64,000 nt of DNA from NCBI RefSeq assembly GCF_019469185.1, contig NZ_CP048264.1, positions 992,001 to 1,056,000 of the forward strand, given 5' to 3'. The notes below the pieces were generated by a model that saw nothing but the letters and a program-made list of their open reading frames with translations, searched no databases and had not been told where the DNA came from. The position numbers were made by a program, and so were the translations under genes. Every line of letters starts with the position of its first letter. The first letter of the stretch is position 1. The DNA is from Gilliamella sp. ESL0441. Its GTDB lineage: Bacteria; Pseudomonadota; Gammaproteobacteria; Enterobacterales; Orbaceae. Positions 1-64,000 of this stretch are shown one piece after another.

Positions 1-82
1 TTTGCTAGGTTTTTACATCATGCTAGTGTTGTATACCGATAATCTTTACGATAGCAAAAATAAACTTATAGAGGATCTCATA

Positions 83-322
83 ATGAGCGAACAAGATCAA
101 GACTGGACTCCATCAAGAGTAGTAGGGGAAATTAAAATTAGAGGTGGAAATTTAAGAGGTCTATCTCGTGCAAGTGGGTTACAAGCTGATACTCTAAGAA
201 ATGCACTTTATCGTCATTGCCCTAAATATGAACATATAATTTCAGATTATTTAAAAGTTCCAGTTGAAAAAATCTGGCCTTCTCGATATAACGCAAAATC
301 TAACAAAGTAAAATATAAATAA
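83..322 (+). CDS. Ner/SfsB (Nlp)-family winged-helix DNA-binding protein
   Basis: A small 79-residue regulator. The pattern LSRASGL..DTLRNAL followed by VEKIWPSRY at the C-terminus is typical of the Ner/Nlp (SfsB) family, phage-derived helix-turn-helix proteins that bind DNA; in E. coli SfsB is linked to sugar-utilisation genes. I chose the ATG at 83 because GAGG lies 8 bases upstream and family members begin about here; the open frame continues upstream to the window edge without a better start. The gene is monocistronic, with a 10-bp stem-loop just downstream. Its target genes cannot be told from the sequence. Family call fairly sure, function not. Confidence 0.75.
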   Translation: MSEQDQDWTPSRVVGEIKIRGGNLRGLSRASGLQADTLRNALYRHCPKYEHIISDYLKVPVEKIWPSRYNAKSNKVKYK

Positions 323-340
323 AGTTATTCAAGCATTCCT

Positions 341-366
341 AATAGACGCCATATTAGGCGTCTATT
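341..366. terminator. Stem-loop between convergent nlp-like gene and tpiA
   Basis: A perfect 10-bp inverted repeat (AATAGACGCC / GGCGTCTATT, 6-base loop) lies between the 3' ends of the convergent genes. There is no clear T-tract on either side, so termination efficiency is uncertain. Confidence 0.55.
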
Positions 367-375
367 ACACCACGA

Positions 376-1140
376 TTATTTCTTGGCTTTTTCCGCTGCT
401 TTAACAATAACAGCAAACGCATCTGCTTTTAAAGATGCTCCACCTACTAATGCACCATCAATGTCTGGTTGAGTAAATAACTCAGCAGCATTTTTGTCAT
501 TAACTGAACCACCGTATTGAATAATAACTTGTTCTGCCACTTTTGCATCTTGTTTTGCAATATGGTCACGAATAAATTTATGAACAGCTTGAGCTTGTGC
601 TGGAGTTGCTGATTTACCTGTACCAATTGCCCATACTGGTTCATAAGCAATCACAGCACCATTAAACGCTTGTACCCCTAATGCATTAATTACTGCATCG
701 ATTTGACGAGCACAAACTGTTTGAGTTTGACCTGCTTCATTTTCAGCTTCCGTTTCACCGATACAAAGGACAGGTACTAAACCAGCATCTTTGATGACAC
801 CAAATTTCTTTGCAATAAATTCATCTGATTCTTTGTGATAAGTACGACGTTCTGAATGGCCAATAATAATATGCGTAACACCAACTTCTTTTAACATGTT
901 GACTGATACTTCACCAGTATAAGCACCAGAAAGATTAATACCCACATCTTGAGCGCCTAAAAGAATATTTGAGCCACCTAATTGGTGTTTAACAAAATCT
1001 AAATATACAACTGGTGGTGCAATAGCAACGTCACATTCGACATCCGTAGATAGCTCATTTCTTAGTTCTGCAACTAAGTTTTTAGCCATTTCTATACTTC
1101 CATTGAGTTTCCAGTTACCCATCACTAGTGGTTTACGCAT
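376..1140 (-). CDS. tpiA: Triosephosphate isomerase
   Basis: Interconverts dihydroxyacetone phosphate and glyceraldehyde 3-phosphate in glycolysis, in the cytoplasm. The protein has the N-terminal NWKLNG motif with the catalytic lysine, the electrophilic histidine in IIGHSERR, and the catalytic glutamate in [12 protein letters not shown]. It is about 254 residues, the usual length, and closely resembles enterobacterial TpiA throughout. The ATG at 1140 is preceded by GGAG at 7 bases and matches the family start ([11 protein letters not shown]); a TTG 12 bases further upstream is less likely. It is divergent from zapB, with about 100 bases between the two starts. Confidence 0.97.
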
Positions 1141-1240
1141 AATTTTCTCCAACTTAAATTTTAAAAAGGTGTTGATTTTAGAATGAATTCGTTATAATAG
1201 TAAACATTATACACCAAGTAAATAAAGTCTGAGGAAAAAT

Positions 1241-1486
1241 ATGTCATTAGAAATATTGAATCAATTGGAAAATAAAATCCAACATACTGTTAATACTATC
1301 AATACATTACAAAAAGAGATTGCAACGTTAAAACAAGGTAATCAGGAGTTGGAACAACTGATTAATGACAGCTCAGATGAGATGAAAGCATTGCGAGACG
1401 AAAACGAAAAATTAAAACAAGATCAACAAGTTTGGCAACAACGAATTCAAACTTTATTGAGTAAAATTGGTGAAATAGCACAATAA
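1241..1486 (+). CDS. zapB: Cell division protein ZapB
   Basis: A non-essential division factor that assembles at the Z-ring through ZapA and stabilises it. The 81-residue protein is one continuous coiled coil with heptad-like Leu/Ile spacing (residues about 5-75) and starts MSLEILNQLE, as in enteric ZapB. A good ribosome binding site (GAGG) precedes the ATG. It is transcribed alone, divergently from tpiA, and ends at a strong hairpin terminator. A TATAAT at 1193-1198 with TTGATT upstream is a plausible promoter, though the spacing (15) is short. Confidence 0.93.
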   Translation: MSLEILNQLENKIQHTVNTINTLQKEIATLKQGNQELEQLINDSSDEMKALRDENEKLKQDQQVWQQRIQTLLSKIGEIAQ

Positions 1487-1507
1487 TTTATTTAACTTAT
1501 GAAACTG

Positions 1508-1530
1508 CGCGACTTTGGTCGCGTTTCTTT
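1508..1530 (+). terminator. Rho-independent terminator of zapB
   Basis: GC-rich stem CGCGAC / GTCGCG with a TTTG loop, followed by TTTCTTTT. It stands 20 bases after the zapB stop and before the DUF2868 gene. Confidence 0.8.
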
Positions 1531-1565
1531 TATGCTTCATTAATTTCACATTAAGAATAAGTATA

Positions 1566-2873
1566 ATGCGAGAAGAGTTAAAATCATTATGGCTAACAGA
1601 AACAATACGCCTGATTGAAAATGAATCAGGACGCTTTGCTGATCAAGATATAAATCGCCAAATCAGAGCGAAGCAAAACACATCATTAACTCAACGTATT
1701 GTTTTGCGCGCATTAGCTCTATCTAAACTCAATGGGCTTTATTCAGCACAGAAATTATTACTGCACACGTTAAAAATTTCTTTTGTTTTATTACTGATAT
1801 TGTCTGCTTTTCTTGGTGGTTCTTTAGCCTTTGGAGCGTTGAGCCAAAATCCTGTTAATCTATATTGGGCACTTTTTAGTTTATTGGGTGTCCATTTTAT
1901 CACACTATCAATTTGGATTTGTTCATTTTTTTTCTTTTCTCAATTTGGTGGAAGTGTATTAATACATTGCTGGATATGGTTAGCTAAAAAACTTTCTCAG
2001 AAAAAGACAATACAAGAACTCATTCCAGCTTTTGTTCAACTATTTGGTAACAATATTCGTTGGTTTGTCGGATTTGTGCTTAATCTTTATTGGACAATTA
2101 TATTAAGCTTTGCATTGTTAGTGTTATTGATTTTGTTTTCAACTCAGCACTATAGTTTTGAATGGAAGTCGACTTTACTTAGTCCAAATGAGATTATTCA
2201 ATTAACCCATTATTTGGGTTTCATCCCTTCAATGTTTGGTTTTTCGATTCCTAAAGATGATGTGATTCGTTTTAGTGAACAGGCGTTGAGTGACAGCGAA
2301 GTTCGTTCATCATGGGCGATGTGGCTATTAGGTGTGTTCATTGTATATGGACTGTTTATTCGAATTTTATGTATGGTCATTTGTGGCATCAATTGGAAAA
2401 TACGCAGTCGACAAATCAGATTAAATTTAGACTCACCCGAATATCAAATTTTAGCCAACGATTTACAACCTATTAGTATCGAAATTATTGATGAAGATAG
2501 ATATGGAATAAGGCATCATTCTTATCAAACTGAAAATGCTATTGATTCTAGTAATGGCGAGTTTTTAGTCGCTATTGATATCTCTGAAGATTGGATTCCA
2601 CCAGATTCAGTCTATTTTTTGGGTTTTTTAAATAGCCGTGAGCAAAGACGAAAAATTTTAGATTATTTACAATTAAAACCTGCTCAAAAATTATTGATAG
2701 CAATTGATACCGATCGCGCACCCGATAGGGGGGTATTGAATTTATTGAATCAACTAATTGAAAAATCGCAACAAAGTCGAATTTGGTTTATTAACCAAGG
2801 TAAACAATTAACAAATTGGCAATCTTTACCTTATGAGTTTGCTGGGTTGTCATGGCTAAAAAAGGAACAGTAA
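1566..2873 (+). CDS. DUF2868 family inner-membrane protein
   Basis: About 435 residues. The hydrophilic N-terminal part (ELKSLWLTETIRLIE) is followed by a membrane region with four or so hydrophobic segments between residues ~75 and 290, then a cytoplasmic C-terminal domain of about 150 residues. This layout fits the DUF2868 family, whose function is unknown. The stop is one base from the start of the DUF3482 GTPase, a pairing seen in other proteobacteria, so the two probably work together, perhaps as a membrane-anchored GTPase system (inference). Start: the ATG at 1566 gives the family-like MREELKSLW; the upstream open frame overlaps the zapB terminator and is probably not translated. Confidence 0.78.
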   Translation: MREELKSLWLTETIRLIENESGRFADQDINRQIRAKQNTSLTQRIVLRALALSKLNGLYSAQKLLLHTLKISFVLLLILSAFLGGSLAFGALSQNPVNLYWALFSLLGVHFITLSIWICSFFFFSQFGGSVLIHCWIWLAKKLSQKKTIQELIPAFVQLFGNNIRWFVGFVLNLYWTIILSFALLVLLILFSTQHYSFEWKSTLLSPNEIIQLTHYLGFIPSMFGFSIPKDDVIRFSEQALSDSEVRSSWAMWLLGVFIVYGLFIRILCMVICGINWKIRSRQIRLNLDSPEYQILANDLQPISIEIIDEDRYGIRHHSYQTENAIDSSNGEFLVAIDISEDWIPPDSVYFLGFLNSREQRRKILDYLQLKPAQKLLIAIDTDRAPDRGVLNLLNQLIEKSQQSRIWFINQGKQLTNWQSLPYEFAGLSWLKKEQ

Positions 2874-2874
2874 A

Positions 2875-4233
2875 ATGATGGCAACATTAAAACTGGCTGT
2901 TGTTGGTCATGCAAACGTTGGTAAAACATCGTTATTACGTACTTTAATTAGAAATAGCCATTTTGGTGAGGTATCAGATAGACCGGGTACAACAAGACAC
3001 GTTGAGTCAATTACTTTAAGACTTGCTCATCATAAGTCTATTATTTTCTATGATACTCCAGGTTTAGAAGATAGCTTGGCACTGTTTGATTATATCAATC
3101 AACTCACTTCCCATGATACTAAACTTGATGGTATCGATAAATTAACAATTTTTTTACAAAGCCCTGAAGCAGAAAGCCTTTTCAATCAGGAAGCAAAAGT
3201 TATTAAGCAAGTTTTAAATAGTGATGCAGCAATCTATGTTATCGATGTGAGAGAACCCATTCTACCTAAGTTTCATGATGAATTAGCCATTTTAGCAAAC
3301 AGTGATAAGCCTATTTTGGCTGTGCTGAATTTTACCGAGAAAGAAAAGCAAAATGAAAAGGAATGGAAAATGTTACTCTCTCGTGTCGGAATTCATGCTA
3401 TGATACGGTTCGACGCCATATTCCCACCTTTGGATGGTGAGGAAAGATTGTATCAAAGTCTCGCTTTATTAATAGAACCAGCAAAAGCTATCTTAAATGA
3501 ATGGCTAAACAAAATAGCGGATATGCAATCTTCACGTAATCAAAGTGCTAATTTGATTATTGCTGAAACGCTGGTTGATGTTACTGCTTACTATCAAATG
3601 GCAAAGTCTGATGATAAACAGGCCATTGCCGATATGCAAAATAAAGTTAGAAAGCGAGAGCAAAAAGCGATTGATGATTTACTTAAGCTTTATCAATTTG
3701 ATGCAAATTACGAATCAGAACAAGGTTTACCCTTACTTAAGGGGCGTTATAAAGCTGACTTATTTAATGTGGATGCCCTCAAAATGATGGGGGTTCATTT
3801 AACCAAAGGCTTTGTATCTGGTGCAACCATAGGAGCAAGCATCGATTTAGCTACAGGTGGTTTAACATTTGGTTCAGCTGCTCTAATTGGTGGAGCCGTG
3901 GGTAGTTTGATGCAAACGGCTAGACATTATGGGGCCAGAATGCGTTATCAGCTTTCTGGATACAGTAAATTAAGTGTTGATGATGCTATAATTTGTTTCC
4001 TTTCATTACGCTTAATTCTTTTAAAACAAAATTTGTGTAATCGTAGCCATGCGAATACTAGCCCGATTAAATTGTCAAATTTAGACAATAAAGAATGGGA
4101 AAAAGGCGTATTACCAAAAAGTCTGAAATTGGCTAGACGTTATTCGAAATGGTCGACTTTAAATAAAGGAACGAAAAGGTATGACGAAAAAAGACAATCG
4201 ACAATCAAGGATGTTGCTAATCAATTATCCTAA
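2875..4233 (+). CDS. GTPase with C-terminal DUF3482 domain
   Basis: The N-terminal ~200 residues form a TrmE-Era-type G domain: Walker A GHANVGKTS, switch region with RPGTTRH, and DTPG for G3. The expected NKxD is replaced by NFTE (AVLNFTEKEK), so nucleotide specificity is not a given. The C-terminal half is DUF3482, with a Gly/Ala-rich hydrophobic stretch (GATIGASIDLATGGLTFG) that may touch membrane. It is translationally coupled to the DUF2868 gene (one-base gap) and overlaps the start of nlpC by 53 bases, so the three look like one transcript. Role unknown. Confidence 0.82.
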   Translation: MMATLKLAVVGHANVGKTSLLRTLIRNSHFGEVSDRPGTTRHVESITLRLAHHKSIIFYDTPGLEDSLALFDYINQLTSHDTKLDGIDKLTIFLQSPEAESLFNQEAKVIKQVLNSDAAIYVIDVREPILPKFHDELAILANSDKPILAVLNFTEKEKQNEKEWKMLLSRVGIHAMIRFDAIFPPLDGEERLYQSLALLIEPAKAILNEWLNKIADMQSSRNQSANLIIAETLVDVTAYYQMAKSDDKQAIADMQNKVRKREQKAIDDLLKLYQFDANYESEQGLPLLKGRYKADLFNVDALKMMGVHLTKGFVSGATIGASIDLATGGLTFGSAALIGGAVGSLMQTARHYGARMRYQLSGYSKLSVDDAIICFLSLRLILLKQNLCNRSHANTSPIKLSNLDNKEWEKGVLPKSLKLARRYSKWSTLNKGTKRYDEKRQSTIKDVANQLS

Positions 4234-4714
4234 TGGAAGAAAACGGTGTTTTATCATCGCCTTGATCTTTTCTCTTTTTATGTTATTCGGTTGTAGTAGT
4301 ACTCAAGGTCAGGTGGCGATAAAAAATAATAAATCTGATCGTACTATGTTAGCTAAAATTGAATCTCACTACAAAAAATGGCAAGGCACGCCTTATCGTT
4401 ATGGTGGAACAACTTTAGCGGGTAGTGATTGCTCTGCATTAGTCATGAATTTCTTTAAAAATAAACTGGCCAAAAAATTACCTAGAAGTGCGGCTGAACA
4501 AGCTAAATTAGGTTATAAAGTTAGTACACCAAAAGCAGGTGATTTGGTCTTTTTTAAAACAGGTGGTCGAGGTAGTGGCTTACATGTTGGTATCTATTAT
4601 GCAGACGGAAAATTCTTACATGCTTCATCATCGAAAGGCGTTATTTATTCCAATATGAATCAAAGTTATTGGAAACAACGTTATTGGATGACTAGACGAA
4701 TAAGCGATATCTAA
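4181..4714 (+). CDS. nlpC: NlpC/P60 family lipoprotein NlpC
   Basis: A predicted outer-membrane lipoprotein with a cysteine peptidase fold that would cut murein peptides. A hydrophobic signal ends in the lipobox LFGC (Cys at residue ~38). The NlpC/P60 domain has the nucleophile in GSDCSAL, the catalytic His in LHVGIYYADG and a second polar site around FLHASS. PYRYGGTT and the closing YWKQRYWMTRRI match E. coli NlpC closely. I chose the ATG at 4181 because AGGA lies 10 bases upstream; the ATG at 4211 has no useful spacing. The start sits inside the GTPase gene, so translation is coupled. Confidence 0.88.
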   Translation: MTKKDNRQSRMLLINYPNGRKRCFIIALIFSLFMLFGCSSTQGQVAIKNNKSDRTMLAKIESHYKKWQGTPYRYGGTTLAGSDCSALVMNFFKNKLAKKLPRSAAEQAKLGYKVSTPKAGDLVFFKTGGRGSGLHVGIYYADGKFLHASSSKGVIYSNMNQSYWKQRYWMTRRISDI

Positions 4715-4724
4715 AAATGACTAT

Positions 4725-4762
4725 AATGCTCACTATAACATGATTAGTGAGCATTTTAATTT
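4725..4762. terminator. Terminator after nlpC
   Basis: An 11-bp inverted repeat (AATGCTCACTA / TAGTGAGCATT) is followed by TTTAATTTTT on the plus strand. It sits between the convergent nlpC and aminotransferase genes and may serve both. Confidence 0.75.
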
Positions 4763-4779
4763 TTGATAGTTTAATGTTA

Positions 4780-5967
4780 TTAAATCACAGATTGATTTCT
4801 TAAATTTCGCATTACATTAGCAACATATAGCATTTCACTTGGTGTTCCTAAAGATATTCGACACCAATTTGTAGCAGGCTCAAAATCTCGTCCTATTAAA
4901 ATAAAATTTTGTTTCATAAGTTCCCGATATTTTTTTAGATCAATAGGGCTTTTATGAAACAGAAAGTTAGTTTCAGATTTAAGATAATGTAACCCAAGAT
5001 CTGATAATGTCTTTTCAATAATTGTGCGTGACACATCAACCGCTTTCTTGGAATAAGTTAGAAATTGCACATCATCCATTGATGCTAAAGCTGCGCATAC
5101 ACCGCAATAATTTAACTTTTCGCCTGCAACGTATTGGGCAATATGACGAATATTATCTGCTGAACTTACCACATAACCCACACGTAAACCTGCCATAGCA
5201 TGAATTTTTGAAAACGTTTTCAGTAAAACGATATTATCAAACCCCTTCGATATTAAGTAATCAACCGACTTAAAAGTTGGATCATTTACGAATTCGGCAT
5301 AGGCTTCATCGACAATAAATACCGTATTTTTGGGTTTGCTTGTCAACCATGATTCTATTTCACTGTTGGCAAATACAGTCGAAGTAGGGTTATTAGGATT
5401 GACTAAATAAACAATTGAATAACCTTGATAATCTTCAACCGCTTTTTGTAAGCCTTTAATATCAATTTGCCAATCTGCTAAGCTCGGCACTTTGGTTACT
5501 TTCAATTTAAAGATTTTAGCAAAATGTTCGCCGTCACTATAAGTTAATTCTGGTATTACTAATTGTGTATTGGGTTTCACATAAGCGGCGATTGCACTTC
5601 GGATGCCTTCAGATGACCCAGCAGTTAACAAAATATGATCATCGCTTACATGATGATGTTTAGCTAATCGTTTGTTTAGCAGTGGCATTTCAGCTTTCGC
5701 ATAGCGATTGGCTTTAGGTATGGCATCGATGGCTGCTTGTTTAGCTGATCCAGACATACCAAGCGCATTTTCATTAAAATTTAGTCTTACTGGATTGTTA
5801 AGGTTTGGTGTCACTACGTTATCAAGTATTGGTAACGAGTATGACACTGTGTTTTGTGTTTCTTGCGCATAAGCTTTGGACAGTAATTGATTAACAGTTA
5901 AACCAGCAATTGCTGCGGAAGACATTGTTAATAACTTTCTTCGATTAATATTTAAAGTTGCGACCAT
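4780..5967 (-). CDS. Tat-exported HisC-like PLP aminotransferase
   Basis: A class I/II aminotransferase of the histidinol-phosphate aminotransferase type: NPNNPTS for substrate/PLP contacts, the Asp in FIVDEAYAEF, and the PLP lysine in LLKTFSKIHAMAGLR. What sets it apart is the N-terminus: NRRKLLTMSSAAIAGL ending AYAQE is a twin-arginine signal with a signal-peptidase site near residue 35, so the folded, cofactor-loaded enzyme should go to the periplasm. It stands alone, with no his genes nearby, so histidine synthesis is unlikely to be its role. Substrate unknown. Confidence 0.85.
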   Translation of the reverse strand: MVATLNINRRKLLTMSSAAIAGLTVNQLLSKAYAQETQNTVSYSLPILDNVVTPNLNNPVRLNFNENALGMSGSAKQAAIDAIPKANRYAKAEMPLLNKRLAKHHHVSDDHILLTAGSSEGIRSAIAAYVKPNTQLVIPELTYSDGEHFAKIFKLKVTKVPSLADWQIDIKGLQKAVEDYQGYSIVYLVNPNNPTSTVFANSEIESWLTSKPKNTVFIVDEAYAEFVNDPTFKSVDYLISKGFDNIVLLKTFSKIHAMAGLRVGYVVSSADNIRHIAQYVAGEKLNYCGVCAALASMDDVQFLTYSKKAVDVSRTIIEKTLSDLGLHYLKSETNFLFHKSPIDLKKYRELMKQNFILIGRDFEPATNWCRISLGTPSEMLYVANVMRNLRNQSVI

Positions 5968-6244
5968 TTTTCACCTCACGATTAATTAATCCTTTATTGG
6001 CTAAGAAAATGGCGCAAAAAGCGTACCAAGTCTGACAACCATAGCTAATAGACGATTAACACTATAGCAAAGTAAAGAAGGGTAAATGTAGAAGATTAAA
6101 CGAATTAATTTGGTTAAAAAGCGCACTTAACCAGTGCTGTTTTGCACTATAGGGAATCGAGAAATAAGATCAATTGCTTATGTTTAGCAACATAAGCAAC
6201 TGTCTTATTGATTGATACGATTCTGTATATCCACTCTCGACTTA

Positions 6245-9200
6245 TTAACTATCTGCGGGTGTTTCTATATCAGAATAAGTAGATAACATTTGCAAGAATT
6301 TAAATTTAGCGTTTACCATTTTGGTTGAACGTTCATGCAAAGTATTGGCAATGACCGGTTCTAACGTCTCTAAACGTCTAAAACGCTGTTCCTTCAATAA
6401 GATATTCGATAATAATTCACTATTAGGTGATTTAGAATCCAGTACTAAGCCCGGTTTACCTTCTGCTGTGCGTCGTGGATCATAACGATACAGTGGCCAG
6501 AATCCTGATTTAACTAAATCTTTCATCTGCTCATGCGATTTTGCTAAATCATAACCATGCTCTTCGCAAGGGCTATAAGCAATCACTAAAGAAGGGCCGT
6601 CATAGGCTTCGGCTTCTTGCAAGGCTTTTAACGTTTGATTAAGCTGTGCACCTAATGCAATTTGTGCAACATAAACATGCCCATACATCATCACACTAAC
6701 ACCCAAATCTTTACGCGCTTTATGTTTACCTAAATCGGCAAATTTAGACACGGCACCCATTGGCGTTGCTTTAGATTGCTGACCGCCAGTATTAGAATAA
6801 CATTGTGTATCTAACACTAAAATATTAACGTTATCGGTTAAACTCATCACATGATCCAGTCCGCCAAAACCAATATCATATGCCCAACCGTCTCCACCAA
6901 TTGCCCAAACTGACTTCTCGATTAAATAGTCCGCATCTTGAATTAACTCTTTTGCTTCAGGTGAGTCTAAATGCGCTAGTTGATCACGTAATAAAGCAAC
7001 CTGCTTACGTTTATCATCAATTGTGGCATCAGGAGATTGTAACGCAAGGACAATTTCGGGCGAAATCTCACCCGCTACATGTTCAAGCAAACGTAACGCC
7101 CGTTTTTTATGTTGGTCATAAGTGATGCGATAACCTAAAGCAAATTCGGCATTATCTTCAAATAACGAATTTGCCCAAGCAGGGCCACGACCATAACGAT
7201 CGGTAGTATAAGGGGTAGAAGGTAGATTACCGCCATAAATTGAAGAACAACCGGTTGCATTAGCTATGGCAAGATGATCACCATAAAGTTGCGTTAACAA
7301 TTTAATGTAAGGGGTTTCACCACAGCCGGCACAAGCACCTGAATACTCAAACAATGGCGTTAATAACTGCGATGTACGGACATCAATACGTTCAAGTGTT
7401 TTGATATCACGATCAGGCAAATCGTTAAAGAACGCAAAATTGGTGCGTTGCGTCTCTAAATTATCAATGCGTGATTGCATATTAATTGCTTTAATATCAA
7501 AGTTATTACGATCCCGAGAAGGGCATACCTCAACACATAAATTACAACCCGTACAATCTTCAGGGGCAACTTGTAAAACATAGCGTTGACCTCGCATATC
7601 GCGAGCTTTTACATCGAGTGAACTTAATGAATCCGGTGCGTTTGCCAAATCGTCAGGTAACACCACTTTAGCTCGAATTGCCGCATGAGGACACGCAACC
7701 GCACAATGATTACATTGAGTACAAAGATCGGGTTGCCAAATTGGAATCGCTTCGGCAATGTTTCGTTTTTCCCATTTTGTGGTGCCCGTTGGCCAAGTGC
7801 CGTCGGGTGGAAAGGCAGATACTGGCAAGTTATCGCCTAAACCGGCAAGCATTGATGCCGTCACTACTTTCACAAAGTCAGGCGCATTACTTGGTACTAT
7901 AGAAGGGCGTGATGCGCTACTTTGATCGACACAACTTAACGGAATTTGCTCTAAAGAAGCAATCGCTAAATCAAGGGCTTTCCAGTTGTTTTCGACTAAT
8001 TCTTGACCTTTGCTACTGTAACTTTTGGCTATCACTTCTTTAAGCTGTGTGATGCTAAAATCGTTTTTAAATATTTCAGAAAGATGAAAGAAAGCCGCTT
8101 GCATAACGGTATTAATACGGGCACCTAAATTACATTCTCGGGCAATTTTAGCGGCATTAATAATATAAAAATGTGCTCTTTTCTGAATTAATTGTACTTG
8201 AACTTCTTTCGGTAAACGGTGCCAAACTTCGTCTTTACTATAAGGTGTATTAAGTAAAAAGATCCCGTCATCTTTTAGTTTTTCAACGATTTGATACTTA
8301 TCGATAAATTGGTCTTGATGGCAGCCAATAAAATGTGCGCTAGTGATTAAATAAGGGGAATCAATAGGCTCCAAACTTACCCGCAAATGCGAAGTCGTTA
8401 AGCCACCCGCTTTTTTCGAGTCATAAACAAAATAGCCCTGCACATAAAATGGTGAGCTATCACCAATAATTTTAATATTATTTTTAGTCGCCGAAACCGT
8501 ACCGTCACTACCCAAACCATAAAATAATGCTTCAAGCGCAGATTTTTGTGGAATAGATTTTTCGGGTAATTTTAACGACAATCCGGTTACATCATCATAA
8601 ATCCCAACGGTAAAGCGTGGTTTAGGTTTCTCCGCTAACAGCTCGTTAAAGATAGCCATGACACAGCGAGGATCAAACTCTTTAGACGACAAACCATAAC
8701 GCCCACCAACAACGGTTGGTAAACAATGGCGTTCACCTTGGCTAAAGCTTTCCGCAAAAGCGGTCATAACATCTAAGTACAAAGGTTCGGCCTGGGCACC
8801 GGGTTCTTTTGTTCTATCTAAAACCGCTATTTTTTTAACAGAATCCGGAATGACCGCTAACAAATGTTTTGCAGAAAAAGGGCGGAATAATCTGACAATC
8901 ACCACACCGACTTTTTCATTATTATCAAGCAGATAATCGACAACTTCTTTACAAGTACTCACGCCTGAACCCATTATGACAATAACACGTTCGGCATCAC
9001 TTGCCCCATAATACTCAAACGGTTGGTAATGTCTGCCTGTCTCTTTTTCAAACGCTTGCATAGCATCGACAACATGCTGATAAGTCTTATCATAATAAGA
9101 ATTCACCGCTTCACGACATTGAAAATAGGTATCAGGATTAGCCGACGTACCACGAATGACAGGTTTATCGGGCGTTAAAGCACGGCTACGATAAGCTTTT

Positions 9201-9787
9201 ATTGCATCATGCGGTAATAGGTTATGAATTTGTTCATCACTTAAAGGGTAAATTTTATTCACTTCATGGGACGTTCGGAAACCATCAAAAAAGTGGACGA
9301 AAGGCACACGACTATTCAATGTTGCCATTTGGGCAATCAATGCAAAATCTTGGGCTTCTTGCACTGAACTTGAACAAAGCATAGCAAATCCCGTTTGTCT
9401 GATTGACATTACATCGGAATGATCACCAAAGATAGACAGTGCATGGGTTGCAACCGTACGAGCAGCAACATGTAAAACAAAAGGTGTTAATTCTCCGGCT
9501 ATTTTATATAGCGAAGGAATCATTAATAATAAGCCTTGTGATGAAGTAAACGACGTCGCTAAAGCACCCGTCATTAACGATCCATGAACAGTTGAAATAG
9601 CGCCAGCTTCAGATTGCATTTCAACTACCTTGGGGATATCACCAAAAACATTAGGCTTATTAAATTCAGCCCAAGTGCTTGCTTGCTCAGCCATCGTTGA
9701 GCTAGGGGTGATAGGGTAAATAGCGATGACTTCATTGGCACGATAAGCGACGGATGATACCGCACTATTAGCATCAGATATGATCAT
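6245..9787 (-). CDS. nifJ: Pyruvate:ferredoxin (flavodoxin) oxidoreductase
   Basis: A single-chain 1180-residue enzyme that oxidises pyruvate and CoA to acetyl-CoA and CO2, passing electrons to ferredoxin or flavodoxin. Seen in order: the PFOR N-terminal domain (YPITPSSTMAEQ), domain II, the gamma domain (YDSKKAGGLT), a two-cluster ferredoxin domain (CTQCNHCAVACPH and CTGCNLCVEVCPS), then the TPP domain with CAGCGETPY and GDGWAYDIGFGG. It is nearly colinear with E. coli YdbK. No nitrogenase genes are present, so nifJ here is only a family name (ydbK in E. coli). It fits life at low oxygen. Confidence 0.96.
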   Translation of the reverse strand: MIISDANSAVSSVAYRANEVIAIYPITPSSTMAEQASTWAEFNKPNVFGDIPKVVEMQSEAGAISTVHGSLMTGALATSFTSSQGLLLMIPSLYKIAGELTPFVLHVAARTVATHALSIFGDHSDVMSIRQTGFAMLCSSSVQEAQDFALIAQMATLNSRVPFVHFFDGFRTSHEVNKIYPLSDEQIHNLLPHDAIKAYRSRALTPDKPVIRGTSANPDTYFQCREAVNSYYDKTYQHVVDAMQAFEKETGRHYQPFEYYGASDAERVIVIMGSGVSTCKEVVDYLLDNNEKVGVVIVRLFRPFSAKHLLAVIPDSVKKIAVLDRTKEPGAQAEPLYLDVMTAFAESFSQGERHCLPTVVGGRYGLSSKEFDPRCVMAIFNELLAEKPKPRFTVGIYDDVTGLSLKLPEKSIPQKSALEALFYGLGSDGTVSATKNNIKIIGDSSPFYVQGYFVYDSKKAGGLTTSHLRVSLEPIDSPYLITSAHFIGCHQDQFIDKYQIVEKLKDDGIFLLNTPYSKDEVWHRLPKEVQVQLIQKRAHFYIINAAKIARECNLGARINTVMQAAFFHLSEIFKNDFSITQLKEVIAKSYSSKGQELVENNWKALDLAIASLEQIPLSCVDQSSASRPSIVPSNAPDFVKVVTASMLAGLGDNLPVSAFPPDGTWPTGTTKWEKRNIAEAIPIWQPDLCTQCNHCAVACPHAAIRAKVVLPDDLANAPDSLSSLDVKARDMRGQRYVLQVAPEDCTGCNLCVEVCPSRDRNNFDIKAINMQSRIDNLETQRTNFAFFNDLPDRDIKTLERIDVRTSQLLTPLFEYSGACAGCGETPYIKLLTQLYGDHLAIANATGCSSIYGGNLPSTPYTTDRYGRGPAWANSLFEDNAEFALGYRITYDQHKKRALRLLEHVAGEISPEIVLALQSPDATIDDKRKQVALLRDQLAHLDSPEAKELIQDADYLIEKSVWAIGGDGWAYDIGFGGLDHVMSLTDNVNILVLDTQCYSNTGGQQSKATPMGAVSKFADLGKHKARKDLGVSVMMYGHVYVAQIALGAQLNQTLKALQEAEAYDGPSLVIAYSPCEEHGYDLAKSHEQMKDLVKSGFWPLYRYDPRRTAEGKPGLVLDSKSPNSELLSNILLKEQRFRRLETLEPVIANTLHERSTKMVNAKFKFLQMLSTYSDIETPADS

Positions 9788-10162
9788 TAAAAAAACCTTG
9801 TCTTTTATAGTGTTACGACATTACTTAATTATTATAAATTTGTGTTATTGTATCAGAATCTAAGATAGCTTTGAGTTATTTTTATAATAAATTAGGAAAG
9901 TATTTCCGACAGATATAATTATCACGTGTTTACCAACCGGTTGAAAGTATTTTATCAGTAAAAATTATAAAATAACCCTTTTGATTTATTATATGATTTT
10001 ATAAAAGTATCACGATGATTACTTGAAAATATGTTGACTTCAATACAGTGAAAAATAGGTGAATTAGTTATATAAAAAGACGAATAGAGTCTTTTTAATT
10101 ATAGAACAAAATTGCATTGAAAAGCTAGGTAAAAAATAATTATTAAGGGCACTATTTGCCCT
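9788..10162. other. Intergenic region upstream of nifJ
   Basis: 375 bases of AT-rich sequence between two leftward genes. It should hold the nifJ promoter and the end of the downstream transcript. I see no ORF, RNA gene or clear operator. Confidence 0.5.
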
Positions 10163-11464
10163 CTAGTCGTCTAATTCGGGATAACCAGGCCAGAAGTTTT
10201 TGTATGTTACTTCGCCCATTCGTGTTGCATATTTACGCCAAAGTTGAGCTATATTGATATTAAGCTCTTCATCTTTATAATATCGACTGAGCAATGTCAT
10301 TGCACTGTAATAGCCTTGAATGGCTTTTTTCAGTAAAAAACGTTTCCTTAACGGCGTGATTTCACCAATAGTTTCCCCTAATATTCTTGAATTCGTTTTT
10401 CGATTTCGGATATATAAACTTTTCATTGCATCATCTTCAATCATATTTAATTGATAGAATGATTTAAAATAGATCAATCGCTCGTAAATAAAATCTTCAT
10501 TACTGGAATTAGAATATTCGAACGGTTCTCTTTGTGGTAATTTTTTAAATTTAAGATTAGTCTTCAATCCATATTTTTTATATTTATTATTATATTGGAT
10601 ATTTGTAATCACTTTCCATAACTCATTATCCGGTGAAAGGCGGTAAGCTTTTTCTAACATTTTAAAACCTTTAGGAACATCCACTTTCGTTGCTATTCCT
10701 TGAAAATACATAAAAGCTAACGTTTTGATTGCCGGTATGCAGTTTTGTTTTGCTGCACTTTGATACAACTCGAAAGCAACTTTAACATCTTTATCTACAC
10801 CAAAACCCATTAAATAAAAATAAGCAAGGTTGGTTTGGGCTAACGGATGCCCCTGAATGGCAGCCATTTTATACCATTCAATCGCTTTATTTATATCTGG
10901 ATTTATACCCTGTCCATAATCACTTATTGGGTAAATTGCACGAGGATAAATGGAGGAAGGTAAAGAGCTTTCATTGGTAACAAATTTGGCTATTAAATCA
11001 GGAAGTTCAGGATCAATATTTTCACCATTTTCATCAAAATAATAGTGTCTAGGTGGTTGACCGCCTGAAGCATTTTCGTAGATATAACCTATACTGTTTT
11101 GTGCATCAAGGTTGCCTTGAGCTGCGGCTTTTTCAAACCAACTTAATGCAATTGGAAAGTTATTAAATTCATCTCGATACATACTACCCAAATTATATTG
11201 GGCTTTAGCTAATCCTTGTTTAGCCGCTTTTTCAAATAATAATCTGGCTTTGGTATGATAGGATTTATTTTTTAAGGCTTCTTTATAATAAATTTCACCT
11301 AATGTATTTTGGGCATTAGCGTCACCCTTGTCGGCTAGACTGGTACAGGCTGCAATATTGGCTTTGTTATTTTTAGCAGTTAGACATTTTGTTTTAGCCT
11401 GTACTACAGATATCGATAAAATAGTTAGAACGATTAATAATAATATTTTGGAACGAATTAACAT
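10163..11464 (-). CDS. Secreted Sel1-repeat protein
   Basis: A 433-residue protein with a Sec signal (MLIRSKILLLIVLTILSIS..VQA). After it come several Sel1-like (SLR/TPR-type) repeats, recognisable as A..G.A.AQ.NLG..Y units: GDANAQNTLGEIYY, GLAKAQYNLGSMY, GNLDAQNSIGYIY and GHPLAQTNLAYFY, in the first ~260 residues. The last ~170 residues have no repeat I can recognise. Such proteins are protein-interaction scaffolds in the periplasm or outside the cell. It is monocistronic, and its partners cannot be deduced. Confidence 0.8.
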   Translation of the reverse strand: MLIRSKILLLIVLTILSISVVQAKTKCLTAKNNKANIAACTSLADKGDANAQNTLGEIYYKEALKNKSYHTKARLLFEKAAKQGLAKAQYNLGSMYRDEFNNFPIALSWFEKAAAQGNLDAQNSIGYIYENASGGQPPRHYYFDENGENIDPELPDLIAKFVTNESSLPSSIYPRAIYPISDYGQGINPDINKAIEWYKMAAIQGHPLAQTNLAYFYLMGFGVDKDVKVAFELYQSAAKQNCIPAIKTLAFMYFQGIATKVDVPKGFKMLEKAYRLSPDNELWKVITNIQYNNKYKKYGLKTNLKFKKLPQREPFEYSNSSNEDFIYERLIYFKSFYQLNMIEDDAMKSLYIRNRKTNSRILGETIGEITPLRKRFLLKKAIQGYYSAMTLLSRYYKDEELNINIAQLWRKYATRMGEVTYKNFWPGYPELDD

Positions 11465-11790
11465 TATACTGCATATACCTTATATTTTTTCAAACTATTT
11501 AGCATTATTTATTAATAAGTTAAATTTTTATTTTGAGAATGTTTGAAACTAAATAGATAGTTTTTAAAGCTCAAAATTTTGATGAAAATTTAAAAAATAC
11601 GTTTATTATTTTGGACATATTACCTATTATTTATCAAATAATCTAATCTAGGTTTTAACGTTATTGTTAACTTATTCTATCTGACCTATCTTAAAATTAA
11701 CTTATTGATTATAAGATTAATTTTTGTTAAATGCTTTTTAAATCTCATTCAATTAAACAGTAAATCAAAATGTTCAACACCATAACGAAT
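11465..11790. other. Intergenic region between purM and Sel1 gene
   Basis: 326 bases, very AT-rich, between the 3' end of purM and the 5' end of the Sel1-repeat gene. It probably carries the Sel1 gene promoter. No gene, structured RNA or convincing terminator was seen. Confidence 0.45.
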
Positions 11791-12828
11791 TTATACGATA
11801 AGTACTTTATCATTCGATGATGAGTGTTTTATCTCTCCTATCACCCAAGCTTTTTCTCCATGGTCTGTCAGTAAAGCTATTGCTTTATCTACACAATCTT
11901 TTGGTAAGACAACAATCAAACCAACACCACAGTTAAAAGTACGATACATTTCATGGTGACTAACTTTACCTGCTTGTTGTAGCCAATGAAATATTGGTGG
12001 CCATTGCCAACTGCTTTCGTTAATGATAGCTTGCATATTGTCGGGTAGCACTCGTGGAATGTTTTCCCAGAAGCCTCCCCCAGTGATATGTGCAATAGCA
12101 TGTAAATTAACATGCTCAATCAGGTCAAGGATCGGTTTTACATAGATTTTAGTTGGCGCAAGCAAATGATCTGCAAGCGGTATCTCATTCAATTTTTCTG
12201 TTGAGGGATTGACCCCGCTGACTTCAATAATTTTTCGAATTAATGAGTAGCCATTAGAGTGAGGCCCACTGGATGCTAACGCAATGATGGCATCACCGTC
12301 TTGTATTTGACTGCCTTCGATCATTTTGGATTTTTCAACTACACCCACACAGAAGCCTGCCAGATCGTAATCATTGCCCTGATACATGCCTGGCATTTCA
12401 GCTGTTTCGCCACCGACTAATGCACAACCAGCTTGTTTACAACCTTGCGCGATTCCTGTCACCACCGTTGCTGCAATGTCAACATTGAGTTTTCCTGTTG
12501 CATAATAATCAAGAAAAAATAGAGGTTCAGCACCTTGTACAATCAGATCATTGACGCACATGGCGACTAAATCAATACCAATCGAATCGTGATGGCTCAA
12601 ATCCATAGCTAGGCGCAATTTAGTTCCAACCCCATCAGTACCGGACACTAAAATGGGTTCATGATATTTTTGTGGGATTGCGCATAATGCACCAAATCCA
12701 CCTAAACCGCCCATAACTTCAGGTCGTTTGGTTTCGTTGACGACTGATTTGATACGATTAACAAGTTCATTACCAGCATCGATATCGACACCAGCATCTT
12801 TGTAGCTGAGAGATGTTTTAGTTGGCAC
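11791..12828 (-). CDS. purM: Phosphoribosylformylglycinamidine cyclo-ligase (AIR synthetase)
   Basis: Converts FGAM and ATP to aminoimidazole ribonucleotide in purine synthesis. The 345-residue protein begins [18 protein letters not shown], typical of PurM, and has [32 protein letters not shown] and [11 protein letters not shown] in the expected order. In enterics purM is followed by purN; here the next gene downstream on the same strand is an unrelated Sel1-repeat protein, so purN must lie elsewhere. The ATG at 12828 is the family start. Confidence 0.97.
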
Positions 12829-12926
12829 GAGAGCAGTCCTTGAATAATAAAACTGCTGATTATTTTAGCAAGTATATAAATGATTAGCGACTGATAATTT
12901 GTAAAATAAATAAAAGGTTAAAATCC

Positions 12927-13337
12927 TTAATGGTTTTCAAACCAACTTTCTAAAATGATAATAGCTGAAGTTGCATCTATATGACCTTTATCAAGCGCAC
13001 GGTAACCACGTGAAGCAAAAATATGTGATTTCGCTTCGACCGTCGATAGTCTTTCATCTTGTAAGTGGACTTGATAGCCAAACATGCCATGTAAGCGATT
13101 AGCAAATTTGCGTGCTCTGGCGGTAAGCGGTTGTTCACTGCCATCCATATTGAGTGGTAACCCGACGACTAAATAATCGGGTTTCCACTCATTCAATACT
13201 TTTTCGATGGCTTGCCAACTTGGAATGCCATCTCGTGCTTTAAAAGAACAAAGCGAATTGGCTGTTTTGGTGATGTCTTGCCCAATTGCTGCACCAATAC
13301 TCGCTGTTCCAAAATCAAATGCAATAATTGTTGCCAT
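12927..13337 (-). CDS. ruvX: RuvX/YqgF pre-16S rRNA nuclease / Holliday resolvase-like protein
   Basis: A 136-residue RNase H-fold protein. It has [12 protein letters not shown] with the first catalytic Asp, the strand [19 protein letters not shown] with the second acidic pair, and [11 protein letters not shown] at the end with the third Asp. YqgF is needed for 16S rRNA 5'-end maturation in E. coli and was first annotated as a Holliday junction resolvase. It starts 3 bases after the yqgE stop, in the conserved order rsmE-gshB-yqgE-yqgF. Confidence 0.93.
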
Positions 13338-13340
13338 TAA

Positions 13341-13898
13341 TCACGCATTTCCCATTTGATGTGAAATTCTATTTATGTTGATGCCTAATGATTCAGCCGC
13401 TTTTTGCCAACGATCCTCAATTGCAACATTAAAAATAATATTAGGATCTGCATCAGCCACTAACCAATCATTACGAGCAACCTCTGCCTCGAGTTGTAAC
13501 GATCGCCAACTTGAATACCCTAAGGCAAGAAATAGATCTTTAGGCTGTTCTGGTGTACCTATTGATTTTAATGCATCTAATGATGTTGTTATCATAACAT
13601 CATCCGATATTTGAATACTCGATGAAAACCCCGGATGTGGTGTATGCAATATAAATCCTTGTTCATCGGCTAAAGGCCCACCAGAGAAAACAGGATATTC
13701 CAATTCAGCACAATTTTTCGGTGCCATAATTTCTAGTCGAGTAAGAACGGTAGCGACATTAAGTTCAGCAATAGGCTTATTGATAATAATGCCCATGGCA
13801 CCATCTCGATTATGTTCACAAATATACACTACCGAACGACTGAAAATTGTTTCTGATACGGTAGGCATAGCAATAATAAAATGATTTTTTAGATTCAT
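13341..13898 (-). CDS. yqgE: YqgE/AlgH family protein (UPF0301)
   Basis: 185 residues, with the hallmark N-terminus NHFIIAMPTV, followed by VYICEHNRDGAMGIIINKP and the central VFSGGPLADEQGF and LFLALGYSSW motifs. The family is conserved next to yqgF, but its biochemical role is unsettled; the Pseudomonas homologue AlgH was linked to alginate regulation. Here it lies between an acetyltransferase gene (21 bases upstream) and ruvX (3 bases downstream), probably in the gshB operon. Confidence 0.93.
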   Translation of the reverse strand: MNLKNHFIIAMPTVSETIFSRSVVYICEHNRDGAMGIIINKPIAELNVATVLTRLEIMAPKNCAELEYPVFSGGPLADEQGFILHTPHPGFSSSIQISDDVMITTSLDALKSIGTPEQPKDLFLALGYSSWRSLQLEAEVARNDWLVADADPNIIFNVAIEDRWQKAAESLGININRISHQMGNA

Positions 13899-13919
13899 AT
13901 GCTCACATTTTTGTAAATT

Positions 13920-14372
13920 TTAAAGTGCACATTTGCCAATTTTAACATTATGCTCAACTAAGCAACGCAATAACAATTCGGGTTCATTAGTTTCTTCGTT
14001 TATTGATTCCGAAACAATTTCAAAATTTTGTGAAAGATAAAAATCAATAGCTGCGCTATTTTTTTTATAGACGTGAACAAGTAATTCATTGAAACGTTGC
14101 TTCGCTTTATCGATTAATGCTTTTCCTGTGCCTTGTCGTTGAAAATCTTTGTCGACAAATAGACCTGAAATATAATTTTCGGTTAAACCAATGAATCCTT
14201 TTACACCATTGAGATCCTGTACATAGATAGTTGACATCGGGATTAACATTTTAACAAATTCATAATTTTGTTGAAAAAATTTAGGATCGATAAAATCATG
14301 TGCTTGTTGATTTCCCTCAAGCCATAGTTGCATTATTTTATCAAGATCAGGTGTTTGATATTCTCTAATCAT
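13920..14372 (-). CDS. GNAT family N-acetyltransferase (YiaC/YjaB-like)
   Basis: A 150-residue GNAT acetyltransferase. The acetyl-CoA binding signature is in LFVDKDFQRQGTGKALID (Q/RxxGxG/A), with the typical following strand VHVYKKNSAAIDFYLSQNF. The N-terminal MIREYQTPDLDKIMQLWLE resembles E. coli YiaC and YjaB, lysine or small-molecule acetyltransferases. It is inserted between gshB (3 bases) and yqgE (21 bases), where enterics have no gene, so it is an addition to a conserved operon. Substrate unknown. Confidence 0.82.
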   Translation of the reverse strand: MIREYQTPDLDKIMQLWLEGNQQAHDFIDPKFFQQNYEFVKMLIPMSTIYVQDLNGVKGFIGLTENYISGLFVDKDFQRQGTGKALIDKAKQRFNELLVHVYKKNSAAIDFYLSQNFEIVSESINEETNEPELLLRCLVEHNVKIGKCAL

Positions 14373-14375
14373 TTT

Positions 14376-15332
14376 TTAACTCTTTTGATTTAATCGTTTT
14401 TCAATGGCATCCATTAACATACCTGTAATCGATAAGTCTGGATTGGCGGCTTCAATTTCTCGAACACATGTTGGACTTGTGACATTTATTTCGGTTAATT
14501 TATCACCAATGATGTCTAACCCGACAAACAATAATCCTTTTTCTTTTAAGGTTGGTGCGATGGCTTTAGCTATTTGCCAATCACTTTCGCTGAGTGGTCT
14601 CACTTCACCATATCCACCCGCGGCAAGATTACCACGTGTTTCACCTTTTTGGGGGATTCTGGCAAGACAGTAGGGAACGGGTTGACCATCGACAACAAGT
14701 ATTCGTTTATCACCATCTTTGATCGCAGGAATAAATTTTTGTGCCATACAATAACGGCTATTCATTTCGGTTAAGGTTTCAATAATAACCGATACATTTG
14801 GATCATCCTCTTTTATTCTAAATATTGATGAACCACCCATGCCGTCAAGCGGTTTTAAAATAATATCTTTGTGTTCTTGATGAAATGATCGTATCAATTG
14901 AGTTTGACGAGTCACCAGAGTTTCAGGCGTATATTGCGCAAACCATGCTGTAAATAGTTTTTCATTGCAATCCCGTAAGCTTTGAGGTTTATTTACCACT
15001 AATACCCCATGCGCTTCAGCTCGCTCTAAAATATAGGTTGAATAGATAAATTCGGTGTCAAAAGGCGGATCTTTACGCATTAAGATGACATCGAGTTCGT
15101 TTAAAGATAAAGTTTGCTCTTCATCGAAATCAAACCAATGATTGTGATCGTTATGGACGGTTAACTTTCGAGTTGTTGCATAAGCTTGACCATTACGCAA
15201 AAACAGATCATTCATTTCCATATAAAAAAGTTGATAGCCTCGCTTCTGAGCTTCAAGCAACATGGCAAAACTAGTATCTTTTTTTAATTTGATATGACTA
15301 ATTGGATCCATAACAATACCAAGCTTAATCAT
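14376..15332 (-). CDS. gshB: Glutathione synthetase
   Basis: Joins gamma-glutamylcysteine and glycine with ATP to make glutathione. This ATP-grasp enzyme has VILMRKDPPFDTEFIY, ILKPLDGMGGSSIFR, the substrate/Mg region RILVVDGQPVPYCLARIP and LTEINVTSPTC. It is about 318 residues, as usual. I placed the start at the ATG at 15332 (MIKLGIVMDP), which has AGGAG upstream and matches E. coli GshB; an upstream in-frame ATG would add 8 unsupported residues. It heads the gshB-GNAT-yqgE-ruvX run. Confidence 0.97.
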   Translation of the reverse strand: MIKLGIVMDPISHIKLKKDTSFAMLLEAQKRGYQLFYMEMNDLFLRNGQAYATTRKLTVHNDHNHWFDFDEEQTLSLNELDVILMRKDPPFDTEFIYSTYILERAEAHGVLVVNKPQSLRDCNEKLFTAWFAQYTPETLVTRQTQLIRSFHQEHKDIILKPLDGMGGSSIFRIKEDDPNVSVIIETLTEMNSRYCMAQKFIPAIKDGDKRILVVDGQPVPYCLARIPQKGETRGNLAAGGYGEVRPLSESDWQIAKAIAPTLKEKGLLFVGLDIIGDKLTEINVTSPTCVREIEAANPDLSITGMLMDAIEKRLNQKS

Positions 15333-15477
15333 GGTAACTCCTTTTGTATTGTTCAATTAATATGTCATTATGACAGATAGTGTTTTAATCACTACTCAAT
15401 GAGCTTTGGCAACTATCATACTCGTAACAGATTAAGATGCAATGTAAACATGATGAAATATGATTATTTGCAGTGAA

Positions 15478-16203
15478 TTATCCCAAATCACCAAAATAAA
15501 CTTGTAGTGCTGTCAAAGCTGTAAGCGCTGCTGTTTCGGTACGTAGTATTCGAGGGCCAAGTAAAATATCGGTAAACTGATAGTGATGGGTCATGTTAAT
15601 TTCGTCATCCGATAACCCACCTTCAGGCCCAATAAGTAAACTAATATCCGTTTGTTCGGTAGAAAGTTGTTTAACACCATGTTTTGCTCTAGGGTGTAAG
15701 TTTAATCGTAACCCGCTGCTTAAATTGGCACACCAATTTTCCAGCTTCATAACCGGATTTATTACCGGAATGACATTACGACCACATTGTTCACATGCTG
15801 AAATCACAATTTTTTGCCACTGTTGGACTTTTTTGTCTAACCGCTCAGCATCCAGTTTTACTCCACAACGTTCAGAAAGAAGGGGGGTTATACTGGTTAC
15901 ACCTAATTCAACCGATTTTTGTATGGTGAATTCCATTTTTTCACCTCGTGATATGACTTGTCCTAGATGAATTTTTAAAGGAGATTCCCGATTTTCTAAA
16001 ATTGTGGTCTTTGTTTTAACAGTAACTGATTTTTTATTGATTTCATGTATTGTTGCTGGTGTGATGTGATTTGTTCCATCAAAAAGAATAATATCTTCAC
16101 CTGTTTTCATTCGTAAAACCCGAATAAGGTGATTAAAGGCATTATCATCTAATGTCATTATGCTATTTTCAGGAATTGAAACAGGTTGATATATACGAGT
16201 CAT
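15478..16203 (-). CDS. rsmE: 16S rRNA m3U1498 methyltransferase RsmE
   Basis: A SPOUT-fold methyltransferase that modifies U1498 of 16S rRNA. It begins with the PUA-like domain ([23 protein letters not shown]). The C-terminal knot is marked by [15 protein letters not shown] and [16 protein letters not shown], the S-adenosylmethionine site. It lies upstream of gshB, as in enterics, with 145 bases between. Start: MTRIYQP at 16203 fits the family; an in-frame ATG at 16224 would add seven hydrophobic residues. Neither has a good ribosome binding site. Confidence 0.93.
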
Positions 16204-16315
16204 AAGCACTAAGTTTAATTTCATTACATTTTTAAAATAAATTATAGCGTAATTTATTTAGATTCGGTAATCTTCTGTTTAAGTCAATAAATTTAATTAG
16301 TGTTTAGGATAAATT

Positions 16316-16684
16316 ATGAGCATAAATAGCAATGATCGCGTTTTAATTGAAGGTCTAACTGTTTTCACAACTATTGGTGTTTATGATTGGGAAAAAAATT
16401 TAAAGCAAAAGCTTATTCTTGATTTGGAGATGGCTTGGAATAATCAACCAGCAGGGAAGAGCGATGACGTATCACTCTGTTTAGATTATTTTTTAGTAAG
16501 TAAATCTATCACGTCTTTTATTGAGAATCACCAATTTGAATTAATTGAAACTGTTGCTGAACAGGTTGCTGAGCGGGTAATTAACGAATTTTCAGTTAAA
16601 TGGATAAACATTAAGGTATCAAAACCCGATGCAATTGCTAATGCAAGTAATGTCGCTGTAGTCATTCAGCGTTCTGCTAAATAA
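16316..16684 (+). CDS. folB: Dihydroneopterin aldolase
   Basis: Cleaves dihydroneopterin to hydroxymethyl-dihydropterin and glycolaldehyde in folate synthesis. The 122-residue protein has the FolB pattern: LIEGLTVFTTIGVYDWEK (N-terminal strand with the active-site turn), a central LDYFLVSKSI, LIETVAEQVAERV with the conserved Glu, and WINIKVSKPDAI with the catalytic Lys. AGGAT precedes the ATG. It is divergent from rsmE and followed after 13 bases by a metallo-hydrolase gene. Confidence 0.93.
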   Translation: MSINSNDRVLIEGLTVFTTIGVYDWEKNLKQKLILDLEMAWNNQPAGKSDDVSLCLDYFLVSKSITSFIENHQFELIETVAEQVAERVINEFSVKWINIKVSKPDAIANASNVAVVIQRSAK

Positions 16685-16697
16685 ATGGATTTAATCG

Positions 16698-17687
16698 ATG
16701 AGTGATAAACAACAAAAAAAGGATGAAAAAACTTACCCTACGGGTCAAAAATTCGCAAACTATGAATCTGTTAAGATCAATTTTGTTGAGGCTTGTCGTT
16801 GGTATTTAAGTCGAAAAGTCCTTCCGCCTAGTGAAGGTTACGAGATGTTCAACCAAAAATGGTGTGAACCGATAGCGGTATCTTTCACTCACGATCGCGT
16901 TTGGTGGTTAGGTCATTCAAAATCGCTTATCCACCTGAACGGCAAAATGATATTTACTGATCCTGTGTTTTCACATAGAGCTTCGCCTTTACAATTTTTA
17001 GGCCCTAAAAGGCGAACTCTGCCGGCAATGAGTATTGAACAACTCCCAAATATTGATTTTATTGTTATTTCACACAATCATTATGATCACCTTGATTATG
17101 GTAGTATTCGAAAATTGGTAATCCGTTTCCCAAATATTGTTGTCCTTGTACCCTTAGGCTTAAAAAATAAACTAATGAAATGGGGAGCTAAACACGTAAT
17201 TGAGCTTGAATGGTGGGATTCGGTTGAGATCAATAAACTTACTTTTACTGCAACCCCAGCTAAACATTGGAGTAAACGGGGGTTATTTGATGTCAACAAA
17301 GCATTATGGTGTGGTTGGGTCATTCAATCAAACAGGGATGATGTCAATCAATCAAAAACGGTCTATTTTATGGGGGATACCGGTTACTCAAAAATTTTAA
17401 GACAGATAGGCGAACGTTTTCCACGTATTGACATGGCACTTATACCGATAGGTGCTTATGCGCCTCGCTGGTTCATGCAATCCCAACATATCGACCCAAA
17501 ACAAGCGATTCAACTTTTCGATGAGCTTAATTGTTCTAGGGCAATTGCGATACATTGGGGAACATTTGAATTAGCGGATGAACCTTTAGATGAGCCGCCA
17601 AAACTTTTATATCAATATCGTGAGGAGCGTCTCTTTCATTTGTTAAAAATAGGTGGTAGTCTATATATTAAACAAGGTATCTCTTAA
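16698..17687 (+). CDS. MBL-fold metallo-hydrolase, NAPE-PLD-like
   Basis: 329 residues of the metallo-beta-lactamase superfamily. The metal site is clear: SHNHYDHLDYG supplies HxHxDH near residue 118, with further ligands likely in AKHWSKRG, MGDTGYS and IAIHWGTFEL. VWWLGHSKSLIHLNGK and DPVFSHRASP..FLGPKR are typical of the branch that includes N-acyl-phosphatidylethanolamine phospholipase D-like enzymes. No signal peptide, so probably cytoplasmic. It may share a transcript with folB (13-base gap). Substrate unknown. Confidence 0.82.
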   Translation: MSDKQQKKDEKTYPTGQKFANYESVKINFVEACRWYLSRKVLPPSEGYEMFNQKWCEPIAVSFTHDRVWWLGHSKSLIHLNGKMIFTDPVFSHRASPLQFLGPKRRTLPAMSIEQLPNIDFIVISHNHYDHLDYGSIRKLVIRFPNIVVLVPLGLKNKLMKWGAKHVIELEWWDSVEINKLTFTATPAKHWSKRGLFDVNKALWCGWVIQSNRDDVNQSKTVYFMGDTGYSKILRQIGERFPRIDMALIPIGAYAPRWFMQSQHIDPKQAIQLFDELNCSRAIAIHWGTFELADEPLDEPPKLLYQYREERLFHLLKIGGSLYIKQGIS

Positions 17688-17753
17688 TTAGAAAGAAATT
17701 AAATATATCAAATTTATAAAATTCATTTTTTTGTTATAGGAAAGGAGAAAACA

Positions 17754-17960
17754 ATGAAAGTAACAGTTGTCGGATTGTCATGTTTGATGCTTAGTCTTGG
17801 ACTTATAGGTTGTGGTGGTCAAAATGATCAAGGGAAACAATATCGATGGTCAAAGGCTCATGGTGTCTTGGAAAGTTGTAATGGTGTGATGAGTAATTCA
17901 CAACAATGTCAAAAAAACTCTAATAATCAGCAATACATGATCCAAATAGATAGGAATTAA
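17754..17960 (+). CDS. Small lipoprotein (68 aa)
   Basis: A short exported protein. It has a hydrophobic signal (VTVVGLSCLMLSLGL) with a lipobox LIGC at Cys20, then about 48 hydrophilic, Asn/Gln-rich residues with two further cysteines (LESCNGV and SQQCQ) that could form a disulphide. A strong ribosome binding site, GGAAAGGAG, precedes the ATG. The EamA-type transporter gene starts 2 bases after its stop. I do not recognise a family. Confidence 0.72.
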   Translation: MKVTVVGLSCLMLSLGLIGCGGQNDQGKQYRWSKAHGVLESCNGVMSNSQQCQKNSNNQQYMIQIDRN

Positions 17961-17962
17961 AA

Positions 17963-18391
17963 GTGAGTGCTTGGCTAATTTATGCCTTACTTTCTGCAAT
18001 TTCTGCTGCTTTGGTTGCTATATTAGGCAAAATCGGCTTACAGCACCTTGATGCAAATACGGCAACAGCTATACGATCTATTGTGATGGCAATATTTCTA
18101 GTTGGTGTGGTTATTTTTCAAGGAAAATTAAACTTAATCAATACGTTCTTTAATGATAAAAAAGCGCTATTGATCATCGCATTAAGTGGTATTGCCGGTG
18201 CATTATCTTGGTTATTCTATTTTATGGCGATCAAAGAAGGTAAAGTTTCACAAGTTGCCCCAATTGATAAGCTTAGTGTTGTGTTTGCGGTGGTGTTTGC
18301 TGCTGTATTATTTGGTGAAAAAATCTCGTTTCTTTCCGGCATTGGCGTAATAATGATTGCTGCCGGTGCGATATTAGTGGCACTATTTTAA
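17963..18391 (+). CDS. Single-domain EamA (DMT) family transporter
   Basis: 142 residues with five hydrophobic segments, i.e. one EamA domain rather than the usual two. Small multidrug-resistance-sized DMT proteins like this act as dimers. SAISAALVAILGKIGL at the N-terminus and SWLFYFMAIKEGKVSQVAPIDKLSVVFAVVFA in the middle are typical. The start is GTG at 17963 with AGGA 7 bases upstream. The last 9 bases overlap the 3' end of moeA, which is convergent. Substrate unknown. Confidence 0.82.
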   Translation: MSAWLIYALLSAISAALVAILGKIGLQHLDANTATAIRSIVMAIFLVGVVIFQGKLNLINTFFNDKKALLIIALSGIAGALSWLFYFMAIKEGKVSQVAPIDKLSVVFAVVFAAVLFGEKISFLSGIGVIMIAAGAILVALF

Positions 18392-19609
18392 TAGTGCACT
18401 AAAAAGACTAACCGTGACGAATTCACCTTTAGTGACTTTGTCACGTTCTTGCTCTAATAAAATAAAACAATTAGCTTTATTAAACGTTTGCGTAATATGC
18501 GAGCCTTGTTGTCCAGTGCTCACCACTTCTAATTCACCATTAGCGTTTACTTGTAATATTCCACGTTGAAAATCCATTCTTCCAACGCTTTTTTTAAGGT
18601 CGGTTGCTGTTCTAACTTGAAAAGTTAAATCCATTGTTAAAGGTTCTAGCCCTGAAAGAATTGAAATCAGTGGTTGTACCAATTGATAAAAAGTCACCAT
18701 GGTTGACACAGGATTACCCGGTAAACCACAAAATAGTGCATTGCCAATTTTCCCAAATGCAAAAGGTTTTCCTGGCTTCATGGCAATTTTCCAAAAATTG
18801 ATTTCTCCTAAGGCTTCTAAAGCTGTTTTGGTATAATCAGCATCACCAACCGAAACCCCACCACTGGTAATAATTAAATCAGCTTGCTTAGAAGCTGTAA
18901 TCAATGCTTGTTTAATCAAGTTTGGATTATCAGGGATAATACCTAAATCGACGATTTGACAATTGAGTTTTGTTAATAATAGTTTTAATGTAAATCCGTT
19001 ACTATCATAGATAGCACTATTATTGGGTAATGGTTTATCAATCGAAGTTAATTCGTTACCGGTTGAAAAGATTGCAACTTTTAATCTTCGGTAAACTGAA
19101 ACTTGATGGATGCCAAGCGTTGCTAACGTAGACAAAGTGGGGATTGATAAACGTTGCCCTTTGGCAACCGTGATGGCATCTTTTTTCACATCTTCGCCAA
19201 TACGGCGAATATTATCACCTGCCTTAATTTCTTTAAGAAAAGTGACGCTTTGTTCTGTCGCTTGTGTATGTTCTTGCATAACAACGGCATCGGCTCCATC
19301 AGGCACGGGAGCACCGGTCATAATTCGTAAACAACTGCCGATAGGCCAGTTGAGATTACTGATGTCATCGCCAGCAAAAACCGCATTTGCGACAGGTAAA
19401 GTTCTTGATTGTTCAATATCTGCCAATCTTACTGCATAACCATCCATTGCTGAATTATCAAATCGAGGAACATTGATTGGTGAAATAATCGGGGCAGCCG
19501 TAATTCGATCGAGTGCTTCAGTTAATGATACTGTTTCGTGTTCTGGTAATGTTGCTGTTGAGCTGGCTTGCAATATGTTTTGCTTTGCTTGTTCGAAAGT
19601 CAGTAACAT
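18383..19609 (-). CDS. moeA: Molybdopterin molybdenumtransferase
   Basis: Inserts molybdate into adenylylated molybdopterin in the last step of Mo-cofactor synthesis. The 408-residue protein has NVPRFDNSAMDGYAV near the N-terminus, the molybdate/MPT core GGVSVGDADYTKTAL, and KPGKPFAFGKIG..FCGLPGNPVS. No other moa or moe gene is close; moeB is usually downstream in enterics but here the gene is convergent with a transporter. A Mo-cofactor implies at least one molybdoenzyme elsewhere in the genome. Confidence 0.96.
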   Translation of the reverse strand: MLLTFEQAKQNILQASSTATLPEHETVSLTEALDRITAAPIISPINVPRFDNSAMDGYAVRLADIEQSRTLPVANAVFAGDDISNLNWPIGSCLRIMTGAPVPDGADAVVMQEHTQATEQSVTFLKEIKAGDNIRRIGEDVKKDAITVAKGQRLSIPTLSTLATLGIHQVSVYRRLKVAIFSTGNELTSIDKPLPNNSAIYDSNGFTLKLLLTKLNCQIVDLGIIPDNPNLIKQALITASKQADLIITSGGVSVGDADYTKTALEALGEINFWKIAMKPGKPFAFGKIGNALFCGLPGNPVSTMVTFYQLVQPLISILSGLEPLTMDLTFQVRTATDLKKSVGRMDFQRGILQVNANGELEVVSTGQQGSHITQTFNKANCFILLEQERDKVTKGEFVTVSLFSALLK

Positions 19610-19801
19610 ATCAATTTTCCTTATGTTGATTGATCATCCATTTTATCGAGAATGACAAAGTTGTATCATTGCCGTTGATTTATGATTATATGGAAAAGCT
19701 ATCCATGTTTTAAATGCTTTAAACATTTAGATAATCAATTAAAGTCGAATTCAGTTTGTTAAATTTTGAAAAAGAACATTTTTCTAAATGATTAAACTTT
19801 A

Positions 19802-19821
19802 ACGTCGCCATTAGGCGACGT
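19802..19821. terminator. Hairpin after ychF
   Basis: A perfect 8-bp stem (ACGTCGCC / GGCGACGT) with an ATTA loop lies 26 bases beyond the ychF stop. A short T-rich stretch follows on the minus strand. Confidence 0.65.
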
Positions 19822-19846
19822 CAATTTTATAAAATAACAAGTTAAG

Positions 19847-20938
19847 TTAGACATTAAATAAAAAGTTCATAATGTCACCGTCTTGCACGATATAATCTTT
19901 ACCTTCAGAACGCATTTTACCTGCTTCTTTTGCTCCTTGCTCACCGCCATATTTGATAAAATCATCAAATGCAATGGTTTGTGCTCGAATAAAGCCTTTT
20001 TCAAAATCTGTATGAATTTTTCCGGCCGCTTGTGGTGCGGTATCGCCAACGGATATTGTCCATGCACGTACTTCTTTCACGCCTGCGGTAAAATAGGTTT
20101 GTAAATTAAGTAATTTATAACCTGCACGGATAACACGATTTAACCCCGGTTCAGTTAATCCTAAGTCTTGCATAAATTCATCTCGATCGGCATCATCAAG
20201 TTCTGAAAGTTCCGCTTCAATGGCAGCACAGACAGGAACGACAACCGCTTTTTCTTCTTCTGCAATGGCTTTAACTTTATCTAAATAAGGGTTATTTTCA
20301 AAACCGTCTTCGTTAACGTTAGCAATGTACATAGTTGGTTTTAACGTTAAAAAGCTCAAATATTTTATTGCATTTAACTCTTCTTTGCTGAGATCTAATA
20401 ATAATAACTTTTTACCCTGTTCTAAGTGCGGTAAACATTTTTCAAGAATCTCAAGTTCAAACTTAGCATCTTTGTCACCGCCTTTAGCACGTTTTTGTAA
20501 TCGCGTCATGGCACGTTCACAAGCTTCAAGATCAGCTAATGCAAGCTCGGTGTTAATAATTTCGATATCTTCTGCTGGGTCAATTTTACCTGCTACGTGA
20601 ATAATGTTTTCATTTTCAAAGCATCGTACAACATGACCAATCGCTTCTGTTTCACGGATATTTGCTAAAAACTGGTTACCTAGTCCTTCACCTTTTGAGG
20701 CACCTTTAACTAGCCCTGCAATATCTACAAATTCCATTGTAGTGGGTAAAGTGCGTTGTGGTTTGACAATTTCAGCAAGCTGATCGAGACGAGGATCGGG
20801 CATTGGCACTACACCAGTGTTTGGCTCGATTGTACAAAACGGAAAGTTAGCAGCCTCAATCCCGGCTTTAGTTAGTGCGTTAAAAAGTGTTGACTTGCCA
20901 ACATTTGGTAGTCCGACGATCCCACATTTGAATCCCAT
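19847..20938 (-). CDS. ychF: Redox-regulated ATPase YchF (OLA1 family)
   Basis: A ribosome-associated P-loop ATPase. Walker A is [11 protein letters not shown] and G3 is DIAGL. The G4 position reads NVNE instead of NKxD, the known change that makes this branch prefer ATP. Residues ~280-363 form the TGS domain ([33 protein letters not shown]). At 363 residues it is the family length and starts [17 protein letters not shown]. It stands alone here, not next to pth as in E. coli. Confidence 0.97.
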
Positions 20939-21121
20939 ACTGTTTGTTACCTTTTATCGTTTAATTACTTAAAATAGTGGCTAATTATATACTAAATCGT
21001 ACTATTTGTGCCAATGTTCTATCGTTGTTATGAATGTCTAAGCTCATTGAACATCATTTAGTAATACCTATCCAGCTAGTTAGTTTCTAATAGCTAAATG
21101 CTATATGGTATTAGAAGACGG

Positions 21122-21955
21122 TTAGTTTAATGACTCGAAACTCAATCCTATTTGATAAAGTTGATTCTTTTTAAGTCCGTATATTTCGGCGGTAATTGCT
21201 GCCGCCTTTTTTAATGGTAACTCTTTAACTAATAATTTTAAGGTGTTAATCACGTTAGGATCGATGTCCTTATCGGATTTAGTATGACCTTCAACGATCA
21301 GAACAAATTCGCCTTTTTGACGAGTAACATCTTCATTTAGCCAGTTTATTAATTGATTGACAGGATAACTGACGATGGTTTCCCATGTTTTTGTTAGCTC
21401 TTTGGCTAATACGATTTGTTTGTCTGTCCCAAATACAGTTTGCATATCTTGCAAGGTATCTAATAAACGATGAGTTGATTCATAAAAAATCATCGTTCGT
21501 GTTTCATTAACCAGTGTCGTTAAATAGTCCTGACGAGCTTTACTTTTAGCCGGTAGAAACCCTTCATAACTGAACTTATCCGATGGAAGTCCTGCAACCG
21601 ATAAGGCTGCAATCGCTGCACAAGCACCAGGAATAGGAACGACTTTAATATCATTTTCTCGGCATGCTTTGACTAAATGATAACCCGGATCGTTGATTAA
21701 AGGGGTTCCGGCATCAGATATTAAGGCTATCGAAAGTCCTGAATTCAGTTTTTCGATTAAGATCTGGGATTTTTCTTGTTCGTTATGATCATGCAAAGCA
21801 AAAAGTTTCGCTTTAATGCCCAAATGTTGCAACAGTAAACCACTGTGGCGAGTATCTTCAGCAGCAATAAGATCGACATTTTTCAAAATTTCGATTGCTC
21901 GAAGTGTAATATCATTTAAGTTTCCAATTGGAGTAGCAACTATATATAGAGTCAT
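21122..21955 (-). CDS. rsmI: 16S rRNA 2'-O-ribose C1402 methyltransferase RsmI
   Basis: A tetrapyrrole-methylase-fold enzyme that methylates the 2'-OH of C1402 in 16S rRNA. The N-terminal [18 protein letters not shown], then [27 protein letters not shown] and [10 protein letters not shown] are the family's motifs in order. 277 residues, with an N-terminal start that fits. It is upstream of and divergent from nlpD; in E. coli it is divergent from lpoA, which is not seen here. Confidence 0.96.
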
Positions 21956-22365
21956 TATTTGAAGTCACAGTAAAATTTTTGAAGAAGATTCTATTATATT
22001 TAACGGAAGTTTATATAATTGTCTATATTTAAAAAAGCTAAAACAAATTACATAATTTTCAATTTATCGAATAAAAAGTCTAACAGAAGTTTTTTGTTAT
22101 GTCATAAGCTAGTTTCATTGTCAATTTACAAATGGTATAGTGATATTAATTTTAACATTTAAATTGTAAATGCATTGCTATAAACTTTAAGCAAGTTGAT
22201 AGTAATCACATGTTAGAATGTAATAAAGTAATTCATTGATTTAAATTAAAAAAATATATTTAACTCGGGATAAATTATCATTAATATCATTAAGATAATA
22301 GATTTTTACAGTAAAATCGATAAAATAGGTGACTAATAGCGATTTTTACAAAATAAGATTAACGA
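21956..22365. other. Divergent promoter region rsmI / nlpD
   Basis: 410 bases of very AT-rich sequence between the two divergent starts. It must hold both promoters. I see no ORF with a ribosome binding site, no RNA gene and no clear operator. Confidence 0.45.
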
Positions 22366-23418
22366 ATGAAAGGTATCACTGTGAAAAAAATTCTCTCATT
22401 AAGTTGTTTAAGTTTGATGATTACAGCGTGTACTCAGACTAATCCAGCGACAATTGAAGATATTTCAGATTCTTCTAGTAATTCTGGTTCTACGGTGTAT
22501 GCCGAACCGCCAGCTAATATCTCAACAGGAGGTCGAGATTCTACTACGATAATTGATGCTAACCCATCAAGTAGTTCTGCGCCTGTTCCGGTAAGTTCGA
22601 GTAATAATAGTTCTGTCACGACGACAAATGAACGTATAGTATATAATCGTAATTATGATGATATCCCGAAAGGTGGCTATAAAGGGGATACTTATACGGT
22701 TAAACGTGGCGATACCTTATTTTATATAGCTTACATAACAGGTAATGATTATCGTTCATTAGCTGCAAAAAATAATATCAAAGAGCCTTATGCCGTAAAT
22801 CCGGGTCAAGTCTTAGATGTGGGTGGCGGTACAACGGTTGTTGTGACCAAAAAAACCACTACCAAAAATAGTGACTATGGTTCCACGTCTCAAAGCTCGG
22901 CAGGTCAAAACAAAAATACATCACTTTCGACCACAACCACGATAACGACGACAACAACATCTGGTCATTCAACATTACCTAAGACAACACAAAGTACCCA
23001 AACGGTAAGTGTATCAGATACAAATCAAATTAAGTCGGGAAATTCAGCAACCGTTGCTAATATTTCATGGCAATGGCCAGCAAAAGGAAAAATTATCGAG
23101 AAGTTTTCTCAAGCGAGTAAAGGCATTGATATCTCCGGTTCATTAGGTGAAAAAGTTGTTGCCGCAGCTGATGGTCGAGTGGTTTATTCTGGTAATGCAT
23201 TACCGGGTTATGGTAACTTGATTATTGTCAAACATAATGATGATTACTTAACTGCTTATGCTCATAATCAATCTATTTTAGTTAAAGAGCAACAAACTGT
23301 ACGAGCAGGTGAACAAATTGCTACTATGGGGGCAACTGGCACCTCATCGGTTAGATTACATTTTGAAATTCGCTATAAAGCGCAGTCAGTTGATCCTATA
23401 AAGTACTTACCAAATTAA
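22366..23418 (+). CDS. nlpD: Murein hydrolase activator NlpD
   Basis: An outer-membrane lipoprotein that activates amidase AmiC at the septum. It has a signal with lipobox MITAC, a long Ser/Thr-rich linker, a LysM domain (TYTVKRGDTLFYIAYITG) around residue 110, another Ser/Thr-rich linker, and a C-terminal LytM/M23 domain (GKIIEKFSQ..HFEIRY). In the LytM domain the metal ligands are incomplete (GIDI instead of the H..D pattern), as in E. coli NlpD, an activator rather than an enzyme. GTG at 22381 has AAAGG at 7 bases and may be the true start. rpoS does not follow it. Confidence 0.93.
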   Translation: MKGITVKKILSLSCLSLMITACTQTNPATIEDISDSSSNSGSTVYAEPPANISTGGRDSTTIIDANPSSSSAPVPVSSSNNSSVTTTNERIVYNRNYDDIPKGGYKGDTYTVKRGDTLFYIAYITGNDYRSLAAKNNIKEPYAVNPGQVLDVGGGTTVVVTKKTTTKNSDYGSTSQSSAGQNKNTSLSTTTTITTTTTSGHSTLPKTTQSTQTVSVSDTNQIKSGNSATVANISWQWPAKGKIIEKFSQASKGIDISGSLGEKVVAAADGRVVYSGNALPGYGNLIIVKHNDDYLTAYAHNQSILVKEQQTVRAGEQIATMGATGTSSVRLHFEIRYKAQSVDPIKYLPN

Positions 23419-23532
23419 TATATATTGAGTTTAATCATTCAATGACACTCAATAGGAATGCACAAAAAATTGTGCATTCCTTATTAAAAAGATACACCAA
23501 AAATTATTCTACGTAACAAAGGAGTTATATTC

Positions 23533-24285
23533 ATGGCAGTAAAAAAATTAGTTCTTATTCGACATGGAGAAAGTGTTTGGAATCAAGAAAACCGTTTTTG
23601 TGGTTGGACTGATGTTGATTTATCTGACAAAGGTAATAAAGAGGCAGCAGAAGCAGGTCAATTACTTAAAAAAGAAGGTTTTGAATTTGATTATGCCTAT
23701 ACCTCAGTGTTAAAACGTGCTATTCACACATTGTGGCATGTATTAGATGAAGTCGATCAAGCATGGTTACCTGTTGAAAAAAGTTGGAAATTAAATGAAC
23801 GTCACTACGGTGCGTTACAAGGCTTAAATAAAGCAGAAACTGCCGCAAAATATGGCGATGAGCAAGTTAAATTATGGCGCCGTGGTTTTGCTATTACTCC
23901 TCCTGCACTCGAAAAATCTGATGAGCGTTTTCCTGGACATGATTCACGTTACAGTAAATTACCTGAATCAGAATTACCATTAACTGAAAGCTTAGCATTA
24001 ACGATTAAACGCGTACTTCCTTACTGGGAATCAACTATTGCACCACGTGTAGCAAGAGGTGAACGTGTTATCATTGCAGCTCATGGTAACTCTTTACGTG
24101 CTTTAGTTAAACATCTAGATAATATTAGTGATGACGATATTATCGATCTTAACATCCCAACGGGTGTGCCTTTAGTTTATGAGTTTGATGACAATATGAA
24201 AGTGATCAAACATTACTATTTAGGTAATGCTGATGAAATTGCAGCTAAACAAGCAGCAGTTGCAAATCAAGGTAAAGCAAAATAG
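23533..24285 (+). CDS. gpmA: 2,3-bisphosphoglycerate-dependent phosphoglycerate mutase
   Basis: Interconverts 3- and 2-phosphoglycerate in glycolysis. The phosphohistidine motif [21 protein letters not shown] is at the N-terminus; [22 protein letters not shown] and the second histidine in [12 protein letters not shown] complete the active site. 250 residues, the normal length. A strong ribosome binding site (AAAGGAG) precedes the ATG. The gene sits where rpoS would be expected after nlpD, and it has its own terminator. Confidence 0.97.
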
Positions 24286-24310
24286 TTTTTTTATTTAATG
24301 CTAATAAGAA

Positions 24311-24344
24311 AAGGTAGGTTAAATAACTTACCTTTTTTCTTTTC
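24311..24344 (+). terminator. Rho-independent terminator of gpmA
   Basis: The stem GGTAGGTT / AACTTACC (one G-T pair, AAAT loop) is followed by TTTTTTCTTTTC, 26 bases after the gpmA stop. Confidence 0.85.
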
Positions 24345-24390
24345 AAATTATTCCGTGTGTTATTCATTTATTTTATTTTGAGGCCATATT

Positions 24391-24969
24391 TTGTCAAAAA
24401 TTTATTATATTTACGCCGTAATGAACGCTGGTAAATCGACTGAGTTATTACAAATCGACCATAATTATTTAAGTAACAATATGAAAACTTTACTGCTTAA
24501 ATCGTCTGTCGATACTCGTGATTCTGCTGTTGAAATAGTATCACGCTTAGGATTACGTAAAAAAGCATTACAGCTAGATGATAATAGTGTTGATGAGATA
24601 ATTGAATTAATCAAACAAAATGATTATGCCTGTATACTGATCGACGAAAGTCAGTTTTTATCTCGAAATACCATTTGGAAATTATCCGACGTTTGTGATG
24701 AATATGGCGTGCCGATGATGTTTTTTGGACTAAAAACAGATTATATGGGACATCTTTTTGAAGGTTCGAAAACGTTACTTGAAATAGCGGATAATTTTAG
24801 AGAGCTCAAAACCGTATGTTGGTGCGGTAAAAAAGCCACAATGAATCTATTGGAAGGCAAAGATGGCAAGATTGTTAAGTTTGGTAATTCGATTCATTTA
24901 GGTGATAGTGAGTTTCATTCTGTGTGCCGCAAACATTGGAAAGCTGGACAGGTTAGACCCAATCGTTAA
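24391..24969 (+). CDS. tdk: Thymidine kinase
   Basis: Phosphorylates thymidine for the nucleotide salvage pathway. The type II thymidine kinase signature is complete: P-loop in YAVMNAGKSTELL, the catalytic region ILIDESQFLS, the lasso motif GLKTDYMGHLFEGS, and zinc cysteines (TVCWCGKKAT, and a final one in HSVCRKHW). 192 residues, standard. The start is TTG at 24391, with GAGG about 9 bases upstream. No in-frame ATG fits the family. Confidence 0.95.
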   Translation: MSKIYYIYAVMNAGKSTELLQIDHNYLSNNMKTLLLKSSVDTRDSAVEIVSRLGLRKKALQLDDNSVDEIIELIKQNDYACILIDESQFLSRNTIWKLSDVCDEYGVPMMFFGLKTDYMGHLFEGSKTLLEIADNFRELKTVCWCGKKATMNLLEGKDGKIVKFGNSIHLGDSEFHSVCRKHWKAGQVRPNR

Positions 24970-25147
24970 TTGTTGTTAAATAAAATCATTTCATTAAAAG
25001 TATTAAGATTATTGATATTTTTTCTTTGTAAAAAATGTGAATAATCTCTCATTTTTAATATTTTCTTTTTGTTGATTTATCTCATTGTATGCCATATTGA
25101 CTGAAGCGATTCAGTTTAGTTGTTTCAATAAATTATGAGGAATTAAC

Positions 25148-26356
25148 ATGAAAGTTAAAATCATTTCACTTGCAGTTTTAGCGTGCTTTACAACCATGAC
25201 AGCTAATGCTAAAGAGTTTGTGCTAATTGATACCGAAAAAGATGTAGCAAAAGGAAATTGGTCAATCTCAAACAAAGATTTAGGTATTAGCGCCGAAAAA
25301 TTTTCTGTTACAAATACAGTATTAAAAGGTGGCAAGCAAGAAGGTAGTGAACTATTAACAATCACCAGTAATGATTTTACCATAAAGTTGAGTCCAACGC
25401 GTGGATTAGGAATAATTTCAGTTGTTGGTGATGGTATTCGTATGGGTTGGGATTCACCTGTTGATGAAATTGTTAACCCTAAATTTATCAATCTTGAAAG
25501 CCGTGCCGGTCTTGGTTGGTTAGATGGTTTTAACGAAATGATGGTTCGTTGTGGATTTGAATGGACAGGGCATGCAGTGCAAGCCGATGGAATGATGTAT
25601 ACATTGCATGGACGAGCTCAAAATACACCTGTATCAAAATTAGTCGTTGAAGTGTCAGACAAAGCGCCATACACCATTACAGTTAAAGGCTTGATTAAAG
25701 AAAACACATTCAAAAAGAGCAATCTTGAAACATGGGCATCAATAAGTTATGTGCCAGGAAGTAAAGAGTTTACGGTACATGATGTTGTGACCAATAAAGG
25801 TGATTACACAAAAGATTATCAAATCATTTATCATAGCAATTACGGTACGCCAATTTTGGAAGAAGGCGCCAAATTTGTTGCCCCAGTCCGAGAAATCTCG
25901 CCATTTAATGACTATGCAAAAGATGGATTAAAAACATGGCAAACATATCTAGGGCCAACCAAAGGTTTTGACGAAATGGTATTTAACGTTTATCCGTATG
26001 CCGATGCGAATGGTAAAACGCAAGTTATGTTAACGAATAAAGCAGGGGATAAAGGCACGGGTATTGCTTTTAATATCAAAGAACTTCCTGTTCTTTCTTT
26101 GTGGAAAAATACCGATACACTTAAACAAGGTTATGTTACGGGGCTAGAACCCGGAACCAGTTTTGCCTATCCTGTTACGATTGAACGTGAACAAAAACGG
26201 GTACGTCAGTTACAACCTGGTCAAAGTACTGAATTTACGTTAACTTATAGTATATTATCCGGTAAAGATGCTGTCGCCAACTATGCTCAGCAAATTCAAG
26301 CAATTCAAGGTAATCAAGAAACGAAGGTAGTTGAACAGCCCATGGCTAAGGAATAA
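25148..26356 (+). CDS. Secreted DUF4432 (aldose-1-epimerase-like) protein
   Basis: 402 residues with a Sec signal (MKVKIISLAVLACFTTMTANAKE, cleaved after NA). The mature part fits the DUF4432 family, whose fold is that of galactose mutarotases: LSPTRGLGIISVVGDGIRMGWDSPVDEIVNP, then a GWLDGFNEMMVRCGFEW segment and YTLHGRAQNTP. It ends in a charged tail. The location is periplasmic, so a role in handling incoming sugars is plausible, but the substrate is unknown and no sugar transporter adjoins it. Start ATG 25148 with GAGGAA upstream. Confidence 0.8.
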   Translation: MKVKIISLAVLACFTTMTANAKEFVLIDTEKDVAKGNWSISNKDLGISAEKFSVTNTVLKGGKQEGSELLTITSNDFTIKLSPTRGLGIISVVGDGIRMGWDSPVDEIVNPKFINLESRAGLGWLDGFNEMMVRCGFEWTGHAVQADGMMYTLHGRAQNTPVSKLVVEVSDKAPYTITVKGLIKENTFKKSNLETWASISYVPGSKEFTVHDVVTNKGDYTKDYQIIYHSNYGTPILEEGAKFVAPVREISPFNDYAKDGLKTWQTYLGPTKGFDEMVFNVYPYADANGKTQVMLTNKAGDKGTGIAFNIKELPVLSLWKNTDTLKQGYVTGLEPGTSFAYPVTIEREQKRVRQLQPGQSTEFTLTYSILSGKDAVANYAQQIQAIQGNQETKVVEQPMAKE

Positions 26357-26370
26357 GTTATAACAAATCG

Positions 26371-26402
26371 CACCGCTAACAAAAAGTTGGCGGTGACTTT
26401 CA
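26371..26402 (+). terminator. Hairpin after DUF4432 gene
   Basis: A 10-bp stem (CACCGCTAAC / GTTGGCGGTG, one G-T pair) with an AAAAA loop, followed by ACTTTC. The T-tract is weak. Confidence 0.6.
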
Positions 26403-26498
26403 CTCCACCACTAAATAAATTCCCATATATTGTTACCTTATCGCATTAATCTAAGCTAAAATAAACTTAGAAAATTCGATGTAACTGTAGGAATCAAT

Positions 26499-27104
26499 AT
26501 GAAAAGAATGATAGTTGGTATAAGTGGTGCAACAGGCTTTGCTTATGGTATCAAAGCTTTAGAACTCCTGAAACCAATGGACATTCAAACCCATCTTGTC
26601 ATATCAAAAGCGGCAAAAATAACGGGAAATTACGAACATTCTAAATCCCAGTTAGCACAATTAGAATCTTTAGCCGATATTGTCTATTCTGTTGATAATA
26701 TTGGTGCTGCAATTGCGAGTGGGTCATATAAAACAATGGGAATGTTGGTCGCACCTTGTTCGATGCGAACACTGGCAGCAATAGCTCATGGTCTATCTGA
26801 TAATTTATTAACACGTGCTGCTGATGTCGTTTTAAAAGAGCGCCGTCGATTAGTTTTAATGACACGAGAAGCCCCATTACATTTAGGGCATATTAAAAAT
26901 ATGGAAGCGGTAACATTAATGGGTGGAATTATTTTCCCGCCTGTTCCTGCGTTATATCAACATATTGAAAGTGTCGATGATATTATTACCCATAGTGTTG
27001 CCAGAGCGCTTGATCTGTTTGATATAGACGTACCTAGTTTAGCACGCTGGGGTGAGGATATGAGTCTTAATCAAAAACCTGAAGAAAATAATGAAGACAT
27101 CTGA
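26499..27104 (+). CDS. ubiX: UbiX-family flavin prenyltransferase
   Basis: Makes the prenylated FMN cofactor used by UbiD-type decarboxylases, including in ubiquinone synthesis. The 201-residue protein begins [23 protein letters not shown] (FMN-binding loop), with [15 protein letters not shown] and [22 protein letters not shown], all family signatures. A UbiD partner is not in the window. Its last 14 bases overlap the start of yhbP, so the two are translationally coupled. Confidence 0.94.
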
Positions 27105-27531
27105 CCATAAAATCGTAAAATTTATTAAACAGCAACATGTTCTAAGTTTAAGCGTAATATTAACGGACAACCAACCATGGGCATGCAATGCATTTTATGT
27201 ATTTGATGATGTCAATTTTTGCTTATATTTCTTATCTGAAATGAAAAGCAAACATGCACAAGCTATGCTAAAAAATCCTAATGTTGCTGGTACGATTAGC
27301 ATTAGTCCAAAATCGATCGCCAAAATTCAAGGGATACAATTTATGGGCAAAGCTGAATTGCTTGCTGAAACTCAAGCAAGTCATGCATATAAGCTTTATT
27401 ACCGTGCCTTTCCTTTTGCCAGAGTGATGAAAGCACCGATTTGGTCTATTAAATTACAACAAATCAAGATGACGAATAATCTCATGGGCTTTGCACATAA
27501 AACCCATTGGCAGCGTAATGAAGATCTTTAA
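27091..27531 (+). CDS. yhbP: YhbP (UPF0306) FMN-binding split-barrel-like protein
   Basis: 146 residues resembling E. coli YhbP along the whole length: [57 protein letters not shown] and [16 protein letters not shown]. The family has the fold of pyridoxamine-phosphate-oxidase-like split barrels and no assigned role. Coupling to ubiX (14-base overlap) suggests a link to flavin chemistry, which is inference. Confidence 0.86.
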
Positions 27532-27588
27532 AAAGTTTTAAGCATAATCTTCAGCTAGCGAATAACGACTGATATAAACATCGAATTA

Positions 27589-27999
27589 TTATGATTTTAG
27601 TGGGATTCCTTCTTCAAATTCAGGATAACCATCGCAAATAGTATCCCAATTCGCTTTTGAGCCGGTGAAGATATGAATACGTTTTTCGGCATTAATTGGT
27701 TCATTAATCAGACCGATGCGTAATCGATAAGTTTCGTTATCATTATCACGACTAGAAAAAAGGTGCGAACCACATTTAGCACAAAAATGGCGATTGACCC
27801 CTGAGCTCGAAAAAATTGTTATATTTTTTTCGCCTTTAATAATAGTTAAATCGTCTTTATTAACCGCTGTTGCTGCATTAAAAGCCGAACTTGTTTGTTT
27901 GCGACAACGCGAGCAATGACAAAAAACAATCGTTTTGATATCACTATTTAATCGATAGACAATTTCACCACATAAACAACAACCTGTCATCATAATCAA
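27589..27999 (-). CDS. GFA/CENP-V domain zinc protein
   Basis: 136 residues of the Gfa (glutathione-dependent formaldehyde-activating enzyme) family. Zinc ligands appear as CCLCGEIVY, FCHCSRCRKQTSSAF and FCAKCGSHLFSS, the standard seven-cysteine arrangement. These are small cytoplasmic zinc proteins; most members have no proven formaldehyde activity. It is convergent with yhbP and upstream sequence is AT-rich with no operator seen. Confidence 0.88.
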   Translation of the reverse strand: MIMMTGCCLCGEIVYRLNSDIKTIVFCHCSRCRKQTSSAFNAATAVNKDDLTIIKGEKNITIFSSSGVNRHFCAKCGSHLFSSRDNDNETYRLRIGLINEPINAEKRIHIFTGSKANWDTICDGYPEFEEGIPLKS

Positions 28000-28143
28000 T
28001 TTCCCTTTTTTATTTATTCGATTTCTTACTTTCTAACTCATTGTAATATAATAAATACATAAGTACATAAATAAAAACTGAAGTACATGCTTTTTGAGAA
28101 TGAAAAAATCATCATTAATGAGTGGCAATAGTCGAATCAACTT

Positions 28144-28176
28144 ACAGTTTCCCATATTTTACTTATGAGAAACTGT
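28144..28176 (-). terminator. Stem-loop just after pdxT
   Basis: A 13-bp stem with one G-T pair (outer part ACAGTTTC / GAAACTGT, 7-base loop) starts 5 bases past the pdxT stop. There is no T-tract, so it may stabilise the mRNA end rather than terminate transcription. Confidence 0.5.
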
Positions 28177-28180
28177 TTAA

Positions 28181-28771
28181 TTAGCATTTTTCAATAAAAT
28201 AACGCATTATGCGGTTGTCGGTCGTGAGTTCGGGATGGAATGCGCAGACTAAAATATTATTTTGTTCAGCCATTACACAGTGATCATCAATAAATGCAAG
28301 TTGATTTACTTGTTTACCAGCGTGGATGATATAAGGAGCACGGATAAAAATAGCTGGAATGTGTTCGCCAATTGACGCTATGTCTAAAAAAGCTTCAAAA
28401 CTTGCAACTTGTCGACCAAATCCATTGCGTTCAACGGTAATATCCATTAATTCAAGCAGTTCAACTTCATGATGAGTCGTTGTCATACCACAAAGAACTA
28501 AGCCGGCACAGGTGCCTAAAATTCCTTTACCTTGACGGGCAAATTCTTTAATGGGTTCAAATAACCCATTTTGTTTAATTAGTCGGCTAATTGTAGTAGA
28601 TTCACCGCCTGGAATAATTAGACCATCTAATCCCGCTAAATGTTCTGGTTTTTTTACTGTTACCGCAATCACATTTTCGATACTCAGCAGCATGGTTACA
28701 TGTTCACTAACCGCACCTTGTAAGTTAAGTACGCCAATTTTTTTTAACCGTAAGGGTTTGAGTGATTGCAT
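28181..28771 (-). CDS. pdxT: Pyridoxal 5'-phosphate synthase glutaminase subunit
   Basis: Hydrolyses glutamine and channels ammonia to PdxS in DXP-independent vitamin B6 synthesis. It has the oxyanion region IIPGGESTTI, the nucleophilic Cys in GTCAGLVL, and the His-Glu pair in CAFHPELT. I start it at the ATG at 28771 with GAGG 9 bases upstream; the start lies 3 bases after the pdxS stop codon region, so translation is probably coupled. About 196 residues, as usual. Confidence 0.95.
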   Translation of the reverse strand: MQSLKPLRLKKIGVLNLQGAVSEHVTMLLSIENVIAVTVKKPEHLAGLDGLIIPGGESTTISRLIKQNGLFEPIKEFARQGKGILGTCAGLVLCGMTTTHHEVELLELMDITVERNGFGRQVASFEAFLDIASIGEHIPAIFIRAPYIIHAGKQVNQLAFIDDHCVMAEQNNILVCAFHPELTTDNRIMRYFIEKC

Positions 28772-28773
28772 CG

Positions 28774-29664
28774 TTACCAACCTCGTTCTTGCATTCTTTC
28801 GAATTCAGACAATTTACTGATCTCAATGCCTTTCATTGCCTCACCTAATCCTTTAGATAGTTCTGCTAAGCGTGGATAATCATCATAGTATGTCGTTGCC
28901 TGCACAATCGCTTTGGCAAATTTTTCAGGATGCTGTGATTTAAAAATACCCGAGCCAACAAAAACGCCGTCTGCGCCAAGTTGCATCATTAAAGCTGCAT
29001 CGGCTGGGGTTGCAATGCCTCCAGCAGCAAAGTTAACAACAGGTAATTTACCCAACTGTTTGATTTGTATGACGAGTTCATAAGGTGCACCGATCTCTTT
29101 TGCCAATGTCATTAGTTCATCTTTAGATTTACTGTTTACTAATCGAATTTGTTCGTTAACTCTGCGCATATGGCGTACCGCTTCAACAATATTACCTGTA
29201 CCCGGTTCCCCTTTTGTGCGTAACATCGATGCCCCTTCACCTATTCGACGCAGTGCCTCGCCTAAATCTCGACACCCGCAAACAAAAGGTACGGTAAATT
29301 CATCTTTGAGTAAATGGTACTGTTCATCAGCAGGCGTTAATACTTCGCTTTCATCGATATAATCAACGCCCATTGATTCTAAAATACGGGCTTCGACAAT
29401 ATGACCAATACGCGCCTTTGCCATAACAGGGATTGTAACCGCTTTCATCACGGCTTCTACGATAGTTGGATCTGCCATTCGGGCAACACCACCGGCAGCA
29501 CGAATATCTGAAGGAACCCGTTCCAGTGCCATAACGGCGACAGCGCCAGCTTGTTCAGCAATTTTGGCTTGTTCTGCATTCACCACATCCATAATCACGC
29601 CACCTTTTTGCATTTGCGCCATACCCCGTTTTACGGTCTGTGTTCCGGTAATTTTATTCATCAC
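28774..29664 (-). CDS. pdxS: Pyridoxal 5'-phosphate synthase lyase subunit
   Basis: Builds PLP from ribose 5-phosphate, glyceraldehyde 3-phosphate and ammonia. The 296-residue TIM barrel has [17 protein letters not shown], the Schiff-base lysine region [28 protein letters not shown], and [33 protein letters not shown]. This R5P route is unlike the pdxA/pdxJ route of E. coli. It lies first in the pdxST operon, divergent from its likely activator pdxR. Confidence 0.97.
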
Positions 29665-29690
29665 ATCTCCTAATTGAAATCAATTAATAC

Positions 29691-29759
29691 TGGATGACGT
29701 ATTATTTAAAATTAACGTTAGGGAAGAAACAGCCAATTGGACTATAATTAGGTCATCCA
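29691..29759. promoter_or_regulatory. Probable PdxR operator region between pdxS and pdxR
   Basis: The pdxS-pdxR gap carries a widely spaced inverted repeat, TGGATGAC at 29691 and GTCATCCA at 29752. A TATAAT at 29743-29748 overlaps the right side and would serve pdxR. No good -35 is visible, in keeping with activator-dependent or autoregulated promoters of MocR regulators. Binding is inferred. Confidence 0.5.
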
Positions 29760-29808
29760 ATTTTTGCTCGTTGTCTGGCAAGGTTTCAAATTTTGAGTAA
29801 TCGATAAC

Positions 29809-31209
29809 ATGTGGAATAAACAGAAGTTAAATACTTATCAAGGCGCACTTTTTAATAAAGTAAGTCAACTGATTGAATATTATATTGAGCAAGGTGTATT
29901 GATTGCTGGCGAACAATTACCATCAGAACGTGAGCTTGCTAACATTCTAGATATCAATCGAACAACCGTTGTTCGAGCTTTGGATAATCTTTCTGAACGA
30001 GGACTTTTAATCCGCAGGCAAGGAAGTGGAACATTTGTTAATGATAAAAAATGGGGTGTACAGGCGCATACGGCAATAAATTGGCGTTTACCTGCTCGTT
30101 TTTACCAAAATAAACAATCTCGTTATCAACAAAAAATCGAACTAATACGACGTCAGCAAACTAACATCATCGATCTTGCTAATGGGGACTTACCCACAAT
30201 TTGGATGCCCAAATTGTTATTACCCAATATCAGCTCGGATGAGCTTATCATGCATGAAAAAAATAGTGACCAATTACAGTTAGGTTTGCCAGCACTAAAA
30301 ACGCAAATAGCCAATTATATGCAACAACGTTTTGCTATGTCGGTAGATACATCTCAGATACTCATTACATCAGGTACACAGCAATCACTATTTTTAATTA
30401 CTCAGGGATTACTTAAACCGGGCGATGCAATTGCTATCGAATCGCCTTCTTATTTTTACTCTTTGCCGCTTTTCCAAGCAGCGGGGTTACGATTATATGG
30501 TATTGAGTGTGATAATGAAGGTATTACCCTAGATAGTTTAAGTAAAGTCGTTAGTCAGCACCCCATAAAATGGCTGTTTCTCAATCCCATCTTTCAAAAT
30601 CCATTAGGTTTTGTGATGAGTGATAAACGCAAAAAAGCGATATTAGCGTTCTGTCGCTCGCAATGTATTGGAATTGTTGAAGATGATGCATATAGTGGTT
30701 TAGGATTTAAATCTCAATTATCCATTTCACCGATTAAAAAGTTTGACCATCATAATCAAGTCATCTATTTAGGATCGCTTTCTAAATATATTGGTCGAAA
30801 TATACGGGTGGGGTGGATGATAGCGCCTCGTCATATTATTGAAAATCTAGCGGATATTCGTCAACATATCGATTCAGGATTAAGTATTTTGCCGCAATTA
30901 CTTGCAGAAGAGTATTTGAAAAATCATTATGTTACTCATCAACATTTTTTAACTGAACAACTCAATCTTAAAGCGAATCAATTAATGAAATGGCTCAATG
31001 ATTATTTTGGTCATTCATTAAATTATCAAAAACCCTTAGGTGGATTTCATTTATATGCGCAATTATCTGTCCAATCCTCACAACAAGAAATCGCTATCTT
31101 AAATCAATTGCTTGCACAAAATATTATCGTATCACAAGGGAGTGATTATGGTGATAGGTTAGGGTGGATACGTTTAAGCTATGGACATTTTAATCAGAAT
31201 TTGGTTTGA
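29809..31209 (+). CDS. pdxR: MocR/PdxR-type GntR-aminotransferase regulator
   Basis: A 466-residue fusion of a GntR winged helix (residues ~10-80: LIAGEQLPSERELANILDINRTTVVRAL, RRQGSGTFV) to an aminotransferase-like domain (LITSGTQQSLFLITQGLL, NPIFQNPLGFVMS, EDDAYSG, PLP lysine in LGSLSKYIGRNIRVGW). PdxR proteins of this type sense PLP and activate pdxST. Divergent placement 144 bases from pdxS supports that role. The next gene, a NiaP-like transporter, overlaps or directly follows its stop and could belong to the same regulon. Confidence 0.88.
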   Translation: MWNKQKLNTYQGALFNKVSQLIEYYIEQGVLIAGEQLPSERELANILDINRTTVVRALDNLSERGLLIRRQGSGTFVNDKKWGVQAHTAINWRLPARFYQNKQSRYQQKIELIRRQQTNIIDLANGDLPTIWMPKLLLPNISSDELIMHEKNSDQLQLGLPALKTQIANYMQQRFAMSVDTSQILITSGTQQSLFLITQGLLKPGDAIAIESPSYFYSLPLFQAAGLRLYGIECDNEGITLDSLSKVVSQHPIKWLFLNPIFQNPLGFVMSDKRKKAILAFCRSQCIGIVEDDAYSGLGFKSQLSISPIKKFDHHNQVIYLGSLSKYIGRNIRVGWMIAPRHIIENLADIRQHIDSGLSILPQLLAEEYLKNHYVTHQHFLTEQLNLKANQLMKWLNDYFGHSLNYQKPLGGFHLYAQLSVQSSQQEIAILNQLLAQNIIVSQGSDYGDRLGWIRLSYGHFNQNLV

Positions 31210-31241
31210 TCTTCAAACATGAATTTCATTTAATTAACGTT

Positions 31242-32462
31242 ATGCAACATTCAACTAAACTTTCAATGTCAACGAAAAAACTTTTAATCATTGCCGGTAC
31301 AGGCTGGCTGTTTGATGCGATGGATGTCGGTTTACTGTCCTTTATACTTGCCGCCTTAAAACAAGATTGGGGGTTAAGCCCTGAACAACTTAGCTTAATT
31401 GGTAGTGTCAATTCTATCGGTATGGCGATAGGTGCCTTTCTGTTTGGAATCTATGCGGATAAAAAAGGGCGTAAATCTGCATTTTTATTTACTTTATTAA
31501 TGTTTAGTATTGCCAGCGGATTAAGTGCTTTTGCTTGGGGACTGGCAAGTCTACTTATTTTACGTTTTTTTATAGGTATGGGATTAGGCGGTGAATTACC
31601 GGTTGCTTCTACTTTAGTAAGCGAAAGTGTCGAGCCGGAACACCGAGGACGAATTGTCGTACTACTTGAAAGTTTTTGGGCTGTCGGTTGGATTTTAGCT
31701 GCTTTAATCGCTTATTTTCTTATTCCTATTCCGGCAATAGGTTGGCGAGGAGCGATGATTATATGCGCTATCCCTGCGTTTTATGCGCTTTACTTACGTT
31801 TTAACTTACCCGATTCATCGGCTTTTAATAGTTTGAATGCAAAATTTAAAAAAGATTCAGTGATTAAAAAAATTAATTCATTACTCACTTCAGAGTTTCG
31901 CCGTTCGACCATCATGTTATGGATAGTATGGTTTTGTGTGGTTTTTTCTTATTATGGCATGTTTTTATGGTTACCGAGTGTCATGATGATAAAAGGATTT
32001 TCCATGATAAAAAGCTTCCAATATATTTTAATTATGACATTTGCTCAGTTACCGGGGTATTTTTCGGTTGCTTGGTTGATCGAACGAGTAGGGCGTAAAT
32101 GGGTGCTAATCACCTATTTATTAGGTACATTAATTAGTGCCTATTTATTTGGTGAGGCTGAATCTGTTAATCATTTACTCGTGTATGGTGCATTTTTATC
32201 ATTCTTCAATTTAGGCGCTTGGGGCGCTATGTACGCTTATACTCCAGAGCAGTATTCTACTAATATTCGTGCAACAGGTTCAGGTATTGCCGCTTCGGTT
32301 GGACGAATAGGGGGAATATTAGGCCCTCTCATGGTTGGTTTTTTAATGGCTAAAGATATTCGTTTAAGTATGATTTTTGGGATATTTAGCTTATCTATTT
32401 TAATAGCAATAATGGCGATTGTCCTATTAGGTAAAGAAACAAAGCAAACACCATTAACCTAA
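31242..32462 (+). CDS. niaP: NiaP-like MFS transporter
   Basis: About 406 residues and twelve hydrophobic segments of the major facilitator superfamily. It shows GWLFDAMDVGLLSFILAAL, the loop GIYADKKGRKSAF, GMGLGGELPVASTLVSE and FGKETKQT-like closing residues, closely following niacin transporter NiaP (B. subtilis YceI). Start: ATG 31242 gives the N-terminal length of NiaP; the longer TTG start at 31206 would overlap pdxR. Position after pdxR makes uptake of a B6 vitamer or niacin possible; the choice between them is open. Confidence 0.8.
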   Translation: MQHSTKLSMSTKKLLIIAGTGWLFDAMDVGLLSFILAALKQDWGLSPEQLSLIGSVNSIGMAIGAFLFGIYADKKGRKSAFLFTLLMFSIASGLSAFAWGLASLLILRFFIGMGLGGELPVASTLVSESVEPEHRGRIVVLLESFWAVGWILAALIAYFLIPIPAIGWRGAMIICAIPAFYALYLRFNLPDSSAFNSLNAKFKKDSVIKKINSLLTSEFRRSTIMLWIVWFCVVFSYYGMFLWLPSVMMIKGFSMIKSFQYILIMTFAQLPGYFSVAWLIERVGRKWVLITYLLGTLISAYLFGEAESVNHLLVYGAFLSFFNLGAWGAMYAYTPEQYSTNIRATGSGIAASVGRIGGILGPLMVGFLMAKDIRLSMIFGIFSLSILIAIMAIVLLGKETKQTPLT

Positions 32463-32719
32463 CTTTTTCCTAAAATGTGAGTTGTATAAATTCAGCGTTG
32501 ACCTATACTAGTAAAGTCATTCGGTCGCTTCATGTGATGAACATGAAGCGATAACACTCAATTTAACTTTAACATTGTTATCGTTCTCAAATCTTTTCGT
32601 TTTTTATATATCATTGTTTAGTGATTAAAGGGTTTAATATCATTTAAACGTTTTCATTCAAAATGATGAGTATTGCAGTTATTAAAATTATCGATTTAAC
32701 TAATCATTAGGAGGTCATT

Positions 32720-32983
32720 TTGTATCTTTCAGCAAAAGCTTTCCATTATCTGGGTATTATTGCGACCATTGCGTCACTGGGTATGTACATTTCTTATATT
32801 CCACAAATCATTGATAATTTACATGGAATGAAATCGAATCCTACTCAGCCATTAGCGGCAGCAATCAACTGTTCATTATGGGTCAGTTATGGTCTTTTGC
32901 GTGAGAAAAAAGATTGGCCTATTGCAATAGCCAATTCACCTGGGGTAATTTTTGGCTTAATCGCCTTTTTTACTGCCCTATAA
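32720..32983 (+). CDS. SemiSWEET sugar transporter
   Basis: 87 residues with three hydrophobic helices, one half of a eukaryotic SWEET. The PQ-loop motif is in SYIPQIIDN on helix 1 and the Asn-containing motif in AAAINCSLWVSYGLL on helix 2-3, both at the usual places. SemiSWEETs dimerise and move small sugars down a gradient. The start is TTG at 32720, with a near-perfect AGGAGG 5-6 bases upstream. It is monocistronic. Sugar specificity cannot be read from the sequence. Confidence 0.88.
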   Translation: MYLSAKAFHYLGIIATIASLGMYISYIPQIIDNLHGMKSNPTQPLAAAINCSLWVSYGLLREKKDWPIAIANSPGVIFGLIAFFTAL

Positions 32984-33442
32984 TTGAAAATTAAAAGCAG
33001 AAGTGTTTGCTTCTGCAAAATTATCCGTAATACCACTTTGTGCTTATTTAATCCATCTTAATTTCGCCTAATTTTAACAAATTAACACTTGATTTTTTCT
33101 TTAAAATAATATCATTTTTAAGGTCGTTTATTATTTAATCTTGAAAATAAATTATTTATAATCAATACAATAGAAAGTTATCAACAGGTTTGTTAAATAC
33201 TTATCAAATAGTACAGTGCATAATTTTTTTGTTACCCACAACTCAACAAGCCCCCTTATTTAATTGTTGCCATCAGTTTGATGCCTTTTTTACATAATTT
33301 TAGATTTAGCAATTGAGATTGTTTATTACAAAATCTATTAAAATAAGAATATTGTATTTACTGCTATTATTATTCAATATATAGTCATAATCTGTTAGAT
33401 TATTTAAGTTTATTATTTAGAAAGGTATTGATAAGGAAAGAT
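32984..33442. other. Intergenic region after SemiSWEET gene
   Basis: 459 bases, very AT-rich. A 7-bp stem-loop (GCAGAAG / CTTCTGC, 32997-33016) without a T-tract lies just after the SemiSWEET gene. The remainder probably carries the promoter of the DUF1161 gene. No further gene seen. Confidence 0.45.
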
Positions 33443-33778
33443 ATGAAAAAACTCGTCTCTGTTTTGTTGATATGTTTGCCAACATTTGCGCAGGCATCAA
33501 ATTGTGACTCTATTTGTACCAATATTGCTGAAAAAATCGAAAATAATGGTGTAAAAACATCTGACTATATTTTAAAAATTTCACCCACTGATATTGCTGA
33601 TCAAGTTGAAGGCAAAATTGTTGGATCCTGTGATACTGGCAAGAAAAAAATTATTTATCTTCGTTTAAATAATCAAACAGAGAATTTTTCAGATTTACCA
33701 TCAGAATTAGATTCTGGGGTTATTGAGTGTAAAAAGCAAGATGATTTGAAGCAAAGTTCTGAAACTGAAATAGATTGA
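33443..33778 (+). CDS. DUF1161-like small periplasmic protein
   Basis: 111 residues. Signal peptide MKKLVSVLLICLPTFAQAS, then a mature domain with three or four cysteines (NCDSICTNI, GSCDTG, IECKK). The stretch CDSICTNIAEKIENNGV followed by VEGKIVGSCDTGKKKIIYLR agrees with DUF1161, a family of small exported proteins of unknown role. AAGGAAAG lies just before the ATG at 33443. It is monocistronic. Confidence 0.72.
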   Translation: MKKLVSVLLICLPTFAQASNCDSICTNIAEKIENNGVKTSDYILKISPTDIADQVEGKIVGSCDTGKKKIIYLRLNNQTENFSDLPSELDSGVIECKKQDDLKQSSETEID

Positions 33779-33993
33779 AAAAGCTGGATAAACGCTATCT
33801 AATCGAAAGTCAATTTTGCAAAAAAATAGTTAACTTAATTTAATACTCGTCATTATGTCGAATTGACAAACGTGAATAATTTATTCGTAATGGAATTAGT
33901 ATTTGCAGTGAATTAGAGAATATCATTGATATAAAACAGACTTAAGCATTATCTCTTCTATTAGCAAAAATAGAAGAGATAATTATTATCGTA

Positions 33994-34986
33994 TTATAGT
34001 AGATTGGTGTAATTTTGATGCGTTATATCGTTCCAAACACTTGCTTGTACTTGTCCAATATGTTTTTGTTGTAAAAGTAGCATCGCTAAACGTGATTGAC
34101 CAATTCCACCACCTATAGTTTGAAGTAGATCACCATCCACTAAAGCTTTATGCCACGCATATTGTAAACGGTCTTCATCATTGGTTGCTTTTAATTGGCG
34201 CTTCAACGCTTCTGGATTAACTCGAATACCCATTGACGAAATTTCAAATGCGCTATTTAAAATTGGATTCCAAACTAAAATATCGCCATTTAAACCTTTT
34301 GAACCCATATCATTGTCACTGCTCCAATCATCATAGTCTGGTGCACGTACGTCGTGTTTTTCATTATTAGATAAATCACCACCGATACCGATTAAGAACA
34401 CAGCGCCAAGCTCTTTTGTGATGGCATTTTCACGCTCTTTAGGTGATAGATTAGGATAACGTTTTAATAATTGTTCGCTGTCGATAAAGGTGATTGATTC
34501 GGGTAAAAATCGAGATAGATGATATTTATCCGATACGGCACTTTCTGTCGCTTTTATTGCAGTATAAATCTGTTCAACCGTTTGTTTTAAATACCCTAAA
34601 TTACGATCTTCTGGTCGCATTACTTTTTCCCAATCCCATTGATCAACATAAACTGAGTGGATAGGGGAGAGTTGATCTTCGTCGGGACGTAATGCTTTCA
34701 TATTCGTATACAAACCTTCGCCGACAGGAAAATGATGCATACTTAATATTTTTCGTTTCCATTTAGCCAGCGAATGAACGACTTCAAATTGGGATTGAGG
34801 AATAGCTTTAACTTTGACTTGAACGGCTTTTTCAGTTCCCGATAAATTGTCTTGAATCCCATCACCTACTTGACTTAATATAGGGGCTTGCACTTCAATA
34901 AGTGATAAGTTTTTTGCCAATTGTTCAGCAAAAAAATGTTTTACAAAACTGATACGTTGTTGTTGTTCTTTAAATGATATCGTCAT
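33994..34986 (-). CDS. asnA: Aspartate-ammonia ligase (asparagine synthetase A)
   Basis: Makes asparagine from aspartate, ammonia and ATP. The 330-residue enzyme is class II tRNA-synthetase-like: [24 protein letters not shown] at the N-terminus, [30 protein letters not shown], and [29 protein letters not shown] at the C-terminus. Length and motifs are standard. It uses free ammonia, which would couple well with an ammonia-releasing allantoate pathway further along (inference). Confidence 0.97.
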
Positions 34987-35225
34987 GTTTACTCTTCAAT
35001 TATTAGTTAATCCAGATAGCTAAATTAAACTAGAAATCAGAAATATGCAAGTTTGAACAGATAGACACTTTTTCAAAAGTGCTAGTCAAAATAGTTGAAT
35101 GGTTTTAATTTGTGCTTTTATGGATGATGGCACCCGATATAAAATATTAAAACTAAAATCAAATCAAGCAATAATAAGAATATCAGGTGATTTTCAGTTA
35201 CATAGCAAAAAGATAATTGGCTTGA

Positions 35226-35639
35226 TTATTGATTAAAATAGGTAGTCATAATATTCGCTAAATTTGGTTTTTGCCATTTCGCGATCAGCACAAATTTAGG
35301 CACTTTAAATGGATATCGTTTATTTTCAGAAGTCGTAAATTCGAAATGGTTGTTAATCCAACCTTTTTTGAATTTTAAATTTGAAATTGATGTCATGGGT
35401 ATTCGAATAACATTATTCGTTAAATCACCTGTGAGAGTTAAACCAACTAAAATAATTTCATTGGAATCAAAATAAATAAGGAAATGTTTAATATCTAAAG
35501 CAGCTAATCCCTGATAAAGTGCAAATTTCCATAATTTTGGGTGGATACAACCATAAATTACTGATGAGCTGTTAAAATCGGGTAATTCAAATTTTTCAAA
35601 TAATTTGTTTATGTTTTCTAACTTTAATCCTTCATTCAC
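35226..35639 (-). CDS. Hypothetical protein, PH-domain-like
   Basis: 137 residues without signal peptide. Alternating strands (FLIYFDSNEIILVGLT, NNVIRIPMTSISNLKFKKG, HFEFTTSENKRYPFKVP) followed by a C-terminal helix suggest a bacterial PH-like fold of the kind used in small cytoplasmic proteins. I do not recognise a named family. It ends a patch that contains a truncated gene and a frameshifted remnant on the same strand, so it may be the surviving member of a small decayed cluster. Confidence 0.55.
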   Translation of the reverse strand: MNEGLKLENINKLFEKFELPDFNSSSVIYGCIHPKLWKFALYQGLAALDIKHFLIYFDSNEIILVGLTLTGDLTNNVIRIPMTSISNLKFKKGWINNHFEFTTSENKRYPFKVPKFVLIAKWQKPNLANIMTTYFNQ

Positions 35640-35689
35640 GTTAATACTCCCCTGCGTGTAAAATTTGTTTTTAGTTTTTATCCAGAATA

Positions 35690-35962
35690 TTATTTTAATA
35701 AAATTTTAACCATTTCGCCAAGATATTGCGCTATTTGTTTGTCGGATTTGTTTTCTATCGGCGAGTATAAATGACTGTGCGCTTCCAGCTCTTGTTTCAT
35801 GATGTTAAGGCATTTTTTTATGATTAACGCCCAAAAACTATTACTTCGTCCATCAAGCAGATGATAAAAAATACTATCGCCATAATTGATTAAGTTATCC
35901 CATAATGCTATTTGTATTTGGCTCTTCACGCCGCCGATAGACGTAAAATCTATCATTGCCAA
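35690..35962 (-). CDS. Hypothetical protein, probably 5'-truncated
   Basis: 90 residues from the ATG at 35962, unrecognised, mostly helical (IQIALWDNLINYG, SFWALIIKKCLNIMKQEL). The same frame stays open upstream to 36052 and reads as plausible protein (including DCKFWLIECD and NNHVGYVLDFLAM), but has no ATG there. That suggests the gene has lost its 5' end, or starts at an alternative codon. It is 50 bases from the following PH-like gene on the same strand. Confidence 0.4.
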   Translation of the reverse strand: MAMIDFTSIGGVKSQIQIALWDNLINYGDSIFYHLLDGRSNSFWALIIKKCLNIMKQELEAHSHLYSPIENKSDKQIAQYLGEMVKILLK

Positions 35963-36074
35963 AAAATCTAAAACATAACCTACATGGTTGTTAGAACAAT
36001 TGGTATCACACTCTATTAACCAAAATTTGCAATCATTAAAAGGTGAGTTTAATTAATGTTTTCATTGCATACTT

Positions 36075-36334
36075 CTAAGGTTTAATTAGTAAATAGGCTA
36101 AGGGTTCATGATATAATTCACCATCATCGCCTTTTATAAAAGTTATGGTATCAGGGTACGTTTTATTGGGTAGATAAACGGAATTTCTACCATATCTATT
36201 CCACTGTTTTATCTATTTTGTGTTACTGCAAATAAATAACTTATTGCTGTTTTAGGGTTAAGATTTTCTGGTAAAGCGTGAAAAATTTTGTATTTGAAGC
36301 GTCGATAATTTAGGGTTTTATTTCCAAATTTAAG
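36075..36334 (-). pseudogene. Frameshifted remnant of an unidentified gene
   Basis: Two adjoining minus-strand frames together look like one protein. Codons from 36334 to a stop at 36209-36211 read 41 residues including YKIFHALPENLNPKTAISY. A second frame from 36209 to the stop at 36075-36077 reads 44 residues, including WNRYGRNSVYLPNKTYPD and ELYHEPLAYLLIKP. The switch falls at about 36210, as expected from one frameshift. No start codon is present upstream. I do not recognise the family. Confidence 0.5.
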
Positions 36335-36346
36335 TTACTTAATTTA

Positions 36347-37079
36347 TAACATAAAAAACTTTACCATTTTTAATATTTAATAATGATAATCAAAACTGAA
36401 CATAAAATCACTCTTTTTGGTTCATTTTGTGATAAATTTTTTTAATGCTATTAGCAAAATTACTAATTAAAAATAATTAGTTATCATAAAAATTTTGTGA
36501 TTATTCCTGTATCTCAACTCCCATTCAGTGTTTTTGATTTTCTGTCATAATGACAATAATCTGGCGACAATAAATCCGGTTATTTATATGCCTAATGTAA
36601 ATTATTCTTAGAAGCAATTTAAACAACCCTATTGTCATTTATTTCAATTCTATCCCCATGTTTTCAAATTAAATTTCCCTATCTGAGTTAAATTACATAA
36701 AATATTCATCACAAATCCAATAAAGTGATGGCATAGCGTTGTTTACGAATATGCAAATCGTTAAGACTAATTAACCAATGGTGGGCTGCTTTGTAATGAT
36801 TTAAAATAAGAAATCAGTAAGAAAGTTGCCAAAAGACATTGCAATTCAAAATTCTTTATAAACCGTTTTTTAAATAGAGAATATTATCATGTCGTGATTT
36901 AAGCGTTTAAAATATAATCGCCAAAAAATACAATAAAATCATGAAAATAGAGCATAATGGCGATTGATTGCATTTTAAGTGGCAAAATAAATTAGTTTGT
37001 AGTCATTGAAAATTTGAAAAGTGATATTTAATTTGTTAATTTATTGTTTTTAAAAATTTTAATTTAAAGGAAATAATTC
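36347..37079. other. Long AT-rich gene-free stretch
   Basis: More than 700 bases with no ORF that looks coding. It ends at the ribosome binding site (AAAGGAAA) of the gene at 37080. It may hold more decayed sequence, but nothing I can name. Confidence 0.45.
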
Positions 37080-37784
37080 ATGAAAAAAGTCGTTTTACTC
37101 ACCATTCTTGCTTGTATTGGTTTTAATGTCTCAGCAAATGAAAATGCAAAAAGGATTATTGAATATTTAATTAAGGATGATATATCTGTATTCCGAGCAA
37201 ATGGAAAATCAGGCTTCATGGATGAAATCCCAACTGTTAATTCAGCACAGCTAATAAAAGAATATAGTGATAATCAGTATAAATATGAAAAAAAATACGA
37301 TAAGAACTTGGTCAATATCAAAACAGTCGCATCAGGTGTAAAAACAAATTTGAGTGGCGATCCCTATGTAGTGGCAAATGGTAAAAATAAATTTGAATAT
37401 GTGTCTCTCGAACTAAAAAATAAAGATGATGCCATGAATATCAACAAAGGAACTAAGCTTGATATGATTTGTCTTGGTACTAAAATCAATGTTATTTTTC
37501 CTTCGTTGAAAAGTTGCGTGACTGCTGATAGCTATTTTGACAAATTCCTCAAATCAGTAATGAGCGATTTAAATAAATTAGATATAAATGATAAACCATC
37601 GAATAAACTTGAAGCTGTTTATTTAGCAATGTGGGCGTTTGATAAGCAAAAACCTAATACATTAGATAACTATAAATCCGCTAATGATTTAGTTAAAAAT
37701 GAGGCTGATTTCATCGAAATTATGACAATGGCACAGAGTAAAATGAAAGACGGTGCTAAAAATTTTACATTACCAAAACCATAA
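37080..37784 (+). CDS. Periplasmic protein with tRNA_anti-like (OB-fold) domain
   Basis: 234 residues. Signal peptide MKKVVLLTILACIGFNVSAN. The middle (KYDKNLVNIKTVASGVKTNLSGDPYVVANG..KGTKLDMICLGTKINVIFPSLKSC) follows the pattern of the tRNA_anti-like OB-fold found in small exported proteins, with two cysteines that may pair (MICLG, KSCVT). The C-terminal ~80 residues are helical. Function unknown. It ends at a strong terminator, with CRISPR array 1 some 440 bases downstream. Confidence 0.6.
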   Translation: MKKVVLLTILACIGFNVSANENAKRIIEYLIKDDISVFRANGKSGFMDEIPTVNSAQLIKEYSDNQYKYEKKYDKNLVNIKTVASGVKTNLSGDPYVVANGKNKFEYVSLELKNKDDAMNINKGTKLDMICLGTKINVIFPSLKSCVTADSYFDKFLKSVMSDLNKLDINDKPSNKLEAVYLAMWAFDKQKPNTLDNYKSANDLVKNEADFIEIMTMAQSKMKDGAKNFTLPKP

Positions 37785-37786
37785 TA

Positions 37787-37809
37787 AAGCCCTTTTAGGG
37801 CTTTTTTTC
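37787..37809 (+). terminator. Rho-independent terminator
   Basis: AAAGCCC / GGGCTTT stem with a TTTTA-type loop and a run of seven T, immediately after the stop of the preceding gene. Confidence 0.88.
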
Positions 37810-38190
37810 TATGCTAGTTGTATGCTCTCAAAACAAACCCAGCAATAAATCTAAACAATATCATGTAGAATAATAGAATATTAAAATGAACTAGACTAAA
37901 CGATATTTTTCACTTAAATGATGTCAACAAATGAATTGGTATCAAACATGTACTGAAAAATATATAAGGTGCAAGAATATAAAAATGTGTAATGCACGCT
38001 AGTTTGTCATTAACCTTTAACCAATCGATTACAGACACATCATGATTCCCAATTGTTTGGTAGACAAAAAACTCACAAGAACGACTATCGTGCAAAATCC
38101 CTTATAAATCACATATAACATATTGATTAAATTATAAATTTAAGCTATTAATGCTCAATCCCCAGTTGCTTAAAAAAGAATTAAAAAAAT

Positions 38191-38245
38191 CGGTAGAATT
38201 TTTCACCTTCCTATTTTAATTATTAAACAATAAGTTATAATAAGT
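38191..38245 (+). promoter_or_regulatory. Leader of CRISPR array 1
   Basis: About 55 bases before the first repeat match, with few changes, the sequence before array 2 read on the other strand (60186-60240). Shared elements are CGGTAGAA, then CTATTTTAATTA and ACAAT.AGTTATAAT. In type I-E systems the leader lies on the side where new spacers enter and opposite the ATAAACCG end of the repeat, which fits. Confidence 0.7.
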
Positions 38246-38580
38246 ATGTTCCCTATATACATAGGGATAAACCGCGTGCTAAAAACGGGGAATCGGACGA
38301 TCTGAGTATGTTCCCTGTATACACAGGGATAAACCGACCCGTGTCTTGAGCGCAAAAAAAGTGCTTTAATGTTCCCTGTATACACAGGGATAAACCGATC
38401 GGTGAATGTATCAATGCATTTTCTATTATATGTTCCCTGTATACACAGGGATAAACCGCTGCTAAACTTGACCGTAGATTTTGCTACGGTGAGTTCCCTA
38501 TATACATAGGAATAAACTGGAATCGATATAAAACAATATATACGATATAATGTATTTCTTGTATACACAGGGATAAACAA
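38246..38580 (+). CRISPR. CRISPR array 1, type I-E-like repeats
   Basis: Six repeats start (at the G of GTTCCC) at 38248, 38310, 38371, 38432, 38493 and 38554, a 61-base period (62 once), so repeats are ~29 and spacers ~32 bases. The core stem is CCCTGT / ACAGGG, with the 3' handle ATAAACCG that is also found in E. coli type I-E repeats. Repeats 2-4 are identical; repeat 1 carries CCCTAT / ATAGGG instead, a compensated change. Repeats 5 and 6 are degenerate, marking the old (trailer) end. No cas gene is in the window, so any effector must lie elsewhere. Confidence 0.95.
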
Positions 38581-38637
38581 AAAACACATTAACATTATTT
38601 AAAGAAAGCGAAATTTATAATTCAGGAAAAGAATACA

Positions 38638-39279
38638 TTGAAGCTGCTTAAAAAACTTATAATTTGTATATCAGTATTTTTAATGATCGGATGCAATCAA
38701 GCCGAACAGCCACAAAGTTCTAAAATCATCAGTGGAAAACCTTTTGATATTAGACACCTCGATTTTTCCGTCCCTATCGATACCTTTTTGTCTGAGTTTA
38801 AGGGTAAATACTACAAAGAACCTTTAGGAAAAATGACATCTCCCGATGATGATGAGGTGATTGGTTATACTTATATTTTAGTTCGATTAGCTGATGAAAA
38901 TTTTTATTTCTACAAAGAAAACATTAAATTGGAAAGGATATTAATTATTACCGATTTAAACGGCACGATTTATTCTTATACGGGAGAAATAAAGTTACCT
39001 AAAAATGAGGTTAAACGTGCAATTGAAGATTTTCGACAAAAAAATAGCCAATATTTAGAGGATAACTTAAGAGGTGAGAAGTTAGATAAAGAGTTGGAGA
39101 AAAAATTTGATTCTTATTATTACTGCTATCACTTACCAGACCGATATTTAAGTACATATATTCAGATTAGCGGAACTGATTCAAATAAATTATTTGGCAT
39201 AATTGAGGGAGAAAATCCGATTGAGCCAAAAAATGAATCACTTAAAGAACTAACAAAAGCATATATGCGTAAAAATTAG
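38638..39279 (+). CDS. Lipoprotein in CRISPR-bounded cassette (copy 1)
   Basis: 213 residues. Signal LLKKLIICISVFL and lipobox MIGC (Cys19), then a soluble domain I do not recognise. The start is TTG with AGGAAAAG upstream; the ATG used or available in copy 2 is AAG here. The first ~85 residues are nearly identical to copy 2, then the two diverge (for example LPKNEVKRAIEDF against APTKWVKSAIEDF), and they converge again at NPIEPKNESLK. A conserved frame with a variable core would fit immunity or surface proteins under diversifying selection (inference). It lies between CRISPR repeats 38554 and 39400. Confidence 0.75.
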   Translation: MKLLKKLIICISVFLMIGCNQAEQPQSSKIISGKPFDIRHLDFSVPIDTFLSEFKGKYYKEPLGKMTSPDDDEVIGYTYILVRLADENFYFYKENIKLERILIITDLNGTIYSYTGEIKLPKNEVKRAIEDFRQKNSQYLEDNLRGEKLDKELEKKFDSYYYCYHLPDRYLSTYIQISGTDSNKLFGIIEGENPIEPKNESLKELTKAYMRKN

Positions 39280-39320
39280 TTTATAGTAAAACAGAGAAAA
39301 AAATTAGAAAGGTGAATACA

Positions 39321-39455
39321 TTGAAATTAATACCTAGAATCATTCTTATACTACCGCTTATATTTATGGCAAATTGTAATCAAGCTCAAATTACCACATG
39401 TTCCCTGTATACACAGGGAAACATCGTTAATAAAATCAATAAATTCTATAATTAA
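39321..39455 (+). pseudogene. Lipoprotein fragment cut by a CRISPR repeat (copy 1)
   Basis: A TTG start in the same context as the preceding gene (GAATACATTGAA) opens a reading frame with a signal peptide (MKLIPRIILILPLIF) and lipobox-like MANC. After about 26 codons it runs directly into CRISPR repeat sequence and stops after 44 codons. Only the signal peptide remains of what was probably a second, related lipoprotein. The mirrored copy at 58998-59108 is truncated at the same place. Confidence 0.6.
39400..39426 (+). repeat. Solitary CRISPR repeat (inner end, copy 1)
   Basis: A single repeat with an intact CCCTGT / ACAGGG stem but a changed 3' end (AAACATCG for ATAAACCG). No spacer-repeat unit follows. 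The long inverted repeat ends here. Confidence 0.85.
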
Positions 39456-39519
39456 CTATTTTGATGCAACAATAAAAGGTTATTTTTAGCTTGTAATCAC
39501 TCTTAATGATTAACCCTTT

Positions 39520-40569
39520 TTATTCTGCAAATTTATTTTTGTGATCGTAACGATCAAAGTGAACATCATCGCTAATCAAATATTGATAAATATCATCCAC
39601 AATTTCGATCCCATTTTTAATATAATCTGCTTCTCGTTTTTTTCCTCTTTCACCGGGGAAGAATACTTCACTATTGCCTTTTGCAGGTTTTACCTGTTTC
39701 AATTGATCTAACATCGCAGACATGCTTTTTTTGAATACTTCAAGCCCAACAAAGTATTCTGGGTTAATGACAATATGTAAATGCCCTAGATCACGTCCTT
39801 TGGATAAATCGGCATACATCGAAGACACGTTTTTACCAAATGGTACACCAAGCAAAATTCCAGATAACACATCAACCATCATCATTAATCCATATCCTTT
39901 TGCATCTGCAATAGGTAATAAAGCATTGACTTTATAAGGATCGGTAGTGGCTTCACCTTGCTCATCAACAGCCCAAGTAGGGGGGATAGCTGCACCTTTA
40001 GAGCGAGCATACAATACTTTACCCCAAGCTTGTACAGTCGTTGCCATATCAAATGATACGACTCTTTCATCAGCAGAAGGGGCGGCAAAGGCGATAGGAT
40101 TAGTGCCAAAAAATTCTTCGGCACCGCCAAAAGGTACTGCCATCGGATCAGATTGACACATTGAAATAGCAACAAGATTATGAGCGGCTGCCATTTCGGT
40201 AAAATAACATAATGAACCACTGTGTGACATGCGTCGAATACCGACAACGGCAACGCCATTTTTTTTGGCTAGTTCAATCGCTTTATCCATACCAATTTTT
40301 GCGCCAACCAAACCACATCCATTATCAAAATCGAGAATCGCACTAGCTGGCCCGGTTTCTTTATAGGTCATATTGGGGTTTGTGGTCATGCCACCTTTAG
40401 CTATCCGCTCAGAATAGTATTCAACTCTTACCGCTCCATGTGAGTGTATTCCCCTTGCATCAGCAAAGGCTAGTGCATCGGCAGCAATATCAGCATGTTC
40501 TTTGCTTAATCCTGCTTTATGTAGTTTTTTCGCAATTAAATTATGTAATGTTTTTCGGTCTACTCTCAT
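39520..40569 (-). CDS. allD: Ureidoglycolate dehydrogenase (NAD+)
   Basis: Oxidises (S)-ureidoglycolate to oxalurate in anaerobic allantoin breakdown. A malate/L-lactate dehydrogenase-type (Ldh_2) protein of 349 residues with ADARGIHSHGAVRVEYY, GIRRMSHSGSLCYF, SMCQSDPMAVPFGG, GLMMMVDVLSGILLG and EIVDDIYQYLIS, all as in E. coli AllD. It is last in the leftward operon allC-MFS-allE-allK-allD and ends 65 bases from the truncated lipoprotein in the inverted repeat. Confidence 0.96.
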   Translation of the reverse strand: MRVDRKTLHNLIAKKLHKAGLSKEHADIAADALAFADARGIHSHGAVRVEYYSERIAKGGMTTNPNMTYKETGPASAILDFDNGCGLVGAKIGMDKAIELAKKNGVAVVGIRRMSHSGSLCYFTEMAAAHNLVAISMCQSDPMAVPFGGAEEFFGTNPIAFAAPSADERVVSFDMATTVQAWGKVLYARSKGAAIPPTWAVDEQGEATTDPYKVNALLPIADAKGYGLMMMVDVLSGILLGVPFGKNVSSMYADLSKGRDLGHLHIVINPEYFVGLEVFKKSMSAMLDQLKQVKPAKGNSEVFFPGERGKKREADYIKNGIEIVDDIYQYLISDDVHFDRYDHKNKFAE

Positions 40570-40592
40570 GTTTGTACTCCTCTGAATGGATT

Positions 40593-41510
40593 CTATTTAT
40601 CCATGGAATGGTTTTTTATTACGGTTCCTTTTTGACCTTTTAATAAGGATTCAATATCTGTTAGGGTACCGATATAAGCTGTATTCCCTGTTTTTTCGAC
40701 AAATTCAATGACGGATTTGACTTTAGGTCCAATGGAACCATCATCGATAGCAAGCGGTTTTAGGCGTTCAGTATCAACATGATCAAGTGCTTTTTGTTGT
40801 GGTGTCCCCCAGTTTTCATAAACGGCATCAGCATCGGTTAATATCATTAGGTGATCAGCTTGTAGCTGTATGGCTAATTGCGCCGCAGACAGATCTTTAT
40901 CAATGACCGCTTCCACTCCTTGGTAGCCATGGTCAATGCTGATAACAGGAATACCACCACCTCCATTACAGATCACGATAGTATTGTCATTCAGCAATTT
41001 TTGAATGGTTGCAATTTCCAAAATTTTTTTGGGTTTAGGGGAGGGGACTACCCGCCGAATGTATTGACCGTCTTGTTTAAATATCCAACCATATTGTTGT
41101 TTGAGTTGATTTTGTTGTTCGGGTGGATAGACAGGCCCGATAAATTTTGTCGGGTGAGTAAACGAAGGATCACATTTATCAACTTCCACTTGCGTAAGTA
41201 ATGTGACCACCTGGGTAACATTAGGTTGTTGCTGTAAACTTTGACCTATCATATACCCTAGCATGCCTTGAGTTTGCGCAACTAATATATCAAGCGGATA
41301 AGCCGGTACCTTTGAATAAGCTGCATTTTGCAAGGCTAAAAGTCCCACTTGCGGACCATTACCATGTACAATGACTAATCGATATTTACCTGCTAATTTA
41401 GCAATTAATTTGGTTGTAGAATGAATATTTTGATATTGATTCTCAACCGATAAAGGTTCATTTCGTTTGGCAATTGCATTACCACCTAAAGCAATGACAA
41501 TCAGTTCCAT
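40593..41510 (-). CDS. allK: Carbamate kinase of the allantoin pathway
   Basis: Transfers phosphate from carbamoyl phosphate to ADP, giving ATP, ammonia and CO2. The 305-residue amino-acid-kinase fold has IALGGNAIAKRNEP, VIVHGNGPQVGLLALQNAAY, CNGGGGIPVI and the nucleotide site ILTDADAVYENWGTPQQKAL. Orthologous in position to ybcF (allK) of E. coli. It makes the pathway energy-yielding. It lies 23 bases upstream of allD in the leftward operon. Confidence 0.92.
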   Translation of the reverse strand: MELIVIALGGNAIAKRNEPLSVENQYQNIHSTTKLIAKLAGKYRLVIVHGNGPQVGLLALQNAAYSKVPAYPLDILVAQTQGMLGYMIGQSLQQQPNVTQVVTLLTQVEVDKCDPSFTHPTKFIGPVYPPEQQNQLKQQYGWIFKQDGQYIRRVVPSPKPKKILEIATIQKLLNDNTIVICNGGGGIPVISIDHGYQGVEAVIDKDLSAAQLAIQLQADHLMILTDADAVYENWGTPQQKALDHVDTERLKPLAIDDGSIGPKVKSVIEFVEKTGNTAYIGTLTDIESLLKGQKGTVIKNHSMDK

Positions 41511-41585
41511 ATGGTTTCCTTGATCATTTGTTAAAGTTATTGGATTTATCCGTTTTTAAGTTTACGTTGTCTTATTATTGATTGA

Positions 41586-42365
41586 TTAGATAGCAACGTC
41601 TCGATGACAATCTTTAGAATAGATATAACTTAAAGGCACTTTACCAACGGCATAACAGGCTTGTAAGGCATAGGCACCCATAAAAATATAGTCATCTTTT
41701 TTAACGGGGATCCATTCATTATCAAGTAGGTACATCCCTTCACCACTTAGCAGATAAGCACCATGTTCTTGGACATGGGTTTCAATGTAACCATGACTGG
41801 CGCCGGGATTGAAGGTTAAAATATGGAAATTCATATCAAATCCAAGTTCTTTAGGTAATAAGTCTTGGATAAATACGTTATCCATATTTTCATAATTTAA
41901 GCTTTCTAACTGCTGAACGTGATTGGAAATAATGCGAGTTTGATAATTTGCTAAGGGGATATAACGCCTTTTGTAAAGAAATAATCGTGAACTTTCGGCA
42001 TGATTGTGTAGATATAATTTTACCCCAGCAGGACAATATAAATAGCCACCTATCTTTAATCTAAACGATTGGCTATCTGCGGTGGCGGTAATATCTCCAC
42101 TAATGACATAAACAAAAAGTTCAATCCCTTCACTGCCAAAACCTTGTACATTTTTTGCGTCTTGATGCATGGTGACAAGATAATCTACGAAGGATGCACC
42201 TAACTTAGGTGTCGATAAGATAGTGATATCACAATTTTCGAATCCCGGAATGACATTTTTGACTAATCCATCAGGCGGAATAAGCGCATAATTTTGGCGT
42301 TTGATGATGGCTCTGGAAGCTAGCAAATCTTTTGGATAACCGGTATTGTGATTGAAGTACCCCAT
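41586..42365 (-). CDS. allE: (S)-ureidoglycine aminohydrolase
   Basis: Releases ammonia from (S)-ureidoglycine to give (S)-ureidoglycolate, holding the stereochemistry. A 259-residue bicupin with GYFNHNTGYPKDLLASRA at the N-terminus, a first cupin around LFVYVISGDITATADSQ, and the catalytic second cupin: FNPGASHGYIETHVQEHGAYLLSGEG with the Mn ligands, then YIFMGAYALQACYAVG. It follows E. coli AllE (YlbA) closely. Middle of the leftward operon. Confidence 0.95.
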   Translation of the reverse strand: MGYFNHNTGYPKDLLASRAIIKRQNYALIPPDGLVKNVIPGFENCDITILSTPKLGASFVDYLVTMHQDAKNVQGFGSEGIELFVYVISGDITATADSQSFRLKIGGYLYCPAGVKLYLHNHAESSRLFLYKRRYIPLANYQTRIISNHVQQLESLNYENMDNVFIQDLLPKELGFDMNFHILTFNPGASHGYIETHVQEHGAYLLSGEGMYLLDNEWIPVKKDDYIFMGAYALQACYAVGKVPLSYIYSKDCHRDVAI

Positions 42366-42507
42366 ATTTATCTCCTTGAAAAATAATAATCTTATACTTT
42401 GCTGTTCGTTTTTTTAGGGTAAAAGGCAACTAGCCTGTAAAACAGCATCGTTTTAAAGCAATATTGTTATTGCCGACTACCGTATTGGATCGGCAATGAT
42501 TGATTTG

Positions 42508-43755
42508 TTAATTGGTGATATGTTTACGCATGTTGATCAGGAAAAAGAGCAAGGTAGCGATAATTAAAATGCCAATTGCCACGTAAAATCCTGTCATTTT
42601 TGTTCCGGTCAGATCAGCTAAATACCCGGTTAATGGCGGTGCAATTACCGATGAACTCATACCAAAAAAGTTAAATACTCCAAACGAAGTGCCATAATTT
42701 GTTTTCGGTGCTGTATCAGCCACGTGTGAGATGAGGATAGGCTCTACCGCCAATTTACCAAACAGTCCATAAAAAATGAGCCCACCTAGCAATAACGTGA
42801 TGGTTGTTGCTTGTACGGTCGTTAACAGGGTCGCTGCTGCAATTAACTCAAGTACAATAATGAAAAACAGCCGTTTATTTTGGTATTTATCTGATATTTT
42901 ACTGATGATTAACGCCCCGGGTATGGCAGCAAAGGCAACCAATGACGATGCAGATCCAATGTTTCCACCCGTAAAGCCGCGCTCGGTTTCGAGAAAGTTA
43001 GGTAACCAACTAACTATCATGTAATACCCATAGCAGGTGGCAAAATACATAATATAAGAAGCCACCATTTGACTACTAAAAAATCGGTGTTTGGCGTTCG
43101 GTTCGTCAGCGGATGTAACCGCTTCTTTTGCTGACGATGATTGACTTTGATTTTGTTTTTGTTTTGGCGTTTCCTTAATAATCAGGGCAAACCCTGCCAC
43201 TAAACAAAGTAATAAGGCTGCAATGATATATAGCATATACTCCCAAGGCATTCCCCATGATTTGACCAAAAAGCTGGTGGCAAGCAGACTGATCCCCATT
43301 CCTAATGCTGAACCAGTATTAATAATGGCAGAAGCAAAACCGCGATGTTGCGAAGGAATGTTTTCAGCAGAAAGCGACCAAGCTGATCCATAATAAGAGC
43401 CACATCCTAATCCAGCCAATAAGCTACCGACATAAATCATCATAATTGAATGTGCATTACCAATGATTAATGCCGCTATGGTAAAGAGTAAAAATCCCGG
43501 AATCACCACGGCTTTTTTACCGAATCGATCGACAAGAATGCCAGCCGGAATTTGCATTGCGGTGTAAGCAAAAAAATAGCAACTTGCAATAAGTCCAAGT
43601 TCCGTATTGGATTGAGGGCCTATAGTTTGTTGAACTTCAGGAAAGATAGCGGTTAGCACAGGGCGATAGATCCACATCACTGTCCAACCCAGACATAATA
43701 ATACGACGATTTTATGCCAATATTGAATACCGCCTGTTTTTTCTGTCGTGGTCAT
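42508..43755 (-). CDS. MFS transporter in allantoate operon
   Basis: 415 residues with twelve hydrophobic segments. The superfamily loop is AGILVDRFGKKAVV, and a charged Gln/Ser-rich loop (QKQNQSQSSSAKEA) separates the halves. Its place between allC (11 bases away) and allE makes uptake of allantoate or a related ureide the simplest role; this is inference. The usual enteric allantoin permease (YbbW, NCS1 family) is a different kind of protein and is not here. Confidence 0.82.
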   Translation of the reverse strand: MTTTEKTGGIQYWHKIVVLLCLGWTVMWIYRPVLTAIFPEVQQTIGPQSNTELGLIASCYFFAYTAMQIPAGILVDRFGKKAVVIPGFLLFTIAALIIGNAHSIMMIYVGSLLAGLGCGSYYGSAWSLSAENIPSQHRGFASAIINTGSALGMGISLLATSFLVKSWGMPWEYMLYIIAALLLCLVAGFALIIKETPKQKQNQSQSSSAKEAVTSADEPNAKHRFFSSQMVASYIMYFATCYGYYMIVSWLPNFLETERGFTGGNIGSASSLVAFAAIPGALIISKISDKYQNKRLFFIIVLELIAAATLLTTVQATTITLLLGGLIFYGLFGKLAVEPILISHVADTAPKTNYGTSFGVFNFFGMSSSVIAPPLTGYLADLTGTKMTGFYVAIGILIIATLLFFLINMRKHITN

Positions 43756-43766
43756 ATTGATTCCTC

Positions 43767-44993
43767 TTACTCTTGATAAGCTAGTTTATATAGGGCATAA
43801 GTGAGCGCTTTAATGCCTTCAACTAAATCTTCGGTTTTGGTATCTTCGGCAATATTGTGACTAATGCCTTTTATACTCGGCACAAATAGCATTGCTGTTG
43901 GAACACGAGGCGCGAAAATCTGTGAGTCATGACCTGCACCGCTATGCATTACCCGATAACTTAATCCTTCTTGATCACAAATTTCTTCTAGCAGATGAAT
44001 TAATTTAGTGTCCATAGGAATGGGATCTTCATCCATCCAGCGATTGATTTCGATCTCAAGATTAAGTTGATTGGCGATGCGAATCATATCCGCTTCAATC
44101 TCTTCGGTGAAGGCGACGAGTTCCGCTTTATTGGTATGTCGACAATCCATCGTGAATAGCACTTCACCCGGCACGACGTTTACAACATTCGGTTTAGGTT
44201 CAACGTGCCCAAAAGTCAGGACTAAGGGATCACCCACTTTTATGGCTTTATTAATTGATTGATAACAGATTTGACTAAAGGCATAAACTGCGTCTTTACG
44301 ATAACCCATTGGTGTTGTGCCGGCATGGTTAGCTTCGCCAATTAAGCGGATGTTATAACGGCGCTGACCAACTATGCTTGTCACCACACCGATACTTTTT
44401 TGTTCTTTTTCAAGCACGCCCCCTTGTTCGATATGAATTTCTAGAAAAGCTTTAATGTCGTTGCGTGCAGGCTGAGTTTTGAAATTAAATCCACATCCTT
44501 TCATGGCATCAACAAATTTGATTCCGTCACTATCTTCAATCTCATTAACATCACGATGATCGGCAATGGCAAACACATTTTTACTTCCCCAAAAAACATA
44601 CGGAAAACGGCTACCTTCTTCTTCTGCCATTGAGATGAGTTCTAGTGTTCGTAACGGTTGACCATAATGTTGATGTAAGTATTGCATGGCAAGTAACGCA
44701 GCAATAATACCAAGTTGCCCGTCAAGTTTGCCACCGTTAACAACGGTATCAACATGCGACCCAGACATAATGACTTCATTCGGATATTTGCTACCTTTGA
44801 ATCGTCCATAAAGATTGCCTATTTCATCAAAGTCGCTTTCCATACCGATTTGCGTCATTCTGTCTTTTAAGGCATTTTGGGCGGCCAGCCATTCTGGTGT
44901 ATATAGCAGTCGGGTGGTACCGCCTTGTTCAAGCCCCCCAAAACTCGATATCCATTTAACTGCATTAGCCACATCATCATACAAGATATTCAT
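43767..44993 (-). CDS. allC: Allantoate amidohydrolase
   Basis: Cleaves allantoate to (S)-ureidoglycine, ammonia and CO2. A 408-residue M20-family metallo-amidohydrolase: MSGSHVDTVVNGGKLDGQLG and ISMAEEEGSRF carry the binuclear Mn ligands, EIHIEQGGVLE the specificity loop, and SGAGHDSQIFAPRVPT the last His. First gene of the leftward operon, divergent from fdrA with a 532-base gap. With no allB in the window it is the first pathway step encoded here. Confidence 0.95.
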   Translation of the reverse strand: MNILYDDVANAVKWISSFGGLEQGGTTRLLYTPEWLAAQNALKDRMTQIGMESDFDEIGNLYGRFKGSKYPNEVIMSGSHVDTVVNGGKLDGQLGIIAALLAMQYLHQHYGQPLRTLELISMAEEEGSRFPYVFWGSKNVFAIADHRDVNEIEDSDGIKFVDAMKGCGFNFKTQPARNDIKAFLEIHIEQGGVLEKEQKSIGVVTSIVGQRRYNIRLIGEANHAGTTPMGYRKDAVYAFSQICYQSINKAIKVGDPLVLTFGHVEPKPNVVNVVPGEVLFTMDCRHTNKAELVAFTEEIEADMIRIANQLNLEIEINRWMDEDPIPMDTKLIHLLEEICDQEGLSYRVMHSGAGHDSQIFAPRVPTAMLFVPSIKGISHNIAEDTKTEDLVEGIKALTYALYKLAYQE

Positions 44994-45525
44994 AAGCGTT
45001 TACCTATCATTAACCATTCGTTTAGAAAAATTGCTTTAACTCTTTTTAACTACTCGTTTTTAATTAGGCTTTTAGTTATGGAACAAATTCGATAATTGTT
45101 TATTTGCCGTTTAGACTATCTATTAATAGCAGAGAATAATGTGATCAAACTAACTATTTTAGATTTATAAAATTTAATTAAATTAATGGGTTATTATTAT
45201 AAAAAATTTTTTAATAATAATTTATCTTCATGATTATATTCATATTTATTTAATGATATAGATGATTGTTTTGTGACTTATGACCTATTTATTCCGCTTT
45301 TTTTACGTAATATATAAATATAGTCTGATAGTTAGATTTAATAGGTTAACGCAATATTGTTGTTGTAAAACAGATTCAAAGCGGATAGCAGGGTATGACT
45401 GAGTAGGATAATTTATCGCGTCAATGAAAATGTCTTTTAACATCTAGCAAGCGCATATCTATTTATTTCCAATTACCATTACAGCATTTATTACAATAAT
45501 TTAATAACTGAGAGGTCCAATTCTC
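44994..45525. promoter_or_regulatory. Divergent control region of the two allantoate operons
   Basis: 532 bases between allC and fdrA, very AT-rich. It must hold both promoters and probably the AllS binding site, since allS lies in the right operon. A near-palindrome of TTATTATTA and TAATAATAA at 45191-45220 is the most obvious symmetry, but in such AT-rich DNA it may be chance. GAGAGG precedes fdrA. Confidence 0.5.
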
Positions 45526-47193
45526 ATGATTCAATCTTTCATAAAAAAAGGTAGTTTTCAGGATTCTGTTAGCCTCATGTTGATATCTAAAAAGCTGAGT
45601 AACCTTGAAGAAGTCGATGAAGTTTCCGTTATGATGGGAACACCAGCCAATAAATCATTGCTTGTCGCCACGGGATTTTGGAGTGATACTTTCAATCAAG
45701 CAACGCCTAATGATATCTGTGTAGCAATTAAAACGCATGATGATGCTAGCGATGCCATAGATTTAATTCGTTCACAACTTGAAGAGGCTTTAAAAAATAT
45801 TGCTCAGCAACAGCAGGGGGGCAGTAAATTACTTAAAGCAAGGCGTTTTGCAACCGCTAATCGAAAACTCCCTGATGCTAATTTGGTGCTTATTTCAATT
45901 GCCGGTGAATATGCGGCAGAATTGGCAGAACAAGCGTTAGATGAAAATAAAAATGTCATGATATTTTCCGATAATGTGTCGCTTGAAGATGAAATCCGTT
46001 TGAAAAAAAGCGCAGCAGCAAAAGATCTTATTGTCATGGGGCCGGATTGTGGAACGGCAATCATCGCTGGGGCGCCATTGGCATTTTCTAACGTGATACC
46101 TAAGGGTAACATTGGGGTGATTGGGGCATCGGGAACCGGTATTCAAGAAGTGATTTCACAAATTGCATTACTCAATCAGGGAATTACACAAGCAATTGGA
46201 CTTGGCGGACGTGATTTATCGCAAGCAGTAGGGGGGATTAGCGCATTAACCGCATTAACTATGCTGGCGGCTGATAAGCAAACGCAAGTCATTACTTTTA
46301 TTTCTAAACCGCCAGCTGAAAGTGTCCGTATAAAAGTGATTAATGCAATGAAGCAAATAGCTAAACCTATTGTGGCGCTCTTTTTAGGTTCCCGTATTGA
46401 TAAACGGCAAGACGATAATATCTTTTTTGCCAGCACGTTAGATGAAGCAGCTAGATTAGCTTGTTTATTAGCCAAAGTTGAAAGTGCGATGAGCACGTTG
46501 CCTAGTGTGGCTCATCAAACCATTATGGGATTATATACCGGTGGTACATTAGCATCGGAAGCCGCAATGTTGCTGGCTAATCAACTCAATCTTTTGCTCA
46601 GTGATAATCACGACAAAGGCATCATGTTCGATCAGCAAGGTCATAAAATTATTGATCTGGGCGATGACTTTTATACCGTTGGGCGCCCACATCCCATGAT
46701 TGACCCATCCATACGTGAACATGCAATAGCACAATTGGGCGAGCAAACAGGGGTGGGGGTATTGTTACTGGATCTGGTCATAGGCTATGGCGCAAATGCG
46801 AATCCGGCTGAATCAATAATCACAGGTTACAACAAGGCTATCGCTAAACGATCTTCTCATCATCCCTTAATTGCTATTGCCACGGTGACAGGATCTGAAT
46901 CCGATCCACAATGTCGTAGTAAGCAAATTGCAGCACTTCAATCGGCAGGTATTACCGTAATGGATAATTTACCCGAAGCCATTTTATTAGCCACAAAATT
47001 AATTACGCCAGCAAATAAGATTGATTGCTTAAAACCTTACCCTTTACTTGATCATATCAGTGTGATTAATGCCGGTTTGCGGAGTTTTGCTGAAGATCTG
47101 CAATCATCAAATATTCCTGTGGTGCATTATCAATGGGCACCGATAGCTGGTGGCAATCAAAAATTAGCGGCTATTTTGAAAAAATTAAACTAA
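45526..47193 (+). CDS. fdrA: FdrA (AllF), oxamate carbamoyltransferase subunit
   Basis: 555 residues, related to the alpha subunit of succinyl-CoA synthetase. MMGTPANKSLL near the N-terminus, VMGPDCGTAIIAG, NIGVIGASGTGIQEVISQIALLNQGITQAIGLGGRDLS and LYTGGTLASEAA are FdrA hallmarks. With AllG and AllH it forms the oxamate carbamoyltransferase that phosphorolyses oxalurate to oxamate and carbamoyl phosphate, as described for the E. coli FdrA-YlbE-YlbF set. First gene of the rightward operon, 12 bases before allG. Confidence 0.93.
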   Translation: MIQSFIKKGSFQDSVSLMLISKKLSNLEEVDEVSVMMGTPANKSLLVATGFWSDTFNQATPNDICVAIKTHDDASDAIDLIRSQLEEALKNIAQQQQGGSKLLKARRFATANRKLPDANLVLISIAGEYAAELAEQALDENKNVMIFSDNVSLEDEIRLKKSAAAKDLIVMGPDCGTAIIAGAPLAFSNVIPKGNIGVIGASGTGIQEVISQIALLNQGITQAIGLGGRDLSQAVGGISALTALTMLAADKQTQVITFISKPPAESVRIKVINAMKQIAKPIVALFLGSRIDKRQDDNIFFASTLDEAARLACLLAKVESAMSTLPSVAHQTIMGLYTGGTLASEAAMLLANQLNLLLSDNHDKGIMFDQQGHKIIDLGDDFYTVGRPHPMIDPSIREHAIAQLGEQTGVGVLLLDLVIGYGANANPAESIITGYNKAIAKRSSHHPLIAIATVTGSESDPQCRSKQIAALQSAGITVMDNLPEAILLATKLITPANKIDCLKPYPLLDHISVINAGLRSFAEDLQSSNIPVVHYQWAPIAGGNQKLAAILKKLN

Positions 47194-47205
47194 GAGGTTG
47201 TAACA

Positions 47206-48462
47206 ATGAACTCATCAATTAATGAAGCAAATCAGGCCATTATTGAAATAATTAAAGCGGCAAGACCGCATTGGGTTGGTGTTATTGCTGCTAAAGAAGT
47301 GATCCCGACTTTGGCACAAGGTTACAAATTATTACATGCAGGCCCACCGATTATATGGCAGGACATGACTGGACCAATGCAAGGTGCCTGTATTGGTGGC
47401 TGTTTATTTGAAGGCTGGGCGCAAAATGAAGAACAGGCACTAGCTTTGCTAACGACAGGTAAAGTGGAATTTATACCTTGTCATTCGGTTCATGCTGTTG
47501 GCCCTATGGGTGGTATTACTTCGGCAAATATGCCTGTTGTTGTGGTTGAAAATATTACTCATGGCAACCGAGCTTACTGCAATTTGAATGAAGGTATTGG
47601 GAAAGTCATGCGTTTTGGTGCCTATGGGCAAGAGGTGTTAAATCGTCATCACTGGATGAAAACGTCATTAGCGCCGGCGCTTAATGAAGCATTAAAATTA
47701 TTTGAAAAAGGAATCGACTTAACCGCACTGATGGCTCAAGCCATTTCAATGGGGGATGAATTTCATCAACGCAATATTGCTGCATCGGCATTATTACTTC
47801 GTACCTTATCACCTAAATTAGCTCTGCTTAATCGTAGTAAAGAAGAAATGGCGAAGATTTTTGATTTTTTAAGTGTCACCGACCAATTCTTTTTGAATTT
47901 AGCCATGGCATATTGTAAATCAGTTATGGATAGCGCAGCACAGATCCAAGCCGGCACTATTATTACTGCGATGACACGTAATGGTAAAGATTTTGGCATT
48001 AAAGTCAGTGGACTGGGTGATGAATGGTTTACTGCACCCGTTAACACACCACAAGGACTTTTCTTTACCGGATACTCCCAAAAGGATGCGAACCCCGATA
48101 TTGGTGATAGTGCAATTACTGAAACATTTGGTATTGGTGGGGCGGCAATGGTTGCTGCACCAGGGGTAACCCGTTTTGTTGGCGCAGGTGGCGCGGATGT
48201 TGCATATGAAGTATCAGAAGAGATGAGCGAAATCTTTTTAGAACATAATATGCAACTACAAATACCGTCTTGGAACTTTCAAGGATGTTGTATGGGATTA
48301 GATCTGCGTCTGATTGTAGAAACCGGTATTACGCCCTTAATTAATACAGGAATTGCCCATAAACAAGCAGGTGTGGGGCAAATTGGTGCAGGAACGGTGC
48401 GTGCGCCGTTAGCCTGTTTTGAAAAAGCGCTTGAGGCATTAGCGATAAAATTGAAAGTGTAA
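47206..48462 (+). CDS. allG: AllG (YlbE, DUF1116), oxamate carbamoyltransferase subunit
   Basis: 418 residues of the DUF1116 family. RPHWVGVIAAKEVIP, LLHAGPPIIWQDMTGPMQGACIGGCLFEGWA and GAYGQEVLNRHHWMKT are characteristic, and IPSWNFQGCCMGLDLRLIVETGITPLINTGIAHK closes the core. It is the partner of FdrA in E. coli (YlbE). It sits 12 bases after fdrA and 3 bases before allH, so the three are one translational unit. Confidence 0.92.
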   Translation: MNSSINEANQAIIEIIKAARPHWVGVIAAKEVIPTLAQGYKLLHAGPPIIWQDMTGPMQGACIGGCLFEGWAQNEEQALALLTTGKVEFIPCHSVHAVGPMGGITSANMPVVVVENITHGNRAYCNLNEGIGKVMRFGAYGQEVLNRHHWMKTSLAPALNEALKLFEKGIDLTALMAQAISMGDEFHQRNIAASALLLRTLSPKLALLNRSKEEMAKIFDFLSVTDQFFLNLAMAYCKSVMDSAAQIQAGTIITAMTRNGKDFGIKVSGLGDEWFTAPVNTPQGLFFTGYSQKDANPDIGDSAITETFGIGGAAMVAAPGVTRFVGAGGADVAYEVSEEMSEIFLEHNMQLQIPSWNFQGCCMGLDLRLIVETGITPLINTGIAHKQAGVGQIGAGTVRAPLACFEKALEALAIKLKV

Positions 48463-48465
48463 TTT

Positions 48466-49422
48466 ATGAATCAGGAACTTGCCGATTGTCATCGTACCGA
48501 TAAACAAGCTGAAAATCAGCAATGGCTCTTACCATTCTCTGCCGATTTTAATCGGCAGGGACTTTGCCATACATCAAAACGTATTACGCAATCTATAAAG
48601 CCATTGCTTAAAAGTGCCCATGTACCAATTACTGTGAGTGACTTAACACTATTTAGTCTGCATGAACATACCATTAATCTGATTAATAATGCAAAGCAGC
48701 TTATCACTTTATACCGTTATGGTCACGGTTTGTCGCCAATGGGTTGGGTACTAAAAAGTGCTCAATTTGATTTAATCAAACAGACACTAACTCAACGTCA
48801 TAAACCAATCGAACAATTAGCAACGGGTGACTTAATTATCGGACATATTCAAATTAGTGCGAAAACACACATCTGCTCTTTGCAATTACTTCCTTATCCG
48901 CTTACCAATTATGATAAAAATGGAGTTGCTCAATTATTCAAGCAGATCGATAATCCTACAGGATTGTTTGGCGAGTTAAGACAAAATATTACTGAAGAAA
49001 GGGCGCCTGAATTGTGCCAATTTTGTGACATAATTGACGCATTATTAAATGGATATTCTGATGATATTACCCCTTTTATTGGTCTAGGAGCAGGATTAAC
49101 CCCCAGCTTTGATGATATTTTGATTGGCATGATTGCAGTACTATTAAGTGATCAGCGTTTTTATCGTCGATGTAACTTGTTACAACGTGCCATACTTAAG
49201 CTTGATCTTGATTCTTTAACGACAACTATTAGTGCGACTTTTTTACGTCATGCCCTGCAAGGAAGATTTTCATTACAAGTACTGCAAGTAATAACCGCAC
49301 TCAATCAACAAAAATATCAACATCGATCTTTGGCTGAGATATCAAATTATGGTCATACTTCAGGGGCTGATCTGTTGCTTGGTATTTGGCTTGGTATCGA
49401 TCGTTTTGTCATAAGGGATTGA
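48466..49422 (+). CDS. allH: AllH (YlbF, DUF2877), oxamate carbamoyltransferase subunit
   Basis: 318 residues of the DUF2877 family. The best-marked part is the C-terminal half: FIGLGAGLTPSFDDILIGMIAVL and later NYGHTSGADLLLGIWLG, glycine-rich motifs shared by YlbF homologues. It completes the FdrA-AllG-AllH set; the stop is 3 bases from the allS start. The N-terminal third is less conserved and Gln-rich. Confidence 0.88.
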   Translation: MNQELADCHRTDKQAENQQWLLPFSADFNRQGLCHTSKRITQSIKPLLKSAHVPITVSDLTLFSLHEHTINLINNAKQLITLYRYGHGLSPMGWVLKSAQFDLIKQTLTQRHKPIEQLATGDLIIGHIQISAKTHICSLQLLPYPLTNYDKNGVAQLFKQIDNPTGLFGELRQNITEERAPELCQFCDIIDALLNGYSDDITPFIGLGAGLTPSFDDILIGMIAVLLSDQRFYRRCNLLQRAILKLDLDSLTTTISATFLRHALQGRFSLQVLQVITALNQQKYQHRSLAEISNYGHTSGADLLLGIWLGIDRFVIRD

Positions 49423-49425
49423 AGT

Positions 49426-50349
49426 ATGTTAGATACAGAAACCATGCGCACATTTACTAAAGTTGTTGAGTGTAACAGTTTTTCTAAAGCCGCAAAGTTA
49501 TTATATAAAACCCCAGCCGCAATTAGCTATCGAATAAAATCATTAGAAGCTGAACTCAACACTCAGCTATTTGAACGAACCACTCGAACGGTTTCACTTA
49601 CGCTTGCCGGTCAACACCTTTATGAGCACTGTAGTCAGTGGTTATTATGGTTAAATTCAATGCCCGAAGAGTTACAACAAATTCGTGATGGCGTTGAACG
49701 TAGAGTCAATTTAACCATTAATAACCTATTATATGACAGCGACGCTATTACAGAACTGCTAGATTATCTACTGGAAAAATTTCCTTTTACCCATTTTACG
49801 ATTAATCGCCAAGTTTATATGGGGGTGTGGGATTCATTGTTACATGGAGAATGTCATCTTGCTATTGGGGCAACAGGCACGGAATCACTGGATAATATGA
49901 TTAATATCTTCCCATTAGGCGAAATAACTTGGGCATTTGTAGCAGCTAAGCATCATCCTATCACTCGTATAGATACTCCTTTATCAAATGATGCACTGCG
50001 TAAATATCCTGCAATCAATGTTGAAGACACCTCTATTCACATGAATAAACGTGTGGCATGGTTATTGCCAAGTCAGACCGAAATCATCGTACCGGATATT
50101 TCAACTAAATTGGCTTGTCATTTAAAAGGGCTTGGTATTGGATTTTTGCCTCGCTCTTTGTGTCAACCCTATTTGGACACGGGGGAATTAATTGAATGCA
50201 AAGTGATTAATGAACGCAAACCCTCACCACTTTCGTTAGCATGGAAAAAATCGAATATGGGTAAAGTGATGAATGAAATCGTCAATTTGTTTAAATATCA
50301 TCATCCTATTGCGCTTCGTTTTTTAAAAAACATTGATAAAAAAAGGTAA
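49426..50349 (+). CDS. allS: LysR-type regulator AllS
   Basis: 307 residues. N-terminal winged helix (TMRTFTKVVECNSFSKAAKLLYKTPAAISYRIKSLEAELNTQLFERTTR, split here as the DNA-binding region of residues 1-60) and a substrate-binding domain with LTINNLLYDSDAI, INRQVYMGVWDSLLHGE and GIGFLPRSLCQPYLDTGEL that follow E. coli AllS, activator of the allD operon in response to allantoin breakdown. Being inside the right operon it may activate both divergent units. No substrate assignment is possible from sequence. Confidence 0.93.
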   Translation: MLDTETMRTFTKVVECNSFSKAAKLLYKTPAAISYRIKSLEAELNTQLFERTTRTVSLTLAGQHLYEHCSQWLLWLNSMPEELQQIRDGVERRVNLTINNLLYDSDAITELLDYLLEKFPFTHFTINRQVYMGVWDSLLHGECHLAIGATGTESLDNMINIFPLGEITWAFVAAKHHPITRIDTPLSNDALRKYPAINVEDTSIHMNKRVAWLLPSQTEIIVPDISTKLACHLKGLGIGFLPRSLCQPYLDTGELIECKVINERKPSPLSLAWKKSNMGKVMNEIVNLFKYHHPIALRFLKNIDKKR

Positions 50350-50414
50350 TCCAATTCGTTCTTAAAGTAGACATTGTTAATTAACAAATTTGATATTAAT
50401 AAAGGAAAAATAAT

Positions 50415-51650
50415 ATGTTAGACCTAGATAAGTATGATCAAATTAATCCGCCAATGCGTTTACTCATGGGACCGGGGCCAATTAATGCCGATCCAAGAGT
50501 GACCCGTGCTATGGCTGCGCCATTAATTGGTCAATTTGATCCAGTTATGACGGATTATATGAATCAAACAATGGCACTGTATCGAGATATTTTCAAAACC
50601 ACCAATGAGCAAACTTTTGTGATTGATGGCACAGCACGAGCAGGAATTGAAGCGGTCTTAATCTCAACGATTCGTCCGGGTGATAAAGTTTTGGTACCGG
50701 TTTTTGGTCGGTTTGGATTATTGCTATGCGAGATTGCCCATCGTTGTCGGGCACAAGTCCACACGATTGAAGTACCATGGGGTGAAGTGTTTGATCCTAA
50801 TGTGATTGAAGATGCGATCAAAAAAGTGAAACCGAGATTATTACTTTGTGTTCAGGGCGATACTTCGACAACGTTACTTCAACCGCTTGATAAAATCGGT
50901 GAAATTTGTCGCCGACATGGTGTGTTGTCGTATGTTGATGCGACAGCTTCAATCGTCGGTAATACTTTGGAAGTGGATAAATGGCAACTCGATGGGGTAT
51001 CAGTCAGTTTACAAAAATGTTTAAGTGGCCCACCGGGTGTTGCACCATTAACCTTAAGTCCTGCGATGGTCGACGTTATTCAAGCTCGCAAATGCGTTGA
51101 ATTAGGCATTCGTGCAGAGGGTGATACCAGTGGCAATGACGAAATCATCTATTCTAACTATTTTGACATCGATATGATCATCCGCTATTGGGGGGTGGAA
51201 CGCATTAATCATCACACAGAAGCAACTTCGATGCTTTACGCTGCAAGAGAGTGTGCCCGTATTGTGTTACAAGAAGGACTAGATAATGTTATTGAACGTC
51301 ATCGTATTAATGGCGAGGCAATGGTCGCAGGTTTGCAAGCGATGGGGCTTAAACTTTTTGGCGATCTTAAATACAAAATGAATAATGTGGTTGGGGTTAT
51401 GCGTCCTGAAAATATCGACGACCAACAAGTTCGTAACCTAATGCTGAATGATTTCGGTATCGAAATAGGGGCATCTTTTGGCCCACTTAAAGGGAATGTT
51501 TGGCGCATTGGCACAATGGGATATAACGCCAGAAAACAGTGTGTTTTACAAACCTTGACCGCATTTGAAGCCGTGTTAAACCGTCTTGGCTTTAAAACCA
51601 TACAAGGTGCTGGTCTTCAAGCTGCCTGGAACATTTATCAAAATTCGTAA
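50415..51650 (+). CDS. pucG: (S)-ureidoglycine-glyoxylate aminotransferase
   Basis: A 411-residue class V aminotransferase. LMGPGPINADPRVTRAM, VIDGTARAGIEAVL, VDATASIVGN and the PLP lysine in VSVSLQKCLSGPPGVAPL match the alanine-glyoxylate / PucG group; the next segment, RIGTMGYNARK, is also typical. It would transaminate ureidoglycine with glyoxylate to oxalurate and glycine, a second route to oxalurate beside AllE-AllD. The neighbourhood supports PucG over the plain alanine-glyoxylate enzyme. RBS AAAGGAAAA upstream. Confidence 0.88.
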   Translation: MLDLDKYDQINPPMRLLMGPGPINADPRVTRAMAAPLIGQFDPVMTDYMNQTMALYRDIFKTTNEQTFVIDGTARAGIEAVLISTIRPGDKVLVPVFGRFGLLLCEIAHRCRAQVHTIEVPWGEVFDPNVIEDAIKKVKPRLLLCVQGDTSTTLLQPLDKIGEICRRHGVLSYVDATASIVGNTLEVDKWQLDGVSVSLQKCLSGPPGVAPLTLSPAMVDVIQARKCVELGIRAEGDTSGNDEIIYSNYFDIDMIIRYWGVERINHHTEATSMLYAARECARIVLQEGLDNVIERHRINGEAMVAGLQAMGLKLFGDLKYKMNNVVGVMRPENIDDQQVRNLMLNDFGIEIGASFGPLKGNVWRIGTMGYNARKQCVLQTLTAFEAVLNRLGFKTIQGAGLQAAWNIYQNS

Positions 51651-51669
51651 TATATCGTCATCGTTATAA

Positions 51670-51687
51670 AGCTCACTAAGGTGAGCT
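51670..51687 (+). terminator. Stem-loop after pucG
   Basis: A 7-bp stem (AGCTCAC / GTGAGCT, loop TAAG) 20 bases past the pucG stop. No T-tract, so at most a weak or partial terminator before the MFS gene. Confidence 0.45.
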
Positions 51688-51860
51688 GATCTTATGACTA
51701 TTAAAAGTATTAGATACACCATTTATATCGAAAAGTAAGTTAGTTGTTATTGGTTGCAATAAAAGCAGATTATCAAATTAGCGTCTAAAAGCGTTGTGAT
51801 TCGTTGCTCATTGATTTGAGTGATGGAGGACAATAGCCTAATTATACTTAAGGAAATGCT

Positions 51861-53153
51861 ATGAGTATCTTAACAAATAAAGAGCCGACATCGGGATATC
51901 ATCCTAAAAAGTGGAAAGGTCGTTATAGTATCCTGTTGTTATTATGGTCTGCTTGGTTAGTATCATTTCTCGATCGAATGGTGATGAATGTATCGCTTCC
52001 CTTTATTGGTGACGATTTAGGGTTGGATAAAATAGAACAAGCATCAATTATCAGTGCTTTTTTTATTGGTTATGCCCTTTTTCAAATACCGGGCGGGTAT
52101 TTATCCGATAGATTTGGATCCCGTAAAGTCATGGCATTCGCCATCATTTGGTGGTCAGTTTTTACTTTTTTTACAGGTCTAATCTATATTCTGCCTTTAA
52201 TGTTATTAGTCAGATTTCTGTTTGGTCTAGGAGAAGGCGGGTTTCCTGCTTCATCATGGAAAACCATTGCCACTTATTTTCCTACTAAAGAACGAGGTCG
52301 AGCCACTGCGATTCAATCTTCTGTCAATACATTAGGGCCTGCTATTTCGGTCATCGTTGCGGTGACAATTATCGAATGGTTAGGTTGGCGTGCCGTTTTC
52401 ATTCTGTTGAGCCTGCCCGGATTAGTATTAGGTTATCTTATCTACCGTTTGATACACAATCATCCTGCTGAAAATCCCTTAATCAAGCCTGAAGAACTGC
52501 ATGAACTACAAGAATGCAATGACAATTTTAATCCCCCTAATCATAACGTCAATTTGCGCAATAATAGCCAGTCGCTAGCGGATGTGTTGAAAATGCCTTT
52601 ATTATGGAAGCTGTCGCTAATTTGGTTTTTATTTGATATTACTTTTTGGGGATTTACGACTTGGTTACCCAGTTATTTACTGGAAGCAAGAGGATTATCG
52701 TTATCTAAGACTGGGATATGGGCCGCTATCCCATTTTTATTTGGTGCAGTAGGTACCTTGATCGGTGGCTATCTTGCCGATAAATTTGTACAACGACTCA
52801 AAATTATTTATGGCGTTACCGCAATCTTATCTGCTAGTTTTTTATTTCTCATGTTTAACGTTGAAAATCTTGATGCAGCCATTGCTTTTCAATGTATTTC
52901 AGCGTTGTTTATGTTTATTGCCTTTGCTATTTTTTGGGGAATGTTAATGCAACTTATTCCAACGGTCATTATGGGTAAAGCTTCCAGTATCGTTAATTTT
53001 GGCGGACAAGTTGCCGGAATCATTTCACCCTTTATCATCGGTTTTTTAATTGAAAAATCAGATGGTGGATACCAAAATGGTTTTTTATTTATGGTGCTAT
53101 CACTGATTGCATCGGCAATTTTAACGCTATTCATTCAAAAAATAACACGTTAA
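51861..53153 (+). CDS. MFS transporter, anion:cation symporter type
   Basis: 430 residues, twelve hydrophobic segments. FLDRMVMNVSLPFIGDDLGL, GGYLSDRFGSRKVM and FGLGEGGFPASSWKTIATYFPTKERGRA are typical of the ACS family that carries organic anions (hexuronates, phthalate, glucarate). It ends the rightward allantoate cluster, 210 bases after pucG. Import of a ureide or export of the end-product oxamate are both possible; which is not decided by sequence. Confidence 0.84.
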   Translation: MSILTNKEPTSGYHPKKWKGRYSILLLLWSAWLVSFLDRMVMNVSLPFIGDDLGLDKIEQASIISAFFIGYALFQIPGGYLSDRFGSRKVMAFAIIWWSVFTFFTGLIYILPLMLLVRFLFGLGEGGFPASSWKTIATYFPTKERGRATAIQSSVNTLGPAISVIVAVTIIEWLGWRAVFILLSLPGLVLGYLIYRLIHNHPAENPLIKPEELHELQECNDNFNPPNHNVNLRNNSQSLADVLKMPLLWKLSLIWFLFDITFWGFTTWLPSYLLEARGLSLSKTGIWAAIPFLFGAVGTLIGGYLADKFVQRLKIIYGVTAILSASFLFLMFNVENLDAAIAFQCISALFMFIAFAIFWGMLMQLIPTVIMGKASSIVNFGGQVAGIISPFIIGFLIEKSDGGYQNGFLFMVLSLIASAILTLFIQKITR

Positions 53154-53477
53154 AAAAGTAGAGCAATGCGCTGCTTTTTGTTATTGCTATTCAATTAATT
53201 AATATGGTTGCCATAAGGTTTGATTAAACAAGTGGAATAAAAATAGTCAGAATAACTAAGAAGAAATCTATAAGATTAACCTAATCGGAAAAGTAAAATT
53301 ATTTTATTTTCTCTAAAAATCATCGTATTGTAAAAGAGATAAAAGTATCTGCGAGATTTATTGATTACTATTTGATTCAAAAATAAGTCAGGTTAAAGTC
53401 ACGCATTAATTAGTTAACCAATGAAAATAGGATAATTATAAAAGGAATGTTAGCGATATTTTTGAACGTGAATAAAA

Positions 53478-53501
53478 AAACCGTTCCAAAGAGAACGGTT
53501 T
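53478..53501. terminator. Bidirectional terminator, fabB / MFS
   Basis: AAACCGTTC / GAACGGTTT stem with a 6-base loop, T-rich on both strands (TTTTT on plus, TTTTTTTATT on minus). It lies between the convergent MFS gene and fabB, just after the fabB stop. The other ~320 bases between these genes hold nothing I can recognise. Confidence 0.88.
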
Positions 53502-53522
53502 TTATTTAACTAAAACACCAGA

Positions 53523-54734
53523 CTAAGCTTTATATTTTTTCATGACAATTGAAGCGTTAGTCCCACCAAATCCAAAGCTATTCGACATGACTGTCGTTAA
53601 TTCACGCTCGGTTGGTTCAGTGATGATGTTCATGCCAATAGCGGCTTCATCCAGTTCATCAATGTTAATACTTGGCGTAATAAAGCCATGTTCTAACATT
53701 AATAATGAATAAATTAATTCTTGTGCACCTGTCGCACTTAACGAGTGACCAGTCATTGATTTAGTGGATGAAATCGCCGGGATATTATCACCAAATACTT
53801 GCTTGATAGCCCATAGCTCTTTAACGTCACCAACAGGTGTTGATGTACCGTGTGTATTAATATAATCCACAGGCACATCTAAATCTTGGATCGCAAGTTG
53901 CATACAACGCATTGCACCTTCACCAGATGGGGCTACCATGTCATAACCGTCAGATGTAGCAGCATAACCAACCAGTTCACCGTAGATATGGGCACCACGA
54001 GCAAGCGCATGCTCTAACTCTTCAACTACAACCATACCAGCACCGCCGGCTATAACAAATCCATCACGGTTGGCATCATAGGCACGAGATGCTTTTTCAG
54101 GTGTATCATTGTATTTAGTTGATAACGCACCCATTGCATCAAATTCACATGACATTTCCCAACAAAGTTCTTCACCACCACCGGCAAAAACGATATCTTG
54201 CTTACCGAGTTGAATCAGCTCAGCAGCATGACCAATACAGTGTACAGACGTTGCACAAGCTGACGTCATCGAATAGCTAATCCCTTTGATTTTAAAAGGT
54301 GTTGCTAAACAAGCTGAAATTGCTGATGACATTGATTTTGTCACCGCATAAGGCCCCACGCCACGTAACCCCTTTTCTTTCATACCTGCAACGACATTAT
54401 ATTGAGTTTTGGTTGAACCACCATAGCCAGCAATTAAACCAGTTCGAGGATTTGAGACTTGTTCAGGAGTCAATTTTGCATCATCAATAGCTTGTTGAAG
54501 AGCAAGATAACCATAGATAGAAGCATCATTCATAAAGCGCACGATTTTGCGATCGATAAGCCCTGTAGTATCTAATTTAACATTACCGCAAACATGGCTT
54601 CGCATTCCGCTATCTTTCATTTCTTGAGAAAAAGTGATTCCGCTACGTCCAACTTTTAACGATTCTAAAACCTCTTTAGTATTGTTTCCAATACTCGAAA
54701 GAATACCTAATCCGGTAATAACAACTCGTTTCAT
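53523..54734 (-). CDS. fabB: 3-oxoacyl-ACP synthase I
   Basis: Elongates acyl-ACP and is required for unsaturated fatty acid synthesis. The Cys-His-His triad is complete: [24 protein letters not shown] and [16 protein letters not shown]. The start [18 protein letters not shown] and the ending [18 protein letters not shown] agree with E. coli FabB in detail, rather than FabF. 403 residues. Promoter and FabR operator are recognisable upstream; a bidirectional terminator follows. Confidence 0.97.
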
Positions 54735-54783
54735 TTAATATTCTGCTCCTAAATTATCTGGCTTCATAAGAAAAATTGATGTG

Positions 54784-54812
54784 ATTATAGCGTACACTTG
54801 TAAGCTGAACAA
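54784..54812 (-). promoter_or_regulatory. fabB promoter with FabR operator
   Basis: On the minus strand, TTGTTC (54807-54812) and TATAAT (54784-54789) are spaced by exactly 17 bases. The spacer is filled by an 18-base near-palindrome at 54789-54806, plus strand AGCGTACACTTGTAAGCT, one base off the symmetric FabR consensus AGCGTACA-N2-TGTACGCT. FabR binding there would block RNA polymerase, as known for fabB in E. coli. The -10 is about 50 bases before the fabB start. Confidence 0.85.
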
Positions 54813-55036
54813 TACCTTACGTATCTATTTTATTTGTTTTAGTGAATTTATTTATTTCAATAAATAAAAAAAATCTAGCAATTATACTTTCGGTTAGATC
54901 CATTATTACCCATTCACAGCTTAAGATTAAAGGCTTTTTCGATACTAAAATTACACTTTTCTGATTGTTTATTTACTTGCTAATTAAAAAGTGATTAGTA
55001 TAATACTGTTCGTTTATACAGTATTAGGGGTTGGCT

Positions 55037-56302
55037 ATGAATGAAAAGATGATATCAAAGCTTGAAATATTAGCTGAATCAGCAAAGTATGATATTTCTT
55101 GTGCTTCCAGTGGCTCATCTCGAACTAATAAAAATAAAGGGATTGGTAGTGCTCATCGCTGTGGAATATGTCATTCATTCACTGCTGATGGCCGTTGTGT
55201 CTCCTTGCTAAAAATCATGTTAACCAACTATTGCATGTTTGATTGTGCTTATTGTATAAATCGCCAAAGTAATGATATTCCTCGAGCAGGATTTACGCCC
55301 AAAGAATTAGCCGATTTAACCATTGAATTTTATCGTCGCAACTATATTGAAGGACTTTTCTTAAGTTCTGGCATCGTCAGAAGCCCTGATCACACGATGG
55401 AAAAAATGATTAGAGTCGTAAAAATATTGCGTAATGAACATGGATTCAATGGCTACATCCATATGAAAGCGATTCCTGGTGCCAGTAATGATCTTATTGT
55501 TCAGGCTGGTTTGTTGGTTGATCGAATGAGTGTTAACTTAGAAATCCCAACAGAAAAAAATCTAAAGTTATTAGCGCCCGATAAAGATCATCAAAGTATT
55601 TATCAGCCAATGCGACATATTCATCAAAACTTACTTGAAAATATTGAAGATCGAAAAAAAATTAAGTCTACGCCAAAATTTGTCCCAGCAGGGCAGAGCA
55701 CTCAAGTCATTATCGGGGCAACAGATGAGACAGACAGCCAGATTTTACAACTAACGGCTAAACTTTATAAACGACCAAGTATGAAGCGAGTTTATTATTC
55801 AGGTTTTATTCCTGTTAATGGTTATGATAAAAGATTACCCGTATTGCAAGAAGTACCAAGAGTGCGAGAAAATCGCCTTTATCAAGCTGATTGGTTATTG
55901 CGGTTCTACGATTTTAGTGTCGATGAAATTGTCAATGATCAATATCCTGATCTTGATTTAACTGTTGATCCTAAACTGGCTTGGGCTATTCGAAATCCCC
56001 AATTCTTTCCAGTCGATATAAACCGTGATAGTTATCAAAAAATTTTACGAGTACCCGGTATTGGTGTTAAATCGGCAAAATTAATTGTTTTAGCAAGGCG
56101 ACACCGTAAACTAAATTTAGAAGCGCTTAAACGTATTGGCGTTGTACTAAAAAGAGCCCAATTTTTTATTATTTGCCATGAAATGCGAAAATTTAAATTG
56201 CTAGATTCATCCGAAGAGTATATTCGGCTTTCCTTGCAAGAAAAACCGTTGCTTGAAGTCAAAAACGATCATATTCCTCAGCAATTAGTGATGGGTTGGT
56301 AA
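55037..56302 (+). CDS. Radical SAM protein, putative DNA modification/repair (TIGR03916 type)
   Basis: About 421 residues. The radical SAM cluster is CMFDCAYCI near residue 70, preceded by a cysteine-containing RCGICHSFTADGRC. A helix-hairpin-helix near the C-terminus (ILRVPGIGVKSAKLIVLARR) suggests nucleic-acid binding. This domain order fits the uncharacterised radical SAM family annotated as putative DNA modification/repair. The start is the ATG at 55037, with AGGGG 6 bases upstream. It is 3 bases from the next gene; the pair is conserved in many bacteria. Confidence 0.88.
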   Translation: MNEKMISKLEILAESAKYDISCASSGSSRTNKNKGIGSAHRCGICHSFTADGRCVSLLKIMLTNYCMFDCAYCINRQSNDIPRAGFTPKELADLTIEFYRRNYIEGLFLSSGIVRSPDHTMEKMIRVVKILRNEHGFNGYIHMKAIPGASNDLIVQAGLLVDRMSVNLEIPTEKNLKLLAPDKDHQSIYQPMRHIHQNLLENIEDRKKIKSTPKFVPAGQSTQVIIGATDETDSQILQLTAKLYKRPSMKRVYYSGFIPVNGYDKRLPVLQEVPRVRENRLYQADWLLRFYDFSVDEIVNDQYPDLDLTVDPKLAWAIRNPQFFPVDINRDSYQKILRVPGIGVKSAKLIVLARRHRKLNLEALKRIGVVLKRAQFFIICHEMRKFKLLDSSEEYIRLSLQEKPLLEVKNDHIPQQLVMGW

Positions 56303-56305
56303 ATC

Positions 56306-57109
56306 ATGTTAGCTTTTCAATATGATAAGAGTTTTGAAGGATTGCTATGCGCAGTGTTTGATGCGTTTGAGCAAAAAAAGATGCCCGATTGTTTGTTGGC
56401 GCATAATGAGCTTGTGCCTTTGTTAGTATCCGATACGCATCATGTGGAACTGCGTAACAGTAAATATGAACGGGTACAAGCAGCCTTGAACAAAAAGTTA
56501 TCTCACGTTGCGCTTAATCAATTAAAGTATGTTTGGCTTTCTGAATTACCAGAAAGTGATTTTGTTATTTTTCGTTATATCTGTAAAGTTTTCAAATCAA
56601 AGCATGCTATTGAAACCGATTTTGGTGATCCTGATGTACTAACCGTTCATGACATAGCTAAAAAAGTGAGTCGGGAACGGCATCATTTAATGCAATTTGT
56701 TCGCTTCAATACAATTGAAAACCCAATTGATAATCTCAATGAGAGACAAAGTGAAAAGATCTATTTTTCGGTTATTGCTCCTATCTATAACGCCTTGCCT
56801 TTAGTCTTAAATTTTTTTAAAGATCGTTATGCCGATCAGAAATGGGCGATTTACGATGAAAAACGTAAATATGGTTACTTTTATGATCTCGACAAACTTG
56901 AAAAAATTTCTTTGGTTGATCATGATGAGTTGATCGTAGATAGTCAAGTGAATCAACAGTATCTCACCAAAGATGAAAAACTGTTTCAAACCCTATGGCA
57001 TCGTTACTTTAATGCGTTATCTATTAAAGAAAGAGAAAATCCTAAATTACAACGTCAACAAATGCCAAAACGATTTTGGCACAATTTACCTGAAATGAAG
57101 GGCAAATAA
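56306..57109 (+). CDS. TIGR03915/DUF4130 family protein, partner of the radical SAM protein
   Basis: 267 residues. It starts LAFQYDKSFEGLLCAVFDAFEQKK, has HDIAKKVSRERHHLMQFVRF in the middle, and AIYDEKRKYGYFYDLDKLEKI and ERENPKLQRQQMPKRFWHNLPEM near the end, the usual marks of TIGR03915 (DUF4130). Function unknown; annotated elsewhere as putative DNA metabolism protein because of its fixed pairing with the radical SAM family. The 3-base gap to the preceding gene shows coupling. Confidence 0.88.
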   Translation: MLAFQYDKSFEGLLCAVFDAFEQKKMPDCLLAHNELVPLLVSDTHHVELRNSKYERVQAALNKKLSHVALNQLKYVWLSELPESDFVIFRYICKVFKSKHAIETDFGDPDVLTVHDIAKKVSRERHHLMQFVRFNTIENPIDNLNERQSEKIYFSVIAPIYNALPLVLNFFKDRYADQKWAIYDEKRKYGYFYDLDKLEKISLVDHDELIVDSQVNQQYLTKDEKLFQTLWHRYFNALSIKERENPKLQRQQMPKRFWHNLPEMKGK

Positions 57110-57110
57110 A

Positions 57111-57136
57111 AAACCGCTATTTAAACAGCGGTTTTG
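57111..57136. terminator. Terminator between TIGR03915 gene and mlaA
   Basis: AAACCGCT / AGCGGTTT stem with an 8-base loop, followed by TTGTATTT on plus and preceded by an A-rich run (T-rich on minus). It can serve the convergent mlaA as well. Confidence 0.8.
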
Positions 57137-57161
57137 TATTTATATATTATGATGAAACAAG

Positions 57162-57920
57162 TTATTGTGAATCGATATCATTAATAAAGCTATCGATACT
57201 TTCTTCACGTTTTTGTTGTTTCTTTTGGTCGACCTTTCCACCTGAAGCATTAAAATCATTACGTTGGAAGTAAGCATTACGCATAAAGTTATAAGGATCA
57301 TCACTATTTTTTATCAGATCTTCATATTCAATAGCCGCAGCACGAGCCTCAATACCATCAAATACTCCTCGTGCTAATGCCCATTGCCAATCTAACCATG
57401 CTAAAGGTGGATAAAGCGTATCGACTAAGTCGCCACCTTCTTGTCTAAGTGTCGCAGAGCCATAGAAAGGTAGAACTACATATGGGCCATAAGGTACTTC
57501 GTAGTGACCAAGTACATCACCAAAAGAGCGTTTATTCCCTTTTTGTAATTGAGGATCGGCTAAACTTGCCACATCAAATAAGCCCGCAAAACCAAAAACA
57601 GTGTTTAAAAAGAATCTTGCTAAATGTTTACCTGCTTGTTGAACCTCACCTTGTAGAAGGTTATTTACCATTGAAGCTGGTTCAGAAAGATTCGAAGAAA
57701 AGTTTACAAATCCTTTACGAATTGGCGAAGGAACATGATCTTTCCAAACGACAGCAGCCGGACGCAAAATATAAGGATCTAATGCATAGTAGTTGACGTT
57801 AAACATTGCTTTATTAAATCCAGATAGCGGATCACTGTATGAATTGCTTTCAGGATCATATGATGCGCAACTTGTAAGCGTCATAACAGAGAAGAGCATA
57901 GCAATTATTTTTTTCTTCAT
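57162..57920 (-). CDS. mlaA: Phospholipid-binding lipoprotein MlaA
   Basis: Removes phospholipids from the outer leaflet of the outer membrane in the Mla pathway, as a ring-shaped lipoprotein bound to porins. Signal with lipobox LTSC (Cys18), then DPLSGFNKAMFNVNYYALDPYILRP, RKGFVNFSSNLSEPASMVNNLLQGE, RFFLNTVFGFAGLFDVAS and FGDVLGHYEVPYGPYVVLPFYG, the family signatures in order. 252 residues, with a charged C-terminal tail. Other mla genes are not in the window. Confidence 0.96.
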   Translation of the reverse strand: MKKKIIAMLFSVMTLTSCASYDPESNSYSDPLSGFNKAMFNVNYYALDPYILRPAAVVWKDHVPSPIRKGFVNFSSNLSEPASMVNNLLQGEVQQAGKHLARFFLNTVFGFAGLFDVASLADPQLQKGNKRSFGDVLGHYEVPYGPYVVLPFYGSATLRQEGGDLVDTLYPPLAWLDWQWALARGVFDGIEARAAAIEYEDLIKNSDDPYNFMRNAYFQRNDFNASGGKVDQKKQQKREESIDSFINDIDSQ

Positions 57921-58048
57921 AGGATTTTCAACTAAAAATAATTCAGGTTATTGATTTCGTTATTGTATCATGTTTACACATAATACAAAATTTTTCGTTA
58001 TTTAAATGGCATTATTTTTTTAAATTTATTAAAATAAACGCCCTTTAT

Positions 58049-58120
58049 GACCTCATAGTTAAATGGATATAACGAGCCCCTCCTAAGGGCTAGTTGCAGG
58101 TTCGATTCCTGCTGGGGTCG
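58049..58120 (+). tRNA. argW: tRNA-Arg (anticodon CCU)
   Basis: A complete cloverleaf: acceptor GACCTCA pairs with TGGGGTC (one T-G), anticodon stem AGCCC / GGGCT with loop CTCCTAA giving anticodon CCT, and T-arm GCAGG-TTCGATT-CCTGC. Reads AGG. The D- and anticodon arms follow E. coli argW almost base for base. After the discriminator G comes AATAT, so CCA is not encoded. In enterics argW is a common integration site for prophages. Confidence 0.95.
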
Positions 58121-58997
58121 AATATATTTCTAAAACTTTCATTCAATAATAGCAATTAAAAAAACCATATAATCAATAAGTTAATGACTTGTCATACTCT
58201 ATCTTGAATCGTTTATCATTAATTTGTTGGGTGTACTTTATTAAATTTTTGTTACCTCTACAACTATAATTATCATGTTAAAATTTTAAAATCTATAATA
58301 ATTTGCTCATATTGCATCAATTTAACGTGTATGAAAAAAGAAGATTATTGTCAGTTTCTTGATATTATGAAGATTTTATTGAATGATTGCGCTATTGAAT
58401 AAGCTTTATTGAGCGATACGCTGGTTTAGAAAAAATTTTCTTATGAGTGGATTGGAAAAAAGATTATTTTACTAATCATTTTTATACACTGTCTTGACCA
58501 ACCTCAGGATGCTTTTTCGTCTTTTTTAGCTTGTATTAGGCTCTGTTTAAGTAAGTCATCTTCTTATCGGACAATTAGTTTTATACGATCGATCCGAACT
58601 ATTTTTATCTTGTATGGGGGGATCTTTAGTGGATTATATTTCTGACATGAACCCATTTAAAAATAGGTACTATAAAGTCTAATGCTTTAAAGTGAAGCAA
58701 CACTAGCAACATCTTTTATCATAATCATTAAATGGTTTATTGTTATGATTTTAATGTCAGGGGACATAATATTATTGAACATTTATTTCACTGCTATGAA
58801 TAAGGTAATATTTAGGTAATTTAAGATTTGCACACTAACGTTATTTAATTTTAATTTAATAGGATTGATTACTAACTTTCTTAATAATCCTAATAATACT
58901 TTCTGTGAGAATAGATAATCAGAAAAGAAACATATCTAATATAAAAATTAACTTTACAAACTATCTAGTTTTTTAAATTAGAGTAAAGTTTAAAAAT
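58121..58997. other. Gene-free stretch between tRNA-Arg and the inverted repeat
   Basis: About 880 bases without a gene. Some segments between 58480 and 58700 look like decayed sequence (short broken frames on the minus strand), perhaps from a mobile element, but I cannot name one. No second copy of the tRNA 3' end is visible in the window. Confidence 0.4.
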
Positions 58998-59108
58998 CTA
59001 GCAATTTATCCCTATGTATATAGGGAACACTGTGGTAATTTGAGCTTGATTACAATTTGCCATAAATATAAGCGGTAGTATAAAGATGATTCTAGGTATT
59101 AATTTCAA
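58998..59108 (-). pseudogene. Lipoprotein fragment cut by a CRISPR repeat (copy 2)
   Basis: The mirror of the fragment at 39321. A TTG start at 59108, signal peptide MKLIPRIIFILPLIF, lipobox-like MANC and QAQITT, then the frame enters the CRISPR repeat and ends after 36 codons. Both copies lose the gene at the same point, so the truncation predates the duplication, or both were cut at the repeat. Confidence 0.6.
59002..59028 (-). repeat. Solitary CRISPR repeat (inner end, copy 2)
   Basis: Read on the minus strand it has the CCCTAT / ATAGGG stem and ends ATAAATTG. It stands alone and marks the inner end of the right inverted-repeat arm. Confidence 0.85.
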
Positions 59109-59149
59109 TGTATTCACCTTTCTAATTTTTTTCTCTGTTTTACTATAAA

Positions 59150-59794
59150 CTAATTTTTACGCATATATGCTCCTGTTTGAGCTTTAAGTGATTCATTTTT
59201 TGGTTCAATTGGATTTTCTCCCCTAATCCAGCCAACCATAGTATCTCGGTCATCGAAATCGTTAATTTGAATGCTCGTACTTAAGTATCGATCGGGTAAG
59301 TGATAGCAGTAATAGTGTAAATCAAATTTTTCTCGATACTCTCTTTCCATTTTCTCGCTCATTAAATTATCTTCTAAATATTGGCTGTTTTTTTCGTGAA
59401 AATCTTCTATTGCACTTTTAACCCATTTCGTAGGTGCCTTTATTTCTCCTGTATAAGAATAGATAGTACCGTTCAAATCAGTGATGATTATTATCCTATC
59501 TAATTTGACATTTTTTTTGTAGAAATAATAATCTTCATCAGCTAATCGAACTAAAATATAAGTATAACCAATCATCTCATCATCATCAGGTGATGTCATT
59601 TTTCCTAAAGGTTCTTTGTAGTATTTACCCTTAAACTCAGACAAAAGAGTATCGATAGGGACGGAAAAATCGAGGTGTCTAATATCAAAAGGTTTTCCAC
59701 TGATGATTTTAGAACTTTGTGGCTGTTCGGCTTGATTGCATCCGATCATTAAAAATACTGATATACAAATTATAAGTTTTTTAAGCAGCTTCAA
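59150..59794 (-). CDS. Lipoprotein in CRISPR-bounded cassette (copy 2)
   Basis: About 214 residues from the TTG at 59794, which has the same AGGAAAAG site as copy 1. An in-frame ATG at 59830 would add 12 residues (MKAKFIIQEKNT) but has no ribosome binding site and is absent from copy 1. Signal with lipobox MIGC; the N-terminal ~85 mature residues are almost identical to copy 1, the region around WVKSAIEDFHEKN and INDFDDRDTMVGWIRG is different. Unrecognised family, probably surface or periplasmic. It lies between CRISPR repeats at 59852 and 59002. Confidence 0.75.
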   Translation of the reverse strand: MKLLKKLIICISVFLMIGCNQAEQPQSSKIISGKPFDIRHLDFSVPIDTLLSEFKGKYYKEPLGKMTSPDDDEMIGYTYILVRLADEDYYFYKKNVKLDRIIIITDLNGTIYSYTGEIKAPTKWVKSAIEDFHEKNSQYLEDNLMSEKMEREYREKFDLHYYCYHLPDRYLSTSIQINDFDDRDTMVGWIRGENPIEPKNESLKAQTGAYMRKN

Positions 59795-59851
59795 TGTATT
59801 CTTTTCCTGAATTATAAATTTCGCTTTCATTAAATAATGTTAATGTGTTTT

Positions 59852-60185
59852 TTGTTTATCCCTGTGTATACAAGAAATACATTATATCGTATATATTGTT
59901 TTATATCGATTCCAGTTTATCCCTATGTATATAGGGAACACACCAAGAGAAGACATCATCGAAGCCGCATAGCCGGTTTATCCCTATGTATATAGGGAAC
60001 ACAGAGAGATTATAAAATTTATTATAAAATAAAACGGTTTATCCCTATGTATATAGGGAACACAATGTCGAGCTAATAACATCAATCAAAAATGACGGTT
60101 TATCCCTATGTATATAGGGAACACAGGGAATGCTAGTCGTACATTTTGGAGTTTTACGGTTTATCCCTATGTATATAGGGAACAC
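59852..60185 (-). CRISPR. CRISPR array 2, type I-E-like repeats
   Basis: On the minus strand six repeats (plus-strand left edges 59852, 59913, 59974, 60035, 60096, 60157) with an exact 61-base period. The four leader-side repeats are uniform: stem CCCTAT / ATAGGG, 3' handle ATAAACCG. The two trailer-side repeats are degenerate and, with the spacer between them, match the last two of array 1. The other four spacers differ from those of array 1. Leader on the high-coordinate side. No cas gene nearby. Confidence 0.95.
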
Positions 60186-60240
60186 TCTAATTATAACTCA
60201 TTGTTTATTAATTAAAATAGGGAAGATAAAATTTCTACCG
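60186..60240 (-). promoter_or_regulatory. Leader of CRISPR array 2
   Basis: Read on the minus strand these ~55 bases match the leader of array 1 (38191-38245) with few differences, beginning CGGTAGAA. Similarity fades further upstream. Confidence 0.7.
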
Positions 60241-60757
60241 TTTCTTTTGCTGTCTTTTTAGACAAATGATGTTTTTGCATCTTAATCTTAAATCTATATA
60301 ATTATCAATTAGTTATACTAAAATAATAAAAACTTTTTACGGTATCCATCCAGATGATTTTTCAACGCACCGCCAACTTCTGGTCATTACATGCTTCTTT
60401 TGCTTGATTAATGTTCTATGACTATTAATTTAGACTGATAAATTTAACCAAAAAAGAGTTTGGTGTTAAGAAGCGTTTTTCAGACTTATAATCGATCGTG
60501 CCCCCAACTATTTATAGAGACACATAAAAAACAAATGCTAAGGATTATATTTACTATTTATGCTGTGGATTCGGAGGAATATCGAATTAATTATATAAAA
60601 TTTAACTGATTCTATTAAAATTAAAAAAATAATTGCTATAATTTGCTTCTATTTAACCTATTATTTTGATTTAAAAAATTCTGCATAGACAGATAAAAAG
60701 CATTTGTTCTAAGTTCATTAAACCTATTCTATTATGCAAGGAAGTTAAAATAACCTC
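60241..60757. other. Gene-free stretch after array 2
   Basis: 517 bases, AT-rich. It carries the upstream part of the array 2 leader and the promoter region of the gene at 60758. No gene or structured element seen. Confidence 0.4.
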
Positions 60758-61573
60758 ATGAAAAAGTTACTTACAATCCTAATTTTAATCATGTCTATGA
60801 TACCCTCCAGCTACTCTCAATCCATGAAAGATTTTGACCTTTATACCAAAACGTTTGACTTAAAAACATTCAAAGAAAAAATCAAAAACACTAATAGAGA
60901 TAGTTATATCTATTATTTAGATAATAATATTTGCGTTTATCAATACATAGAGCCAGATCATTATATAAGAGAAATTATTGATCAAGAAGGAAGTCCTTAT
61001 CGTATTGAAAGAAGATATTATCCTAATGGAAAATTATTTACAACGGTTAGACAATTTTACGGCTTTGATATTGGGGATTTTGTATCATTTTATGAAAATG
61101 GTAATCGCAAAAATGTGATTAATTGTGATTATCTGTATTCTTTTACGGTAGAGGATTTGATACAAAAAATGAAATCCTTATACGGCATTGATTTAAGCGT
61201 TAGAACAGAAGGAATTTTTGTTGCCAAACATCTAACTTCTCCTAAAGATGATATTAAACCTTTGTACGCCGTGTATTATTCCATAATAGAAAAAGATTCC
61301 ATTTATCGAGACGGAGCTATAGTTAAAGATCGAACCTTTTATATAGACGGCAGTAATGGAAAGGTAACGATAGAAGATTACGTTGAATTGAATAGTTATT
61401 TAGAAACAGAAGGAGAAAAAAAAGGTTTGTACGTAACCGCTCGGTATTATACATTTAATGAAAAATGGAGACCTATAAAAATCATAGAAAAAAAATTATA
61501 CTGGTATGGCAGTAAAGTGATGGGACCGGAAATTTTGGAAGAAAAGAAGATTTTCGAATCATACAGCCAATAA
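60758..61573 (+). CDS. Secreted protein with MORN-like repeats, possible immunity protein
   Basis: 271 residues. Sec signal MKKLLTILILIMSMIPSSYSQS. A repeated YYPNGKLFTTVRQFYG and FYENGNRKNVIN give the pattern of MORN / YwqK-type repeats. The rest is unrecognised. The gene opens a run of exported, very AT-rich genes with toxin-like leftovers between them, a setting in which such proteins are often immunity factors (inference). Ribosome binding site AAGGAAG upstream. Confidence 0.6.
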   Translation: MKKLLTILILIMSMIPSSYSQSMKDFDLYTKTFDLKTFKEKIKNTNRDSYIYYLDNNICVYQYIEPDHYIREIIDQEGSPYRIERRYYPNGKLFTTVRQFYGFDIGDFVSFYENGNRKNVINCDYLYSFTVEDLIQKMKSLYGIDLSVRTEGIFVAKHLTSPKDDIKPLYAVYYSIIEKDSIYRDGAIVKDRTFYIDGSNGKVTIEDYVELNSYLETEGEKKGLYVTARYYTFNEKWRPIKIIEKKLYWYGSKVMGPEILEEKKIFESYSQ

Positions 61574-61669
61574 GGAAGGTAACCAAATTTATGTAATAAA
61601 GCTATATAATAGAACAGTAATGTAAATGTAAAGAAGATTAAGAATTAATAATTTAAAATTATTTGCTTA

Positions 61670-61819
61670 TGAAATCTAATGGATTTTCCTTAGACGAAAA
61701 GAATTTTTTCACTAATATTTTTAACCGACTGCAAGACATTCTGGTGTTAATATCACATTAAGCTTAGATGTAAAAGTCAATGGTTTTAAACAACAAAGAA
61801 GAAGACTAAATTTTTATTA
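61670..61819 (+). pseudogene. Short coding remnant between immunity-like genes
   Basis: Two overlapping frames give protein-like sequence: from an ATG at 61670, SNGFSLDEKNFFTNIFNRLQD, and in another frame HSGVNITLSLDVKVNGFKQQ ending at a TAA at 61817-61819. Joined by a frameshift near 61735 they would form the tail of one protein. No family recognised. Weak support. Confidence 0.3.
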
Positions 61820-61840
61820 AGGAAGGAAAACTTGAGATTG

Positions 61841-62743
61841 ATGAAAAATATTATCTACATGATTAGCCGTAACATAATTATATTACTGCTCACAAGTTTT
61901 ATTTCATTGGCATTCGCAACAAGTAATAATGAAATAGAAAAAATTAGCTTGAAACATGCTTAAAATTCCACTATAAATAATTTCGAAAATAGACCTTATT
62001 ATCTAATAAATGTAAAGAGTTATGCTGTTAATTTTGATATAAGAGTGAATGATTTACCTTTATTAAAATTTTTTGAAAAGTCTGGTGGAATGAATATGGA
62101 GTTTCCAATAAATACAGGGATATTGGAGTCTGGTGATCAGATTTTAACAATAAAGGTATACCCTCTCAAAGATAATAACACGATATTACCAAATAGTTAT
62201 TTTTCATTAGAATTAAATAAAAAGATAGATGCATGGTCATTTACTAACAAAAGAGAAATTATTTTAAAAATACCTGATATGATAGTTCCTAAAGAAGGAC
62301 TGCCTTATTGGGAGTTTCAAACCAAATTTAGCGTTTATGTCCCTTATCAATTAACAGGATGGAAAAATTCAGAATCTATTGAAAATACTGAAAATATTAA
62401 AAAAGAATTAAATATAGCATATGAAAAAATAATAAATGCTATTGAAAAGAAAGATAATTCTGCTTTTAGGTTATTAGTTAAAAATAAAATTTTCGAAGAA
62501 TCAGTATCATTATATGAAAAACAAGATGACGAAATAACGCCTTTCCCAGAAGAAAAAATATTACCATTTACGAATTGTGAAATAAGGTTTTATGGTAATG
62601 GTAAATTGGCTAGATTAGAAGATAATAATGGTGAATCATGTTTAAAAAGTGAAATAATTAAGAATGGAAAATCTGTAATTTATACTTATCCATTATTTTA
62701 TCATAAGCCAAAAAACTCCAGTGAACTAGAAATAATAAGGTAA
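61841..62743 (+). pseudogene. Exported immunity-like gene with one in-frame stop
   Basis: From the ATG at 61841 a signal-peptide-like N-terminus (IIYMISRNIIILLLTSF..LAFAT) reads 40 codons to TAA at 61961-61963. The same frame then continues for 260 codons to 62743. Alignment with the next gene supports one original protein: RPYYLINVKSYAVNFDIRVND matches the part of the neighbour with NVFYFIEYDYNNKCGFEIYIND, and both close with FYxNGxL...SxELEIIR. Translation from GTG at 62045 would give 232 residues without a signal. Single nonsense mutation, or sequencing error. Confidence 0.7.
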
Positions 62744-62763
62744 ATAAAAGAGTAGGAAATTTT

Positions 62764-63660
62764 ATGTCAATGATTAATAGATATTTATTTATAATATTAA
62801 TAATTTTTAATTTTTCTTGTAATGCAGGAAAAAATAATATTGACTTTAAAGATAACATAATGAAAGATAATGTTTTTTATTTTATAGAATATGACTACAA
62901 TAATAAATGTGGTTTTGAAATATATATTAATGATATTTTAGTTAAAAGTTATTTAAAACCAGTGAATATTGATAACTACATAACTCCAATTAATCCATAT
63001 ATTATAAATTCGGGAAAACAAGAAGTTAAGATAATTTTATATTCCTACGACAATAAAGAAATACCTAATGATACTGATTTTACGCTAAAAGTATTTAGTG
63101 TAGTAAATAATGATAATAATGTTATAACTTCATCAAATCAAGGAAAGATAATTTATGTATTACCAAAACTTACAATAAATAAAAATTTAAGTAGTTGGAA
63201 TATTATAGATTCTTTTGATATAAATAATTTACCTTATACCGTTGAAGGCTGGAAACATTCCAAAGATTTAACTAAAATCAATGATATTGAACAAAAAGTA
63301 AAAGATAAATTTTTATTCCTAAAAAGTACTATTGATAATAACGATTCAAATCTATTTATAAAAATGTTTAAAAAGAGTATATCTGAATCAAAAAGATTCT
63401 ATTATTTAACTGATCAGCAAGAAAAAAATAGTATAACAGAAATTAAACAATTAATATCCAAAACCAATATCCATTGTGAATCCATTAGTAATACATTAAT
63501 TAAGTTTTATGCTAATGGTCGATTAGTTACTTTGGAAACTCAAGATCAAAAACCTGCTTTAAGATTAATTGAAAAAGGAGAAAATTACTCATCTGAGAGT
63601 AATTTCCCTATTCTACTGCATATACCCGAAGGCTCTGACGAATTAGAGGTAATAAGATAA
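62764..63660 (+). CDS. Lipoprotein-like protein, paralogue of the preceding gene
   Basis: 298 residues. Hydrophobic N-terminus (MSMINRYLFIILIIFNF) with a relaxed lipobox FSC at Cys19. The domain that follows shares order and motifs with the broken gene before it: PYTVEGWKHSKDL against PYQLTGWKNSESI, and the end KFYANGRLVTLE..EGSDELEVIR against RFYGNGKLARLE..NSSELEIIR. A tandem duplication is likely. Function unknown, probably periplasmic. AGGA upstream of the ATG. Confidence 0.65.
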   Translation: MSMINRYLFIILIIFNFSCNAGKNNIDFKDNIMKDNVFYFIEYDYNNKCGFEIYINDILVKSYLKPVNIDNYITPINPYIINSGKQEVKIILYSYDNKEIPNDTDFTLKVFSVVNNDNNVITSSNQGKIIYVLPKLTINKNLSSWNIIDSFDINNLPYTVEGWKHSKDLTKINDIEQKVKDKFLFLKSTIDNNDSNLFIKMFKKSISESKRFYYLTDQQEKNSITEIKQLISKTNIHCESISNTLIKFYANGRLVTLETQDQKPALRLIEKGENYSSESNFPILLHIPEGSDELEVIR

Positions 63661-63679
63661 ACAATTAATTTATAATAAA

Positions 63680-63895
63680 ATTAAAGCAGATCGTTATTTT
63701 AAAATTACTGCTAATCCTAATTTCGATTGGGATAATAAAGTTGATTGGAAAACGGGAATTTTCAGGATTAATGGTCACCGTATACTATAGGGGTTTCAAG
63801 AAAGAGGATCTCATGACAAACCAAAAGAATTAAATCCAATTAAACTTATTCCAAGTTACAAGAACTCAACTGCAACAACCTATAAAATGGATTAA
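63680..63895 (+). pseudogene. C-terminal remnant of an unidentified protein
   Basis: An open frame without a start reads KADRYFKITANPNFDWDN and DWKTGIFRINGHRIL, hits TAG at 63788-63790, and continues GFQERGSHDKPKELNPIKL to a TAA at 63893. It looks like the last ~70 residues of a larger protein with one nonsense change. Its place between immunity-like genes suggests a toxin tail, but I do not recognise the family. Confidence 0.45.
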
Positions 63896-63906
63896 ATTTT
63901 ATTATT

Positions 63907-64000
63907 ATGAATAAAACAATGAGTATAATTTTTGCTTTTTTATTATTAATTAATATCTCTTGTAGCAAAGCACAAGATAAATTGAAACCAATAATAAATT
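63907..64000 (+). CDS. Lipoprotein-like gene, cut by the window end
   Basis: The ATG at 63907 starts MNKTMSIIFAFLLLINISC, a lipoprotein signal with a relaxed lipobox (Cys19), then SKAQDKLKPI up to the window edge. The N-terminal layout resembles the two preceding exported genes. Only 31 codons are visible. Confidence 0.5.
   Translation, partial: MNKTMSIIFAFLLLINISCSKAQDKLKPIIN

Follow-up and report, generated by a model that had tools for sequence, protein, structure and literature searches.

Two CRISPR arrays face each other in the window (the whole 64,000-nt stretch of DNA analysed here). They are probably type I-E loci of long-separate standing between which a block holding an ~820-nt piece of a gene cassette was copied by way of the repeats. 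On the left, the gene piece lies inside the array, ahead of the terminal repeat; matching cassettes occur elsewhere in the same genome, and similar gene-carrying gaps are found in ten Gilliamella genomes. We refer to the genome of the window as G000 and to its contig as C1; other G and L codes denote the genomes and loci compared.

Anatomy of the two arrays

A first-pass annotation had described two arrays in opposite orientation, each with four spacers of its own, and the repeat and spacer calls bear this out (Table 1). Repeats start at 38247, 38309, 38370, 38431, 38492 and 38553 on the left (+), with a solitary repeat at 39399, and at 60157, 60096, 60035, 59974, 59913 and 59852 on the right (-), with a solitary repeat at 59002. 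Spacers 1-4 differ between the arrays and the fifth (33 nt) is identical. The same annotation gave both arrays the same two degenerate terminal repeats and last spacer; the spacer and the last repeat are indeed identical, and the penultimate repeat differs at 2 bases. The left array is a mixture of two repeat types and the right array is nearly uniform, which is only a hint at the direction in which copying may have run. A promoter and terminator scan of 38100-39500 returned 5 promoter-like sites against 8.6 expected and no terminator.

Table 1. Positions of array features in the window
Feature	Position	Strand	Remark
Left leader	38114..38246	+	inverted homology with right leader starts here
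Left array: 4 repeats, 4 private spacers	38247..38491	+	fifth spacer alone shared with right
Left shared block, part 1: degenerate repeat, spacer (38520-38552), degenerate repeat	38492..38580	+	
Left gene-carrying insert, 818 nt, between two repeats	38581..39398	+	homologous to cassettes elsewhere in G000
Left lipoprotein-like ORF, 213 aa	38638..39279	+	no Pfam match
Left terminal repeat	39399..39426	+	orthologous to terminal repeat of ordinary G008 array, L046
tRNA-Arg(CCT)	58048..58121	+	variable region holding right array begins after it
Right terminal repeat (putative)	59002..59029	-	from repeat calls
Right gene-carrying insert, 822 nt	59030..59851	-	
Right lipoprotein-like ORF, 226 aa	59150..59830	-	
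Right shared block, part 1: two degenerate repeats and shared spacer	59852..59940	-	
Right array: 4 repeats, 4 private spacers	59941..60184	-	
Right leader	60185..60317	-	

The matched repeat of 28 nt and the period of 61 nt agree with type I-E systems (28/29-nt repeat, ~61-nt period), and G000 encodes Cas8e, Cas11e, Cas7e, Cas5e, Cas6e and Cas1e (L019:2492-8113), with Cas8e and Cas11e in one ORF. We scanned viral contigs with 22-nt pieces of six of the nine distinct spacers. In the right array, the spacer second from the leader matched at 32/32 in two contigs and at 31/32 in two, all flanked by AAG; four of the other five had no viral-contig match and one, the first right-array spacer, matched at 25/32 only in IMG/VR and was discarded. 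A phage search gave 13 matches at chance level to right spacers (E about 3) and none to the left ones. The arrays resemble type I-E CRISPR-Cas in period, repeat, Cas genes and AAG-flanked protospacer, but differ in that Gilliamella arrays contain inserts of ~0.3-5 kb with genes between repeats, mostly on the array strand.

The inverted homology of the two arrays is far beyond chance. The inverted arms measure 685 nt (90% identical) and 205 nt (93%), a single BLAST alignment of left against right spans 1,336 columns at 84.6% identity, and Markov-simulated sequence of 140 kb contained no repeat match at 8 or fewer mismatches. Aligning the two ends had been proposed as a check on whether sharing was limited to the repeats. 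It is not: homology runs ~820 nt past the supposed trailer and ends, in either array, at the solitary repeat, beyond which the BLAST alignment contains no homology between the sites. The block ends are 97-100% identical (58/60 and 59/60 in the first two 60-column tiles) and the insert copies differ by ~12%. The leaders are similar, as annotated, at 72% identity over 130 nt. Of 35 genomes in the genus, 23 have similar leaders, so leader homology is no mark of a pair. The left leader finds a better match (86%) at a different locus of G008.

Relatives of the two sites and donors of the insert

At the left site, G008 holds an ordinary array of 20 repeats whose terminal repeat and flank are those of G000. 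The left solitary repeat and the sequence that follows it are orthologous to that terminal repeat and flank, at 97% over 3 kb. What precedes the terminal repeat varies by genome: ordinary spacers in G008, the lipoprotein of the window in G000 and, one spacer before the terminal repeat, an unrelated 164/168-aa lipoprotein in G001 and G013. Unrelated lipoproteins are found near the trailer end of this site in different species. The same contrast between an insert and an ordinary array was seen again at a second locus (L020 versus L045).

The arrays had also been taken for mirrored borders of a genomic segment, of which we found no sign. Order and orientation of the left array and mlaA are unchanged in G008, where ~19 kb separates the two; within this interval, the alignment covered window positions 39399-46417 and 55927-58125. 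There was no sign of an inversion of the 20-kb interval, as the left array, Ldh_2 and mlaA keep the order and orientation of G008. Alignments to seven related genomes end at 58119-58129, at tRNA-Arg(CCT), and the right array lies beyond it, where synteny stops. With leader identity at just 72% and the right array placed in a tRNA-Arg island, the two arrays look like old loci that have exchanged array content at repeats rather than mirrored borders.

The left insert contains the end of an 864-aa ORF, a whole lipoprotein gene and the start of a second lipoprotein gene. It matches a putative effector-immunity cassette with two copies elsewhere in G000 (from G000:C1:124870 and G000:C1:2274165 onwards). 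Compared with these donors, the block has its start immediately behind a repeat and stops ~8 nt short of the terminal repeat. The left allele is like the L023 cassette (pN/pS 0.17) and the right allele is 99% identical to the L024 cassette (pN/pS 0.12); these ratios compare the trapped genes with cassette alleles, and their low values could have been inherited from the cassettes. In both cassettes the lipoprotein gene follows the 864-aa ORF, itself preceded by a 154-aa ORF. The 154-aa ORF of L023, the copy scanned, is a DUF4280 protein, and in L024 no domain of the 864-aa ORF scored above the cut-off. VipB/TssC is present in G000. We infer that the lipoprotein may act in immunity, protecting against the toxin of a rival.

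A large protein search for relatives of the lipoprotein returned two clusters, 99% and 84% identical, and a genome_contigs scan none. Among the 34 other genomes there was one fragment, in G008; G000 has an additional fragment at C1:1108317. The left insert had no plasmid match.

We propose that each array holds, internally and next to its terminal repeat, an ~820-nt piece of the putative effector-immunity cassette with one complete lipoprotein gene. Recombination whose two junctions lay in or at CRISPR repeats would have copied a block of two degenerate repeats, the shared spacer and the gene piece between the arrays. The trapped genes may be transcribed from the leader. The copies would later have come to differ by allele, the left resembling one chromosomal cassette and the right the other. 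Support for repeat-edged capture comes from the window pair: the L020 insert has no donor in 35 genomes, and the aligned homologs of the L022 insert (L087, L088 and L089) have scarcely anything beyond the gene in common with it, without breakpoints at repeats.

Genes between repeats across the genus

Similar gaps between repeats were present in ten genomes of the genus. Among loci drawn from the matches listed, rather than from all arrays, there were 28 gaps of at least 150 nt, 25 of them with an ORF of at least 60 aa; 8 of the 28 fall short of a strict repeat criterion. Gaps outside 100-5,000 nt were excluded, the later 150-nt cut-off removed none, and ORFs below 60 or 90 aa were left out depending on the count.

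Together with the gaps before next leaders, the in-array gaps make 51, although dividing them by leader score is approximate and placed two like units of L034 in different classes. Of the ORFs of at least 90 aa in these 51 gaps, 60 follow the array strand and 2 oppose it. Counted by family the figures are 35 and 2 (P=1e-8). By comparison, the gene that comes first after the last repeat follows the array in 25 cases and opposes it in 29 (strict gap-level P=0.0023). The co-orientation of trapped genes is only partly special and partly regional, since the first gene upstream of the array also leans to the array strand (38 with, 13 against). The in-gap bias exceeds the upstream bias at P=0.0006 by ORF and 0.04 by gap, with P=0.32 for strict gaps.

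PAAR units alternate with arrays in G001 (L034), and L040 by eye resembles a prophage segment. In two cases, separate arrays within a genome had an exact spacer in common (the window pair and L047/L048), and in one case a near-identical pair was seen.

It is conceivable, if rather doubtful, that Gilliamella arrays also serve as cassette platforms, in which intact immunity genes between repeats would be read from the leader, released by Cas6e cutting at the repeats on either side and swapped via repeats between arrays and strains, one locus then acting against both phages and rivals. If so, CRISPR arrays would carry and exchange whole protein genes besides spacers, and would offer a storage place and a route of spread to some of the orphan immunity genes in bee-gut bacteria. 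The arrays form a natural set within one genus, suited to testing how long pieces enter and whether array transcripts and Cas6e processing yield mRNA.

Alternative explanations and comparable systems

The first-pass annotation had suggested an inverted duplication of one array's trailer and flank, followed by divergence of the leader sides through separate spacer acquisition. The long inverted homology and common last spacer speak for this history, and its copying in opposite orientation stands. The flank does not, because the shared 820 nt lies before a terminal repeat, inside the array. Homology stops at that repeat on both sides, the left terminal repeat, with its flank, is native to the site in G008, and the right array sits past a tRNA gene where synteny is lost. 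Nor did the leader sides simply diverge after a recent duplication: the gap in identity between leaders and block ends led us to reject a simple recent duplication that included the leaders, and the left leader's better likeness to a leader at another G008 locus counts against it as well. We consider the inverted duplication improbable. Duplication in the assembly, which the annotation had named as a possible refutation, is very unlikely indeed because the genome is one contig and the copies, each with its private spacers, differ by ~12%.

In type I-E adaptation, spacer length is fixed at about 33 nt. An unlikely origin of the insert is capture by Cas1-Cas2 of a far longer fragment as a spacer, duplicating a repeat. 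Such capture would explain the placement between repeats, and AAG forms the three bases before the start of homology in both donors, as it also precedes the one perfect protospacer found. However, there is just one independent junction, AAG turns up readily by chance in A-rich DNA, and a run of A obscures where the start lies. The repeat ahead of the piece ends in A rather than G, the insert far exceeds the known spacer length, and 8-9 nt at its far end are left unexplained. The arrays and accessory cassettes might instead have settled in the same variable regions, where decayed arrays leave stray repeats. The right array beyond the tRNA gene, the alternating PAAR units and the upstream strand bias are consistent with such hot spots, but the stronger bias within gaps (by ORF and by gap), the orthology of terminal repeat positions to ordinary arrays and the different lipoproteins at one site make them an improbable source of the pattern. 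The observations are better accommodated by exchange of a block between two old arrays.

Integron gene-cassette arrays hold co-oriented, exchangeable genes behind one leader region, with repeated sites between them. The Gilliamella arrays resemble them in outline, with CRISPR repeats as the elements between genes. In Thermotogales, CRISPR sequences are reported to be linked to inversions (DeBoy 2006), which would likewise join CRISPR and chromosome rearrangement, but no interval inversion was seen between G000 and G008. The Rhs and T6SS toxins of bee-gut bacteria come with orphan immunity genes and C-terminal displacement arrays (Steele 2017 PMC5727410; Steele 2021 PMC8125069), and the main text of neither paper mentions CRISPR. 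Those arrays form behind rhs genes, whereas the genes described here lie between CRISPR repeats. Common to both would be the keeping of immunity-type genes, putative ones in the arrays described here, without their toxin in Gilliamella. Rhs and PAAR proteins were also among the genes found here.

Anatomy of the two arrays and the site of the gene piece

The genome carrying the window is a single contig of 2.75 Mb, and within the genome collection the window's closest relatives that bear a name are records of Gilliamella. Allowing up to three mismatches, we counted 61 repeat copies in the genome, several further loci included, and the cas genes detected are type I-E. Both arrays run from an outer leader through four private spacers to a degenerate repeat, a shared spacer and a second degenerate repeat, followed by about 820 nt and a solitary repeat. 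The first-pass annotation had described opposite-facing arrays with four private spacers each, a common last spacer and two common degenerate terminal repeats, and we saw this anatomy in both. One spacer of the right array perfectly matches two viral contigs with an AAG motif present, so phage memory in this array appears to be of the ordinary kind. Elsewhere in the genome, Cas8e and Cas11e share a single 731-aa open frame, an apparent fusion.

Coordinates of the arrays and of other features (window, or fetched loci with L numbers)
Feature	Location	Strand	Remark
Left CRISPR array	38247-39426	+	period about 61 nt
Right CRISPR array	59002-60184	-	period about 61 nt
864-aa ORF, cassette L024	L024:3870-6464		
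864-aa ORF, cassette L023	L023:4165-6759		
Five diverged repeats after a leader	L023:9823-10103		
Cas8e-Cas11e open frame	L019:2492-4687 (G000:C1:383492-385687)		
Orphan ORFs beyond tRNA-Arg	58122-64000 and L143:1-1869		
PAAR units and three arrays (genome G001)	L034:4623-13288		
Secreted-looking protein, window member	37080-37784		

The shared 820 nt had been taken for a trailer plus flank, a reading that a comparison with another genome of the genus, G008, overturned at the left site. There G008 has an ordinary 20-repeat array; the stretch made up of its terminal repeat and the 3 kb after it shows 97% identity to the window from the solitary repeat on. Because of this orthology, the left solitary repeat is the terminal repeat of the array itself, and the gene piece lies inside the array. 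Ahead of the terminal repeat G008 has ordinary spacers, whereas in the window a lipoprotein gene directly adjoins it; in G001 and G013 a lipoprotein of 164/168 aa lies one spacer ahead, with no significant similarity to that of the window. A second locus presents a like contrast: in the window's genome (L020) a leader, a single repeat, 423 nt containing an 80-aa ORF and a terminal repeat, and in its G008 counterpart (L045) 16 repeats. No relative with an ordinary array was found at the right site for an equivalent comparison.

The proposal that the arrays form mirrored borders of a 19.6-kb segment did not hold. The left and right leaders are 72% identical. The left array and mlaA are arranged in G008 as in the window, with order and orientation conserved and a distance of about 19 kb (window 39399-46417 and 55927-58125 aligned), and the right array is situated beyond tRNA-Arg. 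Alignments to seven genomes (G008, G001, G013, G025, G009, G029 and G011) end at window 58119-58129, where G008 has an integrase. A repeat was found at 2 of 30 mlaA loci (about 1.5 kb each side), those of the window's genome and G011, and the arrays there have opposite orientations. Since the left leader is closer to the leader at another G008 locus (86%) than to that of G008's left-site array (73%), the two ends of an array, leader and terminal, seem to have evolved separately.

Beyond tRNA-Arg lie orphan ORFs of 271, 232, 298, 261 and 274 aa, several of which, by eye, belong to families around the 864-aa ORF of the cassettes described below. On the other side of the left array, the counterpart of window 24372-27062 in G008 is a flank only about 0.7 kb away from the left-site array, so that window 27062-38114 (about 11 kb) has no counterpart at that place.

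Donor cassettes and the two copies

Two larger copies of the piece occur in the genome, in cassettes L024 and L023, each with a 154-aa ORF (DUF4280 in L023), an 864-aa ORF and two successive lipoprotein genes. The window pieces take in the final codons of the 864-aa ORF, the entire first lipoprotein gene and the early part of the second; homology begins directly 3' of the degenerate repeat and stops about 8 nt short of the next repeat. Between the 864-aa ORFs of the two cassettes there are 12 differing positions, of which five fall between 700 and 716. Among 28 relatives of this ORF, the three bearing an organism name are all from Apibacter, a bee-gut member of a different phylum (Bacteroidota), with a best identity of 66%; cross-phylum transfer in the bee gut is possible. 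Shortly after the L023 cassette a leader is followed by five diverged, nearly palindromic repeats.

Compared left to right, the ends of the block (the degenerate repeats, shared spacer and gene piece) are nearly identical (the first six tiles match at 58-60 of 60 columns, the last three at 60/60, 58/60 and 11/12), and six middle tiles fall to 33-53 of 60. The middle of the left copy is nearest L023 and that of the right copy nearest L024 (pN/pS 0.17 and 0.12, respectively), and both copies have common sites differing from both cassettes. We infer, as to both the events and their order, a single origin, then copying from one array to the other and, later, exchange of alleles with the two cassettes.

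Genes between repeats across the genus

Searching with a leader gave matches in 23 of the 35 genomes available for the genus and in none of nine genomes from four other genera of the family. Loci were fetched from 20 genomes among the listed matches, leaving out the matching G003, G028 and G032 and several listed arrays. In the 59 loci scanned (two without repeats) we found 51 gaps, defined as 100-5,000 nt between same-strand repeats. By a rough split on leader score, 28 gaps (10 genomes) did not lead into a leader and 23 did; ORFs of 60 aa or longer were present in 25 and 8 of them, respectively. Among the gap contents are PAAR proteins accompanied by small membrane proteins, as well as an Rhs protein, a DUF7079 protein and an HTH antitoxin-like protein; a crude lipobox pattern occurred in 6 of 37 gap ORF families.

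Gap ORFs of at least 90 aa lie on the array's strand in 60 of 62 cases, and in 35 of 37 by family (P=1e-8; P values here are only guides, because ORFs sharing a gap and gaps of related genomes are not independent). Counted by gap, 28 were all co-oriented, none all opposed and two mixed (15, 0 and 2 with strict repeats). One control was the gene next after the last repeat, which shares the array's strand in 25 of 54 cases; measured against it, the bias stands out clearly (P=1e-5 by gap, 0.0023 with strict gaps). It is weaker against a second control, the nearest gene upstream of the array (P=0.0006 for ORFs, 0.04 for gaps and 0.32 for strict gaps). Part of the co-orientation may be regional, because this upstream control also leans to the array's strand (38 of 51).

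Possible origin and function of the trapped genes

The most likely process is recombination: many arrays of near-identical repeats within one genome offer sites for it, and repeat-flanked pieces could then move from array to array or arrive on foreign DNA. Co-orientation would be expected if genes readable from the leader were kept. Direct capture of the long piece by Cas1-Cas2 is a less likely alternative; one hint for it is the AAG preceding the start of homology in both donors. We infer that the trapped genes are immunity genes, because of the cassette position after the 864-aa ORF, the lipoprotein form and the company of PAAR, Rhs and antitoxin-like genes found in gaps elsewhere.

We found no report joining CRISPR arrays and orphan immunity genes in a search outside which most subscription journals lay, and on recombination between arrays with rearrangement nothing beyond a general essay in the material available. 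Among the matches listed, titles and abstract beginnings gave no description of genes between CRISPR repeats, nor did those for Gilliamella with CRISPR describe gene-carrying arrays. The main text of two bee-gut T6SS toxin papers lacks the word CRISPR (Steele 2017, PMC5727410; Steele 2021, PMC8125069).

In G001, two similar units of PAAR and small membrane protein genes alternate with three arrays, each preceded by a solitary repeat about 262 nt ahead. A secreted-looking family of 230-234 aa adjoins or separates arrays in five genomes (the window, L036, L048, L051 and L075), and the two members scanned matched Pfam tRNA_anti-like.
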